Both the position numbers and the translations under genes were made by a program. DNA of 64,000 bases from Mycobacterium sp. EPa45 (lineage in GTDB: Bacteria; Actinomycetota; Actinomycetes; Mycobacteriales; Mycobacteriaceae): NCBI RefSeq assembly GCF_001021385.1, contig NZ_CP011773.1, forward strand, positions 310,001 to 374,000, written 5' to 3'. Below the pieces are notes generated by a model. That model searched no databases, was not told the DNA's origin, and saw only the letters and a list, made by a program, of their open reading frames with translations. Positions 1-64,000 of the stretch are shown here, in pieces (positions within the stretch are counted from its first letter, which is position 1; each line of letters begins with the position of its first letter).

Positions 1-366
1 TGGCTCACTGTGTGTTTCGTTGCCGGTCAGGGTCCACGAGTCGTTCTTCTCGGAGTGCAGGATGCCGCGGCCTGCCGACATCCGCTGGGCCAGTCCGGGG
101 TAGATCACGCCGGAGTTGCCGGTGGAGTCCTGGTGGACCAGCGATCCCTGCAGCACCCAGGTGACGATCTCCATATCGCGGTGCGGGTGGGTGTCGAACC
201 CCGTGCCGGGTTTGACGATGTCGTCGTTGTTCACCAGCAGCAGGCCGTGGTGGGTGTTGTCGGGCTCGTAGTGGTGGCCGAACGAAAACGAGTGCTTGGA
301 ATCAAGCCAGTCGATCTTCGTCGCGGCCCGGTCGGCGGCACGTCTGATGTCGACGGTTGCGGCCAT
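1..366 (-). CDS. Pirin family protein, N-terminal part (runs off the window)
   Basis: The minus strand from the ATG at 366 encodes a cupin of the pirin family, cut by the left edge after about 122 residues. The characteristic N-terminal pirin features are visible: a FGHHYEP-like stretch near residue 31, a THPHRDMEIVTWVLQG stretch carrying the metal-binding histidines, and a QRMSAGRGILHSEKN stretch further on. Bacterial pirins are metal-containing cupins, some with quercetinase activity; the substrate here is unknown. The gene is divergent from a MarR-type regulator, and a strong inverted repeat lies between them, so the regulator probably controls it. The family call is safe; the function is not. 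Confidence 0.9.
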   Translation of the reverse strand, partial: MAATVDIRRAADRAATKIDWLDSKHSFSFGHHYEPDNTHHGLLLVNNDDIVKPGTGFDTHPHRDMEIVTWVLQGSLVHQDSTGNSGVIYPGLAQRMSAGRGILHSEKNDSWTLTGNETHSEP

Positions 367-421
367 GTCATCACCCCTTGGGATCCTTGCCAGCCTAGGT
401 GGCCGACTTGCCAGCGACAAC

Positions 422-441
422 ATGTATGACGTGTCATATAT
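422..441. promoter_or_regulatory. Inverted repeat, likely MarR operator between pirin and marR
   Basis: TATGAC and GTCATA face each other across a 2-bp spacer (425-438), and further pairing at 422-423 with 440-441 extends the symmetry. The site lies in the divergent promoter region about 60 bp from the pirin ATG and just upstream of the likely regulator start. Size and symmetry fit MarR-family operators. That the MarR protein next door binds it is inferred. Confidence 0.6.
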
Positions 442-458
442 TCCGCTATGGTGGAGCG

Positions 459-905
459 GTGGCCCAGCGCTGGTTGACCGACGACCAACAGCGAATCTGG
501 CGCAACTACCTGGCGTTGAGCGGTCGGCTGCAGGCCGCGATGAACCGCCGGCTGCAGGCGCGGTGCGGGCTGTCTCTTGCCGATTACGAGGTGCTGGTAG
601 CGCTTTCAGAACGGGGTCCCACTCGAGTGCTCGAACTGGCCGCCGCACTGGGGTGGGAGCAGAGCAGGCTTTCTCATCAGCTGACCCGGATGCGCGGTCG
701 CGGCCTGCTGCTGCGCCACGGCAGCGAGAACGACCGGCGGGGCGCCACCGTCGAGATCACCGCCGCCGGGAGCGACGCGCTGCGCACGGCGGCACCCGAC
801 CACGTCGCGCTGGTGCGTTCGGTGTTGTTCGACGGGGTGACGGCGACGCAGTTGCGCGACTTCGACGCGGTGATCACCATGGCGTTGAACCGGCTGGCTG
901 AATAA
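459..905 (+). CDS. MarR family transcriptional regulator
   Basis: A 148-residue winged-helix regulator. The central LADYEVLVALSERG and LGWEQSRLSHQLTRM segments match the MarR recognition helix region, followed by the wing (LRHGSENDRRGATVEIT) and the C-terminal dimerisation helix. I chose GTG 459, giving VAQRWLTDDQQ as the N-terminus, because the two upstream ATGs (399, 426) lie before or inside the inverted repeat at 422-441 and would add unrelated residues. It is divergent from the pirin gene and probably regulates it and itself. The ligand is unknown. Confidence 0.85.
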   Translation: MAQRWLTDDQQRIWRNYLALSGRLQAAMNRRLQARCGLSLADYEVLVALSERGPTRVLELAAALGWEQSRLSHQLTRMRGRGLLLRHGSENDRRGATVEITAAGSDALRTAAPDHVALVRSVLFDGVTATQLRDFDAVITMALNRLAE

Positions 906-907
906 CG

Positions 908-945
908 CAATCCGCCGCCACAGCACGGGCCGTGGCGGCGGATTG
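908..945. terminator. Strong hairpin after the MarR gene
   Basis: Two perfect 14-bp GC-rich arms (908-921 and 932-945) flank a 10-nt loop just behind the MarR stop codon and before the convergent hemophore gene. No clear T run follows, so it may act as a bidirectional or I-shaped mycobacterial terminator. Confidence 0.6.
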
Positions 946-1031
946 TTGGTGTATTGCGTCGATTCAGAACTGAGAGCGAACTTTTCGAAAGATCTTCACT
1001 CTGAGTTCTATCTCGACATCAACCAGCTGGA

Positions 1032-1430
1032 TCAGCCGGCCATGAACGCCTCATAGGCCGACGCCAGATTCGGCGGGAGCACGGTGACGCTGCATGCGCG
1101 CTGGGTGTCACCGATCGGTGCCAGGATTCCACGCAGTTCGTAGTACTCACCGGGGTTGGCGGTGAAGTAGCCCCGCACATTGGATTCGGCCTGCGGACGC
1201 GGCTGGCCGTAGGCCGCCGTCAAGACCTGCTTGGCGCCGGGATGGCCGTCCAGGTACTGGTTGGCCGAACCGGTCACCGAGCTGACGGTGTTGGCAACTC
1301 CGGCGCTGCTGCAATCCGGGGCTGCCGAGGCCATCGGCGCGGCCAGTGTGGCCACCGCCATGCCTCCCATGAGCACGCCGGCACCCACGGCCGCGACCCC
1401 CTTACTCGACGCGATACCGCTGAACTTCAT
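1032..1430 (-). CDS. Secreted hemophore-related protein (Rv0203/Rv1174c family)
   Basis: A 132-residue exported protein. The start is ATG 1430, preceded by AGAAG at about 8 nt. A signal peptide ends near residue 38 (ASAAP). The mature part has a Cys near its start (PDCSS), a second Cys near the end (QRACS) and the motif YLDGHP. In the M. tuberculosis hemophore Rv0203 a Tyr and a His four residues apart bind heme; the Y-L-D-G-H here has the same spacing. Two further family members lie at 32391 and 33050, next to mmpL11. This copy stands alone between MarR and a ferritin-like gene. Heme binding is inferred from family, not shown. Confidence 0.75.
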   Translation of the reverse strand: MKFSGIASSKGVAAVGAGVLMGGMAVATLAAPMASAAPDCSSAGVANTVSSVTGSANQYLDGHPGAKQVLTAAYGQPRPQAESNVRGYFTANPGEYYELRGILAPIGDTQRACSVTVLPPNLASAYEAFMAG

Positions 1431-1915
1431 GATCACTTCTCTTTCCGAGTCTTGGTGATGATTCCCCCGTCCTGAAACCCAAAGTACCCATGAGGTTTGC
1501 CGGCAAACCCGGATGCCGCACGCAAGGTTGGACGAAAAACGAAGTGTTACAGCACAATCCGGTGAGATGGCTCTCAATCGGGCCGCTATGACCCCGTCGG
1601 CGCCAAGGGCGTCCTGAGAACCCTTAAACACCACGGCGGTCTCTTAACTGATCGTGATAATCGGTGTTATGGAACTGTGACGCCCGCAAATCAGTGCTGT
1701 GCCCTGGCGAATCATGAAGGCAATTGACGGGTTTGGAAATTGTCGGCGGTTTTCAGCATTTACCTGGTCGAGGCGTCGCGCACTGTGAGATGGATTGCAG
1801 AACGACTCTCGGCACGAAAGAAAACGCATACCGATCGCCGGGATCGGGTAGATGGCACTACGAGGTGCTAACCCCGCGCCGACCCGAAATCCGTCAACGC
1901 ACGAGGGGAAAACCC
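1431..1915. other. 485-bp intergenic region with a perfect palindrome
   Basis: This stretch separates the divergent hemophore-like and ferritin-like genes and holds no convincing gene. The one clear element is a perfect 16-bp palindrome, GGTTTGCCGGCAAACC at 1494-1509, about 64 bp upstream of the hemophore start. It does not resemble the IdeR iron box. No confident sigma-factor promoter could be assigned. Confidence 0.6.
1494..1509. promoter_or_regulatory. Perfect 16-bp palindrome upstream of the hemophore gene
   Basis: GGTTTGCC followed directly by GGCAAACC. Its position 64 bp before the start codon suits a dimeric regulator site. The binding protein is unknown. Confidence 0.45.
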
Positions 1916-2878
1916 ATGACTACACCCGACACCACTACTCTGCTCGCGCAGCTGCGAGCGCTTCTCGACCTGACCAATACCGAGGTCCAGATCGCCGAGA
2001 CCCGCGTGGCGCAGGCTCGCACCGACGCGGTGCGTACCGAGCTCACCCAGAACGCCGCCAACGGTCGCCAGCGCGCCGTGGCCATCGAGAATGCAATCCG
2101 CGACCTCGGGGGTTTCCCGGACGTCATCGGCCCGTTCTTCGGCCGTGCCGCCGCTGCCGTCAAGGCTCTCACCGAGCAGGCGCAGCCGTTCGACGAGGCA
2201 CTGCTGGGGGACCTGGCTCTCGAGGGCCAGCTGCTCGACCGTGCCCGTTACGTCAAGGCGCTGGCCGTTTCCGCGCGTCAGCCGGAGATCGAGAGCTTGG
2301 CCAACCGCCTGATCACGGCGCACTCGGCGACCGTCGACTGGCTGACCACTGTGCTGGCCGAGGACGCGCTCGGCGGCCCGGCCGCTCTGCGGCGCACGCC
2401 GCTGCAGATCCTCACCGGTCTGACCGTTCGCGTGGCCAATTGGCCGGTGATCTCCTCGGTCCGCGGCATCGACCGCGCGCTGGAGGCCCTGCGTAACACC
2501 CGGCCTGCGGTGGATCAGCTGGTCAACCGCGGTGCCCATGCCGGTGAGGTGGCCGTCAAGGCCGCTGCCGGCGCGCGGGACGCGGCCCTGGAGACCGCTG
2601 AGAAGGTGGCCCGTCGCGAGGGCGCGGACGGCGCCGCCGACGCGATCCACTCGCTGCGTAGCTCCACCGGCATCCTGACGTCGGAGGAACTGCCCATCGC
2701 CGGTTATGACGAGCTGAATCTCAACGAGGCCGTTGCCGCGGTGAAGGAACTCGACGATCCGGCCGACATCCGGTCGATCATCGCCTACGAAGAGGCCAAC
2801 AAGAATCGCCAGCGGCTGGTGTCCGCCGCCCAGACCCGGGTGGCCGCCATCGCGCAGGAGATCGTCGGTATCGACTGA
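1916..2878 (+). CDS. Ferritin-like domain-containing protein
   Basis: A 320-residue, almost wholly helical protein starting at ATG 1916, which follows an AGGGG-type ribosome site (GAGGGGAAAACCC). The N-terminal 160 residues have heptad-like helices and resemble ferritin-like domain proteins found in many mycobacteria; the C-terminal half has long Ala/Glu-rich helices (VAVKAAAGARDAALETAEKV). No signal peptide or membrane helix is seen. Classical di-iron EXXH motifs are not obvious, so metal binding is uncertain. It is followed one base later by lactate dehydrogenase, so the two may be co-transcribed. Function unknown. Confidence 0.55.
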   Translation: MTTPDTTTLLAQLRALLDLTNTEVQIAETRVAQARTDAVRTELTQNAANGRQRAVAIENAIRDLGGFPDVIGPFFGRAAAAVKALTEQAQPFDEALLGDLALEGQLLDRARYVKALAVSARQPEIESLANRLITAHSATVDWLTTVLAEDALGGPAALRRTPLQILTGLTVRVANWPVISSVRGIDRALEALRNTRPAVDQLVNRGAHAGEVAVKAAAGARDAALETAEKVARREGADGAADAIHSLRSSTGILTSEELPIAGYDELNLNEAVAAVKELDDPADIRSIIAYEEANKNRQRLVSAAQTRVAAIAQEIVGID

Positions 2879-2879
2879 T

Positions 2880-3869
2880 GTGACGGAGCCGCGCGCCGTA
2901 CCCGATGATGGTGAGGTGTCCGAACACCGGAACCGCAAAGTGGCCATCATCGGGGCCGGTAGCGTCGGCACCGCTATCGCCTACGCCTGCCTGATCCGCG
3001 GATCGGCAGGCGTTTTGGCGCTCTACGACAGCAACCTGAAGAAGGTGCGGGCCGAGGTGCTCGACCTCAACCACGGCAGTCAGTTCGTGCCGCACTGCAC
3101 AGTGATCGGTTCCGACCAGATCGATGTCACCGCCGGTTCGGCGGTCGTCGTGGTCACCGCCGGCGCCAAACAACATCCCGGGCAGAGCCGGCTGGAGTTG
3201 GCCGCTACGAATGTGGCCATGGCGCAGGAACTCACGCCGCAACTCCTGGAACTGTCCCCGCACGCGGTGATCGTGTTCGTCACCAACCCCGTCGACGTCG
3301 TCACCTACGCCGCCGCCCAGTCCGTCGACGCACCGTCCGGGCACATCTTCGGATCGGGAACGGTATTGGACAGCAGCCGGTTTCGTTATCTGATCGCCCA
3401 GCGCGCGGAGCTTGCCGTCGGCAATGTGCACGGCTTGATCGTCGGAGAGCACGGCGACTCCGAAATGTCGCTGTGGTCGAGTGTCTCGGTCGGCGGTGTG
3501 CCGGCCGGGCACTTCCGCCGTGACGGTTCGGCCGTCTTCGACGAGGCCACTCAGGCGGCCATCTCGGCCGCGGTGGTCAACGCCGCCTACGAAATCATCG
3601 AGGGCAAGGGTGCAACGAATCTCGCGATCGGCCTGTCCACGGCGCGGATCGTCGAAGCGGTGCTCGGTGACCAGCATCGGGTGCTGCCGATCTCGACAGT
3701 CCAACAGGGCGCATACGAAATCACCGATGTGGCACTGTCATTGCCGACCGTCGTGTCTGCCGCCGGCGCAGGCGAGGTGCTGCAGGTTCCGCTCGCGGTG
3801 CCCGAACTCCTCGGCTTGCAGGCGTCGGCATCAACGCTGCGCCAAGCCCAGCGGTCACTCGGGCTGTAG
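2880..3869 (+). CDS. ldh: L-lactate dehydrogenase
   Basis: A 329-residue NAD-dependent dehydrogenase of the lactate/malate family. The Rossmann motif GAGSVG is at residues 25-30; the coenzyme-specific acid follows in LYDSN; the substrate loop GAKQHPGQSRLEL, the NPVDV segment, GSGTVLDSSRFR and the catalytic GEHGDSE are all present. The GTVLDSxRFR and GEHGDSE forms favour lactate over malate dehydrogenase. It would interconvert pyruvate and L-lactate in the cytoplasm. The start is GTG 2880, right behind the ferritin-like gene; an internal GTG twelve codons on is the alternative. Motifs are complete and no defect is visible. Confidence 0.88.
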   Translation: MTEPRAVPDDGEVSEHRNRKVAIIGAGSVGTAIAYACLIRGSAGVLALYDSNLKKVRAEVLDLNHGSQFVPHCTVIGSDQIDVTAGSAVVVVTAGAKQHPGQSRLELAATNVAMAQELTPQLLELSPHAVIVFVTNPVDVVTYAAAQSVDAPSGHIFGSGTVLDSSRFRYLIAQRAELAVGNVHGLIVGEHGDSEMSLWSSVSVGGVPAGHFRRDGSAVFDEATQAAISAAVVNAAYEIIEGKGATNLAIGLSTARIVEAVLGDQHRVLPISTVQQGAYEITDVALSLPTVVSAAGAGEVLQVPLAVPELLGLQASASTLRQAQRSLGL

Positions 3870-3885
3870 CGGCTACGGTGAAGTC

Positions 3886-4308
3886 ATGACAGCCAACTTC
3901 AACGAGATGAACCAGAAGGTCATCGACGAGTTCCGGGCCAACGGAGGCAAGGCCGGCGGCATGTTCGAAGGCAAGCCGCTGGTACTGGTGCACCACTTCG
4001 GAGCAAAGTCGGGAACCGAACGGATCACGCCGCTGGTGCCGTACCTGGAGGACGGCCGGATCTTCATCTTCGCCAGCAAGGCCGGCGCGGATACCAACCC
4101 GGATTGGTTCCACAACCTTCTCGCCCACCCCGAGACGACCGTCGAGTTGGGAACCGAGACCATGCCCGTCACCGCGCGGGTGCTGGACGGAGCCGAACGC
4201 GACGAGATCTACGCCAAGCAGGTCGCCGCGCAACCCCAGTTCGGGGACTACCAGAAGAGCACGTCGCGGATCATCCCGGTGGTCGAGCTGCAGCGGTCTT
4301 CGGGCTAA
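3886..4308 (+). CDS. Nitroreductase/quinone reductase family protein (F420-type, Ddn-like)
   Basis: A 140-residue protein of the deazaflavin-dependent nitroreductase family (F420H2_quin_red). The FEGKPLVLVHHFGAKSG segment, the core GRIFIFASKAGADTNPDWFHNL and the downstream LLAHPETTVELG stretch are hallmarks of the Ddn/FDOR-A group, which use F420H2 to reduce quinones or nitro compounds. ATG 3886 gives an N-terminus of usual length. Its 3' end overlaps the convergent sigG by 4 bp. The exact substrate cannot be told. Confidence 0.85.
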   Translation: MTANFNEMNQKVIDEFRANGGKAGGMFEGKPLVLVHHFGAKSGTERITPLVPYLEDGRIFIFASKAGADTNPDWFHNLLAHPETTVELGTETMPVTARVLDGAERDEIYAKQVAAQPQFGDYQKSTSRIIPVVELQRSSG

Positions 4309-5327
4309 AGCACCTCGGGCAGGCCGAATTTCGCGAACACGCTGGTGTCCAGGAATGCCACCACGTGCGAGATTCCGTCGGCGCGCAGGTCCAGGACGTG
4401 CAGCTGGAACGGCACATGCCGGCCGCCGGTTTCAGGCAGGCGCATGTACATCGCCGCGGCCGGCTGGCCGTTGGCGGTCAGCGGCAGTAGCCGCATATCG
4501 CCGGCGTGATTGGCCGGGCAGTTCTGGTGGATCAGTGCACCTATGTTCGGGCCGCCCTGATACCAGCCGTCGAACGGCGGCATCTCCCAAATCGCCTCGG
4601 CGGTGAACATTTCCACCAGCCGATCGATGTCGTAGTCCTCGAACGCCGAGATGTAGCGGGCAAGCAGTTCGCGCGCCTCATCCGAATCCGGCGGCGTGAG
4701 TTCGTCGTCCTGGCTTGGGCCGACGGCCTCGAGCTGGGCGCGGGCCCGCTGCAACAGGCTGTTGACGGCGGCGACGGAGGTGTCGATGGCCTCGGCCACC
4801 TCGGCAGCCCGCCATTGCAGCACATCCCGCAGAAGTAGTACCGCGCGCTGCCGGGGCGATAGATGTTGAAGTGCGGCAACGAAAGCCAGCCGGACCGACT
4901 CCCGTGACCCGACGATCACCGACGGATCGGATGCGTCGTCGGGCAACGGCTCCAGCCAGGGCACCTCGCCGCGTTCGACGAGTTCGTCGTTCGGGTGCGA
5001 GCTCGGTGCACCCAGTCCCGTCGGCAGTGGCCGGCGCTGCCTACCCTCCAGCGCGGTCAGCGAGGTATTGGTGGCGATGCGGTGCAGCCAGGTGCGCACG
5101 GACGACTTGCCCTCGAAGCGGTCATAGGACTTCCACGCCCGCAGGAAGGTTTCCTGAACCAGGTCTTCGGCGTCGTGTAGCGAGCCGGTCATCCGGTAGC
5201 AGTGTGCCAACAATTCGCGCCGGTACGGCTCGGCCTGCGCCAGGAAATCGCCCCGGCTGGGGTCGAGCCCGTCGTCAAGCCGCCTCGGGCTCCGCCCGTC
5301 ATCCAACGTATGTGCGAGCACGCTCAC
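4305..5327 (-). CDS. sigG: RNA polymerase sigma factor SigG (ECF type with SnoaL-like C-terminus)
   Basis: A sigma-70 family factor of about 340 residues. Region 2 is clear (LLAHCYRMTGSLHDAEDLV, then LRAWKSYDRFEGKSSVRTWL), region 4 follows (LSPRQRAVLLLRDVLQWRAAEVAEAI), and the last 130 residues form a SnoaL-like NTF2-fold extension (YISAFEDYDIDRLVEMFT, MPPFDGWYQG). This layout and the divergent monoacylglycerol lipase match Rv0182c/Rv0183 of M. tuberculosis. The GTG at 5327 was chosen because a DNA-damage promoter lies just upstream and would start the mRNA at that codon; longer readings from GTG or TTG up to 5357 run into the promoter. Confidence 0.88.
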   Translation of the reverse strand: MSVLAHTLDDGRSPRRLDDGLDPSRGDFLAQAEPYRRELLAHCYRMTGSLHDAEDLVQETFLRAWKSYDRFEGKSSVRTWLHRIATNTSLTALEGRQRRPLPTGLGAPSSHPNDELVERGEVPWLEPLPDDASDPSVIVGSRESVRLAFVAALQHLSPRQRAVLLLRDVLQWRAAEVAEAIDTSVAAVNSLLQRARAQLEAVGPSQDDELTPPDSDEARELLARYISAFEDYDIDRLVEMFTAEAIWEMPPFDGWYQGGPNIGALIHQNCPANHAGDMRLLPLTANGQPAAAMYMRLPETGGRHVPFQLHVLDLRADGISHVVAFLDTSVFAKFGLPEVL

Positions 5328-5334
5328 AGTGCCG

Positions 5335-5357
5335 AGCTTACGCACGAGCACCGACAA
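5335..5357 (-). promoter_or_regulatory. RecA-NDp type (PafBC) DNA-damage promoter of sigG
   Basis: On the minus strand TTGTCGGTG is followed after exactly 8 bp by TAAGCT. This fits the mycobacterial LexA-independent damage promoter TTGTCRGTG-N8-TANNNT, which in known mycobacteria is activated by PafBC. The GTG at 5327 lies 7 nt beyond the -10 element, so the transcript would be leaderless. Confidence 0.8.
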
Positions 5358-5380
5358 CCTGCGATGCCTAGCCCGGTTAG

Positions 5381-6229
<849 letters not shown>

Positions 6230-6230
6230 G

Positions 6231-7271
6231 ATGGCAGTGAGATGGCAACGTCGCCTCGCCGTGGCGGCGCTGGCGCTGGCGCTCGTCGCGGGCTGCTCGC
6301 CCCATGAATCGCCGAACACCTGGGTCGAAGACGAGGTGACATTCGACGCCGACGGGCTGACCGTGCACGGCACCTACCGTCACCAGCACGGTGACCAGCA
6401 GGGGCCAGCGGCACTGCTGATCTCGGAGAGCGGGCGCACCGACCGCAACGGCGACAACAACGTCGCCGGGCCGATCGGCAACATGCGTCAGCTCGCCGAG
6501 TACCTGTCCGACCATGGGGTGGCCTCGCTGCGCTACGACAAGGTCGGCACGGGGAAGACCGGGCTCGGTCCCTACGCCCGCCACCCGGCCGACGTGGGCA
6601 GCGCCGTCTACACCGCCGGGGCGAAGGCCGCCGTGCGTTTCCTGGCCGGCGAAGCAGGCACCGACAAGAACCGCATTTCGGTGTACGCGCTCGGCGAGGG
6701 CACCGTCCACGCGATGTCGCTGGCCGACGACACCTCCGCCGGCGCGCCCAAGATCCATTCCCTCGGTCTGCTGCAGCCGCTGGCGGGCCGTTACCTCGAC
6801 CTCATCACAAACCGGGTGAGGAACGACGTGGCAGCCGCGGTCAAGGGCGGCCAGAAAACGCAGGCGCAGGCCGACCAGACGATCGCGGAGTGGAACGCCG
6901 CCGTCGCACAGGCGCGCACCACCACGACGGTGCCCGCCAAGCTGCCCGACGGGCTGAGTGCGATCCTCAACCCTGGCAACGTCAAGGCCGTCGTCGAGTC
7001 CGACGCCATCGACCCGCTGAAACTGGCGGCCGCCATTCCCGCCGGAACACCGGTGCTGGTGACGTGTTCGGACTCCGACGGCCAGGCCAACTGCGCTGAC
7101 ATCAAGCCACTGGTGGACGCGTTGGACCGCACGTCGTTATCGCTGGTCACGCTCAAGGGTGTCAATCACGTGCTGCGCGACGACCCGACCGACAACGTCG
7201 GCAACTACTCGAAGCCGGCGCCGCTGTCCCCGCAGCTGACCGCGGCGCTGAACGGGTTCGTCAACAGCTGA
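6231..7271 (+). CDS. Lipoprotein of the alpha/beta hydrolase fold lacking the nucleophile serine
   Basis: A 346-residue exported lipoprotein: a signal peptide ends in the lipobox LVAGC, with Cys22 as the lipidation site. The fold is that of peptidases/esterases with LAEYLSDHGVASLRYDKVGTGKTG at residues 88-111. At the nucleophile elbow, however, the sequence is YALGEGT (152-158): glycine 155 stands where the GxSxG serine belongs. The late acid region (VTCSDSDG) and a histidine (GVNHVLRDD) remain. Either the enzyme is catalytically dead and binds a ligand, or it uses another residue. It follows the monoacylglycerol lipase by one base. Confidence 0.75.
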   Translation: MAVRWQRRLAVAALALALVAGCSPHESPNTWVEDEVTFDADGLTVHGTYRHQHGDQQGPAALLISESGRTDRNGDNNVAGPIGNMRQLAEYLSDHGVASLRYDKVGTGKTGLGPYARHPADVGSAVYTAGAKAAVRFLAGEAGTDKNRISVYALGEGTVHAMSLADDTSAGAPKIHSLGLLQPLAGRYLDLITNRVRNDVAAAVKGGQKTQAQADQTIAEWNAAVAQARTTTTVPAKLPDGLSAILNPGNVKAVVESDAIDPLKLAAAIPAGTPVLVTCSDSDGQANCADIKPLVDALDRTSLSLVTLKGVNHVLRDDPTDNVGNYSKPAPLSPQLTAALNGFVNS

Positions 7272-7319
7272 CACCGTGCCGGCACACCGATGTCGTGCGG
7301 CTCGGCTAGGTTGCCAGAC

Positions 7320-8069
7320 GTGACCGACGACAAGATGCTGGCGCGGATCGCCGCGCTGCTGCGCCAAGCCGAGGGCACCGACAACGCTCACGAGGCCGAG
7401 GCATTCATGGCCGCCGCCCAGCGGCTGGCCACGGCCACCTCGATCGATCTGGCCGTCGCACGGGCGCATTCGGCCACCCGCACCGCCGCGCAGGCGCCGA
7501 CCCAGCGCACGATCACCATCGGTGAGGCCGGCGCTCGCGGGCTGCGCACCTACGTGCAGCTGTTCGCCGGCATCGCCGCGGCCAACGACGTGCAGTGCGA
7601 CGTGGCCTCGAACTCGGCTTTCGTCTACGCCTACGGGTTCGCCGAAGACATCGATGCCAGCCACGCCCTCTACGCGAGCCTGGTGGTGCAGATGGTGCGC
7701 TCGTGTGACGCCTACCTCGCCACCGGTGCGCACAAGCCGACGCCGACGATCACCGCGCGGCTGAATTTCCAGCTGGCCTTCGGTGCCCGCGTCGCCCAAC
7801 GTCTGGCGCAGGCGCGGGAAGAGGCCCGCCACGAGGCCACCAGGGATCGCAAGACTGCGCCCGGAACGGCAATCGCCCTGCGTAACAAGGAACTCGAACT
7901 GCGCGAACACTACCGGCAGACGTCGAAGGCGCGCGGCACCTGGCAGGCCAGTCGCGCTTCCGCGGGCTATTCGTCGGCCGCCCGGCGGGCCGGGGACCGA
8001 GCCGGCAAGCAAGCCCGGCTGGGTTCCAGCCCGGAGTTGCCGGGGGCGCGGACCCGGCTGCCGCGGTGA
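7320..8069 (+). CDS. DUF2786 domain protein (Rv0184-type)
   Basis: A 249-residue cytoplasmic protein, the same length as Rv0184. The N-terminal DUF2786 segment is MLARIAALLRQAEGT...EAEAFMAAAQRLAT. A central domain follows, then a basic C-terminal tail rich in Arg and Ala. I chose GTG 7320 (VTDDKMLAR) over the ATG at 7290, since this matches the Rv0184 N-terminus. It overlaps the next gene by 4 bp (GTGA), so the two are translationally coupled, as Rv0184 and Rv0185 are. Function unknown. Confidence 0.82.
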   Translation: MTDDKMLARIAALLRQAEGTDNAHEAEAFMAAAQRLATATSIDLAVARAHSATRTAAQAPTQRTITIGEAGARGLRTYVQLFAGIAAANDVQCDVASNSAFVYAYGFAEDIDASHALYASLVVQMVRSCDAYLATGAHKPTPTITARLNFQLAFGARVAQRLAQAREEARHEATRDRKTAPGTAIALRNKELELREHYRQTSKARGTWQASRASAGYSSAARRAGDRAGKQARLGSSPELPGARTRLPR

Positions 8070-8563
8070 CGGCGCGCGACGGCCAACGTTCCCGCGTCTA
8101 CGCGGCCGAGGAGTTCGTCCGGATGCTCTTCGACCGTGCTGCCCAACACAGTTCACGCACCATCGAATTCTTCGGTACACAGCTCACGTTGCCGCCGGAG
8201 GGCCGGTTCGCGTCGATACCGTCGGTGCAGCGCTACGTAGACGACGTGCTCGCATTGCCCGCGGTGACCGCCCGATGGCCTGCGCCGGGACCGCTGAGCG
8301 TGCGAGCCCGCCGGGCCGCGACCGCCGCGCATTACGAAAATGTCCGCGGCACTGGGGTTATCGCTGTCCCCGACCGGCCGTCCGCGGACTGGGCCATGCG
8401 TGAGCTGGTCCTGCTCCACGAGATCGCCCACCACCTGACGCCCGAGGGACCCGCCCATGGCCCCGACTTCGTCGCGACGTTGTGCGAGCTGGCCGTCGTG
8501 GTGATGGGCCCGGAGGTCGGCCATGTGCTGCGGGTGGTCTACACCAAGGAAGGCGTGCGATAA
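8066..8563 (+). CDS. TIGR04338-type metallohydrolase (Rv0185-type)
   Basis: A 165-residue protein with one zinc-binding signature, HEIAHH, near residue 117, inside LVLLHEIAHHLTPEGPAHGPDF; the downstream His of AHGPDF could be the third ligand. The N-terminus (RVYAAEEFVRMLFDRA) is typical of this actinobacterial family. GTG 8066 overlaps the stop of the DUF2786 gene. It is a predicted small zinc-dependent hydrolase or protease; the substrate is not known. The coupling suggests it works with the DUF2786 protein. Confidence 0.82.
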   Translation: MTARDGQRSRVYAAEEFVRMLFDRAAQHSSRTIEFFGTQLTLPPEGRFASIPSVQRYVDDVLALPAVTARWPAPGPLSVRARRAATAAHYENVRGTGVIAVPDRPSADWAMRELVLLHEIAHHLTPEGPAHGPDFVATLCELAVVVMGPEVGHVLRVVYTKEGVR

Positions 8564-8603
8564 CTCACTCGAAGTTCGCACCGCGGCGGAGGATACTCGA
8601 GCG

Positions 8604-9218
8604 ATGGAACGTGCAGTGACGACCGTCGCCGAGCTCCGGGAGGTGGTGGGCGAACCCGACCACTACGTCGCCAACAAGGTCAAGGACCGGCTCACCGCCG
8701 TGCAGCGTGACTGGCTGGCGCACTCCCCGCTGGCGTTCGTCGCCACCACCGATGCCCAAGGCCGCATTGATGTTTCACCGAAAGGTGATCCGGCCGGATT
8801 CGTCCACATCCTCGACGACCGAACGTTCGCGATTCCCGATCGCCCGGGCAACAAGCGGGTCGACGGTTACCTCAACGTGCTGCAGCGCCCGCAGGTCGGC
8901 ACCCTGTTCGTGATCCCGGGTCGCGGCGACACGCTGCGGGTCAACGGACGGGCCCGCATCCTCGCCGACGCCGACTACTTCGATGCCATGGCCGTGAAGG
9001 GCAAACGGCCGCTGCTGGCGCTCGAGGTGGCCGTCGAGGAGGTGTTCTTCCACTGCTCCAAGGCGTTCTTGCGCTCGGACACCTGGAAACCCGAGACGTG
9101 GAATCCGACCGCGCTGCCCAGCGTGGCGCAGCTGGCCAAGGCGCTGCGCTACGACTGGACCGACGCCGAGCTCGAGGAGCGCTACTGCGAGGACAACATC
9201 CGCAAGGTGCTCTACTAG
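8604..9218 (+). CDS. Pyridoxamine 5'-phosphate oxidase-fold, FMN-binding protein
   Basis: A 204-residue split-barrel flavoprotein of the PPOX superfamily. Key segments are SPLAFVATTDAQGRIDVSPKGDP, the FMN-binding region AIPDRPGNKRVDGYLNV and VGTLFVIPGRGDTLRVNGRARI. These belong to the MSMEG_1061-like group of small FMN oxidoreductases, whose substrates are mostly unknown. ATG 8604 has GGAGGA upstream. The stop codon shares 4 bp with the convergent molybdopterin oxidoreductase. Confidence 0.82.
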   Translation: MERAVTTVAELREVVGEPDHYVANKVKDRLTAVQRDWLAHSPLAFVATTDAQGRIDVSPKGDPAGFVHILDDRTFAIPDRPGNKRVDGYLNVLQRPQVGTLFVIPGRGDTLRVNGRARILADADYFDAMAVKGKRPLLALEVAVEEVFFHCSKAFLRSDTWKPETWNPTALPSVAQLAKALRYDWTDAELEERYCEDNIRKVLY

Positions 9219-11434
9219 CCGGCCGGGGCCACCTCGACCGGTAGTGCGTTCAGTACCGCGGTGCCCGACAACGGATCCAGCAGCGTGCCGTCGTTGAGGT
9301 TGTTGACGTTGACACCCGGGTGCTGCGCGGCCACCCGCATGCGAGTGCCCGGCTCGGTGTGACCCCACCCGTGTGGTAATGACACCACGCCGGGCCGGAT
9401 CGCGTCGGTGATCTCCACGGGCACTTCAAGTTTGCCGCCCGGGCCGGTGACGACGGCCATCTCCTCGAGACCCAGCCGTGCGGCGTCGTCCGGGTGGATC
9501 TGCAGTGTGCAGCGGTTGCTGCCGCCGGACAGCGCAGGCAGGTTGTGCATCCAGCTGTTGTTGGACCGGAGGTGCCGGCGGCCGATCAGCAGGAACCCCG
9601 GCTCCGAGGTCAGCGCCGCGTGCAAGCGCGGGATGTCGGCGAGGATCGGCTCCGGGTCCAATTCGATTGTGCCCGAAGGAGTTCGGAGCACTTCGGGAAT
9701 TCGCGGTGTCAGCGGCCCGAGGTCCACGCCGTGCGGCTGGTCTTTCAGCTTCTGCAGGGTCAGGCCGTCCGGGTCGGTGCCGAAGCCGTCGCCGAACGGG
9801 CCGAGCCGCAGCATCATGTCCAGGCGCCGCTCGTAGCCGCGACCGTCGGGCAGCATCTCGGTCAGTTCCTCGACGGACCGGCCCGCGACGGGGGAGTGCT
9901 CGTCGGCGACTTCCTTGCCCAGCGTTGTCGCGATGACCTGGTCGTCGACCAGCTTCGGGTCGGCTTCGGGACCCATCCCGAGCACGATCAGCGCCAGCCG
10001 GGCGAGGATCTCGCACTCGTCGGGCCGGCCGTCGGCCAATGGCAGCACCGGCGGGGAGTACCTGGCGTTATTGCGCACCGCGGCCCCGCTGAGCGCGAGG
10101 TCGTAATGCGCTGCGCGAGAAGGCGGAGGCGGCGGCAGGATGACGTCGGCATGCCGCGTCGTCTCGTTGAGGTACGGGTCCACCGACACCATGAATCCGA
10201 CGCCGTCCAGGGCATCGGAGAGTCGGGCGCCGTCGGGCGCGGACAGCACCGGGTTGCCTGCGATCGTGATCAACGCCCGGATCTGTCCCTCGCCGGGTGT
10301 CTCGATTTCTTCGGCCAGCGCGACCGCGGGCAGTTCGGACAGCGCCTCGCCGTGACCGGACACCCGGCTGCGCCAGCGACCGGTAGCGAAACCCCGGCCG
10401 GGACGCGGTGGCCGCGGGGCCCCGGCGATCGGCGAACTGGCGAACATCACCCCGCCCGGCCGGTCCAGATTTCCGGTCAGAATGTTCACCACGTCGACGA
10501 GCCAGCTCGTCAGCGTGCCGAACCCGACGGTCGAGGTGCCGATGCGGCCATAGACCGCCGCACTCGGTGCGGCGGCGAGTTCCCTTGCCAGCGTTCTTAT
10601 TTCGTCGGCGTCGACCCCGCAGTGCTCGGCCACCGCCTCTGGCGGGAAGTCTCGTGCCGCGGCCCGCACGCGCTCCAGCCCGCTGACATGGTCGGCCAGC
10701 CGGCCCAGGTCCACCAGATCCTCGTCGAACAGTACGTGCGCGACCGCGAACAGCAACGCGGCGTCGGTGCCGGGCCGGGGCGCGATGTGGCGGTCGGCCA
10801 GCTCCGCGGTGCGGGTCCGGTTGGGGTCGATCACCACCAGCGTGCCGCCGCGGCGGCGCAGCGCCTTCAGCTTGCCGGGGAAATCGGCGGCGGTGGCCAG
10901 AGATCCGTTGGACACGAGGGGATTTGCGCCGATCACGACGAGGTAGTCGGTGCGGTCGAGGTCGGGAAGCGTGAACGCTACGGGGTTGCCGAACAGGTAG
11001 CCGCAGGAAACGTGCTTGGGCATCTGGTCCAGCGTGCTGGCCGAGTACACCTGCCGGGTGCCGAGGGACTTGATGACGACTGGACCGTACAGCGAGCCGG
11101 CGATGGTGTGCGCGTTCGGGTTGCCCAGATACACCCCGACCGACGAGCCGCCGGCGTCGCCGATGACGCGTTGCAGTCCGTCGGCTGCCGCGGCGAACGC
11201 CTCTGCCCAGGTGGTCTCGAGCAGCTCGCCGTTACGGCGCACCATCGGGTTCTGCAGCCGGTCGGGATCGTTGTCCAGTTCCGGAAAGCTGGCACCCTTG
11301 GGGCAGATGAAGCCGTGACTGAAGACGTCCTCGCGATCGCCGCGTGCGGCACTGACCCGGTCCTCGTCGATGGTGAGGACCATCCCGCAGGTGGCCTCGC
11401 ACAGCGGGCAGATACGCAAAGCGGTGCGACTCAT
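9215..11434 (-). CDS. Molybdopterin-dependent oxidoreductase (Rv0197-type)
   Basis: A 739-residue enzyme of the formate dehydrogenase/nitrate reductase catalytic family. The N-terminal [4Fe-4S] ligands are CPLCEATC (residues 9-16) plus GFICPKG about 40 residues on. The Mo-bisMGD core follows (YLGNPNAHTIAGSLYGP, LVVIGANPLVSNGSLA), and the C-terminal molydopterin-binding domain starts near residue 600 (LLIGRRHLRSNNSWMHN, LPHGWGHTEPGTRMRVA). No Tat signal is seen, so it is probably cytoplasmic. It resembles Rv0197; the substrate is unknown. The start ATG 11434 gives the usual MSRTALRICPLC beginning. A divergent neighbour is lacking; the IclR gene lies 66 bp upstream on the same strand. Confidence 0.88.
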   Translation of the reverse strand: MSRTALRICPLCEATCGMVLTIDEDRVSAARGDREDVFSHGFICPKGASFPELDNDPDRLQNPMVRRNGELLETTWAEAFAAAADGLQRVIGDAGGSSVGVYLGNPNAHTIAGSLYGPVVIKSLGTRQVYSASTLDQMPKHVSCGYLFGNPVAFTLPDLDRTDYLVVIGANPLVSNGSLATAADFPGKLKALRRRGGTLVVIDPNRTRTAELADRHIAPRPGTDAALLFAVAHVLFDEDLVDLGRLADHVSGLERVRAAARDFPPEAVAEHCGVDADEIRTLARELAAAPSAAVYGRIGTSTVGFGTLTSWLVDVVNILTGNLDRPGGVMFASSPIAGAPRPPRPGRGFATGRWRSRVSGHGEALSELPAVALAEEIETPGEGQIRALITIAGNPVLSAPDGARLSDALDGVGFMVSVDPYLNETTRHADVILPPPPPSRAAHYDLALSGAAVRNNARYSPPVLPLADGRPDECEILARLALIVLGMGPEADPKLVDDQVIATTLGKEVADEHSPVAGRSVEELTEMLPDGRGYERRLDMMLRLGPFGDGFGTDPDGLTLQKLKDQPHGVDLGPLTPRIPEVLRTPSGTIELDPEPILADIPRLHAALTSEPGFLLIGRRHLRSNNSWMHNLPALSGGSNRCTLQIHPDDAARLGLEEMAVVTGPGGKLEVPVEITDAIRPGVVSLPHGWGHTEPGTRMRVAAQHPGVNVNNLNDGTLLDPLSGTAVLNALPVEVAPAG

Positions 11435-11500
11435 GGATGTCACTGTGCTCTGCGGCCGACTCGGAGGCAAGCCCAACCAACCGGATGGTCAGATTTGGTC

Positions 11501-12262
11501 TCAGCTGTTCCAGACCGGTGATTCCAGGGCCGCGTGCAGTGCGGCGACGATGCGCTCGGAATGGGCGTTGAACCGGTCGGTGGGGGCGGGCACCGAGATC
11601 GCGACGATGTTGCCGCCCGGCGTGCGGCCCGCTATCCCGGCGGCGGAGATGCCGGCCGTGTGCTCGTCGCGGTCGAACGCGACCCGCTGCGTGCGAATGG
11701 CACGGATCTCGGCCCGCACCCGCATCGCCTCGGCCGGTTCCAGGACGGCGAGCGCCTGGTCGACGTCGTCATCGCCGAACAGAGCCAGCGCAGCCTTGCC
11801 GTTGGCGGTGTCGGGCAACGTGAATCGAGCACCGATGGCTGACACAGCGCGCAACCGGTGCGGTGACTCGATCTGGTCGATGAAGAGCATCTGGCCGCCG
11901 CGACAGACCGAGAGGTCGACGGTTTCCCCGGTGGCCTCGGCCACCCGTTCCAGGGTGGACCGGAATGCGGATGCGATGTGGGCGGCGTCGGCATTGGCGA
12001 GGCCGAGCAGTCGGTCGCCGAGGACGATGCGCCCGTCGTCGTCCACCGCCGCGAATCCCACCTCGACCAGACCGACGAGCAGGCGCCGCGCGGTCGACTT
12101 GGCCAAACCCAGGCGGCTGTGCAGGTCGACCAGGCGCAGCCGCCCCGGGGCGGTCGCGATTTCGTCCAGGGCGGCCGCGGCACGACGCAAGACCTGAATG
12201 CCGTCGTCGCGCACATTGGCGGGGCGATCGCCGTCGACCGCCGAAATTTTCGCGTCAGTCAC
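11501..12262 (-). CDS. IclR family transcriptional regulator
   Basis: A 253-residue regulator with an N-terminal winged helix (VLRRAAAALDEIATA, then LGLAKSTARRLLVGLVEVGF as recognition region) and a C-terminal effector domain (VDLSVCRGGQMLFIDQIES, TANGKAALA, FDRDEHTAGISAAG). IclR regulators usually control aromatic or carbon-source catabolism. It starts at GTG 12262 and is divergent from an FAD oxidoreductase gene; a perfect 17-bp palindrome sits between them. The likely targets are the FAD oxidoreductase and the hydrolase behind it, and possibly the molybdopterin enzyme. Confidence 0.88.
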   Translation of the reverse strand: MTDAKISAVDGDRPANVRDDGIQVLRRAAAALDEIATAPGRLRLVDLHSRLGLAKSTARRLLVGLVEVGFAAVDDDGRIVLGDRLLGLANADAAHIASAFRSTLERVAEATGETVDLSVCRGGQMLFIDQIESPHRLRAVSAIGARFTLPDTANGKAALALFGDDDVDQALAVLEPAEAMRVRAEIRAIRTQRVAFDRDEHTAGISAAGIAGRTPGGNIVAISVPAPTDRFNAHSERIVAALHAALESPVWNS

Positions 12263-12315
12263 CTGACATCCCTTCCGTCGGCGTGGTCACAGCGGTACTG
12301 TGCCGCAATACGGAT

Positions 12316-12332
12316 CATAGCGATTCGCTATG
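12316..12332. promoter_or_regulatory. Perfect 17-bp palindrome, likely IclR operator
   Basis: CATAGCGA and TCGCTATG flank one central T. The site lies 20 bp upstream of the FAD oxidoreductase start and 54 bp from the IclR start. Length and position fit an IclR-family operator controlling both directions. Confidence 0.65.
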
Positions 12333-12351
12333 TGAACCAGAGGAGGCTTCG

Positions 12352-13692
12352 GTGGGGTCACTTCCTGACGGTCGGCATTTTTTCCGTGGCGACGCTGGTT
12401 ACGAGAACGCACGCCGCGCCACGGTGTGGAATCAGCGCGTGCCGGACCGCTATCCGGACGTCATCGTCCAGGCGGTGGACGACGACGACGTGGTCGCTGC
12501 CCTGCGTTATGCCAAAGCCAACAACAAGCAGGTCAGCATCAAATCCGGCGGCCACAGCTGGGCGGCCAGCCACCTGCGCGACGGCGCGGTGCTGTTGGAC
12601 ATGAGCCGGGTGGACCGGACCAGCATCGACACCGACACGATGACCGCGGTCGCGGGACCGGGCAAGGGCGGCAGTGCGCTGGCCGCCGAGCTCGACGCCG
12701 CGGGACTGTTCTTCCCGGCGGGCCACTGCAAGGGCGTCTGCATCGGCGGCTACCTGTTGCAGGGCGGCTACGGCTGGAACAGCAGAGTGGTCGGACCGGC
12801 CTGCGAAAGCGTGATCGGCCTGGACGTGGTGACCGCCGACGGCGACAAGATCTACATCGACGCTGACCATCATCCCGATCTGTACTGGGCCGCCCGCGGC
12901 GCCGGGCCGGGCTTCTTCGCCGTCGTCACCGCGTTCCACCTCAAGCTCTACAAAAAGCCGGCGGTGCTGGGCAGCAGCTTCTACGCCTACCCGATCGAAC
13001 TCGCCGACGAGATCTTCACCTGGGCGCGGGGCATCTCCGCCGACGTCGACCGCCGGGTCGAGTTGCAGATCGTCGCCACCAGCAGCGTGCCGAACGCGGG
13101 CATCGACCGGCCGGCGATCGTGATGGCATCGCCGGCGTTCGCCGACACCGAGGCGCAGGCCAAGGAGGCGTTCGGCCTGCTCGACCAATGCCCCGTGGTC
13201 GATAAGGCGCTCGTCGCCTTCCCGTATGCGCCGATGGCCCTTGCGGATTGGTACACCGCGGTGATGAGCAACTACCTCGAGGACCACCGGTACACCGCCG
13301 ACAACATGTGGACCAACGCCTCGGCCGCCGAACTGCTGCCGGGCATTCACCGCATCCTGGAAACGCTGCCGCCGCACCCGTCGCACTTCCTGTGGCTGAA
13401 CTGGGGCCCGTCCCCCCAGCGTCAAGACATGGCCTACAGCCTGGAGAGCGAGATATACCTGGCGCTGTACGCCGGCTGGATGGACCCGGCTGACGACGAA
13501 AAGTACGGCGACTGGCCACGATCCAACATGGCAGCGATGGCACCGTTGGCGACGGGCATCCAGTTGGCCGACGAGAATCTGGGCCGCCGGCCCGCCAAGT
13601 TCGTCACCGACGAGAACATGGTGCGGCTCGACAAGGTTCGCGCCCAGTACGACCCTGACGGCCGGTTCCACAGCTGGATGGGACGGCTTTAG
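12352..13692 (+). CDS. Berberine-bridge-type FAD-linked oxidoreductase
   Basis: A 446-residue oxidase of the FAD_binding_4/BBE family. GTG 12352 follows an excellent ribosome site (AGAGGAGG, 5 nt away). The FAD domain shows IKSGGHSWAASH, where the His is the usual 8-alpha-histidyl flavin link, and PAGHCKGVCIGGYLLQGGYG, where the first Cys sits at the 6-S-cysteinyl position, so FAD may be bound bicovalently. The C-terminal BBE box is YDPDGRFHSWMGRL. Such enzymes oxidise alcohols, sugars or aromatic side chains with oxygen. The gene is joined to a DAPG/phloretin hydrolase-like gene without a gap. Confidence 0.88.
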   Translation: MGSLPDGRHFFRGDAGYENARRATVWNQRVPDRYPDVIVQAVDDDDVVAALRYAKANNKQVSIKSGGHSWAASHLRDGAVLLDMSRVDRTSIDTDTMTAVAGPGKGGSALAAELDAAGLFFPAGHCKGVCIGGYLLQGGYGWNSRVVGPACESVIGLDVVTADGDKIYIDADHHPDLYWAARGAGPGFFAVVTAFHLKLYKKPAVLGSSFYAYPIELADEIFTWARGISADVDRRVELQIVATSSVPNAGIDRPAIVMASPAFADTEAQAKEAFGLLDQCPVVDKALVAFPYAPMALADWYTAVMSNYLEDHRYTADNMWTNASAAELLPGIHRILETLPPHPSHFLWLNWGPSPQRQDMAYSLESEIYLALYAGWMDPADDEKYGDWPRSNMAAMAPLATGIQLADENLGRRPAKFVTDENMVRLDKVRAQYDPDGRFHSWMGRL

Positions 13693-14475
13693 ATGGCCGA
13701 GGCGTACCTGGGTTACCGGCCCGGGGACAAGGACACCGCGTGGGGCAAGTACTTCAACCCGCAGATGGCCGAGCTGCCCCGGCACGCTGTCGTCGCACTC
13801 GAGCACGGTCCCCAGGCCGATCAGGTGATGCTCGGGTTCGACTCGGTCGCAACGATTCTCGACGCGGGATATCAGCAGACGGAGAACGGCTACGGCGCGC
13901 TTCGCGGCGGCGGATTCCACGTCGCGATCCGCACCGACATGCCCGGCGTGACGCCGGCCATGTGGGACTGGTGGTTCGGCTGGCACGGCAGTGAATCCAG
14001 CCGCTACAAGTTGTGGCATCCGCGTGCCCACGCCTCGGCGCACTGGGGCGACAGCGGCCCCGACGGCAGCTACGTCGGGCGGACGTCGATCATCGAGGAA
14101 TACCTGGGCTCGGCGTACGCGAAGGCGGCCATCCAATTCGTCGAACCCACGGCGTTCGGACTCGACGCGTCGCGGCTCGGCTCCGACGTCGCGGTGTGCG
14201 CGCGGCTGGGCTCCAGTGAAGTACCGGTGGACATCGGCTGGTTCGTCCACCACGTCCGTGCCGTTGCGGGCGGAGCGGAAATGCGGTCGCGGTTCTGGAT
14301 GGGCGGGCCGTACATCGGTGTCCGCCGGGGCAACCGGTTGGCCGACTCGGTGATCCGCCCGATCGCCGCCCATCAGCTGCCGGATCCGCGCGACCTGCTG
14401 GTGCACTGCTCGCAGGAGATGAATCATCTCGCGGGCTTCCTGCCGAAGATCTACGCGGAGTTCGCTGAATCCTGA
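13693..14475 (+). CDS. DAPG/phloretin hydrolase-like zinc hydrolase
   Basis: A 260-residue enzyme resembling PhlG (2,4-diacetylphloroglucinol hydrolase) and phloretin hydrolase, which cut a C-C bond next to an aromatic ring. Candidate zinc ligands match the PhlG pattern: a His in RYKLWHPRAH (after the W-rich MWDWWFGWHG), a Glu further on, and the pair H-x3-E in VHCSQEMNHLA near the C-terminus. The ATG begins directly after the TAG of the FAD oxidoreductase, so the two form one unit under the IclR operator. The real substrate could be any acylated phenol or beta-diketone. The family call is moderate, from motifs alone. Confidence 0.7.
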   Translation: MAEAYLGYRPGDKDTAWGKYFNPQMAELPRHAVVALEHGPQADQVMLGFDSVATILDAGYQQTENGYGALRGGGFHVAIRTDMPGVTPAMWDWWFGWHGSESSRYKLWHPRAHASAHWGDSGPDGSYVGRTSIIEEYLGSAYAKAAIQFVEPTAFGLDASRLGSDVAVCARLGSSEVPVDIGWFVHHVRAVAGGAEMRSRFWMGGPYIGVRRGNRLADSVIRPIAAHQLPDPRDLLVHCSQEMNHLAGFLPKIYAEFAES

Positions 14476-14579
14476 TTGTGGGTGCCGCTCCCGACGGAGA
14501 TCGCCAAATCGCCACCGCCGCCGACCTCAGGGGTTATGTTCGCAGCACAGCCCTCATGGGCGGCGATCGGGGGTTTCAG

Positions 14580-16037
14580 ATGGTAGCTGTGGCGTTTTCA
14601 AACAACTTCCGGCGGGGATGGCGGGCCGGGGGTCGCAAGGCTGCGCTGTTCAGTGCAGCGGCCGCCACGGCCGTCGCGATGACCATGGGCACGGTTACTG
14701 AGCCGGTGGCGCCCGCGGCAAATGCGGCCCTGACCCTGGACGCGACCACCACCGGGCCGCTGCTGTGGCTGATCAACGAGCTCGGGGTGGACAGCATCTC
14801 GATCCCGAACATTCCGGTCTACGGGTCGATCGACATCAATCTCGATTGGACCAAGGCCGACCCGGTGGCGCTGAACAACGTACTCAACTCCGCGCTGTTT
14901 GGCGGGTACCTGCTCTACACGGCGACCAGACCGAACCTGGGGGCCACCGGTGGCACCGGACCGCTGCTCGTCGCGATCGGTACCGGCGTGCCTGCTGCAA
15001 TCCAGGCGTACCAGGCGATGCTGTCCAGCGCCAACGGCAACACGCTGCCCGGGTACGACCCGCTGGTCGCGGCCGGCAAGGTCAATGCTTTTGGCCAGGC
15101 CTGCACCGGGGGGTTCGGCTGCTCACAAGCCACCAACGTCACCAATCTGCCAATTGCATTGATTCGCAACCCCGAAACGCCCAACGGCGGCTTGTACGCC
15201 CGCTTCGCGCCGATCTTCAATCTGTTCGGAATGAACCCGGTCAGCCCCACGGCCGGTTCCGGCTCGAGCACCGGCATCAGGCTCAACGGTGCGATCATCA
15301 ACCTCGCCCTCGGCTATGACGCGCTGTCGGACTTCCCGGAGACGCTGAACCCGTTCGCGTTGGCGAACTCCGTGATGGCCAGCGTGCTGCCCACCTACCT
15401 GCTCGGCGGTGGAACTATCAAGGGGATTGACACCGACACGATCATCCAAAATCTGGTCGGTCTGCTTCTGTCCGGGACAACCAGCACGACCTACAGCACG
15501 TTCGTCCCCAACGACCTGCCGCTGCTGGAGCCGCTGCGGCTGCCGTCGCGCATCCTCAATCAGGTCTTCAAGGCGACGGGTGTGCCGATCACGCTGGGCA
15601 CACCGCTGGCCGACGCCCTGCAGCCGGCACTGTCGATTCTGGTCAATATCGGCTACACCGACGTGCAGACGCCGAGCGAGGGTGGCACCTACAACCGCAC
15701 GTATGACCAGTCCTCGCAGTATGTTCCGTTCCTGTCGCGGGCCACGCTGACGCCCCAGGAGTGGGCCGCCGTTCCCGGAGATGTGGTCAAGGCACTGGTC
15801 GATGGGTTCCGGGATGTGTTGAGCGGCAAGCCGACCAGTGCACCCACTGTGCCGGACCCGCACGCGCCGGTGCTGGACCCGCCGGTGACGGTGACCGCCG
15901 CTTCGGCGGCGCCGACCGGTAGCGCCAAGTCGGGCAAGCCCTCGCAGAAGTCGAGTTCGACGACGAGCAAGAAGAGCTCAGCGCCGAAGGCATCCGCCCA
16001 CAAGGGTGTAGGCGGGTCGAAGCGGGCGGCGAGCTAG
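14580..16037 (+). CDS. Secreted PE-PPE-domain-like protein
   Basis: A 485-residue protein with a signal peptide ending near residue 47 (PAANAA). ATG 14580 is preceded by a GGGGG ribosome site. The body resembles the mycobacterial PE-PPE C-terminal (alpha/beta hydrolase-like) domain: NPETPNGGLYARFAPI, GYDALSDFPETLNP, TTYSTFVPNDLPLLEPLRLP and a late NIGYTD segment. No PE or PPE N-terminal domain is present, and the usual serine elbow GxSxG is not seen, so catalysis is doubtful. The last 70 residues are a low-complexity Ser/Lys tail. It probably acts in the cell envelope; function unknown. Confidence 0.6.
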   Translation: MVAVAFSNNFRRGWRAGGRKAALFSAAAATAVAMTMGTVTEPVAPAANAALTLDATTTGPLLWLINELGVDSISIPNIPVYGSIDINLDWTKADPVALNNVLNSALFGGYLLYTATRPNLGATGGTGPLLVAIGTGVPAAIQAYQAMLSSANGNTLPGYDPLVAAGKVNAFGQACTGGFGCSQATNVTNLPIALIRNPETPNGGLYARFAPIFNLFGMNPVSPTAGSGSSTGIRLNGAIINLALGYDALSDFPETLNPFALANSVMASVLPTYLLGGGTIKGIDTDTIIQNLVGLLLSGTTSTTYSTFVPNDLPLLEPLRLPSRILNQVFKATGVPITLGTPLADALQPALSILVNIGYTDVQTPSEGGTYNRTYDQSSQYVPFLSRATLTPQEWAAVPGDVVKALVDGFRDVLSGKPTSAPTVPDPHAPVLDPPVTVTAASAAPTGSAKSGKPSQKSSSTTSKKSSAPKASAHKGVGGSKRAAS

Positions 16038-16055
16038 TCGCGAGTGTGGACCTAT

Positions 16056-17753
16056 CTAGCCGCACACCGCGCCGCTGGCGGCCGAGCCGACCAGCTTGCG
16101 GTACTTGGCCAGTACGCCGGTGGTGTACTTGGGCGCGGGCGGAGTGAATCCTGCTTTGCGTGAATCGAATTCGGCGTCGTCGACCAGCACGTCCAGCGTG
16201 CCGTTGCCGACGTCGAGGCGAATCCGGTCACCGTCGCGAACGAAGGCGATGGGCCCGGCGTCGACAGCCTCGGGCGCGATGTGCCCGACGCACAGGCCGG
16301 TGGTGCCGCCCGAGAACCGGCCGTCGGTCATCAGCAGGACGTCCTTGCCGAGGCCGGCGCCCTTGATCGCACCGGTGATCGCCAGCATCTCGCGCATCCC
16401 GGGTCCACCCTTGGGGCCCTCGTAGCGGATGACGACGACGTCGCCGGCCACGATCGTGCCGTCCTCGAGTGCGTCCATCGCCGCCCGCTCGCCGTCGAAA
16501 ACCCTTGCGGTGCCTTCGAACACGTCGGAGTCGAAGCCGGCGGACTTGACCACCGCCCCCTCCGGGGCCAGCGAGCCGTGCAGGATCGTGATGCCGCCGG
16601 TGGGATGGATCGGGTTGCTCAGCGCGCGCAGCACCTTGCCGTCCGGGTCCGGCGGAGCGATGTGAGCGAGGTTGGCCGCCATGGTCTCGCCGGTGACCGT
16701 CATGACGTCACCGTGTAAGAGGCCAGCGTCCAACAGTGCTTTCATGACCACCGGCACACCGCCGATCCGGTCGACGTCGAACATCACGTGCTTGCCGAAC
16801 GGTTTGACGTCGGCCAGGTGCGGCACCTTGGCGCCGATGCGGGTGAAGTCCGCCAGGTCGAGCTTCACGTCGGCCTCGTGGGCGATCGCCATCAGATGCA
16901 GCACCGCGTTGGTGGACCCGCCGAACGCCATCACGACCGCGATCGCGTTCTCGAACGCTTCCTTGGTCAGGATGTCGCGGGCGGTGATCCCGCGGCGCAA
17001 CAGCTCCACGACCGCTTCACCACTGCGCCGCGCATAGCCGTCGCGGCGCCGGTCGGTGGCCGGCGGGGCCGCGCTCCCCGGCAGCGACATCCCCAGCGCC
17101 TCAGCCGCAGACGCCATCGTGTTGGCGGTGAACATGCCACCGCACGCGCCTTCGCCCGGACAGATCGCCCGCTCGATGGTGTCGACGTCCTCGCGTGACA
17201 TCAGCCCGCGCGCGCACGCACCGACGGCCTCGAAGGCGTCGATGATCGTCACGTCCATCTCGGTGCCGTCGGACAACTTCGCCCGGCCCGGCAGGATCGA
17301 CCCGGCGTAGAGGAACACCGCCGCCAGATCGAGTCGGGCAGCAGCCATCAGCATGCCGGGCAGCGACTTGTCACAGCCGGCCAGCAGCACCGAACCGTCC
17401 AGGCGCTCGGCCATCATGACCGTCTCGACGCTGTCGGCGATCACCTCGCGGGAGACCAGCGAGAAGTGCATGCCCTCGTGGCCCATCGAGATGCCGTCCG
17501 AGACCGAGATCGTGCCGAACTCCATCGGGTAGCCACCCGCGGCGTGCACTCCGTCCTTGGCTGCCTGCGCGAGCCGCTGCAGCGACAGGTTGCACGGGGT
17601 GATCTCGTTCCAGGACGACGCCACCCCGATCTGCGGTTTGGCGAAGTCCTCGTCACCCATGCCTACCGCGCGGAGCATCCCGCGGGCAGCGGCCTTCTCC
17701 AGACCGTCGGTGACGTCGCGACTGCGGGGCTTGAGATCGGGGCTTTGGCTCAC
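16056..17753 (-). CDS. ilvD: Dihydroxy-acid dehydratase
   Basis: A 565-residue Fe-S dehydratase of branched-chain amino acid synthesis, turning 2,3-dihydroxy-3-methylbutanoate (or -pentanoate) into the 2-oxo acid. The three cluster cysteines are in [20 protein letters not shown] and [14 protein letters not shown]; the [11 protein letters not shown] and [14 protein letters not shown] signatures are intact. The order beside the CsoR-family gene and MFS gene copies Rv0189c-Rv0191. It starts at GTG 17753 and is divergent from the DUF305 gene, sharing its 80-bp promoter region with the copper-type operator. Confidence 0.95.
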
Positions 17754-17797
17754 CGGTCAAGTATGCCGTGGTCGGAGGTGCCCACCAAATTTCTTTT

Positions 17798-17816
17798 CAT
17801 ACCCCCAAGGGGTATG
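17798..17816. promoter_or_regulatory. CsoR/RicR-type copper operator
   Basis: CATACCCC and GGGGTATG face each other across 3 bp, 18 nt before the DUF305 start. A GC-rich core flanked by TA is typical for CsoR-family repressors. The repressor is encoded two genes downstream, so autoregulation of the operon is likely. The ilvD start is 45 bp away on the other side. Confidence 0.75.
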
Positions 17817-17833
17817 GAAGGTAGGGTGGAAAG

Positions 17834-18427
17834 ATGACATCCACGCCCGCCCGCATCGTCGCGGTCGCCGCAGCCCTGGCCACCACCGTCGTCGTCTCCT
17901 CCTGTAGCAAAACCGAGGAGCACAGCCAGCACACCACGTCGAGCCCGGCCAGCAGTGCGACGGTGGCCGCGCACAACGCCGACGATGTCATGTTCGCCCA
18001 GATGATGATCCCGCACCATCAGCAGGCGGTGGAGCTGGCCAACCTGGCGCCGCAGCACACCGACAACCAGGCGCTGCTCAAGCTGGCCTCGACCATCGCG
18101 GGTGAACAGCAGCCGGAGATCAATGCGATGAAAGCGCTACTGCTGCAGTGGGACGTCGACCCCGCGATGGGTGACCACAGCGGGCACGGCGCCGCGATGC
18201 AGGGCATGGTCGACGACGCGACGATGACCAAGCTCGAGTCGCTCAAAGGCCCCGAGTTCGACACACTGTGGCTGCAGGCGATGATCGGCCATCACCAGGG
18301 CGCCATCGAGATGGCCAAGGCCGAGATCGCCAACGGACAAAGCGCCGACATGACCACCATGGCCAAGTCCATGGTTACCGCGCAGCAGGCCGAGATCGAC
18401 CAGATGAAGCAGATGCTTGGAGGCTAA
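17834..18427 (+). CDS. DUF305 lipoprotein, probable copper-related
   Basis: A 197-residue lipoprotein: signal peptide with lipobox VVSSC (Cys24). The DUF305 domain is built of two Met/His-rich helical repeats, FAQMMIPHHQQAVELANLA and LQAMIGHHQGAIEMAKAEI, in the style of ferritin-like bundles. DUF305 proteins often accompany copper resistance genes and some bind copper. Here a CsoR-type operator precedes the gene and the CsoR-family repressor gene starts right after its stop, which points to extracytoplasmic copper binding. The role is inferred from context and family. Confidence 0.88.
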   Translation: MTSTPARIVAVAAALATTVVVSSCSKTEEHSQHTTSSPASSATVAAHNADDVMFAQMMIPHHQQAVELANLAPQHTDNQALLKLASTIAGEQQPEINAMKALLLQWDVDPAMGDHSGHGAAMQGMVDDATMTKLESLKGPEFDTLWLQAMIGHHQGAIEMAKAEIANGQSADMTTMAKSMVTAQQAEIDQMKQMLGG

Positions 18428-18718
18428 ATGACTGGTGCACACGGATATTCGGCGCGCAAGGACAACTACACCAAGCGATTGCGCCGCATCGAGGGCCAGG
18501 TCCGCGGCATCGCCAAGATGATCGACGAGGACAAGTACTGCATCGACGTGCTGACTCAGATCAGCGCCGTCAACAGTGCGCTGCAGTCGGTCGCCCTGGG
18601 CCTACTCGAGGAGCACCTCGGCCACTGCGTCAGCCATGCGGTCGCCGAGGGTGGCGACGAGGCGGAGAAGAAGCTGGCCGAGGCCTCGGCCGCGATCGCG
18701 CGCCTGGTCCGCTCCTGA
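18428..18718 (+). CDS. ricR: CsoR-family copper-sensing repressor (RicR/Rv0190-type)
   Basis: A 96-residue all-helical metal sensor. The Cu(I) ligand set is in place: Cys38 (DKYCID), His63 and Cys67 (EEHLGHC), with the 25- and 29-residue spacings known from CsoR. The N-terminal YTKRLRRIEGQVRGIAKMI segment is the family's DNA-binding signature. ATG follows the DUF305 stop without a gap. Position after ilvD and before the MFS gene equals Rv0190, known as RicR, which represses copper genes until Cu(I) binds. RicR rather than CsoR is judged from synteny. Confidence 0.85.
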   Translation: MTGAHGYSARKDNYTKRLRRIEGQVRGIAKMIDEDKYCIDVLTQISAVNSALQSVALGLLEEHLGHCVSHAVAEGGDEAEKKLAEASAAIARLVRS

Positions 18719-18791
18719 CGCCCCAGATCCGCGCCGTGCAACGCCGGACAACGTAAGCCCCGATCGGCACGCGAGCCGATACCGTGAACCG

Positions 18792-20000
18792 GTGCCCACA
18801 GTGCAGCGCACGTGGACACCGCGAGTCGCCACAGCGCTGGCCGTGCTGGCCGCCGCGGCGTTCATCTACGTCACCGCCGAGATCATGCCCGTTGGTGCGC
18901 TGCCCGCGATCGCGCGCGACCTGGATGTCAGCGAGGCAGTGGTGGGCACCCTGCTCGCCAGCTACGCCCTGGTTGCGGCGGTGGCCACGATGCCGTTGGT
19001 GCGATGGACGGCAACCTGGCCGCGACGGCGCACCCTGCTGTGGACGCTGGCCTGTCTGTCGGTCTCACAACTGATCTCCGCGCTGGCACCGACCTTCGCG
19101 GTGCTGGCCGTCGGCCGGGTCCTGTGCGCGCTGACCCATGGGCTGATGTGGTCGGTGATCGCCCCGATCGGTGCGCGCCTGGTGCCACCGAGTCACGCAG
19201 GCCGCGCCACCATGGCCGTCTACGTCGGCACAGGTCTGGCGTTGGTGGTCGGCAGCCCGCTGACCGCGGCGATGAGCGAGCTGTGGGGCTGGCGGCTGGC
19301 GGTCGGAGCCATCACCGCCGCGTCGGTAGTGGTGCTGGTCGCAGCGCGTTTTGCGTTGCCGGCGATGACGCTCACCGGCGCGGACGCCGGTGCCCCCGCA
19401 GGCCCGATTCGACACCACCGCAACCGGGCACTGGTGGTGCTGAGCGTGTTGACACTGGTGGGGGTCACCGCGCACTTCATCTCCTACACGTTCATCGTGG
19501 TGATCATCCGCGACGTGGTCGGCGTGCACGGCGCGCATCTGGCGTGGCTGCTCGCCGCGTACGGGGTGGCCGGACTGACCGGTATGGCGTTGTTGGCCCG
19601 CCCGGGGGACCGGCGGCCGAAGACGGCAGTGATGGGGTGCCTGGCCGGGTCGTCGCTGGCCTTCGCGGTGCTGGCCGCTCTCGGGTACCTCAATTGGCAC
19701 TCGGTGGCCGCGGCGGTGGCGATCGTGCTGTGGGGAGCGACTGCCAACGCGATGCCGCCGATGCTGCAGGCCGCCGCGATGCGGCACTCGCCGGAGGATC
19801 CCGACGGTGCCTCGGGGTTGTACGTGGCGTGTTTCCAGGTCGGCATCATGGCCGGATCGCTGAGCGGAGGACTGCTCTACCAACATGCCGGTGTACCGGC
19901 GATGCTCACCGCATCGGCGGGCCTGATGCTCGCCGCACTGGTGTGCGTGACGGTCAGCCGGGGCCTGTTCGCGGTCCGCCCGGCTACCAGCGGAAAGTAA
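18792..20000 (+). CDS. MFS transporter (Rv0191-type drug exporter)
   Basis: A 402-residue membrane protein with about 12 hydrophobic helices. N-terminal motifs IYVTAEIMPVGALPAIARDL and LASYALVAAVATMPLVRW are like the AraJ/Cmx group of drug and sugar exporters. The position behind the CsoR-family gene equals Rv0191. I chose GTG 18792 (VPTVQRTWTPR), which puts a short cytoplasmic tail before the first helix; upstream in-frame starts fall inside the repressor gene. The substrate is unknown. Confidence 0.85.
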   Translation: MPTVQRTWTPRVATALAVLAAAAFIYVTAEIMPVGALPAIARDLDVSEAVVGTLLASYALVAAVATMPLVRWTATWPRRRTLLWTLACLSVSQLISALAPTFAVLAVGRVLCALTHGLMWSVIAPIGARLVPPSHAGRATMAVYVGTGLALVVGSPLTAAMSELWGWRLAVGAITAASVVVLVAARFALPAMTLTGADAGAPAGPIRHHRNRALVVLSVLTLVGVTAHFISYTFIVVIIRDVVGVHGAHLAWLLAAYGVAGLTGMALLARPGDRRPKTAVMGCLAGSSLAFAVLAALGYLNWHSVAAAVAIVLWGATANAMPPMLQAAAMRHSPEDPDGASGLYVACFQVGIMAGSLSGGLLYQHAGVPAMLTASAGLMLAALVCVTVSRGLFAVRPATSGK

Positions 20001-20145
20001 CGCTTATCACCCCGGGCCCGACGATCTGCACAGTTCAGGGCAGTGACGGGGTTCAGGGCCAGGTTCGCTGGCGAATGAACTCCACGGGCGCACCCAGCGT
20101 GTTATGCGAGACTGGGTCAAAGTCGGCATCGAGGGAGCATTGGTT

Positions 20146-21177
20146 ATGACGCTGCGGGTGAAGGGGGCGATCGCCGCCACGCTGTGCGTGGTCGGAGTGG
20201 CCGCCGGAATCAGTCTCGGCAGCGGTTCGGCGCTCGCCGATCCAGACCAGGCGCCCGGCGATCCCGGGATCGTCGACGTGCCGCCGGCGCAGGTGCCCGC
20301 ACCCGATCCCTTTGCACCGCCACCGGCCGACCCGGCTGCTTTCCCGCCGCCCGCTCCGGCACCGGATCCCCTCGCGCCGCCGGTCAACCCGGTGGCCGCC
20401 CAGCAGGCCGCCGCGGCAGCCGGCGGACCCGTCAAGGGGCAGAATCCGACTCCTTACACCGGTGAACCGGTGTTCGCGCCGCCGACCTTCAACCCGGTCA
20501 ACGGCTCGATGGTCGGGGTGGCCAAGCCGATCATCATCAACTTCGTCCGGCCGATCGCCAACCGGCCGATGGCCGAGCAGGCCATCCACATCTCCTCGGT
20601 GCCGCCTGTTCCCGGTGCGTTCTACTGGCTGACCGACACCCAGGTGCGCTGGCGGCCCTACAACTTCTGGCCCGCGGGCACCGTGGTCAACATCGACGCC
20701 AGCGGCGCCAAGTCCAGCTTCCGCGTCGGCGACGCTCTGGTGGCCACCGCGGACAACGCCACCCATCAGATGACCGTCACCCGCAACGGCAAGCTCGAGC
20801 AGACTTTCCCGATGTCGATGGGTAAGCCCGGTCACGACACCCCGAACGGCACCTATTACGTGCTGGAGAAGTTCCCGGACATCGTGATGGACTCGGCCAC
20901 CTATGGCGTGCCGAGCACCTCACCGGACGGCTACAAGGTTCACGTCAAGCTTGCGGTCCGGATCGACAACCAGGGCAACTTCGTGCACAGCGCGCCGTGG
21001 TCGGTCGGCGACCAGGGCAAGCGCAACGTCAGCCACGGCTGCATCAACCTCAGCCAGGCGAATGCGCAATGGTTCTACGACAACTTCGGCAGCGGTGACC
21101 CGATCATCGTGAAGAACTCCGTCGGCACGTACAACAAGCCCGACGGCGCTGACGACTGGCAGTGGCAGCTGTCTTAG
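20146..21177 (+). CDS. L,D-transpeptidase (Rv0192-type)
   Basis: A 343-residue exported enzyme. After a signal peptide (to about ALADP) comes a Pro/Ala-rich linker of some 70 residues, an Ig-like domain ([19 protein letters not shown] to VVNIDASG) and the YkuD catalytic domain with [17 protein letters not shown], where the Cys is the nucleophile and the His its partner. These enzymes make 3-3 crosslinks in peptidoglycan and resist most beta-lactams except carbapenems. ATG 20146 is preceded by GAGGGAG; an ATG at 20104 lacks such a site. Order fits Rv0192. Confidence 0.9.
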
Positions 21178-21229
21178 CCATATCGAGCCGGTCGCGGCTC
21201 AAAGGTTAAGCACAGCAACGGCCCTCACA

Positions 21230-22693
21230 ATGGGGTCCGTGCCGCCAACCACGTCGCCGACGCCGTCGCCTGCGCCAGCAGCACCCCTGCCGCAGCTGCC
21301 GGCGCCGGACATGCACCAGTACGCCCACGGAGTCTCCCTGCTGGGCGGCTGGTTGCCACTGACCATCGAAATCGTCGCCGCCATCACGCTGCTCGTCGCC
21401 ATGGGATGGCGGCGGACCCGGCGCTGGTGGATGGTGTGGTTGCCGGTCTGCGTCGTGATCGGCGTGGTCGGCGCGCTGGCCGCGCGCACCTACGTCAACT
21501 CCGAAGGCCTGGCCTCGGACCCGGCGCCCTTCTATTTGTGGGTCTGGATAGGGGTTTTCGCCGCCGGAGTCGCGGTGGCGGTGCTGGGCTGGCGGGGGAA
21601 TTCCTGGTGGCGACGCGGTGTCGCGCTCCTTGCGATTCCGTTGACTCTGGCGACGGCGCTGCTCGCGCTCAACAAGTGGGTCGGCTACTACCCGAGCGTG
21701 CAGGCGGCATGGGGGGCGCTGACGGCCGGGCCGCTACCGAACCAGATCGATGCCGCCGACCTGGCCGGCCTGCGGAACACCATGCAGACCACCGGAAAGC
21801 TGGTCGAGGTGGACATCGGTTCCGAGGCAAGCGGATTCAAGCACCGCAGTGAATACGTCTACCTGCCGCCTGCCTGGTTCGCCGGACCCACTCCGCCGCG
21901 GCTGCCGGTGGTGATGATGGTCGCCGGTGAGTTCAACACCCCGGCGGACTGGATGCGCAGCGGCAATGTGATGCCCATCATCGACGGCTACGGGCAGAGC
22001 CACGGCGGCCAGGCGCCCATCTTCGTCTTCGTCGACTCCGGTGGCAGTTTCAACAACGACACCGAATGCGTCAACGGTCCCCGCGGGGACTCCGCCGACC
22101 ATCTCACCAAGGACGTCCGGCCTTATGTCGTCGACCATTTCGGCGCTTCCGACCAGGCCGTCAACTGGGCGGTGGTCGGGTGGTCGATGGGCGGCACCTG
22201 CGCAGTCGACCTGACCGTGATGCATCCGGAGCTGTTCAGCACGTTCGAGGACATCGCCGGCGACCACGGGCCGACGGCCGGCACCAAGGACCAGACGATC
22301 GGCCGGCTCTACGGCGGCAACGCCGCGGCCTGGGGCCAGTTCGACCCGCGCACCGTCATGCTCAAACACGGTCCTTATCAAGGTGTCTCGGGCTGGTTCG
22401 AGGACACCGTCAAACCTGCGAACACCGCGTCGCCCTATGGCAATGGCGGTGGGCACCGGCCGCAATCCGATGCGCCAGCCGGGTTCGGCGGCCACGACGA
22501 GTTCCGTGACTCCGACGAGGCCGGCGCGGCTGACGATCTGTGCGCGACGGCGCAGACCGTCGGTATCTCCTGCTCGGTGCATCGCATCATCAGCTTCCAC
22601 ACCTGGCAGTTCGCCGAGCGGGCGTTCTCCGATGCACTGCCGTGGCTGGCTACCCAGATCAAGACACCCGGTGCGACGGACTCGCCGGCCTGA
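21230..22693 (+). CDS. Membrane-anchored esterase (antigen 85/FrmB-like fold)
   Basis: A 487-residue protein. A Pro-rich head (residues 3-27) is followed by three to four membrane helices up to about 150, then an extracytoplasmic esterase domain. The nucleophile elbow is VVGWSMGGTCAVDLTVMHP, the oxyanion region VVMMVAGEFNTPADWM, and a late His lies in ISFHTWQFA. The domain is of the putative esterase/mycolyltransferase type, so a cell-envelope acyl ester is a plausible substrate. The stop is only 4 bp before a 36-bp repeat array. Confidence 0.78.
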   Translation: MGSVPPTTSPTPSPAPAAPLPQLPAPDMHQYAHGVSLLGGWLPLTIEIVAAITLLVAMGWRRTRRWWMVWLPVCVVIGVVGALAARTYVNSEGLASDPAPFYLWVWIGVFAAGVAVAVLGWRGNSWWRRGVALLAIPLTLATALLALNKWVGYYPSVQAAWGALTAGPLPNQIDAADLAGLRNTMQTTGKLVEVDIGSEASGFKHRSEYVYLPPAWFAGPTPPRLPVVMMVAGEFNTPADWMRSGNVMPIIDGYGQSHGGQAPIFVFVDSGGSFNNDTECVNGPRGDSADHLTKDVRPYVVDHFGASDQAVNWAVVGWSMGGTCAVDLTVMHPELFSTFEDIAGDHGPTAGTKDQTIGRLYGGNAAAWGQFDPRTVMLKHGPYQGVSGWFEDTVKPANTASPYGNGGGHRPQSDAPAGFGGHDEFRDSDEAGAADDLCATAQTVGISCSVHRIISFHTWQFAERAFSDALPWLATQIKTPGATDSPA

Positions 22694-22697
22694 TGCC

Positions 22698-22805
22698 CTT
22701 CGCAGGGTCGCTACGCTCCTGCCCTCCGCCTAACATTCCCGGGTCGCTACGCTCCTGCCCTACGCCTAACATTCCCGGGTCGCTTCGCTCCTGCCCTCCG
22801 GCTGG
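22698..22805. repeat. Three tandem copies of a 36-bp GC-rich repeat
   Basis: Copies at 22698-22733 (left edge diverged), 22734-22769 and 22770-22805. The core is ATTCCCGGGTCGCT-n-CGCTCCTGCCC. The array starts just behind the esterase stop and forms the last 17 codons and stop codon of the convergent MFS gene. The same unit occurs at 53614 and 42208. Confidence 0.85.
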
Positions 22806-23985
22806 CGCCGACGGCTGCCGCGCCCAGGCAGGCCAGCGCAACGATCGTGGCGAACCACGGGAACACCTGCGCCAGTGGCCATTTGGTGGCAGCCCAGCCC
22901 GCCGCGATCGTCGGCAGCGCCATCGCGGTGTAGGCCAGCAGGTAGAACGCCGACATCGTCTCGCCGCGGCGATCGGACGGCACCACATCGGACAGGTGGC
23001 GCAGCGAACCGCCGAAGCCGAGTCCGAACGTCGCACCCAGCAGTGCGGCCGCGGCGAACACCAACGGCCAGCGGTGGGTGAGCAGCACCGGGATTGTGAG
23101 CAGCAGCGCGACGGCCATGCCGATATCGCCGATCACTGCGGATCGCCGGGCCGGGACCCGGGTGGCAACCAGCTGCGCCATGGCCGCGGCGAACGCCGTC
23201 ACCCCGACCACCCCGCCACCGAACACCAGATTGTGGATGTGGGTCTGCTGTGCGGCCAGCGACGGGTACAGCGACAGCAGCACACCGAGGACCGACCAGG
23301 ACGCCATCGCGCCCAGGGCGGCGAACCAGAAGTCGTCGCGGATCTGCGGCGGCACAGCGGGTTTGCTGATCCGGATGCGGCCACCGGTGCGGCCGGTGTG
23401 GGTCTCCCGCAGTGCGACCACACCGATGCCGACGATCGCGCACACCACCGCGACGACGGCGTAAGGGGTGCGCAGCGGATGCGCGACGTACTGCGCCAGC
23501 AGCGACGAGCCGACGATGGCCACCGTCATGCCGATGTTGAAGCTGACGCCGCTGAGCTGGCCGGAGCGCACGCCGTGCTGCGGTCGCAGATCGAGCAGCG
23601 CCGCGGCGGCGGCGACCACGATCGAGCCGACTGCCGCGCCGTGGATGGTGCGGGCCAGCAAGAGCATCTCGATGCTGTCGGCGATCAGAAAGATGCCCAG
23701 TCCGGCGATCAACGCGATCAGCGCGCCCAGCAGCACGGGCTTTCGGCCCACGACATCGGAGATCCGGCCGGACACCAGGACCGCGGCCAGCGCGGCGAAC
23801 GCGTAGACCGCGAACACGATGGTGGTGGCCAGCGGCGAGAGGTGCCAGTTCGATTCGTAGATACCGTACAGCGGCGCGGGCAGGCCCGAGACGCCGAGCG
23901 CAACGCCGCTGAGCACGAGCAGCAGGGGGTACGCCCAGCGCTGGCCGGTGACGTGGCCGGCGGGTGCCTCGTGCACACAAGTCAT
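22747..23985 (-). CDS. MFS transporter controlled by the adjacent ArsR-like regulator
   Basis: A 412-residue transporter with about 12 helices; the MFS loop motif GRISDVVGRKPVLLGALI lies between helices 2 and 3. I chose ATG 23985, which has GGGAG 7 nt upstream; ATGs at 24012 and 24021 would put the start inside an operator-like repeat. The last 17 residues (RRAGAKRPGNVRRRAGA) and the stop codon come from the 36-bp repeat array, so the original C-terminus has been replaced or extended. The partner regulator is divergent. Likely a drug or metabolite efflux pump. Confidence 0.85.
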   Translation of the reverse strand: MTCVHEAPAGHVTGQRWAYPLLLVLSGVALGVSGLPAPLYGIYESNWHLSPLATTIVFAVYAFAALAAVLVSGRISDVVGRKPVLLGALIALIAGLGIFLIADSIEMLLLARTIHGAAVGSIVVAAAAALLDLRPQHGVRSGQLSGVSFNIGMTVAIVGSSLLAQYVAHPLRTPYAVVAVVCAIVGIGVVALRETHTGRTGGRIRISKPAVPPQIRDDFWFAALGAMASWSVLGVLLSLYPSLAAQQTHIHNLVFGGGVVGVTAFAAAMAQLVATRVPARRSAVIGDIGMAVALLLTIPVLLTHRWPLVFAAAALLGATFGLGFGGSLRHLSDVVPSDRRGETMSAFYLLAYTAMALPTIAAGWAATKWPLAQVFPWFATIVALACLGAAAVGASRRAGAKRPGNVRRRAGA

Positions 23986-23999
23986 GAGGACTCCCGGTA

Positions 24000-24017
24000 G
24001 TTTGATGGTCATCGAAC
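24000..24017. promoter_or_regulatory. Operator copy 1 (imperfect 7-4-7 inverted repeat)
   Basis: GTTTGAT and ATCGAAC flank 4 bp. It copies the perfect site at 24037 with one mismatch and the same spacing. It lies 14 bp before the MFS start codon, where it would block transcription or translation. Confidence 0.65.
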
Positions 24018-24036
24018 CCATTCGAGCGTACGCTAG

Positions 24037-24054
24037 GTTTGATGTCGATCAAAC
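24037..24054. promoter_or_regulatory. Operator copy 2 (perfect 7-4-7 inverted repeat)
   Basis: GTTTGAT and ATCAAAC flank GTCG. Its centre is 37 bp from that of copy 1. Both are in the divergent promoter between the MFS gene and the ArsR-like gene, so this regulator is the natural candidate to bind. Confidence 0.7.
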
Positions 24055-24089
24055 TTCGCAGGCCGTGACGGCGGACACAGGAGACAACC

Positions 24090-24431
24090 GTGGTTGAGGT
24101 GGAGGCATTCCACGCCGATAGCTACCCCGTGCATCCGGTCGGCTCCGTGCACCAGGTGCTCGCCGCCCTACAAGACCCGGCGCGGCTGGAGATGATCCGG
24201 CGGCTGCGTAACGCGGGCGGCCCGCTGCAATGCAGTGCGCTCTACGACGGCATCAACAAGTCCACCGCAACCCACCACTTCAAGATCTTGCGCGAGGCCG
24301 GCCTGCTCGAGCGACTGGTCCTCGGCGGACTGACCCATCAGCGGCTGCGCACCGAAGAGGTCGACGAGGCGCTGCCGGGTCTGCTGGCTTCGGTGGTCGG
24401 TGGTGCCAACCGCGAAGCGGCTGTGCGCTGA
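24090..24431 (+). CDS. ArsR-like winged-helix regulator
   Basis: A 113-residue helix-turn-helix protein: VLAALQDPARLEMIRRLRNAGG, then LYDGINKSTATHHFKILREAGLLER as recognition region and a short wing. The metal-site motif ELCVCD of classical ArsR/SmtB sensors is absent, so it likely senses an organic ligand. GTG 24090 is preceded by AGGAG. It is divergent from the MFS pump, and two matching inverted repeats lie between them, giving a simple ligand-induced efflux module. Confidence 0.85.
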   Translation: MVEVEAFHADSYPVHPVGSVHQVLAALQDPARLEMIRRLRNAGGPLQCSALYDGINKSTATHHFKILREAGLLERLVLGGLTHQRLRTEEVDEALPGLLASVVGGANREAAVR

Positions 24432-24432
24432 G

Positions 24433-24948
24433 CTACCAGCTGCCTCGGTGAACCACCTCGTCGAATGGGCGGCGATTGGGCTTGCGGATGGGAACGAGCG
24501 GGCGATCGGCGGGATATCCCAGGCCGAGTAGATAGGCGACCAGGTAGCCCTCGGGCACACCCAGGATCGCCCGGGCTTTGTCCTGATCGCCGATCGCCGA
24601 GTGCCCGGTGCCGACGCCGAGATTGGTGGCGGCGATGGCCATCGCCATGGTGGCCTGCCCCAGGTCGTACTGGTCGACCAGCCTGGTCCGCTCATCCGGT
24701 GGCTCGGGTATGACCAGGCCGATCGCGGCCTGAGCCTTCGCGATATGGGTGGCGCCCACCCAAACCGTCGAAAGATCCTGCAGTACCGCTGGATCGGTGA
24801 CGATGACGAAATCCCAGTGCTGATTGTTACGAGCCGACGGGGAACGCCACCCGGCTTCGAGGATCTGGTGGACGTCGTCGTCCGGGATCGGAGTCGAGGT
24901 GTAGCTGCGGACATTTCGTCGCGCGCGGATGGCGTCCCAGGCGTCCAC
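24433..24948 (-). CDS. Nitroreductase family protein
   Basis: A 171-residue FMN-dependent oxidoreductase of the nitroreductase fold: AIRARRNVRSYTSTPIPDDD at the start, the FMN-contact AGWRSPSARNNQHWDFVIV, and the later LGVGTGHSAIGD and LGVPEGYLVAYLLGLGYP. It would reduce nitroaromatics, quinones or flavins. It starts at GTG 24948, 6 nt after the stop of zmp1 on the same strand, so it is probably the second gene of that operon. The stop is 1 bp from the convergent ArsR-like gene. Confidence 0.85.
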   Translation of the reverse strand: MDAWDAIRARRNVRSYTSTPIPDDDVHQILEAGWRSPSARNNQHWDFVIVTDPAVLQDLSTVWVGATHIAKAQAAIGLVIPEPPDERTRLVDQYDLGQATMAMAIAATNLGVGTGHSAIGDQDKARAILGVPEGYLVAYLLGLGYPADRPLVPIRKPNRRPFDEVVHRGSW

Positions 24949-24954
24949 GCGTGT

Positions 24955-26931
24955 CTAGCTCCAGATCCGCACGCGCCGGTCGGGTTCCAGGTACAGCTCG
25001 TCGTCCTCGCTGACCTCGAACGCCTCGTAGAAGGCGTCCATATTGCGGATGACACCATTGCAGCGGAACTCCGGTGGTGAGTGTGGGTCGGTAGCGAGGC
25101 GCCGAATCGCTTCGGCTTCACGGGATTTCGTGCGCCATACCTGCGCCCACCCGAAGAACACCCGCTGCTGGCCGGTCAGCCCGTCGATCACCGGTGCGGG
25201 CTTGCCCTCCAGCGAGAGTTCGTAGGCGAGCAGCGCGATCGACAGCCCACCGAGGTCGCCGATGTTCTCACCGACGGTGAACGCGCCGTTGACATGATGC
25301 GAGGGCTCAAGGCCGCGCGGCACGAACGCCTCGTACTGCTCGATGAGTTGCTTGGTCCGCGTGCCGAATTCGGCGCGGTCCGCGTCGGTCCACCAGTCGA
25401 CGAGGTTGCCGTCGCCGTCGTACTTGGCGCCCTGATCGTCGAAGCCGTGGCCGATCTCGTGGCCGATCACCGCCCCGATCCCGCCGTAGTTCGCGGCATC
25501 GTCGGCGTCGGCGTCGAAGAACGGCGGCTGCAGGATCGCCGCGGGGAAGACGATCTCGTTCATGCCCGGGTTGTAGTAGGCGTTGACCGTCTGCGGGGTC
25601 ATGAACCACTCGTCGCGATCGACCGGGCCGCCCAGTTTGGCCAGCTCGCGGGCGTGTTCCACCTCAGCACCGCGAATCACGTTGCCATACAGGTCGTTAC
25701 GATCGATCACCAGCGTCGAGTAGTCTCGCCACTTCTTGGGATAGCCGATCTTCGCGGTGAACTTGTCCAGCTTGGCCAGCGCCCGCTGGCGGGTCTCCGG
25801 TGTCATCCACTCCAGGTCGTTGATGCTGACCCGGTAGGCCTCCCGCAGGTTGTCGACGAGCACGTCCATGCGGGCCTTGGCATCCGGCGGGAAGTGCTGC
25901 TCGACGTACACGCGCCCGACCGCATCGCCCATCAGGGCTTCCACCAGTGACACCGCGCGCTTCCAGCGTTCGCGGATCTGCTCGGTGCCCGACAGCGTCC
26001 GGCCGTAGAAGTCGAAGTTCGCCTCGACCACCGCGTTCGTGAGGTAGGCGGCGCGGGCGTTGATCAGCCGCCAGCGCGCCCAGTCCTGCCAGTCGGCGAA
26101 GTCGTGGCTCGACCACAGCTCTGCGAAGGCCGTCAGGTAATCCGGCTGGCGCACAACGAGTTCGGCCACGGCATCCGGCGAGGTGCCCAGGGCGCCGACC
26201 CAGCCTGCCCAGTCGAAGCCGGGTGCCTCGGTAGACAGGTCGGTGAACGCGCGCAGGTTGTAGGTCAGGTCGGCGTCGCGGCGCTTGACGACATCCCAGT
26301 GCGCGGCAGCGAGTTTGGTCTCCAGTGTGACGATCCGCGCGGCACGCTCGGTGTGGTCATCGGGCGTGCCGCCCAACACGAGGGCGAACATCGTGGCGAT
26401 GTGGGCCGGGTAGGCGCCCAGGATCGCGGCGTGCTGATCGTCGCGGTAATACGACTCGTCGGGCAGCCCGAGCCCGGATTGCGTGACGTGCACCAGGTAG
26501 CGCGAGGAGTTCTTCGAATCGGTGTCGATGTAGAGCCCGACACCACCTCCGACGCCGGTGCGCTGCAGCGCGCCGATCACGGCGGCCAGTGCGGCCGGGT
26601 CGGCCGCGGCGTCGATGTGGGCGAGCTCGTCGAGCAGCGGCTGCACGCCGCGGCGCTCGACAGCCTCGGCGTCCAGGAAGCTGGCGTACAGATCGCCGAT
26701 GCGCTGCTCGTCCGTACCATCTGGACCGCTCGCCTGAGTGATCAGCTCACGGACCTGCTCCTCGGCCCGGTCGTACAACGTCCGGAACGCGCCGTCGGTC
26801 GCCCGGTCACCGGGGATGGTGTACTCGGCGAGCCAACGCCCGTTGACGTGGCCGAACAGATCGTCTTGAGGGCGAATCTGGGCCTCGACGTGGGACAAGT
26901 CGATACCCGAGCGCAGCGTTTGAACCGTCAC
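24955..26931 (-). CDS. zmp1: M13-family zinc metalloprotease Zmp1
   Basis: A 658-residue neprilysin-type endopeptidase, close to Rv0198c in length. The zinc site is IGHEIGHGFDDQGAKYD with the third ligand Glu in ENIGDLGG; the substrate-binding NAYYNPGMNEIVFPAAIL stretch and the long N-terminal helical domain (QDDLFGHVNGRWL) are typical. The C-terminus ends RRVRIWS. There is no classical signal peptide; Zmp1 of M. tuberculosis is nonetheless found outside the cell and dampens inflammasome activation. GTG 26931 (VTVQTLRSGID) was chosen; the longer reading upstream overlaps the divergent gene. Confidence 0.92.
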   Translation of the reverse strand: MTVQTLRSGIDLSHVEAQIRPQDDLFGHVNGRWLAEYTIPGDRATDGAFRTLYDRAEEQVRELITQASGPDGTDEQRIGDLYASFLDAEAVERRGVQPLLDELAHIDAAADPAALAAVIGALQRTGVGGGVGLYIDTDSKNSSRYLVHVTQSGLGLPDESYYRDDQHAAILGAYPAHIATMFALVLGGTPDDHTERAARIVTLETKLAAAHWDVVKRRDADLTYNLRAFTDLSTEAPGFDWAGWVGALGTSPDAVAELVVRQPDYLTAFAELWSSHDFADWQDWARWRLINARAAYLTNAVVEANFDFYGRTLSGTEQIRERWKRAVSLVEALMGDAVGRVYVEQHFPPDAKARMDVLVDNLREAYRVSINDLEWMTPETRQRALAKLDKFTAKIGYPKKWRDYSTLVIDRNDLYGNVIRGAEVEHARELAKLGGPVDRDEWFMTPQTVNAYYNPGMNEIVFPAAILQPPFFDADADDAANYGGIGAVIGHEIGHGFDDQGAKYDGDGNLVDWWTDADRAEFGTRTKQLIEQYEAFVPRGLEPSHHVNGAFTVGENIGDLGGLSIALLAYELSLEGKPAPVIDGLTGQQRVFFGWAQVWRTKSREAEAIRRLATDPHSPPEFRCNGVIRNMDAFYEAFEVSEDDELYLEPDRRVRIWS

Positions 26932-26997
26932 CCAACCATCCTTACCAGAGGTCCGGCCGCAGCGTCCGGCCCGGAGGCGGCCCGGTAACCTCGCTTC

Positions 26998-27588
26998 ATG
27001 CCCGAGGCCGAGAACGCGGAGGACGAGGCACCCGACCGGGTGTTCACCGGTTACGGCGTCGCCTCCGTCGTCCTCGGTGTGATGGCGGTCGCAGCCATCG
27101 TGCTCGGCGTGCTGATCTGGTCGGGACACCGCGACGCGACCGACGAGCGGGCATACCAATCCCGGGTGATGACGGCGGCCGCGGAGTGGACCGGCATCTT
27201 GATCAACATGAACGTCGACAACGTCGACACCAGTCTGGCGAAACTGCATGATGGCACCGCGGGCCAGCTCAACTCCGACTTCGAAGCTGCGATCAAGCCC
27301 TATCGCGAGGTGGTCCGCACCCTGCAGGCCCGCACCACCGGCCAGATCGAGTCGGTGTCCTTCGAAGCGGTGCACCACGATCTCAACGTCCAGCCGGGGC
27401 AGGGCGCGCCGGCTGCGGCCGGCCTGCCGCCCGAATTGGCCAAGCGCACCGACTCCGTGCTGGTAATCGCCACCTCGGTCAGCGAGAACGCCGGCAACAA
27501 GCCGACGACGGTGCGCTGGAACCTGCGGCTCGGCGTCTCCGACGTGGACGGCAAGCCGATGATCTCGCGGCTCGAGTCGCTGCGATGA
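26998..27588 (+). CDS. Single-pass membrane protein (Rv0199-type, Mce-associated-like)
   Basis: A 196-residue protein with an acidic cytoplasmic head (residues 1-13), one membrane helix (ASVVLGVMAVAAIVLGVLIW) and an outer domain with a helical segment then beta strands, like Mce-associated proteins of the Rv0199/Rv0200 type. ATG 26998 is divergent from zmp1. It overlaps the next gene by 4 bp (ATGA), so both are made together. The role is unknown; the fold suggests an envelope accessory protein. Confidence 0.82.
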   Translation: MPEAENAEDEAPDRVFTGYGVASVVLGVMAVAAIVLGVLIWSGHRDATDERAYQSRVMTAAAEWTGILINMNVDNVDTSLAKLHDGTAGQLNSDFEAAIKPYREVVRTLQARTTGQIESVSFEAVHHDLNVQPGQGAPAAAGLPPELAKRTDSVLVIATSVSENAGNKPTTVRWNLRLGVSDVDGKPMISRLESLR

Positions 27589-28274
27589 GGAACCTGGCCC
27601 GGGTCCTCGCCTTCGACGTTGCCGCGCCGCTGGCCGCCATCGCCGCGCTGCTGGCGATCGGCGTGGTGCTCGGCTGGCCGCTGTGGTGGGTGGCGGTGTG
27701 CTCGATGCTGTGCCTGCTGATCGTCGAGGGTGTGATGGTCAACTTCGTGTTGTTCCGCCGGGATTCGGTGACAGTGGGCACCGACGACGAAGGCCCGGGT
27801 CTGCGCCTGGCCGTCGTCGCCCTGGCGACCACGGCATTGGTGGCCACCGTCATCGTCGGCTACACCCAGTGGACACGCTCGGACCACGACTTCACCCGGG
27901 ACTCCGCCGAAGTGGTGCGCATTGCCACCGCCGCCTCCGAGGCCACCGCGACGTTCACCCCGGCCGACCCGACATCATCGATCAACCGGGCCGCGACGTT
28001 CATGGCGCCCGACCGGGCCGAGGCGTTCAAGAACCAATTCGGCCAAGCGACTTCAGATCTGGCCAAGAAGAACATCTCCGCGACGGCGCAGACCATGTCG
28101 GCCGGTCTGGAGGCGCTGGGGCCGACGGCGGCCAGCGTCGCGGTGGTGATGCGGGGAACCCAGAGTCAGCCGGGTCAGCAGCCGAACACCGCGGTGTTGG
28201 CGCTGCGAGTCAGCCTGATCAAACAGGACGGCCGGTGGCTGGTCGGCGACATCTCGCCGATCAACGCCCGATGA
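27585..28274 (+). CDS. Membrane protein (Rv0200-type)
   Basis: A 229-residue protein, equal in length to Rv0200. Two helices near the start (AAPLAAIAALLAIGVVLGW and WWVAVCSMLCLLIVEGVM) and one at about 75-95 (AVVALATTALVATVIVGY) precede an outer domain of about 130 residues. That domain resembles the one in the preceding gene, so the pair may form a complex. Translation is coupled through an ATGA overlap. Its end overlaps the convergent CoA-binding gene by 14 bp. Function unknown. Confidence 0.82.
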   Translation: MRNLARVLAFDVAAPLAAIAALLAIGVVLGWPLWWVAVCSMLCLLIVEGVMVNFVLFRRDSVTVGTDDEGPGLRLAVVALATTALVATVIVGYTQWTRSDHDFTRDSAEVVRIATAASEATATFTPADPTSSINRAATFMAPDRAEAFKNQFGQATSDLAKKNISATAQTMSAGLEALGPTAASVAVVMRGTQSQPGQQPNTAVLALRVSLIKQDGRWLVGDISPINAR

Positions 28275-28683
28275 GCTGCGCGTAGTCGACCTTCAGGCAT
28301 CGGTCCATCACAACCCGCAACCCGGCGGCCTCGGCTTGCTCGCCGACCTCGTCATGCCACAAACCCTGTTGCAGCCAAAGGTATTTCGGATGCGGGCTCA
28401 GCGCGAGCGTATCGGCCAGAACCGAGGACAGGTCGTCATAGCGGCGGAAGACGTCGACCATGTCCGGCACCACGGGCAGGTCGGCCAACGACGGATAGAC
28501 CGGCGTACCGTCGATATCACTGATCGTGGGGTTCACCGGATAGAGCTCGTAATGGCTGAACCGGGCCAGGTATTGGTACACCCCGTAGCTGGGCCGGGCG
28601 GGATTGTTCGAGGCGCCCACCACCGCGACCGTGCGGGTGTCGCGCAGAATCTTTTGCAGCTCAGCCGAATTCGGTGGAGCCAC
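28261..28683 (-). CDS. CoA-binding domain protein (YccU-like)
   Basis: A 140-residue single-domain protein of the CoA_binding_2 family, a Rossmann-like fold. VAVVGASNNPARPSYGVYQYL is the nucleotide-binding loop; ELYPVNPT, GTPVYPSLADLP and YLWLQQGLWHDEVGEQAEAA follow in the usual order, and RCLKVDY closes the domain. It is a small cytoplasmic protein of unknown function, related to the CoA-binding part of succinyl-CoA synthetases. It starts at GTG 28683, 4 bp downstream of the Rv0201c-like gene. Confidence 0.85.
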   Translation of the reverse strand: MAPPNSAELQKILRDTRTVAVVGASNNPARPSYGVYQYLARFSHYELYPVNPTISDIDGTPVYPSLADLPVVPDMVDVFRRYDDLSSVLADTLALSPHPKYLWLQQGLWHDEVGEQAEAAGLRVVMDRCLKVDYAQLIGR

Positions 28684-28687
28684 CGAC

Positions 28688-29182
28688 CTACTCCCCGTTG
28701 GACGCGCGCTGCGCGCGCATCTTGGCGAACCGGTCGGACAGCCTGCGCATCCGGATCATCAGCGACGCCGGCGGACTGACCGAGCCCTCGAGGTAGGCGG
28801 CGAGATCCGACTGGGCAACCCCGATTCGCGAGGCGAATTCCTGCTCGCCCAGGCCGGATCGGTCGAGGAGCAGTCGCACATGGCGGGCGGCCTCGGCACG
28901 CTCATTGGCCTCCAGGTGGCTGCGGGCCCGGACCAGCACCTCGGCCAGCGCCTTGGAGATGCCGTAGGGCTGGGAGTGCTCGAGCACTTCCTCGACCTGC
29001 CGTGCGGTGCGGCCATACGGATCGCGTTTGACAGCCATCACGATCCGCTGCCAAACGGTGATGTCGCCGGTCTCCAGAGCCTCGCGAATCGAGGCGGTCG
29101 GCCAGAACTCGACGGGGCGGCTATCACTGAAAGATTGCGCGGCCGGTGCGGGTACGGCATCGCGTTCCGCTGCCACCGTCAC
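28688..29182 (-). CDS. Helix-turn-helix protein (Rv0201c-type)
   Basis: A 164-residue protein with a C-terminal lambda-repressor-like helix-turn-helix (LLLDRSGLGEQEFASRIGV, then SDLAAYLEGSVSPPASLMIR) and an N-terminal helical part (WQRIVMAVKRDPYGRTARQ). The GTG at 29182 overlaps the mmpL11 stop as GTGA, so it is translationally coupled to that transporter gene, as Rv0201c is beside Rv0202c. It could regulate the heme/lipid block, but no target site was identified. Confidence 0.78.
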   Translation of the reverse strand: MTVAAERDAVPAPAAQSFSDSRPVEFWPTASIREALETGDITVWQRIVMAVKRDPYGRTARQVEEVLEHSQPYGISKALAEVLVRARSHLEANERAEAARHVRLLLDRSGLGEQEFASRIGVAQSDLAAYLEGSVSPPASLMIRMRRLSDRFAKMRAQRASNGE

Positions 29183-32115
29183 CTCGCCTCCTCCAGGATC
29201 GCCACCGCCACCGCAAGGCAACGCTGCCTGACCCGCTCCCACTCGGCGGCGCCCTCCGGCCCTGCCCACCTGTCGGCATCGTCGACGTCGGACGGGTCGG
29301 GGTCGGCGAGCCGGCGCACCAACTGAGTCGCCACCCATTGTCGCTCAGCTTGTCCAGAACAGTAATACCGGTCCATCCCGGCGAGTACCACCGCGGCGGT
29401 CTCGGTATCCATCCCACCGACGAGGTCGGCGAACTCGGCGAAGTCCGACCGGCTGTTGCGGCACAACACCAGGTAGGCCTGCATCCGCAGCGTCTCGGCA
29501 CACGTCGGGATCTGCAACCGGTCACCGGTCGGCAATTGGACGTGGGTGGTCTCCACCGGGCTGAGCCGCTCGACCGCCGGATGCCGGGTATCGGCGCCGG
29601 TCTCCAGGGCGTCGAGGGCGATCGCGAGCCGACCACGCCACATCGTGACCGGATGGACCGGCCGCGCCGTCGCCGTCCTGGCGCTGCGATAACCACGAAT
29701 CAGCTTCACGGTCGAGGTGCCGCCGGGGCCGATGCGCACGGGCCGCGCGCGGGCGTCATCGCTGCCCTTGACCTTGCCGGCGAGCGCGTTGCACCCGGTG
29801 AAGGCCAACGGGTCGGCCACACTGACCGCATCCGGCGCCAGGGTCTTGAGCTTGGCCGCCCCCTTGACCACCATCTTCAGATCCGCACTCGGCGGCACCA
29901 GCGCCGAGATGTCGTCGGGGATCACGACGAGGTCGCCGAGATCGACCTTGGGCAGCGGCTTCTCGAAGTCGACCGACGGCAGGATCCGCGCCAGCCACGA
30001 CGGTAGCCACCAGTTCCACTGGTCGAACATCGCCATCAGTGCGGGCACCAGGACCAGCCGGACGATCGTGGCGTCGACGGCGATCGCCACCGCGCACGCC
30101 ACACCGAGCTCGGCGACCAAGGGCATACCGGCGAACGCGAACCCGATGAACACCGCGATCATGATCAGCGCAGCGCTGGTGATCGTTCGGGCGCTGGTGG
30201 ACACCCCGTACGCGACGGCATCGCGGGTGTCACCGGCTTGCAGATAACGCTCCCGGATCCGGGTGAGCAGGAAGATCTCGTAGTCCATCGACAGGCCGAA
30301 CGTCATCGCCAGCACCAGCGGCGGGATCGTGCTGTCGATCGAGGTGATCCGATGGAAGCCCAGCCCCTCCAGCCAACCCCATTGGAAGACCATCACCAGG
30401 CTGCCGTAGGCCGCGGCGACGGACAGCACCGTCATCAACACGCCCTTGAACGCCAGGAACACCGACCGCACCGAGATCAGCAGCATCACGAACGCGATCG
30501 CGGCCACGAACACGAACACCAGCGGTTGGGTCTGCCCGACTCGGTCGTCGAAGTCCTTGATCAGTGCCGTCGGTCCGCCGACATCGATCTGGGCTCCGTT
30601 GGTCGCGGGAAGCGCGCGCAGGTGACTGCGCATCCAGTCGATCGAGTTACGGGCGGCGAGGTCCTCGGGGTCCACCGACAGGATCGCGGAGATCAGTGCG
30701 CTGCCGTTGTTGTCGGCGAACACCGGGGTGGATACCGACACGACGTCGGGCGCCTTCGAGATCTCGGTGTTGATCGCCTCGAGTGCGGCGGCGTTCTTCG
30801 GATCAGACGCCGCTCCGCCCGGGAAGGTGACCAGCACACGCACCGGCCCCAGTGCGCCGGGGCCGAGCGCTTGTGCCGCCGCGGCCACTCCGCCGCGTAC
30901 TTCGTGAGTGGCCGGGAACTGGCGCTGCATGCTGTTGCCGAGCACCATCGAGAAGGCGGGCGCGGCCATCAGCAGCAGCACCACCGTCGCACCGAGCGCG
31001 GACAACCACGGACGTCGCATCACTGCGCCGACCCAGCGGGTCCAGAACCGCGACTGCGTCGCCTCCCCGCGCCGCGACCATTGCAGCAGCGGCGAACGCC
31101 GGGCCACCGGGCGACCGAACGTCGCCAGCACCGCGGGTGTCAGTGTGGTCGAGGTCAGCACCGCGATCGCCACCGCCAGGATCGCGCCGGTGGCCATCGA
31201 GCGCAGCACGGGTGTGTTGATCAGATAGATGCCCGTCAGCGACGCGATCACGGTCAGACCCGACAGCAGCACCGCCAGGCCCGAGGTGGCCATCGCCGCG
31301 TCGGCCGCCTGCTGGGGGTCGCGGCCGGCGCGCAATTCCTCGCGGAACCGCATGAGGATGAACAGCGAATAATCCACGGCCAGCGCGATACCGAACATCG
31401 ACACCGTCGAGGTCACGAACACCGACATGCTCATGACGGTCGACAGCAGATAGACCACGCCCATCGTCACCACGACGGTGCACACGGCGAGGAGCAGTGG
31501 GACCGCCGCGGCCGCCAGCGAACCGAACACCGCGAGCAAGACGATCAGGACGATCGGGAGGTTCCACTGTTCGGCTTCGGCGATGTCGTGTTTGGTGCTG
31601 GTCTGGGCGGCCGCGCCGAGCGCGCCCTGACCGATCACGTACAGCTTGACCCGGCCGTTGGAGATCTGGCCGGGTTGGTCACCGGTCACGCCGATCTTCT
31701 GCCGCAGCTGCCGCGCGACGTCGACGGCACCGGTGTTGTTGAAGTCCAGCCGCAGCGACACGACGTAGGGCCGGTCCGGGGCGGGTGCCGGCTGGCTCGG
31801 GTTGGGCACCACCACGACGCTGGGAACCTGCTTGGCCGCCTCCTCCAATTGGGCGACGGCGGTGTTCATGTCCGCATAGCTCGCGTCGGCGCGGGGTGCG
31901 GCGACGAGTGCGAGCGGGGAGGCGCCCTGTTGGGGGTAGTGGTCCTCGAGTTGATACTGCACATGCAGCGACTGGGAGCCGGCCACGTCGAAGCCGCCAC
32001 CGGTCAGGTGGTTGGACTCCGCGAGGGCCAGATATACGGCCGGCACCAAAGCCAGCAACCAGCACGTGAAAACCAGCCAGCGGAATCTGCGCAGGTTGCT
32101 GCTCAGGCGCATCAT
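29179..32115 (-). CDS. mmpL11: MmpL11 RND-family lipid/heme transporter
   Basis: A 978-residue inner-membrane protein with the MmpL layout: helix 1 at 12-32, a first outer domain, helices 2-6 with the Asp-Tyr pair in GIALAVDYSLFILMRF, a second outer domain, helices 7-12 with GLSMDYEIFLLTRIRERY, and a C-terminal cytoplasmic part of about 200 residues. The MMRLSSNLRR start and neighbours identify it as the Rv0202c equivalent. MmpL11 exports monomeromycolyl diacylglycerol and mycolate wax esters and takes part in heme uptake with the hemophore Rv0203, whose equivalent is divergent here. Confidence 0.93.
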   Translation of the reverse strand: MMRLSSNLRRFRWLVFTCWLLALVPAVYLALAESNHLTGGGFDVAGSQSLHVQYQLEDHYPQQGASPLALVAAPRADASYADMNTAVAQLEEAAKQVPSVVVVPNPSQPAPAPDRPYVVSLRLDFNNTGAVDVARQLRQKIGVTGDQPGQISNGRVKLYVIGQGALGAAAQTSTKHDIAEAEQWNLPIVLIVLLAVFGSLAAAAVPLLLAVCTVVVTMGVVYLLSTVMSMSVFVTSTVSMFGIALAVDYSLFILMRFREELRAGRDPQQAADAAMATSGLAVLLSGLTVIASLTGIYLINTPVLRSMATGAILAVAIAVLTSTTLTPAVLATFGRPVARRSPLLQWSRRGEATQSRFWTRWVGAVMRRPWLSALGATVVLLLMAAPAFSMVLGNSMQRQFPATHEVRGGVAAAAQALGPGALGPVRVLVTFPGGAASDPKNAAALEAINTEISKAPDVVSVSTPVFADNNGSALISAILSVDPEDLAARNSIDWMRSHLRALPATNGAQIDVGGPTALIKDFDDRVGQTQPLVFVFVAAIAFVMLLISVRSVFLAFKGVLMTVLSVAAAYGSLVMVFQWGWLEGLGFHRITSIDSTIPPLVLAMTFGLSMDYEIFLLTRIRERYLQAGDTRDAVAYGVSTSARTITSAALIMIAVFIGFAFAGMPLVAELGVACAVAIAVDATIVRLVLVPALMAMFDQWNWWLPSWLARILPSVDFEKPLPKVDLGDLVVIPDDISALVPPSADLKMVVKGAAKLKTLAPDAVSVADPLAFTGCNALAGKVKGSDDARARPVRIGPGGTSTVKLIRGYRSARTATARPVHPVTMWRGRLAIALDALETGADTRHPAVERLSPVETTHVQLPTGDRLQIPTCAETLRMQAYLVLCRNSRSDFAEFADLVGGMDTETAAVVLAGMDRYYCSGQAERQWVATQLVRRLADPDPSDVDDADRWAGPEGAAEWERVRQRCLAVAVAILEEAR

Positions 32116-32390
32116 GAACTGCTGGATGGCGATCTCCCCGCATTCTCCCCGGATTGCGTGGTTGCGAGCGTACCGCAGAAGACTGTGCGCTGACCTGTCG
32201 TGATCGGCGTCTTAGCTGGATTGAGACCTCCTGATCAGGCCTTCGTTACCCGAGCTCGATTGGCGGCCCAACCGTTGCCGGTGGCAGGATGTCCGATGAC
32301 CACGCCAGGGGTCGGGGACCGTGCCGAGTCGCAGCGTTGCTGCGCAGCGGAGCGACGTCATCGATACGTCAGCGAATTCGAGGAGCCCCC

Positions 32391-32885
32391 ATGCCTGCGC
32401 CCATCATCTCGTCGATCGCCGGCGTTCGCCGCGGTCTGTGCGCTGTGCTGGCCGCGACCGCGGCCGGCGGCGCGGCCGCACTGACGCTCTCCACGTCGTC
32501 GGCGACCGCGGCCCAGGATCCGTGCGCGGCCAGCCAGCTCGCCAAGACCGTCGGCACGGTGGCCACCAACACCGGGACGTATTTGGATGCCCACCCGCAG
32601 ACCAACCAGGCGCTGACGACGATCTCCCAGCAGCAGGCCGGCCCCCAGACCGTGGTGGCGCTGAAGACCTACTTCGACGCCAACCCGCAGGCGGCCAAGG
32701 ACTTGCAGGCGATCCAGCAGCCGTTGACGAGTATGTCCACGCAGTGCAAGTTGCCGGTGAGCCTGCCGCAGCTGCTCTCTCTGTTGCAGTCGGCTCAGGC
32801 CGGCGCGCAGGCCCCGGCCACCGGCAGTCCCGCCCCGCTGGGCAACGGTCCGTTACCCGGTCCGGCCAGCACCGGCACTCGGTGA
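32391..32885 (+). CDS. Hemophore-related secreted protein (Rv0203-type)
   Basis: A 164-residue exported protein with signal peptide to about ATAAQD. Mature part: Cys in DPCAASQ, the heme-type motif YLDAHP (Tyr and His four apart as in Rv0203 Tyr59/His63), a second conserved segment ALKTYFDANPQAAKDLQAI, and Cys in STQCKLP that probably forms a disulfide with the first. A Pro/Gly tail of about 35 residues follows. ATG 32391 has GAGGAG upstream. It is divergent from mmpL11, the same arrangement as Rv0202c/Rv0203, which act together in heme uptake. Confidence 0.85.
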   Translation: MPAPIISSIAGVRRGLCAVLAATAAGGAAALTLSTSSATAAQDPCAASQLAKTVGTVATNTGTYLDAHPQTNQALTTISQQQAGPQTVVALKTYFDANPQAAKDLQAIQQPLTSMSTQCKLPVSLPQLLSLLQSAQAGAQAPATGSPAPLGNGPLPGPASTGTR

Positions 32886-33049
32886 CCGGCGCGGCCCGGA
32901 ATCTCCTGGAAAGGCCCTGAGCAGCTACGTCGGAACATTCTCACGATTGGTTAAGCTCAAGGCGCGAAAGTCTGCAGCAATTCTGCTTAGCTTTCCCCTG
33001 TCAGTAGCGGTTACTGGCACTGCTTCTCCCTACGCTAAGGAGTCCGAGC

Positions 33050-33421
33050 ATGTTGCTTAATGCCCGTCTGGCCCGTCGCGCGGTCGTCGGAGCGATCGGC
33101 ACGGGCGCCGTCGCCGGCGCGATGCTAATTGGCGCAGCCCCGTCCGCGCTGGCCGATCCGCCGCCGAACTGCACCGCCGCCGACCTTGCCGGAGTGGCCG
33201 CGGGTGTATCCGCCTCGACCTCGGCGTACCTGTTCACGCACCCGGACGTCAACGCGTTCTTCACCGGTCTGGAGGGTGCGCCGCGTGACACCATCCGGTC
33301 CGAGGTGAAGCAGTACCTGGACTACAACCCCTCGGTGAAGGCCGACCTGCAGGGCATTCGTCAGCCGCTGGTCGATCTGAAGAACCGCTGCGGTAGCGCT
33401 CCCGACGTTCCTGGCGCTTAG
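33050..33421 (+). CDS. Hemophore-related secreted protein, second copy
   Basis: A 123-residue exported member of the same family, with signal peptide ending at SALADP. It keeps the cysteine pair (PPNCTAAD, KNRCGSAP) and the YLFTHP motif with the Tyr-His spacing of heme-binding Rv0203. VKQYLDYNPSVKADLQGIRQPL parallels the first copy. ATG 33050 follows AAGGAG. The response-regulator gene starts 6 bp after its stop, so it is likely the first gene of an operon with a two-component system. Confidence 0.83.
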   Translation: MLLNARLARRAVVGAIGTGAVAGAMLIGAAPSALADPPPNCTAADLAGVAAGVSASTSAYLFTHPDVNAFFTGLEGAPRDTIRSEVKQYLDYNPSVKADLQGIRQPLVDLKNRCGSAPDVPGA

Positions 33422-33427
33422 AACGCG

Positions 33428-34147
33428 GTGCGGGTAGGACAGCAGCCCGCGCAGGAAGGCGCCGGCCGCACCGTCCTGATGGTCGACGACGACCCGGATG
33501 TCCGGACTTCGGTGGCCCGTGGCTTGCGGCATTCCGGGTTCGACGTCCGGGTCGCGGCGACTGGCAAGGAAGCGTTGCGGCTGTTGGCGAATGAGAATCA
33601 CGACGCACTGGTGCTCGACGTCCAGATGCCCGAGCTCGACGGTGTGGCAGTGGTGACCGCGCTGCGCGCGCTGGGCAACGACATTCCGATCTGCGTGCTG
33701 TCGGCACGCGACACGGTCAATGACCGCATCGCCGGTCTGGAGGCGGGTGCCGACGACTATCTGACCAAGCCGTTCGATCTGGGCGAGCTGGTGGCCAGGC
33801 TGCACGCACTGCTGCGGCGGGCCTCGCATTCGCATGAGGGTTCCGACGCCGTCACGATCGGACCGCTCACGATCGACACCGCCAGACGGCTGGTGTTCGT
33901 CAACGGCGACCGGGTTGAGCTGACCAAGCGCGAGTTCGACCTCCTGGCGGTGTTGGCCGAGAACTCCGGTGTGGTGCTGTCCCGGCAGCGACTGCTGGAG
34001 TTGGTGTGGGGCTACGACTTTGACGTCGACACCAACGTTGCCGACGTCTTCATCAGTTATCTGCGCCGCAAACTCGAACGCGAGGGTGTGCCTCGGGTGA
34101 TCCACACGGTGCGTGGCATCGGGTATGTCCTTCGGTCGGAGCCGTGA
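33428..34147 (+). CDS. OmpR-family response regulator (PrrA-like)
   Basis: A 239-residue regulator. Receiver domain: acidic pocket VDDDPDV, phospho-acceptor Asp64 in [18 protein letters not shown] and the Lys in [15 protein letters not shown]. The C-terminal winged helix ([40 protein letters not shown]) is very like PrrA of M. tuberculosis. The start is GTG 33428. It is followed by its kinase after 7 bp and preceded by a hemophore gene after 6 bp. It is a paralogue or local copy of PrrA; the signal is unknown. Confidence 0.88.
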
Positions 34148-34154
34148 GCCGGTC

Positions 34155-35483
34155 GTGAGTTCGCTGGGCCAGAGCCTGTCCCTGCGCAGCCGGGTTGCCC
34201 TGGCGGCCGCGCTCGCCGCCGCGATCGTAGTTGCCCTGCTGGCCGTGCTGACCTCGATCGTGCTGGCGAACAACGATGAGGCGCAACTGGATAAGCGTCT
34301 CGATTCGATCGTCGACGCCAGCATGTATCCCGAACAACTGCGCGATCCCAGCCGGGTGGTCACGACGGGACGATCACGGTCGACCGGCCAGGTCATGTTC
34401 CAGCGCGGGTTCCAGCTGCCGCCGCTGCCACCGGGAACCGCGACGGTCACCGTCAACAACGTCGACTATCGGGTGCGGACGGTGACCGTCGAGCAGTCCG
34501 GCGGGATCTTGGTCTCCATCGGTATCCGTGCCGACAGCATTCTGTTGAGCCGCGCCAGGATTCCGCTCTACGTGTTGATCGTGTGCCTGGCCGTGATGGT
34601 CGCGCTCGCGCTGGGCTGGATCCTGGCCGGGCCGGCGATCCGGCCGCTGCTGAAGCTCACCGAGCAGACCAGGCGGCTGGGCACGGGCCATGACCGGCTG
34701 GATCCGGTGCACGGCTCGCGGGAGGCCGAGGATCTCTCCGAGGCGATGATCGCAATGCTGAACCGGCTTGCGGATGCCCAAGCGGCGACCACGAATTCGC
34801 TTCAGGCGGCCCAGGATTTCGCGGCCAATGCCGCCCACGAACTACGCACGCCGCTGACCGCGATGCGGGCCGATCTGGACACGCTGCGGATTCACGATCT
34901 GCCACCCGACGAACGCGAGGAGGTGGTGGCCGACCTGTCCCGCGCGCAGCGCCGGGTCGAGGCGATCATCACCGCGCTGGGTCAGTTGGCCTCCGGGCAG
35001 CTGGCCCGCGCCGAGGATCGCGAGACGATCGATGTCGCGGAGATGCTTGACCGGGTAGCCCGCGAGAACATCCGCTCCGGGGTGAGCGAGATCATCGTGG
35101 AAGCCGACGAGGCAGGCACGGTGTGGGGCTGGCCGGCCGGCTTGCGGCTGGCCGTGGACAACCTGGTGCGCAACGCGATCACCCACGGCGAGGCCACCCG
35201 CATCGTGCTGCGCGCCCGCCGCGAGGGGCCGCTGCTGGCCATCACCGTGGACGACAACGGCCGCGGTCTGCCCGCCGAGGAACATCGAAAAGTGTTGGGC
35301 CGCTTCGCTCGTGGCAGCACCGCCACCGCCGGCGGTTCGGGTCTCGGCCTGGCGCTGGTGGCCCAGCAGGCCGCCCTGCATGGCGGCAGTATCGAGCTGT
35401 CCGACGGCCCGCTCGGCGGATTGCGTGCCGTGTTGACGGTGTCGACGGCTCCCGAGCCGGCCGCCCCGGCCGGGCAGGTTTAA
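34155..35483 (+). CDS. Sensor histidine kinase (PrrB-like)
   Basis: A 442-residue membrane kinase. TM1 at about 17-38, an outer sensor domain of roughly 100 residues, TM2 at 137-160, then HAMP, the DHp box AAHELRTPLTAMRAD with His228, and the ATPase domain with N box DNLVRNAITHGEA, DNGRGLPAEE and GGSGLGLALVAQQ. The C-terminus is Ala/Pro-rich. It would phosphorylate the regulator encoded just before it. The start is GTG 34155 (VSSLGQSLSLRS). Its 3' end overlaps the convergent DUF3054 gene by 4 bp. Confidence 0.9.
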   Translation: MSSLGQSLSLRSRVALAAALAAAIVVALLAVLTSIVLANNDEAQLDKRLDSIVDASMYPEQLRDPSRVVTTGRSRSTGQVMFQRGFQLPPLPPGTATVTVNNVDYRVRTVTVEQSGGILVSIGIRADSILLSRARIPLYVLIVCLAVMVALALGWILAGPAIRPLLKLTEQTRRLGTGHDRLDPVHGSREAEDLSEAMIAMLNRLADAQAATTNSLQAAQDFAANAAHELRTPLTAMRADLDTLRIHDLPPDEREEVVADLSRAQRRVEAIITALGQLASGQLARAEDRETIDVAEMLDRVARENIRSGVSEIIVEADEAGTVWGWPAGLRLAVDNLVRNAITHGEATRIVLRARREGPLLAITVDDNGRGLPAEEHRKVLGRFARGSTATAGGSGLGLALVAQQAALHGGSIELSDGPLGGLRAVLTVSTAPEPAAPAGQV

Positions 35484-35857
35484 GTACTGCGTCTGCGCAC
35501 GACGGCCGCCACGGCGCGCCAGCCCAACAGCAACAGCGCGGTGACGATCGATGCGACGATGATGAAGCTCGTCGCCACGCCCTGAGAACTCGCCTTGCGC
35601 AACAACATTCCGACGATGACCGTGGCCAGCCAGACGATCACGCCGGTCGGTGCGATCGCGGTCGGCGCACGCCAGCCGCGGGAGATCAGCCAGCCGGCCA
35701 GAGTGCCGGACAGAAAAGGCCATGCGGTCTCGGCGATTCCGGGGAGCGTGAGGCCTTCGGCGTGGCTGCGGCGACCGATCGCGCAGAACACCACGACGCA
35801 GACGATGTCACCGGCCAGCGCCAGCGCGACCGGGCGGGTGTCGGTACGAACTGCCAT
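35480..35857 (-). CDS. DUF3054 integral membrane protein
   Basis: A 125-residue protein with four membrane helices: ALAGDIVCVVVFCAIG after a short head, AWPFLSGTLAGWLI, GVIVWLATVIVGMLL and FIIVASIVTALLLLGW, and a basic tail (RAVAAVVRRRST). GRRSHAEG between helices 1 and 2 is characteristic of DUF3054. ATG 35857 was preferred to an upstream start that adds six unrelated residues. It is on the strand of, and 25 bp behind, the Rv0204c-type gene. Function unknown. Confidence 0.8.
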   Translation of the reverse strand: MAVRTDTRPVALALAGDIVCVVVFCAIGRRSHAEGLTLPGIAETAWPFLSGTLAGWLISRGWRAPTAIAPTGVIVWLATVIVGMLLRKASSQGVATSFIIVASIVTALLLLGWRAVAAVVRRRST

Positions 35858-35882
35858 GCTCGGATTCAAGCACACCGATACC

Positions 35883-37061
35883 TCAGTCCCGGGGTTCGTC
35901 GTCGGCGTCCGGGCACGGCGGCGGCAAGGGTCCCTGGAGCGCGGTGTCGGCCGGATCGTCGACGGCAGCGCCCTCGCTTTCGGCCTCCGCGGCCGCGATC
36001 TCGTCGGCGACGGCGTCCGGGTCCAGGGCTCCTTCGGTGCGGAACACGAAGAAGAACACCACCCACCCGATGGTCGAGATGAAGATCCAGCTGACCAGGC
36101 GATAGATCAGCATCGCCGAGATCGCCGCGGACAGCGCCATCCCGCTGGACACCAGCCCGGGTACCAGCACGGCCTCCACCACGAGCAGACCACCCGGCAT
36201 CAGCGGAATCGACCCGACCGCGCGGGCCGCGGCGTAGGCGACGGTCAGCCCGGCCAGCGACGGCTTCCCACCGGTGGCGTAGGCGGCGAAGGCCAGGCAC
36301 GCCACGTCGCAGACCCAGTTGAAGAACGACCAGCCGAACGCCACCCCGAGGGTGCGGCGGCTCAGGCTGACCGACTCAAGTTGCTTGAGCGTCTCGCGCC
36401 ACTTGTGCAGCCCGGTGTCGGCGGGCTTGTTGCGCACCGAATTGACCCAGCCGAGGACCTTCACACCGATGCCGTCGATGAGTTCGGGCCGGGTGGCCAC
36501 CGCCTGCGCGAGCAGCAACAGGGCGATGAACCCGCCAAGAGTGAACAACAGCGAGAACGGATTGTTCTTGGCGCCCAACAGGAATGCGCCGCCAAGGCCC
36601 AGCAGTGCCAGACCCACGACCTGCAGCGCACCCGACATCACCAGCTGCCAGGACGCGACCAGCGGAGAGGCGCCCCAGAGCCGCTGCTGCCGGTAACTGA
36701 ACGTGGCCGAGAGCACCGGCCCACCCGGCATCGTGGTGCTCAGGGCGTTACCGGCGTAGAACGTCGCCTCGGAGCGCCACTGGTGCACGATCACCCCGGC
36801 CGAGCGCAACAGCGTCCGCTGGATCTGGGCGAAACTGTGCATCGACAGCATGGCCGCGGCGGCCGCCGCCAGCACCCACCAGCCGTTGGCCGAGAACAGG
36901 CTCATCCAGGCTTTGGCCAGCTGATCCCACACCAGGGTGGCCTCGACGACCAGCACGACCAGCGCGAGGACGAGCACCGCCCAGCGGACCCACCAGTACT
37001 TCCCGCGTGCCGGGGGTTCGTGATCCTCGCGGGCGGTGTTGACCGACGCGTCATAGGACAC
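35883..37061 (-). CDS. Lysylphosphatidylglycerol-synthase-TM/UPF0104 membrane protein (Rv0204c-type)
   Basis: A 392-residue integral membrane protein with about eight helices between residues 25 and 335 and an acidic Pro-rich C-terminal tail. AIQRTLLRSAG-like and TMPGGPVLSATFSYRQ, then AAARAVGSIPLMPGGLLVVEAVLVPGL, are the conserved segments of the YbhN/UPF0104 family, related to the flippase half of MprF. It could translocate a lipid, but that is an inference. GTG 37061 begins the protein. Position between hemophore and mmpL3 region equals Rv0204c. Confidence 0.82.
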   Translation of the reverse strand: MSYDASVNTAREDHEPPARGKYWWVRWAVLVLALVVLVVEATLVWDQLAKAWMSLFSANGWWVLAAAAAAMLSMHSFAQIQRTLLRSAGVIVHQWRSEATFYAGNALSTTMPGGPVLSATFSYRQQRLWGASPLVASWQLVMSGALQVVGLALLGLGGAFLLGAKNNPFSLLFTLGGFIALLLLAQAVATRPELIDGIGVKVLGWVNSVRNKPADTGLHKWRETLKQLESVSLSRRTLGVAFGWSFFNWVCDVACLAFAAYATGGKPSLAGLTVAYAAARAVGSIPLMPGGLLVVEAVLVPGLVSSGMALSAAISAMLIYRLVSWIFISTIGWVVFFFVFRTEGALDPDAVADEIAAAEAESEGAAVDDPADTALQGPLPPPCPDADDEPRD

Positions 37062-38234
37062 GCCGATCAGAGTAACGCCGTCGACATCCCGCGACGGTGT
37101 CCGGCACGGGATGTCGGGCTGGTCAGAGCGTCTTGGGTCCGACCGTCGTCAGACCGTACTTCGATACCTGCCAGCCGGCCATGAACACCCCGATCGGGAG
37201 AGCCTTGCCCTGTCCGACCGGGGCATTGTTCTCGGTCATCGAGCTGTCGTTGACGTACACCAAGCCCTTTTTCATATCGACTTCAGTGACCACGGCGGCG
37301 TGGTCGGCGTCGGTGTAGCTGTCGTCGTCGTCCTTCTCGTACCCGATCCCGGCCCCACCCCAGACGATCGCGACGGGATACCCGACCACCACGGCTTTGC
37401 CCTCGGCCAGCGCGGCCTGGAGGTCGCGAAGCGCTTCCTGGCCACCGGCCTGGGTCTGCGCATACTCCTTGGCAGCCACGGTGACGTTGTAATGCATCTG
37501 CATCAACACCCGCGCGTCCGCCGGATCGGCGGCTTCGTCGGTGTTCTGGTCTAGATACATCTTCGATCCTGGGTTCGCGACGCTGTCGGTGGTCTTCGCC
37601 CAGTCGACCCACTGCTGCTCGATGTCAGACGGAGGCGGGGTCTTGGTGGCTTGCGACACCGCCGCCGCGGCCGCTTGCAGGACGCAGTTGGAATAGCTCT
37701 GACTCACCCAGTACTGCTTGGCGTCTTCGGCGTTTCCGTACACCCCGGTGCCGGTGACAGTGACCGTGACCTTCTCGTCGATGGTGTCGGATTTCGCGGC
37801 GCCGATTCGGATGGCGAAGTTGTGCAGCGCATCCTGCAGCAGGCCGGCGAATCCGGGGAGCCTGGCGTCGCTTCCGTTGTCGATCCTGACCGTGAAGGAA
37901 TCGGTGATGCCCGGCTGGATCAACGACTGATTTGCCGTGTAGACGAACGTTCCGGGAGCCTCGCCGGCGGTCACGGTCCCATACTTTGGCTGATCCTTGA
38001 TCGTGTAGGTCACCCCGTAGCCGTTGTTGGCAGAGCCGCCGACGGTCACGGTGATCTGCTTGTCGGTCCCGTCCTGACCGCCGATCTCGGGACCGGCGCT
38101 GGGAGCGCGGTTGAAGAAGATGTAGGCGAGTCGGCGGCCGATCTCCTCGAACACCGCCGCCGGGGTTGCCGGCTGAGCGTGGGCCGACACCGCGGCGACA
38201 GCCGCCGCAGCCGCGGTCGGCGAGCCGTTGGCGC

Positions 38235-40295
<2,061 letters not shown>

Positions 40296-40542
40296 GAACC
40301 AACCCCCCCGTTTGGGATCCGAGTCATCAGGAACGCCAGCGGTCGCAACCGGTTTCGGCGACGCAGCAAATGGAGCTTAAAACCAATTCACGCCGTCGTC
40401 TATAAACGATTTCAGTGTGCTTGTCGGCGCAAATATCGCCGCCGTTTGTTTTGCTGATTCGCCGCTGGCGCGTGACCGGGCGATTGCGACGAAACCCAGG
40501 TTCCATTCAGCGTAAGAGCCCACTCCCACTAGGCTTGGCCGC

Positions 40543-41697
40543 ATGCCGGTGACTCGAGCTGCTGACGACGAATCGGTCGATCCCTTCCTCCGCAAAGCTG
40601 CAGCGTGGTCGTGGCGTTTACTCGTGGTCGGAGCGGCGATCGTCGCGCTGCTGTGGATCGTCCGCCGCCTCGAGGTCATCGTCGTACCGGTAGCCCTGGC
40701 GACCATGCTGGCCGCCTTGCTGTTGCCTGCCGTGGACTGGCTCGACCGCCGCGGTGCGCCGCGCGGTGGGGCGGTGGCCCTGGTGCTGTTGGCCGGCTTC
40801 GCCATCTTCGGCGGAATCCTGACTTTCGTTGTCAGCCAATTCGTTTCGGGCCTTCCCGGACTGGTCGAACAGGTCACGCACAGCATCGACAGCCTTCGTG
40901 GCTGGCTCATCGAGGGGCCTGCGCACCTGAGTCGCGAGCAGATCGACAACGCCGGCAACACTGCGATCAAGGCGCTGCGCGACAACCAGGAGAAGCTGAC
41001 CACCGGCGCACTGTCCACGGCGGCCACGCTCACCGAGATCGTCACCGGCGCGCTTCTGGTGTTCTTCACGCTGATCTTCCTGTTGCACGGCGGCCGCAAC
41101 ATCTACGGCTTCGTGACCAAGATCGTCCCGTCACACACCCGCGAGCGGGTGCGTGACGCCGGGCGGGCGGGGTTCGGCTCGCTGATCGGCTATGTGCGGG
41201 CGACGTTCCTGGTGGCGCTCGTGGACGCCGTCGGCATCGGCACCGGCCTGGCGATCATGGGCATCCCCCTGGCGCTGCCATTGGCCTCACTGGTCTTCCT
41301 CGGTGCGTTCATTCCGCTGGTCGGTGCGGTGGTCACCGGGTTCCTCGCGGTGGTGGTGGCACTGCTGGCCAAAGGCGTCGTCTATGCCCTGATCACGCTT
41401 GGGCTGATCATCGCGGTACAGCAGCTGGAGGCGCACATCCTGCAGCCCCTGGTGATGGGCCGTGCCGTGTCGATCCATCCGCTGGCGATCGTGCTGGCGA
41501 TCGCAGGCGGCGGCGTACTGGCCGGCATCGTCGGCGCGCTGTTGTCGGTGCCGCTGCTGGCCTTCCTCAACAGCGCCATCCGCGTGCTCGTCGCCGACGA
41601 CCCCGCCGAGGAAGCGGCCGAACTCGAGGAGCGCGGCGACGCCGTCGTCATCGACGCCGAAGCCGACGTCGTCCCGCCGAAACGCCGCAAGGACTAG
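40543..41697 (+). CDS. AI-2E family transporter (Rv0205-type)
   Basis: A 384-residue membrane protein of the TqsA/PerM family with about eight helices. Paired helices at residues 28-85, an outer helical segment ([16 protein letters not shown]), the long hydrophobic stretch [21 protein letters not shown] and [21 protein letters not shown] are family hallmarks. Members have been linked to autoinducer export or ion/proton exchange; the substrate here is unknown. The C-terminus has an acidic then basic tail. It sits before mmpL3 like Rv0205. Confidence 0.88.
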
Positions 41698-41745
41698 CCG
41701 GCCGCGGCTGACTGACTCAGAGCGACAACCGGCTCTCCGGTCTGA

Positions 41746-44712
41746 CTACGAGCGCCCTTCGCGGCGCAACAGATCCGCCGCGCTGATGCCGCCGCCGCGG
41801 CGCTGGCGTTCCTCGCCCTCTTTCTTGCCGCGCGAATTCAGCTTCTCCGTGGCCACTTCGGAGTCGCCCTGATCGGGGCGGCTGACCGGGATGGCGCGGG
41901 TCTCCTCGGCGCTGACCGCGGGGGAGACGTCGTCGGTGCCGTTCTGGTCGTGCGGGGCCGGGATCGCCGTGGTGGTGTCCTCCGGAGCCGACATCGAATG
42001 CGTGGGCTCGGCCGACGGCGGCTGCGGTGGAGTCGGACCGGTGCCGGGCTTGCCCCGCAGCTCACCCAGCCACGACTCGATCTCCCGGTCCGGCGCCGGC
42101 GGCGCCGGCGGGCGGTGGGGCCGGGCCGCCGAGGTGGCGGTGTTCACCGCGTTCTTGACGACGTTCTTGGCCACCGAGAAGCGGGTGGTCGGGGCATCGG
42201 CAATCGCCCGGTCGCTGCGCTCCTGCCCACCGGCAGTAGTTGCCTCGACGGGATCCGGCATCCGCGCGGTCCCGGCCGCCGACGGTGCTTGCTGCGGCGG
42301 CGGATTGCGATATTCCGCGCGGCCCACGACACGGGGCATCGCCCGGCCCTCGCCGGGATGGGTCGGGTCGTGGACGGGACGGGCGGCCGGGGCAGGAGCG
42401 CCCGCACCGACCAGGGCGGGATCCGGCTCGCGCACGACCGGCCGCTTGCGCTCGTCGGGCAGGTGCGTCTCGCCGAGACCGATCCTGTTCTGCAGACGCT
42501 TCATCCAGCGCGGCGCCCACCAGCAATCGTCGCCGAGCATCTTCATGATCGCCGGCACCAGGAACATTCGAACGATCGTGGCATCCAGCAGCAGCGCGAT
42601 CAGCAGACCGAACGCGAGGTACTTCATCATCACCAAGTCCGAGAACACGAACGCGCCGGCGACCACGGCCAGCACCAGGGCCGCCGCGGTGATCAGGCGG
42701 CCGGTGGTCGCGGTACCGATCCGGATCGCCTCGGTGGTGGACATGCCGCGTTCTCGGGCCTCCACCATGCGGGAGACCAGGAACACCTCGTAGTCGGTGG
42801 ACAGGCCGTAGATCACCGCGATGATCAAACCGATCATCGGCGCCATCAGTGGCTGTGGCGTGTAGTTCATCACCCCGGAGCCGTGGCCGTCGACGAACAT
42901 CCAGGTGAGCACGCCCATCGTGGAGCCCAGCGTGAGCGCGCTCATCAACGCGGCCTTGATCGGCAGCACCAGCGAGCCGAACGCGAGGAACATCAGGATC
43001 GTCGTCGTCACGATCAGGAGCACGACCATCAGCGGCAGCTTGGCGAACAGGCTATGGATACTGTCCTGCTCCAGCGCAGGTGTGCCGCCCACGTAGAGCG
43101 ACACCCCCTTGGGTGGCGTGATCGACCGCAATTCGGTGATCTTCTTGGCCGCGTCGTTGCGGTTCACCAGACCGTTCTGGATCACCCGCACCGACGGATC
43201 CTTCGATGCCCCGTCGAGGTAGGACCGTTCCTTCCACATGGCGTCGGGGTTGTTGTCCGGGTCGGTGAACCCGCTGACCGCCATTGCCTTGTTGCGGACC
43301 TCCGCGACCTGCTGGTCGGTGACCGGTTGGCCGTCGTTGTTCTTCATCACCAGGGTCAGCGGCTCGGTGCGGAAGCCGGGGAAGATCTTGTCGAACTCCT
43401 CCTGAGCCGTGCGCACCGAGTTGTCCGGCGGCAGGTACTTCTCGCTGATGCCACCCAGGGACAGCTTCCCGAGCGGCACGATCAACACGATCATGAAGAT
43501 CACGATCGGCGCGGCGAACAGGATGGGGCGCTTCATCACCCGGTTGACGAGCTTGCCCCAGAAGCCGGCCTCGACCTCTTCGCGGGTCTTGGTCTTCTGG
43601 GTCTTCTCGGCGAACCAGTCGATGATCGCGCGGGAGAAGCCCCAGTTACGCAGGAACGGCACCCGCAACAGCGTGCGGACGCCGAGCGCGTCGACGTTGG
43701 GGCCGAGGATGGCCAGGATCGCGGCCAGCACGGTGATCGACAGAATCGCCGACAGCATCACCGAGGCGATGATCGCGTAGGTGATCGACTTCAGGAAGCC
43801 CTGGGGGAACAGCAGCAGTGGCAGCGACGACGCCACGATGATGACCGCGGAGAAGATGACCGTGCGTCCCGACGTCATCATCGTCCGGCGGACCGCTGCT
43901 TCGGTGTCGTAGCCCTCGGCTATCTCTTCTCGGAACCGGCTGACGATGAACAACCCGTAATCGATCGCGATACCCAAGCCGATCAGGGTCACGACCGGTT
44001 GGGCGAAGAAGTGCACGGGTGTGACGAGGGCGATCAACCGCATGATGCCCAGCGCCCCGAGGATGGACAGGCCGCCGATGATGGCGGGCAGGCTGGCGGC
44101 GACCACGCCGCCGAAGACAAAGAACAGCAGCACCGCGACCAGCGGAATGGCGGCCACCTCGGCGCGCTGCTGGTCCTCGCCGATGGTGCCGGTCAGCTCG
44201 GCGGCCAGCGGCTGCAGGCCCGCGAGCTTGACGTTGACATCCTTGATGAAGAAGTCCTTGTCGACCTTCTTGTAATTGTTCAGGATCGTGTCGTCGTCAT
44301 TGCCCTTGAGCTGGATCGACATGAACGCGTGCTTCTTGCTCGCGTCGGCCATGTTGGACAGCAACTGCGGGCTCTTGAAGTAGCCGATCGACCGCAGGAT
44401 CTCGTCGGGGTGGTCTCGCTCGACCTGCGCGAGATTGTCCAGGATCTTCTTCTGGAAGTCCGGGTCGTCGACGGTCTTGCCGTCCGGTGCTGTGTAGATC
44501 GCGATGATGTGGCCGGACGTGTCTCGGCCGTAGGCCGCGTCGGCGATCAGCGACGCCTTCACCGAAGAGCTGCCCTCGTCGTAGAAGCCACTCTGGGTCA
44601 CGTGCTTGCCGAGGCTGGCTCCGTAGATGCCGCCGCCGACGCACAGCGCGACCATGACCGCGATCACGATGTATCGGTAGCGATACACAGTTCGACCCCA
44701 CCAGGCGAACAC
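41746..44712 (-). CDS. mmpL3: MmpL3 trehalose monomycolate transporter
   Basis: A 988-residue RND transporter that moves trehalose monomycolate across the inner membrane and is essential in mycobacteria. The MFAWWGRTVYRYRYIVI start (GTG 44712), the proton-relay Asp-Tyr pairs in GLGIAIDYGLFIVSRF and YGLSTDYEVFLVSRMVEA, and two outer domains are all present. The C-terminal 240 residues are a disordered cytoplasmic tail; within it a 36-bp repeat unit (42208-42233) encodes GGQERSDRA. Order Rv0205-mmpL3-Rv0207c-trmB is kept. MmpL3 is the target of SQ109 and related inhibitors. Confidence 0.95.
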   Translation of the reverse strand: MFAWWGRTVYRYRYIVIAVMVALCVGGGIYGASLGKHVTQSGFYDEGSSSVKASLIADAAYGRDTSGHIIAIYTAPDGKTVDDPDFQKKILDNLAQVERDHPDEILRSIGYFKSPQLLSNMADASKKHAFMSIQLKGNDDDTILNNYKKVDKDFFIKDVNVKLAGLQPLAAELTGTIGEDQQRAEVAAIPLVAVLLFFVFGGVVAASLPAIIGGLSILGALGIMRLIALVTPVHFFAQPVVTLIGLGIAIDYGLFIVSRFREEIAEGYDTEAAVRRTMMTSGRTVIFSAVIIVASSLPLLLFPQGFLKSITYAIIASVMLSAILSITVLAAILAILGPNVDALGVRTLLRVPFLRNWGFSRAIIDWFAEKTQKTKTREEVEAGFWGKLVNRVMKRPILFAAPIVIFMIVLIVPLGKLSLGGISEKYLPPDNSVRTAQEEFDKIFPGFRTEPLTLVMKNNDGQPVTDQQVAEVRNKAMAVSGFTDPDNNPDAMWKERSYLDGASKDPSVRVIQNGLVNRNDAAKKITELRSITPPKGVSLYVGGTPALEQDSIHSLFAKLPLMVVLLIVTTTILMFLAFGSLVLPIKAALMSALTLGSTMGVLTWMFVDGHGSGVMNYTPQPLMAPMIGLIIAVIYGLSTDYEVFLVSRMVEARERGMSTTEAIRIGTATTGRLITAAALVLAVVAGAFVFSDLVMMKYLAFGLLIALLLDATIVRMFLVPAIMKMLGDDCWWAPRWMKRLQNRIGLGETHLPDERKRPVVREPDPALVGAGAPAPAARPVHDPTHPGEGRAMPRVVGRAEYRNPPPQQAPSAAGTARMPDPVEATTAGGQERSDRAIADAPTTRFSVAKNVVKNAVNTATSAARPHRPPAPPAPDREIESWLGELRGKPGTGPTPPQPPSAEPTHSMSAPEDTTTAIPAPHDQNGTDDVSPAVSAEETRAIPVSRPDQGDSEVATEKLNSRGKKEGEERQRRGGGISAADLLRREGRS
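42208..42233. repeat. Single core of the 36-bp repeat inside mmpL3
   Basis: CCGGTCGCTGCGCTCCTGCC continuing CACCGG matches the core of the arrays at 22698 and 53614. It lies in the disordered C-terminal tail of MmpL3 and is translated in frame. Confidence 0.7.
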
Positions 44713-44761
44713 CTAAGCTCCTAACCAAATCTTCTGCGACCTGCGCATCGGTTTCTCCTAC

Positions 44762-45451
44762 TCAGACGCGCGATGTCAGTAATGAGGACAGCGGCCGGAA
44801 CGGTTGCAACCATGCCCCCTGCTCGGGGAGCGAATCTAGGCCGATTCGCGGCAGCGGCTCTCGGAAAACACCAGGAATGTCCTCCAGGTCGACAAACTCC
44901 AAGGTATCCGACGCTAACGCCCAGCTGGCATGTTCGCGAAATCCGAGCACGTAGGCCGGGGTGCCCGCCCTGGCGATTTCCTCGAGCGGCGCGCGGAACG
45001 CCTGCCCGTCGGCCGAGGCGACCAGCACGGCGGCGAGGCCCTCGGTGCGGCGGAGTTCGATGTGGGCGAGCATGTCGGAGTCGACGTCGCTGTCCTCGTC
45101 GACCTTCGGCTTGGCGAACACCGCGAAGCCCACGTTGCGCAGCGCCTCCACCCAGGGGCGGACGACGTCCGCGCTGCCGGGCGCGATGTTGGTGAACACT
45201 GTCGCCTCCGGTTCCACCGAGATTTCCGGGTGGCCGGCCGACAGTTCGGCAGTGCGGGCCAACAGCCAACGGCCCAACGCGTCGAATCGCGGCCGGTGTG
45301 CGGCCGTGGGGCGGCCGCCGAGGATCGAGCCCAAGCCCATGTCCAGGTTGGGTGCGTCCCAGACGAGAAGTACCCGCTGAACTGGCGGGCTCACCAGCTG
45401 ATCGCCATCGTCCGGCAGGGCCGGAGCCGCCGCGTCGTGCATCACACTCAT
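44762..45451 (-). CDS. NYN-domain protein (Rv0207c-type)
   Basis: A 229-residue protein with a PIN-like NYN nuclease fold: LLVWDAPNLDMGLGSIL holds the first acidic residue, SDVDSDMLAHIEL the central ones and AAVLVASADGQAFRAPLEEI the last, which would bind Mg2+ for RNA cleavage. The C-terminal part reads LEFVDLEDIPGVFREPL. ATG 45451 overlaps the trmB stop as ATGA, so it is coupled to trmB. An RNA-processing role is inferred from the fold. Confidence 0.82.
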   Translation of the reverse strand: MSVMHDAAAPALPDDGDQLVSPPVQRVLLVWDAPNLDMGLGSILGGRPTAAHRPRFDALGRWLLARTAELSAGHPEISVEPEATVFTNIAPGSADVVRPWVEALRNVGFAVFAKPKVDEDSDVDSDMLAHIELRRTEGLAAVLVASADGQAFRAPLEEIARAGTPAYVLGFREHASWALASDTLEFVDLEDIPGVFREPLPRIGLDSLPEQGAWLQPFRPLSSLLTSRV

Positions 45452-46206
45452 CGCTGCCTCACCCACAAGAGTTCGGCCACCGCGCTGCCCGCTTGAGCCG
45501 CCTTGGTCTCGTATTTGGTCGTCGGGCGCCGAACCGAAATCGGCAGCTCGTCGCCGGGCTGGACGCGGCGCAGCAGCGGTTCGGCGTCGCCGGCCTCGGC
45601 GATCTGCACGGCGTACCCCGCGTGATCGGTGGCGGCGTGCAGCACTCCGCCCGGCTGCAGCCGGTCGGCGATGAGCGCGATCGTGTGCGGCTGCAGCAGC
45701 CGGCGCTTGTGATGACGTGATTTTGGCCACGGGTCGGGGAAGAACACCCGGACTCCGGTCAGCGAGCCGGGGCCGAACATGTGCTCCAGGACGTCGACGG
45801 CGTCGCCGCGGACCAGCCGGATGTTGGACACGCCCTCTCGGTCGATGGCGCTGAGCAGCTGAGCGAGTCCGCGTTTGTAGACCTCGGCCGCCACCACGTC
45901 GATGTCCGGTTCGGCCATCGCCATCCCGAGCGTGGACGTCCCGGTTCCGCAGCCGATTTCCAGGACGACGGGCGCCTGTCTGCCGAACCACGCCGAGGTG
46001 TCCAACAGCCCTGCGGGTTTTTCACCGATGCGCGCCTGGGTGCCCATCTCCGGCCACAGCCGGTCCCAGGCGTCCTGCTGCGCCTCGGTCAACGTCGAGC
46101 GGCGCGAGCGAAAGCTGGTGATGCGCGGATACGGATGCGCTGGCCAGGCATCGGGCGTGGTTGAGCCCCCTTGGCGCTGCGCATGCATCAGTCCATGGTC
46201 GCTCAT
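45448..46206 (-). CDS. trmB: tRNA (guanine-N7)-methyltransferase
   Basis: A 252-residue SAM-dependent enzyme that methylates G46 in the tRNA variable loop. The SAM motif is VLEIGCGTGTSTLGMA; the family signature VRVFFPDPWPKSRHHKRRLL and the C-terminal RPTTKYETKA, which contacts tRNA, are intact. ATG 46206 (MSDHGLMHAQRQG) was chosen; the longer upstream reading is low-complexity and overlaps the divergent gene. It equals Rv0208c in context and is followed by the coupled NYN gene. Confidence 0.92.
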   Translation of the reverse strand: MSDHGLMHAQRQGGSTTPDAWPAHPYPRITSFRSRRSTLTEAQQDAWDRLWPEMGTQARIGEKPAGLLDTSAWFGRQAPVVLEIGCGTGTSTLGMAMAEPDIDVVAAEVYKRGLAQLLSAIDREGVSNIRLVRGDAVDVLEHMFGPGSLTGVRVFFPDPWPKSRHHKRRLLQPHTIALIADRLQPGGVLHAATDHAGYAVQIAEAGDAEPLLRRVQPGDELPISVRRPTTKYETKAAQAGSAVAELLWVRQR

Positions 46207-46299
46207 GAACAGAGGTGTACCCGCCTCGTGGTGCAGATTGATACCCAACAGTTGCCTTCCCCTGGTAGTGGCTCGCGCCACAGGCCCGCTGGTGTCAGC

Positions 46300-47175
46300 A
46301 TGTCCGGTGTGGTGCGGGTCAGCGTGATCGGCCGTCCCGGGTGCGGTCGGCGCACGGTGACGCGGGTGCTGCATGCGGCCGGTGTGGCGATGGCAAGTGT
46401 GCCTGGCACGCCTGACCTCGATGTTTACGTGTTCGCCGAGACGCTGAAGCCCGAGGACCTGCGCGCGCTCGGCACACCGACACGGTCCGTCGTCGCCGTC
46501 CTCAACAAGGCCGATCTGACCGGCTTCGGCGGCGCCGGACCGGTTGCGGCAGCCGCCGAACGGTGCCGGATGCTCGGGGACCGCACTGGTGTACCGGTGT
46601 ATCCGCTCGTGGGCCTTGCCGCAGTGGCTGCGCTGGACGACTCAGTCGTCGACGACGAGATGCTCGACGGGCTGCGGGCGCTGATCACCGAACCGGCTGA
46701 TCTGGGCTCCACCGACCGGTTCGCGGCCGGCGAGCACCGTCTGCCGGGCTCGCTACGCCAGCGGCTGCTTGCCCGCCTCGATCTGTTCGGCATCGCGCAC
46801 GCGGTGCTGGCGCTGCGTGGCGGCGCGGGCCGCGCGGAGGTCCTGGCCGCGCTGCGGCGGGCCAGCGCGCTCGACGGTCTGCTCGCCGGTATCGATGCTG
46901 CGGCTGCGCCGGTGCGCTACGAACGGCTGCCTGATTGCCCGACGGACGAGGCGGTCGACGCCAGAATGGCCGCGGCAATCGAGGTGGTGCGGGCCGCCGG
47001 CATGACGGTCGACGGCGGTGCCGGCGCCGCGGCGCACCTGCGGCGTGCGATCGTGTGGCAGCGGTATTCGCGCGGACCGGTCTCGCGGCTGCACGGCCGC
47101 TGCGGCGCCGATATCGCGCGCGGATCGCTGCGGTTGTGGGAACGCGCCGGCGGCGTCCCGGAGCCGCTACCGTGA
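46300..47175 (+). CDS. P-loop GTPase-like protein with altered Walker A (Rv0209-type)
   Basis: A 291-residue protein. The N-terminus VRVSVIGRPGCGRRTVTRVL resembles a Walker A loop, but Arg replaces the lysine of GxxxxGK[ST]. VVAVLNKADL matches the G4 motif (NKxD) of GTPases, and a helical domain follows. ATG 46300 was chosen; GTG starts nearby are possible. It overlaps the next gene by 4 bp (GTGA). The pair equals Rv0209/Rv0210, of unknown function; the combination of GTPase-like and coiled-coil membrane proteins recalls bacterial dynamin-like systems. That idea is speculative. Confidence 0.75.
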   Translation: MSGVVRVSVIGRPGCGRRTVTRVLHAAGVAMASVPGTPDLDVYVFAETLKPEDLRALGTPTRSVVAVLNKADLTGFGGAGPVAAAAERCRMLGDRTGVPVYPLVGLAAVAALDDSVVDDEMLDGLRALITEPADLGSTDRFAAGEHRLPGSLRQRLLARLDLFGIAHAVLALRGGAGRAEVLAALRRASALDGLLAGIDAAAAPVRYERLPDCPTDEAVDARMAAAIEVVRAAGMTVDGGAGAAAHLRRAIVWQRYSRGPVSRLHGRCGADIARGSLRLWERAGGVPEPLP

Positions 47176-48632
47176 CCGAGCCCGTCGACGCTCTGCTGTC
47201 GCAGATCGACCCGAACCTGGCTGCGCCGTCGATCGTCCGCCGCGATGTGCTGCTGGTGGCCGGTCCGTGGCTGGCCGGCGCGAGCAGTGTGGCCCTCGCG
47301 CTGCGAGAGCAGCTGCCCGGACACACCGTGGTCGAAGCCGACGAGCTCGCCGCCAATGAGGCGCCGACCGCGGTGGTGTTCGTGGTTTCGGCGACGGCCC
47401 CGCTGACCGAGTCGGACTGTGTGCTGCTGGATTCCGTTGCCGGCGACACCGACACGGTGATCGGGGTGGTGGCCAAGATCGACGTGCACCGCACCTGGCG
47501 CGAGGTGCTCGACGCCGATCGCGCGCTACTGACTCAGTGGGCGCCTCGCTACTGCGATGTGACCTGGGTGGGTGCTGCCGCCGCGCCGGATCTGGGGGCA
47601 CCCGTCGTCGACGACGTGGTCGCCGCAGTGCGGGATGCACTCGACGATGACTCCTTGGAGCAACGAAATCGATTGCGGGCGTGGGAAAATCGACTGCTGA
47701 CACTGGCGCGTCGACTCGATCGTGAGGTGACCGGCGCAGGCCGGGAGGCGCGGCTGGCCGCACTGCACGAGCAGCGCACTGCGGTTCTGCAGCAGTTTCG
47801 GACGGACAAGTCGCAGCGAATGATCGCCCTGCGCAGCCAGATTCAGCAAGCCCGGCTTGCGCTGTCCTACTTCGCCCGCAACAGGTGTGCGTCGGTTCGG
47901 ACCGAGCTGCAGGAAGACATCGCGTCCCTGAGTCGACGCACAGTGGTCGGCTTCCCCGACGAGGTTCGGCGCCGCGCCACCGAGGTGGCCGACGACGTCG
48001 CCGACGGAACCACCGGGCAGCTGACCGACATCGGCGACGTTCTGGGACTGGCCGTCGACCCGGTGGACTCGCGCCCGGTCGTCGACATAGGTGCCGCGCC
48101 GGTGCGCTCCCGCGGCCCCGAAACCCGCCTGATGCTGCTGTTCGGTGCGGCCTTCGGCGTCGGGGTCGCACTGACGCTGAGCCGGGTGTTCGCCGACCTC
48201 GCCCCGCGGTGGGCGGTCGGCGGTGCCATCGGCGGGGCGGTGACCGGGGTGGTCGTGACGCTGTGGGTGGTCGGTGTTCGCGGGCTGTTGCAGGACCGGG
48301 CGGTGCTCGACCGCTGGGTGGCGGAGGTGACCGGCCGGCTGCGCGCCGCGTTGGAGGAGTGGGTGGCCGGCTGTGTGCTGGCGGCCGAAGCATCGCTGGG
48401 CCGAGCCGTCGTCGAACGCGACGCCGTGGACAATGCGCGAACCGGGGATTCGGTGGCCCGGATCGACCGCGAGATTCGCCACCATGCGCTCGCCGTGACC
48501 CGTGCCACGGCGGCCCGCGACCGGGAGGGACCGGTCATCGGCCGGGCGCTGACGGCGGTGCGTGAGGAACTCGCCAGACTGAATCGATGCAATGCCCTCA
48601 ATTACGGGCTTCTGAATCGTTCCTGTGAGTGA
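47172..48632 (+). CDS. Coiled-coil membrane protein (Rv0210-type)
   Basis: A 486-residue protein. The first 160 residues look like a degenerate P-loop domain (LLVAGPWLAGASSVALALR, VVFVVSATAPLTESD, VIGVVAKIDVH) with no Walker lysine. A long helical region (LEQRNRLRAWENRLLTLARRL onward) leads to two membrane helices at about 320-360 (LMLLFGAAFGVGVALTL, GGAIGGAVTGVVVTLWVVG) and a C-terminal helical part. GTG 47172 overlaps the previous stop. The layout of GTPase-like head, stalk and membrane hairpin resembles dynamin-like proteins; function unproven. Confidence 0.78.
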   Translation: MTEPVDALLSQIDPNLAAPSIVRRDVLLVAGPWLAGASSVALALREQLPGHTVVEADELAANEAPTAVVFVVSATAPLTESDCVLLDSVAGDTDTVIGVVAKIDVHRTWREVLDADRALLTQWAPRYCDVTWVGAAAAPDLGAPVVDDVVAAVRDALDDDSLEQRNRLRAWENRLLTLARRLDREVTGAGREARLAALHEQRTAVLQQFRTDKSQRMIALRSQIQQARLALSYFARNRCASVRTELQEDIASLSRRTVVGFPDEVRRRATEVADDVADGTTGQLTDIGDVLGLAVDPVDSRPVVDIGAAPVRSRGPETRLMLLFGAAFGVGVALTLSRVFADLAPRWAVGGAIGGAVTGVVVTLWVVGVRGLLQDRAVLDRWVAEVTGRLRAALEEWVAGCVLAAEASLGRAVVERDAVDNARTGDSVARIDREIRHHALAVTRATAARDREGPVIGRALTAVREELARLNRCNALNYGLLNRSCE

Positions 48633-48648
48633 TCGGACATAATCCCGA

Positions 48649-48676
48649 TTAACCGCGGGTATCTCACCCGCGTTAA
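48649..48676. promoter_or_regulatory. Inverted repeat upstream of pckG
   Basis: TTAACCGCGGGT and ACCCGCGTTAA pair with one bulged C across 5 bp. It lies 80 bp before the pckG start and 17 bp behind the previous stop, so it may be an operator or a terminator of the upstream operon. AT-rich ends argue for a binding site. Confidence 0.5.
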
Positions 48677-48756
48677 CCTACTTTTCAGGGAGGACCGTGT
48701 CTCGGCGCGGAAACCGGCCTGCGTCCTGGCCACAAAAGTAAGCAGGAGATAGAGCG

Positions 48757-50583
48757 ATGACTTCAGCGACCATTCCCGGTCTGGATAACGCACCGACCAA
48801 GCATGAGGGCCTGCTCGCTTGGGTCCAGGAAGTCGCCGAACTCACGCAGCCCGACCAAGTGGTCTTCGCCGACGGTTCCGAAGAGGAGTACCAGCGGCTG
48901 TGCGACCAGTTGGTCGCCGCCGGGACCTTCACCAAGCTGAGCGACTCCGAGGAGCCCAGCTCGTACCTCGCCCGCTCGGCCCCGTCCGACGTGGCGCGCG
49001 TCGAGTCGCGCACGTTCATCTGCTCGGAGCGCGAGATCGACGCCGGCCCCACGAACAACTGGATGGACCCGGCCGAGATGCGCGGCATCATGACCGACCT
49101 CTACCGCGGTTCGATGCGCGGCCGCACCATGTATGTAGTGCCGTTCTGCATGGGCCCGCTCGGGGCTGAGGATCCCAAGCTCGGCGTCGAGATCACCGAC
49201 TCCGAATATGTGGTCGTCTCCATGCGGACGATGACCCGCATGGGCAAGGCCGCGCTGGAGAAGATGGGCGACGACGGCTTCTTCGTCAAGGCTCTGCACT
49301 CGCTGGGTGCGCCGCTGCAGCCGGGCGAAGAGGACGTGCCGTGGCCGTGCAACGACACCAAATACATCACGCACTTCCCGGAGACCCGTGAAATCTGGAG
49401 CTTCGGTTCGGGTTACGGCGGCAACGCGCTGCTGGGCAAGAAGTGCTACTCGCTGCGCATCGCCTCGGCGATGGCGCACGACGAGGGCTGGCTCGCCGAG
49501 CACATGCTGATCCTCAAGCTCATCTCCCCGGAGAACAAGTCGTACTTCGTCGCGGCCGCGTTTCCGTCGGCCTGCGGCAAGACCAATCTCGCGATGCTGC
49601 AGCCGACCATCCCCGGCTGGCGCGCCGAGACCGTCGGCGACGACATCGCGTGGATGCGCTTCGGCAAGGACGGCCGGCTGTACGCCACCAACCCGGAGTT
49701 CGGCTTCTTCGGTGTGGCTCCGGGCACCAACTGGAGCTCGAACCCGAACGCGATGAAGACCGTCGCGGCCGGTAACACCGTCTTCACCAACGTCGCGATG
49801 ACCGACGACGGTGGCGTGTGGTGGGAAGGCCTCGAGGGCGACCCGCAGCACCTCATCGACTGGAAGGGCAACGATTGGACGCCCGACTCCGACGAGAAGG
49901 CCGCGCACCCGAATTCGCGTTACTGCACCCCGATGTCGCAGTGCCCGACGCTGGCCCCGGAGTGGGATGACCCGCAGGGCGTGCCGATCTCGGCCATTCT
50001 GTTCGGCGGCCGCCGCAAGACGACGGTGCCGCTGGTGACGCAGGCCCGCGATTGGCAGCACGGTGTGTTCATCGGTGCCACCCTCGGTTCCGAGCAGACC
50101 GCCGCCGCCGAGGGCAAGGTCGGCACCGTCCGCCGCGACCCGATGGCCATGCTGCCGTTCCTCGGCTACAACGTCGGCGACTACTTCGCCCACTGGATCA
50201 ACCTCGGCAAGAACGCCGACGAGTCCAAGATGCCGAAGATCTTCTTCGTCAACTGGTTCCGCCGTGGCGACGACGGCCGATTCCTGTGGCCGGGCTTCGG
50301 AGAGAACAGCCGCGTGATGAAGTGGATCATCGAGCGCGTCGAGGGCAAGGCCAACGGTTCGACCACGCCGATCGGCATCGTGCCCAGCGCCGGCGATCTG
50401 GATCTCGAAGGCCTGGACGCCGATCCGGCGGACGTCAACGAGGCGCTGGCGGTCAACGTCCAGGAATGGCGCGACGAGCTGCCGCAGATCGAGGAGTGGT
50501 TTTCCTTTGTCGGCGAGAAGCTGCCGACCGGGGTGAAGGATGAGTTCGAGGCGCTCAAGCAGCGTCTCGCCGAAAGTTCCTAA
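48757..50583 (+). CDS. pckG: Phosphoenolpyruvate carboxykinase (GTP)
   Basis: A 608-residue gluconeogenic enzyme that converts oxaloacetate and GTP to phosphoenolpyruvate, GDP and CO2; mycobacteria need it to grow on fatty acids. The kinase loop is [17 protein letters not shown], with the P-loop Cys of GTP-type enzymes; [12 protein letters not shown], the [19 protein letters not shown] segment and NCMGPL-like PFCMGPLG are present. ATG 48757 follows AAGCAGGAG. Length matches Rv0211 (606). It precedes fatty-acid activation genes, consistent with lipid-based growth. Confidence 0.96.
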
Positions 50584-50602
50584 CCGCTGAGCGCACAACG
50601 AG

Positions 50603-50630
50603 GAGCCAGTTGACACCTGTCAACTGGCTC
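50603..50630. promoter_or_regulatory. Perfect 13-bp inverted repeat between pckG and fadD4
   Basis: Arms 50603-50615 and 50618-50630 are exactly complementary around a 2-nt CC loop. The inner part holds TTGACA on both strands. It ends 17 bp before the fadD4 ATG. It may be an operator over the -35 region of fadD4, or a hairpin terminator for pckG; no T run follows, which favours the operator. Confidence 0.6.
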
Positions 50631-50647
50631 TGTCGTATTGTGCATCC

Positions 50648-52183
50648 ATGCAGATCCGCGAGCATGCGCAGGCCACTCCCGACAAGCCGGCCGTCATCTT
50701 GTACCCGTCCGGAAAAACCGTCACGTTCGGCGAGATGGAAGCCCGGGCCAACCAGCTGGCACACCTGTTCCGCCAGGCCGGACTGGTCGAGGGTGACGCC
50801 GTCGCGATGCTCCTGGAGAACAACGAGCATTTCCACACGGTGATGTGGGCGGCTCGCCGCAGCGGCCTGTACTACGTGCCGATCAACACCCACCTGACCG
50901 CTGCCGAGGCGGCCTACATCATCAACAATTGCGAGGCCAAGGCCATCATCGGGTCGGTGGCGCTGCGCGAGACCCTCGCGGGCCTCGGCGCGGAATTGCC
51001 CGACGGCCTGCCGAAGCTGCTCGTGATCGTGGACGGCGAACTCGACGGCTGGCAGGCCTACCCCGACTGTGTTGCGGATCTGCCGACCACCCCCATCAGC
51101 GATGAGATCGAAGGCGACCTGCTGCAGTACTCGTCGGGAACCACCGGGCGCCCCAAGGGGATCAAGCGCGAGCTACCCCACCTGCCGCCGTCGGAAGCCC
51201 CTGGTCTGATGAGCGCTCTCGTCGGGTTCTGGATGGACCCCGACGGCATCTATCTGAGCCCGGCCCCGTTGTATCACACGGCGCCATCGGTGTGGTCGAT
51301 GTCCATGCAGGGCGCCGGCATCACGGTCGTGGTGCTGGAGAAGTTCGACGCCGAGGGCACTCTGGACGCAATCCAGCGCTACCACGTCACCCACGGCCAG
51401 TTCGTGCCGGTGATGTTCACCAGAATGTTGAAGTTGCCTGAGAGCGTGCGTAACTCGTACGACATCTCCAGCCTGAAGCGCGTCATGCATGCTGCGGCGC
51501 CGTGCCCGGTGGAGATCAAGAAGCAGATCATCGACTGGTGGGGACCCATCGTCGACGAGTACTACGCCTCTTCGGAGGCCATCGGCTCGACGTTGATCAG
51601 CGCCGAGGAGTGGCTGGCCCATCCGGGTTCGGTCGGCAAGCCGATGCTGGGAAATCTGCACATCCTCGACGAGGACGGCAATGAGTTGCCCCCAGGAGAG
51701 CCCGGCGAGATCTACTTCGAGGGCGGTAATACCTTCGAGTACCTCAACGATTCCGAGAAGACCGCTGCGGCGCGGCATTCCGAGGGCTGGATGACTGTCG
51801 GCGACATCGGCTACGTCGACGAGGACGGCTATCTGTACCTCACCGACCGGCGCCACCACATGATCATCTCCGGCGGGGTGAACATCTATCCGCAGGAAGC
51901 CGAGAACATGTTGGTCACGCACCCCAAGGTGATGGACGCCGCGGTGTTCGGCGTGCCCGACGAGGAGATGGGCCAAAGCGTCAAAGGCGTGGTCCAGTTG
52001 GTCGATCCGTCGGAGGCGACGGACGAATTCGCCGAGGAGCTGCTGGCGTGGCTGCGAGATCGGCTGGCGCACTACAAATGTCCGCGGTCGATCTCCTTCG
52101 AGGCCGAATTGCCCCGCACCGACACCGGCAAGCTGTACAAACAGGAACTGATCGTCAAGTACTCGCCCGCGCCGACCGGCTAG
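50648..52183 (+). CDS. fadD4: Acyl-CoA ligase FadD4
   Basis: A 511-residue ATP-dependent acyl-CoA synthetase of the AMP-binding superfamily. Motifs in order: P-loop YSSGTTGRPKGIKR, APLYHTAPS, YYASSEAIGSTLIS, the hinge YLTDRRHHMIISGGVNIYPQE and the catalytic lysine in TGKLYKQEL near the end. It activates fatty or aromatic acids as CoA thioesters. Position after pckG equals Rv0214 (nadR and Rv0213c are absent here). ATG 50648 lies next to a palindrome that likely regulates it. The crotonase gene starts directly after the stop. Confidence 0.88.
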   Translation: MQIREHAQATPDKPAVILYPSGKTVTFGEMEARANQLAHLFRQAGLVEGDAVAMLLENNEHFHTVMWAARRSGLYYVPINTHLTAAEAAYIINNCEAKAIIGSVALRETLAGLGAELPDGLPKLLVIVDGELDGWQAYPDCVADLPTTPISDEIEGDLLQYSSGTTGRPKGIKRELPHLPPSEAPGLMSALVGFWMDPDGIYLSPAPLYHTAPSVWSMSMQGAGITVVVLEKFDAEGTLDAIQRYHVTHGQFVPVMFTRMLKLPESVRNSYDISSLKRVMHAAAPCPVEIKKQIIDWWGPIVDEYYASSEAIGSTLISAEEWLAHPGSVGKPMLGNLHILDEDGNELPPGEPGEIYFEGGNTFEYLNDSEKTAAARHSEGWMTVGDIGYVDEDGYLYLTDRRHHMIISGGVNIYPQEAENMLVTHPKVMDAAVFGVPDEEMGQSVKGVVQLVDPSEATDEFAEELLAWLRDRLAHYKCPRSISFEAELPRTDTGKLYKQELIVKYSPAPTG

Positions 52184-53137
52184 ATGCGTCTCATCGATCT
52201 CTGCGACCCGCCCCCGATCGGGGTTATCGGGCCGCCGGGCGTCGTGGTAGCGGTCGGGGAGTCATCGACACCCGAAGGTGAATTCTGGCTCGATACATCC
52301 ACTTTCGCGTTGTCGGAGGGTGAGCAGGAAGATCGCCGGTTCGTCACGGTGGATTCGGTGAGCGACACGGTGGCCGAGCTGCGTGAGCGCTGCGCGCGTT
52401 GGCCGCACGCTGCTGCTGTGTGTGACGACGTGCTCCGGTCGGTGGACGTGACAGGTCCCGCGTTGCCGGGCATTATCACCGAATCACTGGCGTATTCGAC
52501 GCTGCAGTCCGGACCCGAGTTCGCCCGCTGGCTACAATCCCGTGGGCCGGCAGCGTTGCGTGACATCCCCGACCCGGTACTCGCCGGGCGGGACGGCGGC
52601 ACACTTCGGATCACGTTCAACCGGCCGCAGCGGCACAACGCGTTCAGTACCGATGCGCGGGCACTGCTGTTGGAGGCGCTGACCGTCGCGCTGCTCGACG
52701 ACACAGTCACCGAGGTGGTGCTCGGCGGAAACGGCGCATCCTTCTGCAGCGGTGGTGATCTCGGCGAGTTCGGCACGTTCGCCGACCCGGCCAGCGCTCA
52801 CCTCGCGCGAACCCGGCACAGCCCGGCGCTGGCTCTCGACGAACTGACGGGGCGGCTCGGCCGGTTGTGCCGGGCCGAAATCCACGGCCGCGTGCTGGGC
52901 AGCGGGCTGGAGATGGCGTCGTTCTGTGGCTGGGTGCGCTGCGATCCCGACGCGGTCCTCGGGCTACCGGAGCTGACGCTGGGATTGATCCCCGGGGCAG
53001 GCGGCACCGTGAGCATCACTCGGCGGATCGGCCGTTGGCGCACAGCCTTTTTGGTTCTCTCGGGCCAGACGATCGACCCGGCCACCGCGCTGGCGTGGGG
53101 TTTGGTTGATGAGGTCAGCTCGAGCGGCGCAGCGTGA
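52184..53137 (+). CDS. Enoyl-CoA hydratase/isomerase family protein
   Basis: A 317-residue crotonase with an unusual N-terminal extension of about 140 residues. The crotonase core begins at ITFNRPQRHNAFS; oxyanion segments are NGASFCSGGDLGEFG and LGSGLEMASFCGW; LTLGLIPGAGGT and GLVDEV follow. The active-site glutamates of classical hydratases are not both obvious (LPELTLGLIPGAGGT keeps one Glu), so dehydration, isomerisation or hydrolysis cannot be distinguished. ATG directly follows fadD4. It overlaps the convergent GntR gene by 23 bp. Confidence 0.85.
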   Translation: MRLIDLCDPPPIGVIGPPGVVVAVGESSTPEGEFWLDTSTFALSEGEQEDRRFVTVDSVSDTVAELRERCARWPHAAAVCDDVLRSVDVTGPALPGIITESLAYSTLQSGPEFARWLQSRGPAALRDIPDPVLAGRDGGTLRITFNRPQRHNAFSTDARALLLEALTVALLDDTVTEVVLGGNGASFCSGGDLGEFGTFADPASAHLARTRHSPALALDELTGRLGRLCRAEIHGRVLGSGLEMASFCGWVRCDPDAVLGLPELTLGLIPGAGGTVSITRRIGRWRTAFLVLSGQTIDPATALAWGLVDEVSSSGAA

Positions 53138-53906
53138 CCCGGTAGGTGTACTGCTCGGGCAAGAATTGGCTGACCGCCAGCTCGACCGGGGTTCCGGTGG
53201 TATCGGAGTACAACCGGTCCACCCGCAGCATCGGGTGCTCCGGTGGGCAGCCGAGTGCGCCGGCGACCACGTCGTCGGCGCACGCGACCGTGATCGACTG
53301 TGCCGCTTCGGCGATCGGTTGGTCGAGGTGCGGTTCCAGCACGCCGATGACGGTGTTGGTACCGACCGCGCCGTCGGCCAGCTCCGGAGAGTCGAACACC
53401 AGCCGGGCCACCGACTCCGGCAGGTGCACGGTGGTCACCACGAACGGGACGCCATCGTGCAGCCGGCGAAACACCACCGTGTAGACCACGTCGTGGTCGA
53501 GGCGAAGCCGGCTGGCCGCAGTCACGTCGACACGACGCGAAAGGCCCTGCAGCACTTCCATCGTGGTGTCTTCGGACAGGCTCATCAGGTCCTCGATGGA
53601 ACCCAATTGCCGCAAATATCCCCGGGTCGCTCCGCTCCTGCCCGCCGGAAGATATTCCCGGGTCGCTCCGCTCCTGCCCGCCGGAAGATATTCCCGGTTG
53701 GCGTACGTCCCGCGGCCCGGCACCCGGTAGACCACACCTTCGGCCACGAGATCCTGGAACGCCCGGCGCACCGTCTGCCGGGACAGCCCGTGCTCGGCGA
53801 CGAGCTCCGACTCGGTCGGCAAGCGCACCCCCTCGGGGTAGGACCCGGCCGCGATGTCGTCGCGAAGCCGTTGCCGTAGAACCTGATACGCGGGTGCGGG
53901 TTTCAT
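53115..53906 (-). CDS. GntR/HutC-type regulator with an in-frame repeat insertion
   Basis: A 263-residue regulator: winged helix at residues 5-72 (LRQRLRDDIAAGSYPEGVRLP, RQTVRRAFQDLVAEGVVYRV) and a UTRA ligand domain from about 100 on (YTVVFRRLHDGVPFVVTTV, LRVDRLYSD, RVTLRR at the end). Between them the linker carries two copies of EYLPAGRSGATR, coded by the 36-bp repeat at 53614-53697, which is a multiple of three and keeps the frame. ATG 53906 was chosen. It probably controls the neighbouring acyl-CoA genes; fadE3 stops 4 bp upstream of it on the same strand. Confidence 0.88.
   Translation of the reverse strand: MKPAPAYQVLRQRLRDDIAAGSYPEGVRLPTESELVAEHGLSRQTVRRAFQDLVAEGVVYRVPGRGTYANREYLPAGRSGATREYLPAGRSGATRGYLRQLGSIEDLMSLSEDTTMEVLQGLSRRVDVTAASRLRLDHDVVYTVVFRRLHDGVPFVVTTVHLPESVARLVFDSPELADGAVGTNTVIGVLEPHLDQPIAEAAQSITVACADDVVAGALGCPPEHPMLRVDRLYSDTTGTPVELAVSQFLPEQYTYRVTLRRSS
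53614..53697. repeat. Two and a third copies of the 36-bp repeat inside the GntR gene
   Basis: Copies at 53614-53649 and 53650-53685 and a 12-bp partial third copy to 53697. The unit reads AGATATTCCCGGGTCGCTCC plus GCTCCTGCCCGCCGGA. It adds 12 codons per copy to the regulator linker. Same family as at 22698. Confidence 0.88.
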
Positions 53907-53910
53907 GGCA

Positions 53911-55068
53911 TCAAATGCCTCCGCGCGCCACCAGTTGACCGGCGATGACGTTGCGCTGAATCTCGTTGGTGCCCTCACCGACGATCATCAGGGGTGCGTC
54001 GCGGAAGTAGCGTTCGACGTCGTATTCGGTGGAGTAGCCGTAGCCACCATGGATGCGCACCGCGTTCAGCGCGATCTCCATCGCCACCTCCGAAGCGAAC
54101 AGTTTGGCCATCCCGGCTTCCATGTCGCAGCGGCCCCCACTGTCGTAGCGCTCGGCGGCGTGGCGAGTGAGCTGGCGAGCTGCGGTGAGCTTGGTCGCCA
54201 TATCGGCGAGGTAATTGCCGACGGCCTGATGCTTCCAGATCGGCTGGCCGAAACTCTCCCGGTCCTGTGCGTACGCCAGCGCGTCCTCAAGGGCTGCCGT
54301 CGCCACGCCAAGGGCGCGGGAGGCGACCTGGATGCGGCCGGTCTCAAGGCCTTTCATCATCTGGCCGAATCCGCGACCCGGCTCGCCGCCCAGGATCGCC
54401 GACGCCGGTACCCGGCAGTCGTCGAAGGCCAGCTCGCAGGACTCGACGCCTTTGTAACCGAGCTTGGGCAGGTCGCGCGAGATCGTCAGTCCGGGGGTCG
54501 GTGACTCGACGAGCACCACCGAGATGCCCTTGTGCCGCGGGGTGGCCTGCGGATCGGTCTTGCACAGCAGGGCGATCAGGCCGGACCGGCGGGCATTGCT
54601 GATCCAGGTCTTGGCCCCGGTGATCACCAGGTCATCGCCGTCGCGGCGGGCGACGCATGCCATGTTCTGCAGATCCGATCCGCCGCCCGGCTCTGTCAGC
54701 GCCATCGTCGCGCGTACCTCGCCGGTGGCCATCTTCGGCAGGTAGGTCTGCTTCTGCGCCTCGGTGCCGAAGATCTCCAGCAGCTTGGCCACCACGGTGT
54801 GTCCGCCCATCGCGCCGGCCAGGCTCATCCAGCCGCGCGCGAGTTCCTGGGTGACCTCGACGTAGCAGGGCATCGACACCGGGTTGCCGCCGTACTGCTC
54901 GCTGATCGCCAGGCCGTAGACCCCGATCTGCTTCATCTGCTCGATCCACGACTCCGGGTATGTGTTGGCGTGCTCGACCTCGCGAACCGACGGCTTGACG
55001 TCACGGTCGATGAACGCCCGCACGGTCTCCACCAGCATGGTCTCTTCGTCGTTGAGTGCTGTGATCAC
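53911..55068 (-). CDS. fadE3: Acyl-CoA dehydrogenase FadE3
   Basis: A 385-residue FAD enzyme of beta-oxidation. ATMALTEPGGGSDLQNM and the FAD/substrate segment WISNARRSG come in the middle domain; HGGYGYSTEYDVERYFRDA and VGEGTNEIQRNVIA near the end keep the Glu expected as catalytic base. It dehydrogenates an acyl-CoA to the enoyl-CoA. GTG 55068 was chosen, with GGAG upstream. It equals Rv0215c and is divergent from the Rv0216-type hydratase gene, which would use its product. Confidence 0.88.
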   Translation of the reverse strand: MITALNDEETMLVETVRAFIDRDVKPSVREVEHANTYPESWIEQMKQIGVYGLAISEQYGGNPVSMPCYVEVTQELARGWMSLAGAMGGHTVVAKLLEIFGTEAQKQTYLPKMATGEVRATMALTEPGGGSDLQNMACVARRDGDDLVITGAKTWISNARRSGLIALLCKTDPQATPRHKGISVVLVESPTPGLTISRDLPKLGYKGVESCELAFDDCRVPASAILGGEPGRGFGQMMKGLETGRIQVASRALGVATAALEDALAYAQDRESFGQPIWKHQAVGNYLADMATKLTAARQLTRHAAERYDSGGRCDMEAGMAKLFASEVAMEIALNAVRIHGGYGYSTEYDVERYFRDAPLMIVGEGTNEIQRNVIAGQLVARGGI

Positions 55069-55094
55069 GTGGGCCGCTCCAAAAGGTCGTGAAA

Positions 55095-55107
55095 TGTACG
55101 GCCATAT
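55095..55107. repeat. Direct repeat copy 1 (TGTACGGCCATAT)
   Basis: A 13-bp exact repeat; its twin is at 55152-55164 within the start of the hydratase gene, 57 bp further on. Copy 1 lies at the border of the hydratase promoter and near the fadE3 start. Confidence 0.6.
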
Positions 55108-55136
55108 TGACACGAACTGCGGGGAAGTACCAGTAT
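55107..55136 (+). promoter_or_regulatory. Probable promoter of the Rv0216-type gene, leaderless
   Basis: TTGACA (55107-55112) and CAGTAT (55131-55136) are 18 bp apart. A start about 7-9 nt later falls on the GTG at 55145, so the mRNA would lack a leader. Confidence 0.5.
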
Positions 55137-55144
55137 GAGCGACT

Positions 55145-56158
55145 GTGACTTTGTACGGCCATATCGGCGGCGGCGAGGCCGGGGGACCCTACTTCGACGA
55201 TCTGGTCGTCGGCCAGGTCTTCGATTGGGCGCCGTCGATGACGTTGACCTCCGGTGCCGCCGCGGCTCATCAGGCCATCCTCGGGGATCGTCTGCGGCTG
55301 TCTCTGGATGCGGATTTGGCGTACGCCGTGGTCGGTACCAATGCCCCGCTGGCGCATCCGGCGCTGGTGTGCGATGTCGCGATTGGTCAGAGCACGCTGG
55401 TCACCCAGCGCGTCAAGGCCAACCTGTTCTACCGCGGGTTGACGTTCTACCGCTATCCGGTCATCGGCGACAGCGTGTTCACCCGCACCGAGGTGGTGGG
55501 GCTGCGGCAGAACAGCGCCAAGCCCGGCCGGGCGCCGACGGGGCTGGCGGCGCTGCGGATGACCACCATCGACCAGGTCGGCCGTCTGGTGCTGGACTTC
55601 TACCGCTGCGCGATGCTGCCGTTGAGCGCGGATGCCGCCGACACCGGCCACGCCGACGATCTGTCGCTGATCGGCGCCGAGCTGCCTGCGGCGCCGGAGC
55701 CGGCGGCCGACTGGAACGCGTCGGCGTTCCGAGAGCGTGTTCCCGGCCCGCACTTCTACCCCGATATGGCGGGGTCGGTACTACGCAGCACCGCCGATGT
55801 CGTGAGCTCCGCGCCGGAGCTGGCCCGGCTGAGCCTGAACATCGCTGCTACACACCATGATTCGCGTGTCAGCGGTCAGCGTTTGGTCTACGGCGGCCAC
55901 ACCATCGGGCTGGCCCTGGCCCAGGCGAGCCGGCTGCTGCCGAATCTCGTGACCGTGCTGGGCTGGGCGTCCTGCGACCACACCGGTCCGGTGCATGAGG
56001 GCGACACCTTGTACAGCGAGCTGCATATCGAAGCCGCCGAACCGCTGCCCGATGATCGCGGCGGCGTGCTGACCCTGCGTTCGGTGGTCTATGCCGCAGC
56101 CGACGAGGGCGACGACCGTCAGGTGCTGGACTGGCGATTCACGGCCCTGCAGTTCTAG
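55145..56158 (+). CDS. Double hot-dog hydratase-like protein (Rv0216-type)
   Basis: A 337-residue protein of the MaoC/R-hydratase superfamily, the same length as Rv0216, whose crystal structure shows two hot-dog folds. GPYFDDLVVGQVFDWAP opens the first fold; the second has SGQRLVYGGHTIGLALAQAS, in the style of the hydratase motif, and SCDHTGPVHEGDTLYSELHI. It may hydrate or dehydrate an acyl-CoA, probably the product of the divergent FadE3. GTG 55145 begins right at a predicted transcription start. Confidence 0.85.
   Translation: MTLYGHIGGGEAGGPYFDDLVVGQVFDWAPSMTLTSGAAAAHQAILGDRLRLSLDADLAYAVVGTNAPLAHPALVCDVAIGQSTLVTQRVKANLFYRGLTFYRYPVIGDSVFTRTEVVGLRQNSAKPGRAPTGLAALRMTTIDQVGRLVLDFYRCAMLPLSADAADTGHADDLSLIGAELPAAPEPAADWNASAFRERVPGPHFYPDMAGSVLRSTADVVSSAPELARLSLNIAATHHDSRVSGQRLVYGGHTIGLALAQASRLLPNLVTVLGWASCDHTGPVHEGDTLYSELHIEAAEPLPDDRGGVLTLRSVVYAAADEGDDRQVLDWRFTALQF
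55152..55164. repeat. Direct repeat copy 2 (TGTACGGCCATAT)
   Basis: Second copy of the 13-bp repeat, codons 3-7 of the hydratase gene. With copy 1 it brackets the promoter, as two operator sites of the GntR regulator might. Confidence 0.5.
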
Positions 56159-56348
56159 GTGGCCCCGGCCGCAGGTGGATGGTCGGTGCCCGCCTCTGCG
56201 CGCGAAGCGTCCGCTCCTCCCGGCGGCCCCTGTCCACGCTGCGGGGATCGACCGCGACGAGATATCTGGGCCGTTGGTTGTCGCGCTGAGGCGGACGACA
56301 AACCTGAGGCCTCTGCGCAGGGCCGCCGCACCGCGCAACAATGGACGG

Positions 56349-57536
56349 GTGAACGACTCCGGCGTCGAGTGGGCCAGCAGCGGGCTCGCCTGGCTGACCG
56401 GCCATGCTGACGGCCCGCCCGACCACTCGCGGTCCACGGTGCTGACCCGTGCCTTCGCCGTAGCTGCCGACATCACCGAACTCTGGGGGGCACGCGTCGA
56501 CGCCGTCGCCGCGTTGACCGGCCGCGCCGCGTTGCTCGGACTCCACCGGCGCGGTCGTATCTCGACCGGCGGAGCAACCCGGCTGATGCCAACGCGCGAC
56601 GGCTGGTGGGCGCTCACGCTCTCGCGCGCTGACGACACTGCCGCTGTTCCCGCGCTCATCGAGGCCGACTCTGAGCCGGACGATCCCTGGCCGGCGATTG
56701 CGCGTTGGTCCGCCCAGCGTTGCAGTGACGAGGTCCTCGACCGGGCCGCGTTGTTGGATCTGCCCGCGGCTCGCCTCGGCGAGACCCGCCCGGCGACACC
56801 TACGGTGCGAGCTGCCGGCCGCCGGGCACACCCGCGTCCGCCGAAGGGGCTCTTGGTGGCCGATCTGTCGTCGATGTGGGCCGGCCCGCTGTGCGGGCAG
56901 CTCCTCGCGGCGGCCGGTGCCGTCGTCGTCAAGGTGGAGAGCCCGGCCAGGCCCGACGGAACCCGATCCGGCAACCCCGCCTTCTTCGATTGGATCAACC
57001 ACGGAAAGCTCTCCTACACCCTAGATTTCGACCATGATCATCCGCCGTTGCAAGCACTACTGTCCGCAGCCGACATCGTGATCGAAGGTTCGCGCCCCGG
57101 TGTGCTGGAGCGGCGAGGTTTGAGTCCCGAGGTACTGCCCGGCCCAGCCGGCCGCGTGTGGGTGCGCCTCACCGGTCACGGGCCGGACTCTCGGCGAGCC
57201 GCTTTCGGCGATGACGCGGCCGTCGCGGGGGGACTGGTCGGCGCCAGCCCGCGCGGCCCGGTGTTCTGCGCCGACGCCATCGCCGACCCCCTCACCGGCC
57301 TGGAAGCAGCACTGGCCGTGGCACATTCACTGCAGCGCGGCGGCGGGGAGACCGTCGATGTGGCGATGGCCGAGGTCGCCGCAACCTACGCGTCACTACC
57401 CACCGGCCCGTCAGAATCACCGAACGCCGCGGCCCAGCCGCAAGCACCCCTTCCCAACGCCCCCGCCCCGGCGCTCGGCGCCGACAACGCTGCCGTGGAA
57501 GAGCTTGTCCGACAGCGGACCTCGGTCACGTGCTGA
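56349..57536 (+). CDS. CoA-transferase family III protein
   Basis: A 395-residue protein with the CaiB/BaiF fold. PPKGLLVADLSSMWAGPLCG, VVKVESPARPDG, FDWINHGKLSYTLDF and ADIVIEGSRPGVLERRGLS are family segments; the final DAIADPLTGLEAALAVAHS is typical too. The catalytic Asp of proven transferases (in a YxxNxxDx region after ESP) cannot be assigned with certainty. The N-terminal 150 residues are divergent. GTG 56349 gives a usual length. The downstream amidohydrolase overlaps its end by 7 bp, so both are one operon. The substrate is unknown. Confidence 0.82.
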   Translation: MNDSGVEWASSGLAWLTGHADGPPDHSRSTVLTRAFAVAADITELWGARVDAVAALTGRAALLGLHRRGRISTGGATRLMPTRDGWWALTLSRADDTAAVPALIEADSEPDDPWPAIARWSAQRCSDEVLDRAALLDLPAARLGETRPATPTVRAAGRRAHPRPPKGLLVADLSSMWAGPLCGQLLAAAGAVVVKVESPARPDGTRSGNPAFFDWINHGKLSYTLDFDHDHPPLQALLSAADIVIEGSRPGVLERRGLSPEVLPGPAGRVWVRLTGHGPDSRRAAFGDDAAVAGGLVGASPRGPVFCADAIADPLTGLEAALAVAHSLQRGGGETVDVAMAEVAATYASLPTGPSESPNAAAQPQAPLPNAPAPALGADNAAVEELVRQRTSVTC

Positions 57537-58822
57537 TCCAGCGGGCGCACCTCCTCGACGGGCGGATCGTCGACATCCGGGTGGGCGCCGAGATCCACGA
57601 GGTCGCCGAGCGGCTGACTCCGTGCCGCGGCGAGGACACGTTCGACGCCGCGGGCGGCACCGTGATACCGGGCCTGCATGACCATCACGTGCATCTGCGC
57701 GCCGCGGCAGCCGCACTGGATTCCGTCCAGGTCGGGCCGGCGCTGGTCCACAGCCGCGCCGAGCTTGCCGGCGTGCTGGCTCACGCACCGGTCGGCGAGG
57801 ACGGCTGGATCCGGGCGGTGGGTTATCACGAATCCGCCGCAGGCCCACTGGATCGCGGTCTGCTCGACGCCCTCACTCCCGCTGTGCCGGTGCGTATTCA
57901 GCACCGCAGCGGTGTGCTGTGGTATCTCAACTCGGCCGGCCTCACCGCGGTCGGCCTGCCTGACCATCCCGACGGCAGACTACGCAGTTACGACAGCTGG
58001 TCGGACGCGGTCGCGCGCCGGGACACCTCGCTGGCCACGATCAGCCGGCGGCTCCTCGGTTACGGCGTCACCGGGGTCACCGACGCCACCCCGAACCTCG
58101 GCGCCGACGACATCGTCACGCTGACCGAGGAACACCGACACGGCGGCCTGCATCAGCGCGTGCGTTGGCTGGCGCCGGGAAAGCGGATCTTGCACGACGA
58201 TTCGCTCGATCTCGACGAGTTGACCGACTGGATCGCCGATCGGCACCGGGACAACAGGGCCGTCGCCCTGCACTGCGTCACGGCCGGACAGCTGGTCGTC
58301 ACACTGGCCGCGCTACGGGGGGCGGGTACCCATCCCGATGATCGCATCGAGCACGCGGCGGTGGTGCCCGCAGATATCATCGCCGAGCTCGCCGCCATCG
58401 GGGTGCTGGTGGTGACCCAGCCGAACTTCGTTGCCGAGCGCGGTGATCAGTACCTCATCGATGTCGATCCCCATGACCAGCCCGCACTCTGGCGGCTGGC
58501 ATCGCTGCTGGACGCCGGCGTCCGGGTGGCGCTCTCAACCGACCTGCCGTTCGGCGATGCCGACCCGTGGGCATCCATGCGCGCCGCCGCGCACCGCACC
58601 ACCAAGACGGGTAGCGTGCTGAACGCCAGCGAATGTGTTTCGGCCACAACGGCTCTCACATTGTTCACCGGACATGGCGAGCGCCCCGACCTGCCGAGGA
58701 CGATCGAGCCGGGCCAGCCCGGAGATCTGTGCGTGCTCAGCGCAGCGCCGCCCGAAGTGCTCGACACCCTCGACGGTGACCTGGTGACCGCCACCGTGAT
58801 CGCCGGCCACCTGCATCGCTAG
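57530..58822 (+). CDS. Amidohydrolase family protein (YtcJ-like)
   Basis: A 430-residue metal-dependent hydrolase. The metal ligands are recognisable: DHHVHL near residue 50, His in ALHCVT, His in DRIEHAAVV and Asp in STDLPFGDADPW; IPGLHD and the final PGQPGDLCVLS belong to the composite beta domain. YtcJ-like members hydrolyse N-acyl or cyclic amides; the natural substrate here is unknown. GTG 57530 overlaps the CoA-transferase gene by 7 bp, suggesting a shared pathway. Confidence 0.85.
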   Translation: MLIQRAHLLDGRIVDIRVGAEIHEVAERLTPCRGEDTFDAAGGTVIPGLHDHHVHLRAAAAALDSVQVGPALVHSRAELAGVLAHAPVGEDGWIRAVGYHESAAGPLDRGLLDALTPAVPVRIQHRSGVLWYLNSAGLTAVGLPDHPDGRLRSYDSWSDAVARRDTSLATISRRLLGYGVTGVTDATPNLGADDIVTLTEEHRHGGLHQRVRWLAPGKRILHDDSLDLDELTDWIADRHRDNRAVALHCVTAGQLVVTLAALRGAGTHPDDRIEHAAVVPADIIAELAAIGVLVVTQPNFVAERGDQYLIDVDPHDQPALWRLASLLDAGVRVALSTDLPFGDADPWASMRAAAHRTTKTGSVLNASECVSATTALTLFTGHGERPDLPRTIEPGQPGDLCVLSAAPPEVLDTLDGDLVTATVIAGHLHR

Positions 58823-58826
58823 CTCG

Positions 58827-59990
58827 CTAGCTGGATGTCGGCAGCTCGCGGAACGCCGTAGTCCGGTACGGCTCCGGCTCTTTCGGCAGACCCAGAACCC
58901 GCTCACCGACGATATTGCGCTGAATCTGGTCCGTGCCGCCGCCGATCGAGGTGAAGTAGGCATTGAGTGTGCGGAACGTGACCGCGTCGCCAACCGGGTT
59001 GTCCGGCCCGCTCAACATCGACTCAGGCCCGGCGATCTCGGTCTGCACCTTTGCCGTCTCGTGCAGGATCCGCGACATCGCGATCTTGCCCAGCGCCAGC
59101 AGCGTCGCGGCTTCGGCACGGTCTGAAGTCGCTTTGGCTCGCTGGGTGTTCCACCGGTTCACCGCCGCATACCCTTCGACACGCGCGATCTCCTGGCGGA
59201 TGAACGAGTCGTCGAGCTTGCCGGCGCGCCGCGCCATCTCGACCAGGCTGTCGGCATCGGCCTGCGGCTTGCGGGCCGCGCGAGAGGTGCGCGCCAGATC
59301 ACCCATCAGCCGTCGCTCGTAGCTCAGCGCCACCTGCAGCACCGACCATCCGCCGCCCGGTTCGCCGACCAGGTTCGCGTGCGGCACACGAGCGCCCGAG
59401 ATGAAGACCTCGTTGAACTCCGACTCGCCGGTGATCTGATGAATCGGCCGGATCTCGACGCCGGGCTGGCGCATCGGGAACATGAAGAAGCTGATCCCGT
59501 TGTGCTTGGGCACATCCCAGTCGGTGCGCGCCACCAGCAGGCCGTAATCGGCAGTCTTGGCGAACGATGTCCACACCTTCTGGCCGTCGATCACCCAGTC
59601 GTCGCCATCCCGCTCGGCCCGGGTGCGCAGCCCCGCCAGGTCCGAGCCCGCGCCCGGTTCGGAGTACAGCAGGCACCACTTGGTCTCGCCGCGGATCGAC
59701 GGGGGGATCAGCCGGTGCTTCTGTTCGTCGGTGCCGACGTCGTGCAGCGTGCAGGCGAACAGGTTGGCGCGGTCGTGCCCTGTGCCCGGTGCACCGAGCG
59801 CGGCGAATTCGGCTGCCACGATGCGCGATTGCGGGTCGGTCAGGCCCCGGCCCCACCACTGCGGCTCCCAGCTGGGTACGGCCCAGCCGGCATCGAACAC
59901 CAGCTGTGCCCATTGACCGCGATCGGAGTTCGCATCCCAGTTATCGGCCAGCCACTGCCGGACCTCGTCGCGGACCTCGTCGTCGGTCAT
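58827..59990 (-). CDS. Acyl-CoA dehydrogenase, first subunit of a likely heteromeric pair
   Basis: A 387-residue FAD enzyme. WCLLYSEPGAGSDLAGL, GQKVWTSFAKTADYGLLV and the C-terminal GGGTDQIQRNIVGERVLGLP are typical. In this last motif Gly replaces the Glu used as base in medium-chain enzymes (GEGT in fadE3), as in mycobacterial alpha2beta2 dehydrogenases where the base is elsewhere. ATG 59990 overlaps the stop of the partner gene (ATGA), so the two are translationally coupled and likely form one complex. It would act on branched, steroid-type or other bulky acyl-CoA. Confidence 0.87.
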   Translation of the reverse strand: MTDDEVRDEVRQWLADNWDANSDRGQWAQLVFDAGWAVPSWEPQWWGRGLTDPQSRIVAAEFAALGAPGTGHDRANLFACTLHDVGTDEQKHRLIPPSIRGETKWCLLYSEPGAGSDLAGLRTRAERDGDDWVIDGQKVWTSFAKTADYGLLVARTDWDVPKHNGISFFMFPMRQPGVEIRPIHQITGESEFNEVFISGARVPHANLVGEPGGGWSVLQVALSYERRLMGDLARTSRAARKPQADADSLVEMARRAGKLDDSFIRQEIARVEGYAAVNRWNTQRAKATSDRAEAATLLALGKIAMSRILHETAKVQTEIAGPESMLSGPDNPVGDAVTFRTLNAYFTSIGGGTDQIQRNIVGERVLGLPKEPEPYRTTAFRELPTSS

Positions 59991-61084
59991 CGCTGTGCCT
60001 CCCGCAGTCGCACGTAGCGTTCCCGGTGCCACGCCGGTTCGCCGAACAGTAGGGCATCGGTGCGGGCCCGTCGCAGATACAGGTGCGCGGGATGCTCCCA
60101 GGTGAACCCGATGCCGCCGTGCACCTGGATGTTGTTCGCCGCCACCGTCACGTATGCGTCGGCGCAATATGCCTGTGCGACGGCCAAATCCGCGAGGCGG
60201 CCCGCGTCCTGGGCATCGAACGCCGCGGCGACATGCCGGGCCGCCGACAACGCCGACTCGGCCTCCAGCAGCATGTCGGCGCACATGTGCTTGATCGCCT
60301 GAAAGCTGCCGATCGCCCGTCCGAACTGGAACCGGGTCTTGGCGTAGTCGGCAGCCATCCGCATCACACACATCGCCCCCCCGGCCTGCTCGCCGAGCAA
60401 CGCCACCGACGCGGCGTCCAACGCTTGATCGAGCGCGGCGCAACCCCCGTCCATGGTTCCGACCAACCGGGCCGGGGTATCGGCCAAGACCAGACGGCCC
60501 TGCTTTCGGGTCTGATCGACCGTCGACAGAGCGCTGATCTGCACGCTGTCGGGTTCGACTGCGAACACCGCATTTCCGGCCAACACGTAGATGCGCTCGG
60601 CGATGGTCGCGTCGAGGACGTAGGTCTTGGTGCCCGAGAGCCGCCACTGGGAACCGGCTGATTGCGCAACGGTTTTCGAGGCGCGGGGTGGTCGGGTCGA
60701 CCCCTCCTCGGCGAACGCCACCGTGGTGATCAACTCCCCGGCGGCGATGCGCGGCAGTACCTCGGCCTGCTCACTCGAATCGCCCAGTGCGGCAAGCAAC
60801 GCCGTCGTCAGCACCGCGGTGGACAGATAGGGCGCGCACAGCAGGGTGCGGCCCATGGCCTCCATGACCAGGCCCACCTCGACGGCACCGACTCCGGAGC
60901 CACCAAACTCCTCGGGTATCGCCAAGCCCAGCAGACCCATGCCGGCAAGCTCGGACCACACCGCCGGGTCGTACCCGGTGTCGGTGGCCATCAGCCTGCG
61001 GACCTCGGCCTCGGGTGATCGCTTGGCCAGCAGGTCGGTCACCGCGTCGGCCAGGTCCCGCTGTTCGGTGGTCAGCGACGGCAT
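59987..61084 (-). CDS. Acyl-CoA dehydrogenase, second subunit of the pair
   Basis: A 365-residue member with weaker motifs: LAIPEEFGGSGVGAVEVGLVM, RFQFGRAIGSFQAIKHMCADM and VHGGIGFTWEHPAHLYLRRA. The HGGIGFTWEHxxHLYLRRA ending is characteristic of the non-canonical subunit in heteromeric steroid-type dehydrogenases such as FadE27 or FadE29. The FAD/substrate EPGGGSD-type motif is missing. It begins 4 bp after lipW and overlaps the other subunit by 4 bp. The substrate is unknown. Confidence 0.86.
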   Translation of the reverse strand: MPSLTTEQRDLADAVTDLLAKRSPEAEVRRLMATDTGYDPAVWSELAGMGLLGLAIPEEFGGSGVGAVEVGLVMEAMGRTLLCAPYLSTAVLTTALLAALGDSSEQAEVLPRIAAGELITTVAFAEEGSTRPPRASKTVAQSAGSQWRLSGTKTYVLDATIAERIYVLAGNAVFAVEPDSVQISALSTVDQTRKQGRLVLADTPARLVGTMDGGCAALDQALDAASVALLGEQAGGAMCVMRMAADYAKTRFQFGRAIGSFQAIKHMCADMLLEAESALSAARHVAAAFDAQDAGRLADLAVAQAYCADAYVTVAANNIQVHGGIGFTWEHPAHLYLRRARTDALLFGEPAWHRERYVRLREAQR

Positions 61085-61088
61085 CGGC

Positions 61089-61976
61089 TCACGCCCCAAA
61101 ACTCCGGCGCAGGCTTTCGCACTGGCTGGCAAAGAATGCCTTCGAAATGTCGGCCTTGGCCGCGATCCCGTCGAAACCGTGGAACGCGCCCGGCACCACG
61201 TGAACTTCGCACGGCACACCGGCAGCCTTGAGCCGCTCCGCGTAGTCGAGGTCTTCGTCGTGGAACAGGTCCAGCGTTCCGACTCCCAGCCACGCCGGCG
61301 GCAACCCGGCGAGGTCGGTGCGGCGTGCTGGTGCGGCGACCTCCGGATCGGCACCGCCCAGGTAAGCCCGCCAGCCGAACTTGTTGCTGGTGGCGTTCCA
61401 CAGCCGCTGACCCGGGTTGTCGAGGTGCAGGCCCACACTGCGGTCGTCGATCATCGGGTACACCAGCAATTGGAAGACCGGTTTCACCCCGTCCCGATCG
61501 CGGGCCAGCAGAGCCAACGCCGCGGCGAGGCCGCCACCGGCGCTCGCACCGCCGATCGCGATGCGATCCGCATCGACCGCGGGCAGCCCGGCCAGCCACT
61601 GCAATGCGGTGTAGCAGTCCTCCAGCGGAGCGGGATAGGGATGTTCGGGCGCGAGCCGATAGTCGACGGAGGCCACCACGACGCCCAGTTGTTCGACGAA
61701 CCGGCGGCACAGCATGTCGTCCTGGGCTGCAGTACCCAGGACGTAGCCGCCGCCGTGAATCCACAGCAGCGCCGGGGTGGTCGTCGACGCACCAACAGGC
61801 CGGTAGAGACGGACGCCGACGCCCGACTCCAACGTCAGGATCTCCACACCGTCGTTGTTGGGTCGCTGCAAGCCGGTCAGCCGGCGCAGGACCGGCAGGG
61901 TCCAGGGGGAGATCAGGTTGCGCGGGGTGAACCGCGCGGCTTTGCGCAGATCAGGATGGATGTCGGTGTTGACCAC
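61089..61976 (-). CDS. lipW: Alpha/beta hydrolase LipW (HSL-type esterase)
   Basis: A 295-residue esterase of the hormone-sensitive lipase family. The oxyanion motif LLWIHGGGYVLGT, the serine in IAIGGASAGGGLAAA, the acid near LGVGTLDLFHDED and the His in VPGAFHGFD make a full triad. GTG 61976 starts the protein. It equals Rv0217c in context and heads an operon with two acyl-CoA dehydrogenases. The divergent Baeyer-Villiger monooxygenase makes esters, which this enzyme could open; this link is inferred. Confidence 0.88.
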   Translation of the reverse strand: MVNTDIHPDLRKAARFTPRNLISPWTLPVLRRLTGLQRPNNDGVEILTLESGVGVRLYRPVGASTTTPALLWIHGGGYVLGTAAQDDMLCRRFVEQLGVVVASVDYRLAPEHPYPAPLEDCYTALQWLAGLPAVDADRIAIGGASAGGGLAAALALLARDRDGVKPVFQLLVYPMIDDRSVGLHLDNPGQRLWNATSNKFGWRAYLGGADPEVAAPARRTDLAGLPPAWLGVGTLDLFHDEDLDYAERLKAAGVPCEVHVVPGAFHGFDGIAAKADISKAFFASQCESLRRSFGA

Positions 61977-62052
61977 GCCGCCCAGTATGGCAACCCCCGA
62001 TTTCGGCTAGGACAGGACCTTGATCCTCGACGACGCCGACAGTATCGTGGTG

Positions 62053-62089
62053 GCGGCAATTACGGAACTGTGCGTAGCGTAATTGCCGC
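62053..62089. promoter_or_regulatory. Perfect 12-bp inverted repeat before the monooxygenase gene
   Basis: GCGGCAATTACG and CGTAATTGCCGC flank 13 bp. A possible promoter TTGATC (62020) and TATCGT (62043), 17 bp apart, would start transcription at the left arm, so a bound protein would block it. The ATG is 20 bp behind. Likely a TetR-type or similar operator; the regulator is not in the window. Confidence 0.65.
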
Positions 62090-62109
62090 TGGGTGAGAGG
62101 ACACCGTCG

Positions 62110-64000
62110 ATGACGACCAATCCGTATGCGGGGCAACCCTTCACGTCCTCCGACGAGGAGATCGCGGCGGCATTGGAGCAGGTCAGCATCCCAACTCTGC
62201 TGCTCTCGCTGGTGCACATCACCGGCGACCCGCGCTTCATCCGCGAGTTCAAACAGGCCGGCATCTTCCTCAACGAGGTCCAGGGCTTCATGTCCGAGGA
62301 GGACAAGGCGCGGGCGCGCGCGGTGGCGTTGGCGGTCATCGCCGACTACCGCGACCGCGGCTGCCCGGGTCCGGTGTCGCTGAGCGACGAGCTGATCGGG
62401 GAGATGCTGGACTGGGCGGCCTGCGAGCACGTCGACGACGAGTACCGCCCGATGGTTCTCGAGGAGATGGATCTCGAAGACGTCGACCCGCGCCGCCCCG
62501 CCGCGCTGGATCCCGCGGCGACGGCGGACTTCCCCGTCGTCGTGATCGGCTGTGGTGAATCCGGACTGCTGGCCGGGATCCGGCTCAAACAGGCCAACAT
62601 CCCGTTCACGATCATCGAGAAGAACGCCGGCCCGGGCGGAACCTGGTGGGAGAACAGCTATCCCGGGGCCCGGGTGGATGTGGCCAATCACTTCTACTGC
62701 TACAGCTTCGAGCCGAGCAACGACTGGTCGCACTACTTCGCCGAACAACCCGAGCTGCGCGCCTACTTCGAGACCGTGCTGGCCCGGCACCAGCTCGACC
62801 AGAACGTCCGCTGGCAGACCGAGGTGGTCTCGGCCACCTGGAACGACGATGACGGTTCCTGGCGAGTCATGCTGCGGGACAAGGACGGAACCGAATCGGA
62901 CATCCGCGCACGGGCGGTCATCACCGCCGTCGGCCAGCTCAACCGGCCCGCCCTGCCCGACATCGAGGGCGCCGACACTTTCGCGGGCCCGGCATTCCAT
63001 TCGGCGGCATGGGATCACTCCGTCGACCTGACCGGTAAACGCGTCGCGCTCATCGGCGCCGGGGCCAGCGGCTTCCAGATCGCTCCGGCGATCGCTGACC
63101 AGGTCGAGCATCTGACGGTATTCCAGCGCACCGCGCAGTGGATGTTCCCGAACCCGATGTACCACGACAGCGTCCCGGACGGCGTGCGTTGGGCGATGAA
63201 TCACCTTCCGTACTACAACCGTTGGTACCGCTTCCTGATCCTGTGGCCCGGCGCGGACAAGGGCTTGGAGGCGGCCCGCTCGGACCCGGACTACACCCAC
63301 CCGGACGACCCCAACTACGCGGTCAGTGAGATCAACGCGGTGGCGCGCCTGATGTTCACCGACTGGATCACCACTGGAGTCGGTGACGATCAAGAACTCC
63401 TGAGCAAGGTGCTGCCCGACTATCCCGCTACCGGTAAACGCACGCTGCAGGACAACGGAACCTGGCTCACCACGCTGCGCCGCGACGACGTCGAGCTGGT
63501 GCGCACCCCGATCGAACGCATCACACCCCACGGTGTGGTCACCGCCGACGGTGTGACCCACGACGTCGACGTGATCGTGTACGCCACCGGCTTCCGAGCC
63601 ACCGAGGTGCTCTACCCGATGGCGATCGTCGGCCGCGACGGTGTCGATCTGCGCACCTCCTGGGGCGAGCGACCCGCCGCTTACCTCGGCATCACCGTGC
63701 CCGGCTTCCCCAACTTCTTCATCTTGTACGGCCCGGGTAACCATCTGGCACATGGCGGCAGCCTGATCTTCAATTCCGAGTTGCAGATGCGCTACATCAA
63801 CAGCTGTCTGGCTGAGGTCATCGAGAATGGTTGGCAGTCAATCGAACCGACGCAGGAGGCCACGCAGGAGTGGCATCGCCAGCATCAGGCCGAGATCAAT
63901 ACGATGGTGTGGGCGCACCCATCGATCGAGCATTCCTACTTCAAGAACGCCGACGGCGAGATCCACACCGTCAGCCCGTGGCGCTTGCCCGTCTACTGGA
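62110..64000 (+). CDS. Baeyer-Villiger-type flavin monooxygenase (3' end beyond the window)
   Basis: At least 630 residues, open at the right edge. Two Rossmann motifs, VIGCGESG (146-152) and LIGAGASG (315-321), bind FAD and NADPH, and the type I Baeyer-Villiger fingerprint FxGxxxHxxxW is at 291-301 (FAGPAFHSAAW). An N-terminal extension of about 140 residues (PYAGQPFTSSDEEIAAALEQ) precedes FAD binding, as in 4-hydroxyacetophenone monooxygenase. It would insert oxygen into a ketone to give an ester or lactone. ATG 62110 has GAGAGG upstream. It is divergent from lipW. Confidence 0.9.
   Translation, partial: MTTNPYAGQPFTSSDEEIAAALEQVSIPTLLLSLVHITGDPRFIREFKQAGIFLNEVQGFMSEEDKARARAVALAVIADYRDRGCPGPVSLSDELIGEMLDWAACEHVDDEYRPMVLEEMDLEDVDPRRPAALDPAATADFPVVVIGCGESGLLAGIRLKQANIPFTIIEKNAGPGGTWWENSYPGARVDVANHFYCYSFEPSNDWSHYFAEQPELRAYFETVLARHQLDQNVRWQTEVVSATWNDDDGSWRVMLRDKDGTESDIRARAVITAVGQLNRPALPDIEGADTFAGPAFHSAAWDHSVDLTGKRVALIGAGASGFQIAPAIADQVEHLTVFQRTAQWMFPNPMYHDSVPDGVRWAMNHLPYYNRWYRFLILWPGADKGLEAARSDPDYTHPDDPNYAVSEINAVARLMFTDWITTGVGDDQELLSKVLPDYPATGKRTLQDNGTWLTTLRRDDVELVRTPIERITPHGVVTADGVTHDVDVIVYATGFRATEVLYPMAIVGRDGVDLRTSWGERPAAYLGITVPGFPNFFILYGPGNHLAHGGSLIFNSELQMRYINSCLAEVIENGWQSIEPTQEATQEWHRQHQAEINTMVWAHPSIEHSYFKNADGEIHTVSPWRLPVYW

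What the first reader, a model, noticed from the sequence alone, without database searches (positions are those of the whole stretch)
22698..53697. A 36-bp mobile-looking repeat is translated in three frames at three genes
The unit ATTCCCGGGTCGCT-n-CGCTCCTGCCC occurs as 3 tandem copies at 22698-22805, one core at 42208-42233 and 2.3 copies at 53614-53697, with an identical 36-bp period at both arrays. Read on the minus strand it ends the MFS pump as RRAGAKRPGNV, gives GGQERSDRA in the MmpL3 tail and EYLPAGRSGATR twice in the GntR linker. Three reading frames of one DNA sequence mean spread at nucleic-acid level, not shared protein function. The length is a multiple of three, so insertion is tolerated. 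No transposase or known element explains it.
Basis: partly seen in the sequence, partly recalled or inferred. Interest (0 to 1): 0.82.

Follow-up and report, generated by a model that had tools for sequence, protein, structure and literature searches.

The report
Tiny mobile DNA repeat in mycobacteria
A piece of DNA only about 26-30 letters long has copied itself into dozens of places in this mycobacterium and many of its relatives, in and between genes, duplicating a few letters of landing sites; it is among the smallest mobile-looking DNA families, and what moves it is unknown.

Summary
The core GGTCGCTNCGCTCCTGCCC occurs 6 times in the window (0.23 expected with up to 3 mismatches) and 43 times exactly in the 6.18-Mb genome (reversed control 0). 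It is in 182 of 394 genus genomes, 0-108 copies each, in 0 of 24 sampled genomes of other genera, and on one Nocardia contig. Across 184 loci the unit is TYCCCG-GGTCGCTNCGCTCCTGCCC-KCCGR, without a stable hairpin: 139 single, 45 in arrays of period 36 (mostly 35-39). At ten sites, 79 of 95 anchored orthologues lack it, 14 carry it, 2 are unclear; at GntR the six most similar relatives lack exactly 72 bp. Flank repeats of 7 or more bases cluster at 35-39 bp spacing (14 of 150 cleaned loci, 1.25 expected). So a roughly 26-bp element inserts with roughly 10 bp of target duplication, about 12 codons, then amplifies in tandem. The three window genes read it in three frames. RAYT-type transposase, reverse transcriptase and Cas1 profiles find nothing in this genome. 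Closest known kind: cyanobacterial small dispersed repeats. The machinery is unknown.

The parts
22705..22728 (+). copy 1 of the array at the esterase/MFS gene ends (core 22706-22724, right end TCCG); usual left end missing
22736..22764 (+). copy 2 (TTCCCG + core 22742-22760 + TACG); N=A makes the TAG stop of the MFS gene at 22747-22749
22772..22800 (+). copy 3 (TTCCCG + core 22778-22796 + TCCG)
22747..24021 (-). MFS transporter whose C-terminal tail runs into the array; 4 of 7 relatives read end ...RPAS* instead
42204..42232 (+). single copy (TCGCCC + core 42210-42228 + ACCG) in the mmpL3 tail
41746..44712 (-). MmpL3-type transporter (Pfam MMPL); copy read as GGQERSDR; of 8 relatives aligned 3 have 2 copies, 5 have none by alignment (1 of the 5 scored unclear by script)
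53619..53648 (+). copy 1 in the GntR gene (TCCCCG, which is target sequence, + core 53625-53643 + GCCGG)
53655..53684 (+). copy 2 in the GntR gene (TTCCCG + core 53661-53679 + GCCGG)
53625..53696 (+). 72-bp insertion (2 x 36) absent from relatives; each 36 bp = element + imperfect copy of target AnATATYCCCG
53115..53978 (-). GntR-UTRA regulator; insertion lies between the DNA-binding domain (residues 31-92) and UTRA (138-277)

Best explanation
This is a non-autonomous, very small mobile repeat of about 26-30 bp (consensus TYCCCGGGTCGCTNCGCTCCTGCCCKCCGR). It inserts by copying into new chromosomal sites and duplicates roughly 10 bp of target (5-12 in the cases seen), so one insertion adds about 36 bp, or 12 codons. 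The direct repeats around it then let the element-plus-target unit be amplified or lost in tandem, giving arrays of 2 to 22 copies with a locus-specific spacer. It persists where 12 extra codons do little harm: protein tails, linkers, gene ends and gaps. Shown here: dispersal, empty sites, insertion size, target duplications in a subset, tandem arrays, use of several frames, orientation bias. Inferred: copy-type movement, about 10 bp as the usual duplication, tandem growth by slippage or unequal exchange. Unknown: the trans-acting machinery, which I think is more likely a recombinase encoded elsewhere than a resident RAYT, reverse transcriptase or Cas1.
For: 43 exact genome copies against 0 for the reversed pattern. 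182 of 394 genus genomes, 0-108 copies each. Common ends and otherwise unrelated flanks at 184 loci; 70 of 103 adjacent array spacings are 36. Empty sites: 79 of 95 anchored orthologues at ten sites; at GntR six relatives (flank identity 86-90%) lack exactly 72 bp, and at single-copy sites 36 bp is the commonest difference, 19 of 48. At four of the ten sites (GntR, L058, L061, L064) the duplicated bases stand once in empty relatives and on both sides here. Exact flank repeats of at least 7 bases at spacing 36: 13 against 1.08 in shuffled pairings of 184 loci; after dropping 34 loci with a core-like neighbour, 14 of 150 at spacings 35-39 against 1.25, reached by 0 of 300 shuffles. Left-flank CCG enriched at -16/-15, the array register. 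Array spacers differ between loci and repeat, exactly or nearly, within most. Copy number differs between species at one site: MmpL3 0/1/2, L025 0/1/3.
Against: 136 of 150 cleaned loci show no exact flank repeat of at least 7 bases at spacings 35-39, and mean flank similarity in single copies is weak (z 2.3), so the duplication length rests on a minority. Four of the 23 hits (L075, L128, L137, L167) are overlooked decayed neighbour units rather than target; sites such as L022, whose left flank resembles the element's right end, could be so too. Some insertions fit 5-7 bp of duplication plus 32 bp of element rather than 10 + 26 (L058, L061), and the L013 site gives irregular lengths. Comparisons are between species (flank identity 74-93%), so no insertion was seen within one species. 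No mobilising gene was found. The core was used for selection, so its conservation is not independent evidence; in loci the adjacent CCG was imposed too.
Confidence: 0.74

Rival explanations
1. No dedicated enzyme: replication or repair template switching copies the element into new sites. A stalled strand jumps to an element elsewhere, copies about 30 nt and returns to the target using the element's CCGG or CCCGG ends as microhomology, which creates the flanking repeat.
For: Target repeats often begin with the same NCCGG as the element's right end (L103, L120, L131; also L022, L082, L190, which one search set aside), or the target carries CCCCG like the left end (GntR empty sites). CCG sits at -16/-15 in 37 of 139 single loci, 32 of 116 cleaned ones. 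RAYT, RT and Cas1 profiles have no match in the genome.
Against: The net gain is narrowly near 36 bp, and sites without end microhomology exist (L058, L064, L061). It does not by itself explain why this one 26-mer spreads.
Confidence: 0.25
2. RNA-mediated spread, as suggested (recalled) for cyanobacterial small dispersed repeats.
For: Strong orientation bias: the mRNA would carry GGGCAGGAGCGNAGCGACCC in 100 loci and the other strand in 33 (p about 5e-9), also at one-sided loci, 41 against 9.
Against: A quarter have the other orientation; no RVT_1 match in this genome nor in 11 of the other 19 high-copy genomes; no stable fold; no Rfam match in the window at gathering score.
Confidence: 0.12
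3. Functional DNA sites, such as binding sites of a chromosome-organising or regulatory protein, kept by selection and moved only secondarily.
For: Eighteen core positions are nearly fixed (partly by selection of loci) while N varies (T89 G53 C34 A8). The core looks better kept than flanks at some shared sites (by eye).
Against: 212 of 394 genus genomes have no exact core; copies sit inside coding sequence at unrelated genes; target duplications and empty sites.
Confidence: 0.1
4. Ordinary minisatellites or conserved protein segments.
For: Tandem arrays with 36-bp period.
Against: Same core at tens of unrelated loci, single copies in 139 of 184 loci, different reading frames, absent from 79 of 95 orthologues.
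Confidence: 0.02

Closest known systems
Small dispersed repeats (SDR) of cyanobacteria (Elhai et al. 2008, Genome Res 18:1484; paper not held; known to me from recall and from passages of two papers that mention them)
   Same: About 20-30 bp, dispersed, confined to a group of related genomes, sometimes tandem, apparently mobile, no known enzyme (partly recalled).
   Different: Recalled SDRs have, in some families, predicted hairpins and sit in HIP1 or heptamer repeats; this one has no stable fold, has target duplications in a subset and a 36-bp unit, and lies in an actinobacterial genus.
REP/REPIN elements with RAYT transposases (passages of PMC3733652)
   Same: Short, high-copy, dispersed.
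   Different: Not palindromic; no Y1_Tnp match in this genome.
MIRU (mycobacterial interspersed repetitive units; features recalled)
   Same: Mycobacterial, interspersed, tandem copy variation.
   Different: About 30 bp instead of 46-101 bp; in many species of the genus; inside coding sequence as well.
Rickettsia palindromic elements (recalled)
   Same: In-frame insertions into unrelated genes.
   Different: Those are about 100-150 bp and palindromic.
CRISPR direct repeats (36 bp)
   Same: 36-bp periodicity by coincidence.
   Different: The spacer part is short and mostly the same within an array; no Cas1 match in any of 40 genomes.

Membership tests
Small dispersed repeats (SDR) | about 20-30 nt repeat dispersed at many loci | tested here: met
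   26-30 bp, 43 exact copies in the genome
Small dispersed repeats (SDR) | evidence of mobility | tested here: met
   empty sites in 79 of 95 orthologues; between species only
Small dispersed repeats (SDR) | predicted conserved hairpin (recalled, some families only) | tested here: not met
   fold no better than shuffles, z between 0.05 and 1.27
REP/REPIN | palindromic stem-loop | tested here: not met
REP/REPIN | RAYT (Y1_Tnp) in the genome | tested here: not met
   0 in own genome; 6 of 20 high-copy and 4 of 20 zero-copy genomes have a Y1_Tnp match
MITE | terminal inverted repeats | tested here: inconclusive
   only a short imperfect TTCC..GG/CCGGAA similarity by eye; no long element with these ends was sought genome-wide
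MITE | target site duplication | tested here: met
   14 of 150 cleaned loci against 1.25 expected; confirmed against empty sites at 4 of 10 sites
MIRU | 46-101 bp intercistronic repeat (recalled) | tested here: not met
   about 30 bp, also inside genes
CRISPR array | unique spacers and Cas1 | tested here: not met
   spacers the same or nearly so within most arrays; Cas1 in 0 of 40 genomes

The most novel reading that the evidence does not exclude
A 26-bp DNA sequence that is an active mobile element in its own right in mycobacteria. It transposes with a target duplication of about one helical turn, or through microhomology template switching, without any RAYT, reverse transcriptase or Cas1, prefers the sense strand of genes, and evolves proteins by 12-codon steps.
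Probability: 0.35. Interest if true: 0.82.

Novelty: new variant of a known kind. Interest (0 to 1): 0.66.

Why it matters
It would be a very small dispersed element with both empty sites and target duplications, present in nearly half of the sampled genomes of a bacterial genus. It offers a clean system (up to 108 exact copies, ready-made empty sites in sister species) to ask how DNA too short to encode a protein moves, and how 12-codon in-frame insertions and array growth reshape proteins such as the MmpL3 tail or a GntR linker.

Tried and rejected
Hairpin or REP model: folds no better than shuffles. Replication-strand bias: a hand tally of array strands from the 0-1 mismatch rows gave about equal numbers for the two strands relative to the two chromosome halves, assuming the origin near coordinate 0; not scripted. 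Phage or plasmid origin: no match at the default or relaxed limit for the array; with a 32-nt query at E up to 10 there are 50 plasmid and 5 phage records with partial matches, best E 0.06 in the rows shown, which I take for chance; 1 stretch in the viral contig collection, on a 195-kb contig, not studied. Rfam: no match in the window at gathering score. Printed record: a search for six motif strings found 0 papers; word searches listed nothing whose title or abstract start describes it; that is from listings only. Fixed 10-bp duplication: not every clean case fits (L058, L061). Association with Y1_Tnp, RVT_1 or Cas1 in 20 high-copy and 20 zero-copy genomes: no clear one; the genomes are not phylogenetically paired.
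Full report
Observation. With up to 3 mismatches the window gives 6 matches, all exact, against 0.23 expected. Tandem Repeats Finder finds period 36 at both arrays. In the three minus-strand genes the core falls at three codon phases (ORF coordinates); translation is. The first gene's protein in fact ends RRAGAKRPGNVRRRAGA*, the stop lying in the second copy. Pfam confirms MFS, MMPL and GntR-UTRA proteins; the insertion in GntR lies between the two domains.

Genome and genus. The own genome (6.18 Mb, one contig) holds 43 exact cores, 19 forward and 24 reverse; the reversed pattern has 0. With up to 3 mismatches it is 113 against 45 for the control, so the excess is in close copies. In a first sample 19 of 61 genomes had it, all in the same genus (19 of 37), 0 of 24 in other genera. 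Of 394 genomes of the genus at 90% completeness or more, 182 have at least one exact core, the largest count being 57 + 51 = 108; I count four control hits in that listing.

Anatomy. From 197 loci a script kept 184 distinct places with a core of at most 1 mismatch and at least 40 bases on each side; duplicates and short flanks were dropped. The core is conserved by selection; for loci the CCG before it was imposed too. Not imposed: C at -4 (180 of 184), pyrimidine at -5 (179), T at -6 (131), and C, C, G at +1 to +3 after the core (173, 174, 180 of 184). Beyond these the flanks are nearly unrelated. 139 are single and 45 are arrays; of 103 adjacent spacings 70 are 36, 18 are 37, 13 are 35, 38 or 39, and one each 24 and 58. 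The longest fetched array has 22 copies (G013, L073). Array spacers differ between loci and are the same or nearly so within most loci. Neither strand of the 32-nt consensus folds better than shuffles.

Empty sites. At GntR the relatives read AAATATCCCCG|GTTGGCG or variants, while the window has AAATATCCCCG, then GGTCGCTCCGCTCCTGCCCGCCGGAAGATATTCCCG twice, then GTTGGCG: a 72-bp insertion whose second part resembles the target. Eight further own loci, chosen by me from 43 for good flanks, were compared with 8 close relatives, and MmpL3 with 12, of which 8 were aligned across the site. Orthologues with both anchors found, over ten sites: 95, of which 79 empty, 14 occupied, 2 unclear. The difference is exactly 36 bp at 19 of 48 empty orthologues of single-copy sites and exactly 72 at 6 of 28 at GntR, these six being the most similar ones; the three at the double L061 site differ by 62 to 71. 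All other differences are multiples of three, as expected of linkers that also change on their own; the L013 site is irregular (from +6 to -51). MmpL3 has 2 copies in 3 of 8 relatives and none in 5 by alignment, one of which the script calls unclear; two of the three (L320, L322) carry a further copy elsewhere in the tail in the same frame. The L022 site is occupied in several species at slightly different points, which suggests independent insertions; the L059 site shares a variant core with G009 and looks inherited.

Target duplication. Exact repeats of 7 or more bases between left and right flank, counted by the unit length they imply, peak at 36: 13 against 1.08 in shuffled pairings; 35, 37, 38 and 39 give 1, 4, 3, 2 against 0.29, 0.41, 0.12, 0.14 (184 loci). 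On checking, four of these 23 (L075, L128, L137, L167) are decayed neighbouring units that the 1-mismatch rule had missed. I therefore repeated the test without 34 loci that have a core-like stretch (7 or fewer mismatches of 18) 30-42 bases away, a rule that also removes true cases: 14 of 150 loci remain at 35-39 against 1.25, reached by 0 of 300 shuffles, 7 of them at 36 against 0.61. Clean examples are GTCACGCCCA with 26 bp between (L064), GCCGGACACA (L103), TCCGGACCC (L131), TAGATCTCCC (L197) and GTTCATCC (L166). At GntR, L058, L061 and L064 the duplicated bases stand once in empty relatives and on both sides here. Several repeats begin with NCCGG, the element's own right end; accordingly CCG is enriched in left flanks of single loci at -16 and -15 (22 and 15 of 139, against 0 to 11 at places -40 to -17; 18 and 14 of 116 cleaned, against 0 to 8). 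Against this, 136 of 150 cleaned loci show no such repeat now, and average similarity in single loci is weak (z 2.3 at period 36; arrays 5.0). Decay in unconstrained linkers would do this, but it is an inference.

Orientation. A codon-usage score called the strand of coding flanks: 100 loci with genes opposite to the element as written here, 33 alongside, 8 mixed, 43 not called (p about 5e-9). One-sided loci show it too, 41 against 9, so amino-acid content may not be the whole reason. At the strict threshold 21 of 184 are intragenic, in frame and open; five strand-phase combinations occur among them. That threshold is conservative: it does not count the GntR and MmpL3 copies as intragenic, though both plainly are. 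Reading the six frames of the unit by eye, only N=A creates a stop, in one frame; N=A is rare (8 of 184).

Mechanism. Shown: dispersal, gain or loss between species, about 36 bp per step, flanking repeats in a subset, tandem arrays. Inferred: copying insertion with roughly 10 bp of duplication, then slippage between the direct repeats. Unknown: the agent. In 20 high-copy and 20 zero-copy genomes, Y1_Tnp matches 6 and 4, RVT_1 (any match at E 0.001 or better) 8 and 5, Cas1 0 and 0; the own genome has none of the three. Other transposases were not tested. Template switching at CCGG/CCCGG microhomology is the leading rival.

Known kinds. Small dispersed repeats of cyanobacteria are nearest; that paper is not held, and my knowledge is recall plus passages in PMC3116915 and PMC2884548. 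REP/RAYT facts are from passages of PMC3733652. MIRU and Rickettsia element features are recalled. The six motif strings searched occur in no held paper.

Noticed in passing
window 22747-22749: The stop codon of the MFS gene is made by the rare N=A in the second repeat copy; relatives have a different tail overlapping the neighbouring esterase gene end.
   Followed up: partly
L320, L322 (MmpL3 tails of G077 and G024): A third copy sits at another point of the same tail, read in the same frame (GGQERS), suggesting repeated insertion into one segment.
   Followed up: partly
L073 (G013:C90): 22 tandem copies with period 36; early units differ from the rest by one spacer base.
   Followed up: no
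L082 about 6870-7160 (Nocardia australiensis): An array of several partly decayed 36-bp units on a contig titled Nocardia.
   Followed up: no
L230 (G117, MFS/esterase junction): A short scar resembling an element with an internal deletion at the same junction as in the window.
   Followed up: no
G004, G024, G018 at the L061 site: About 1.4-1.5 kb of other DNA lies between the two flanks where the window's genome has two element copies.
   Followed up: no
window 38318-38769: Runs of 9-18 bp CCGCCG-type tandem repeats.
   Followed up: no
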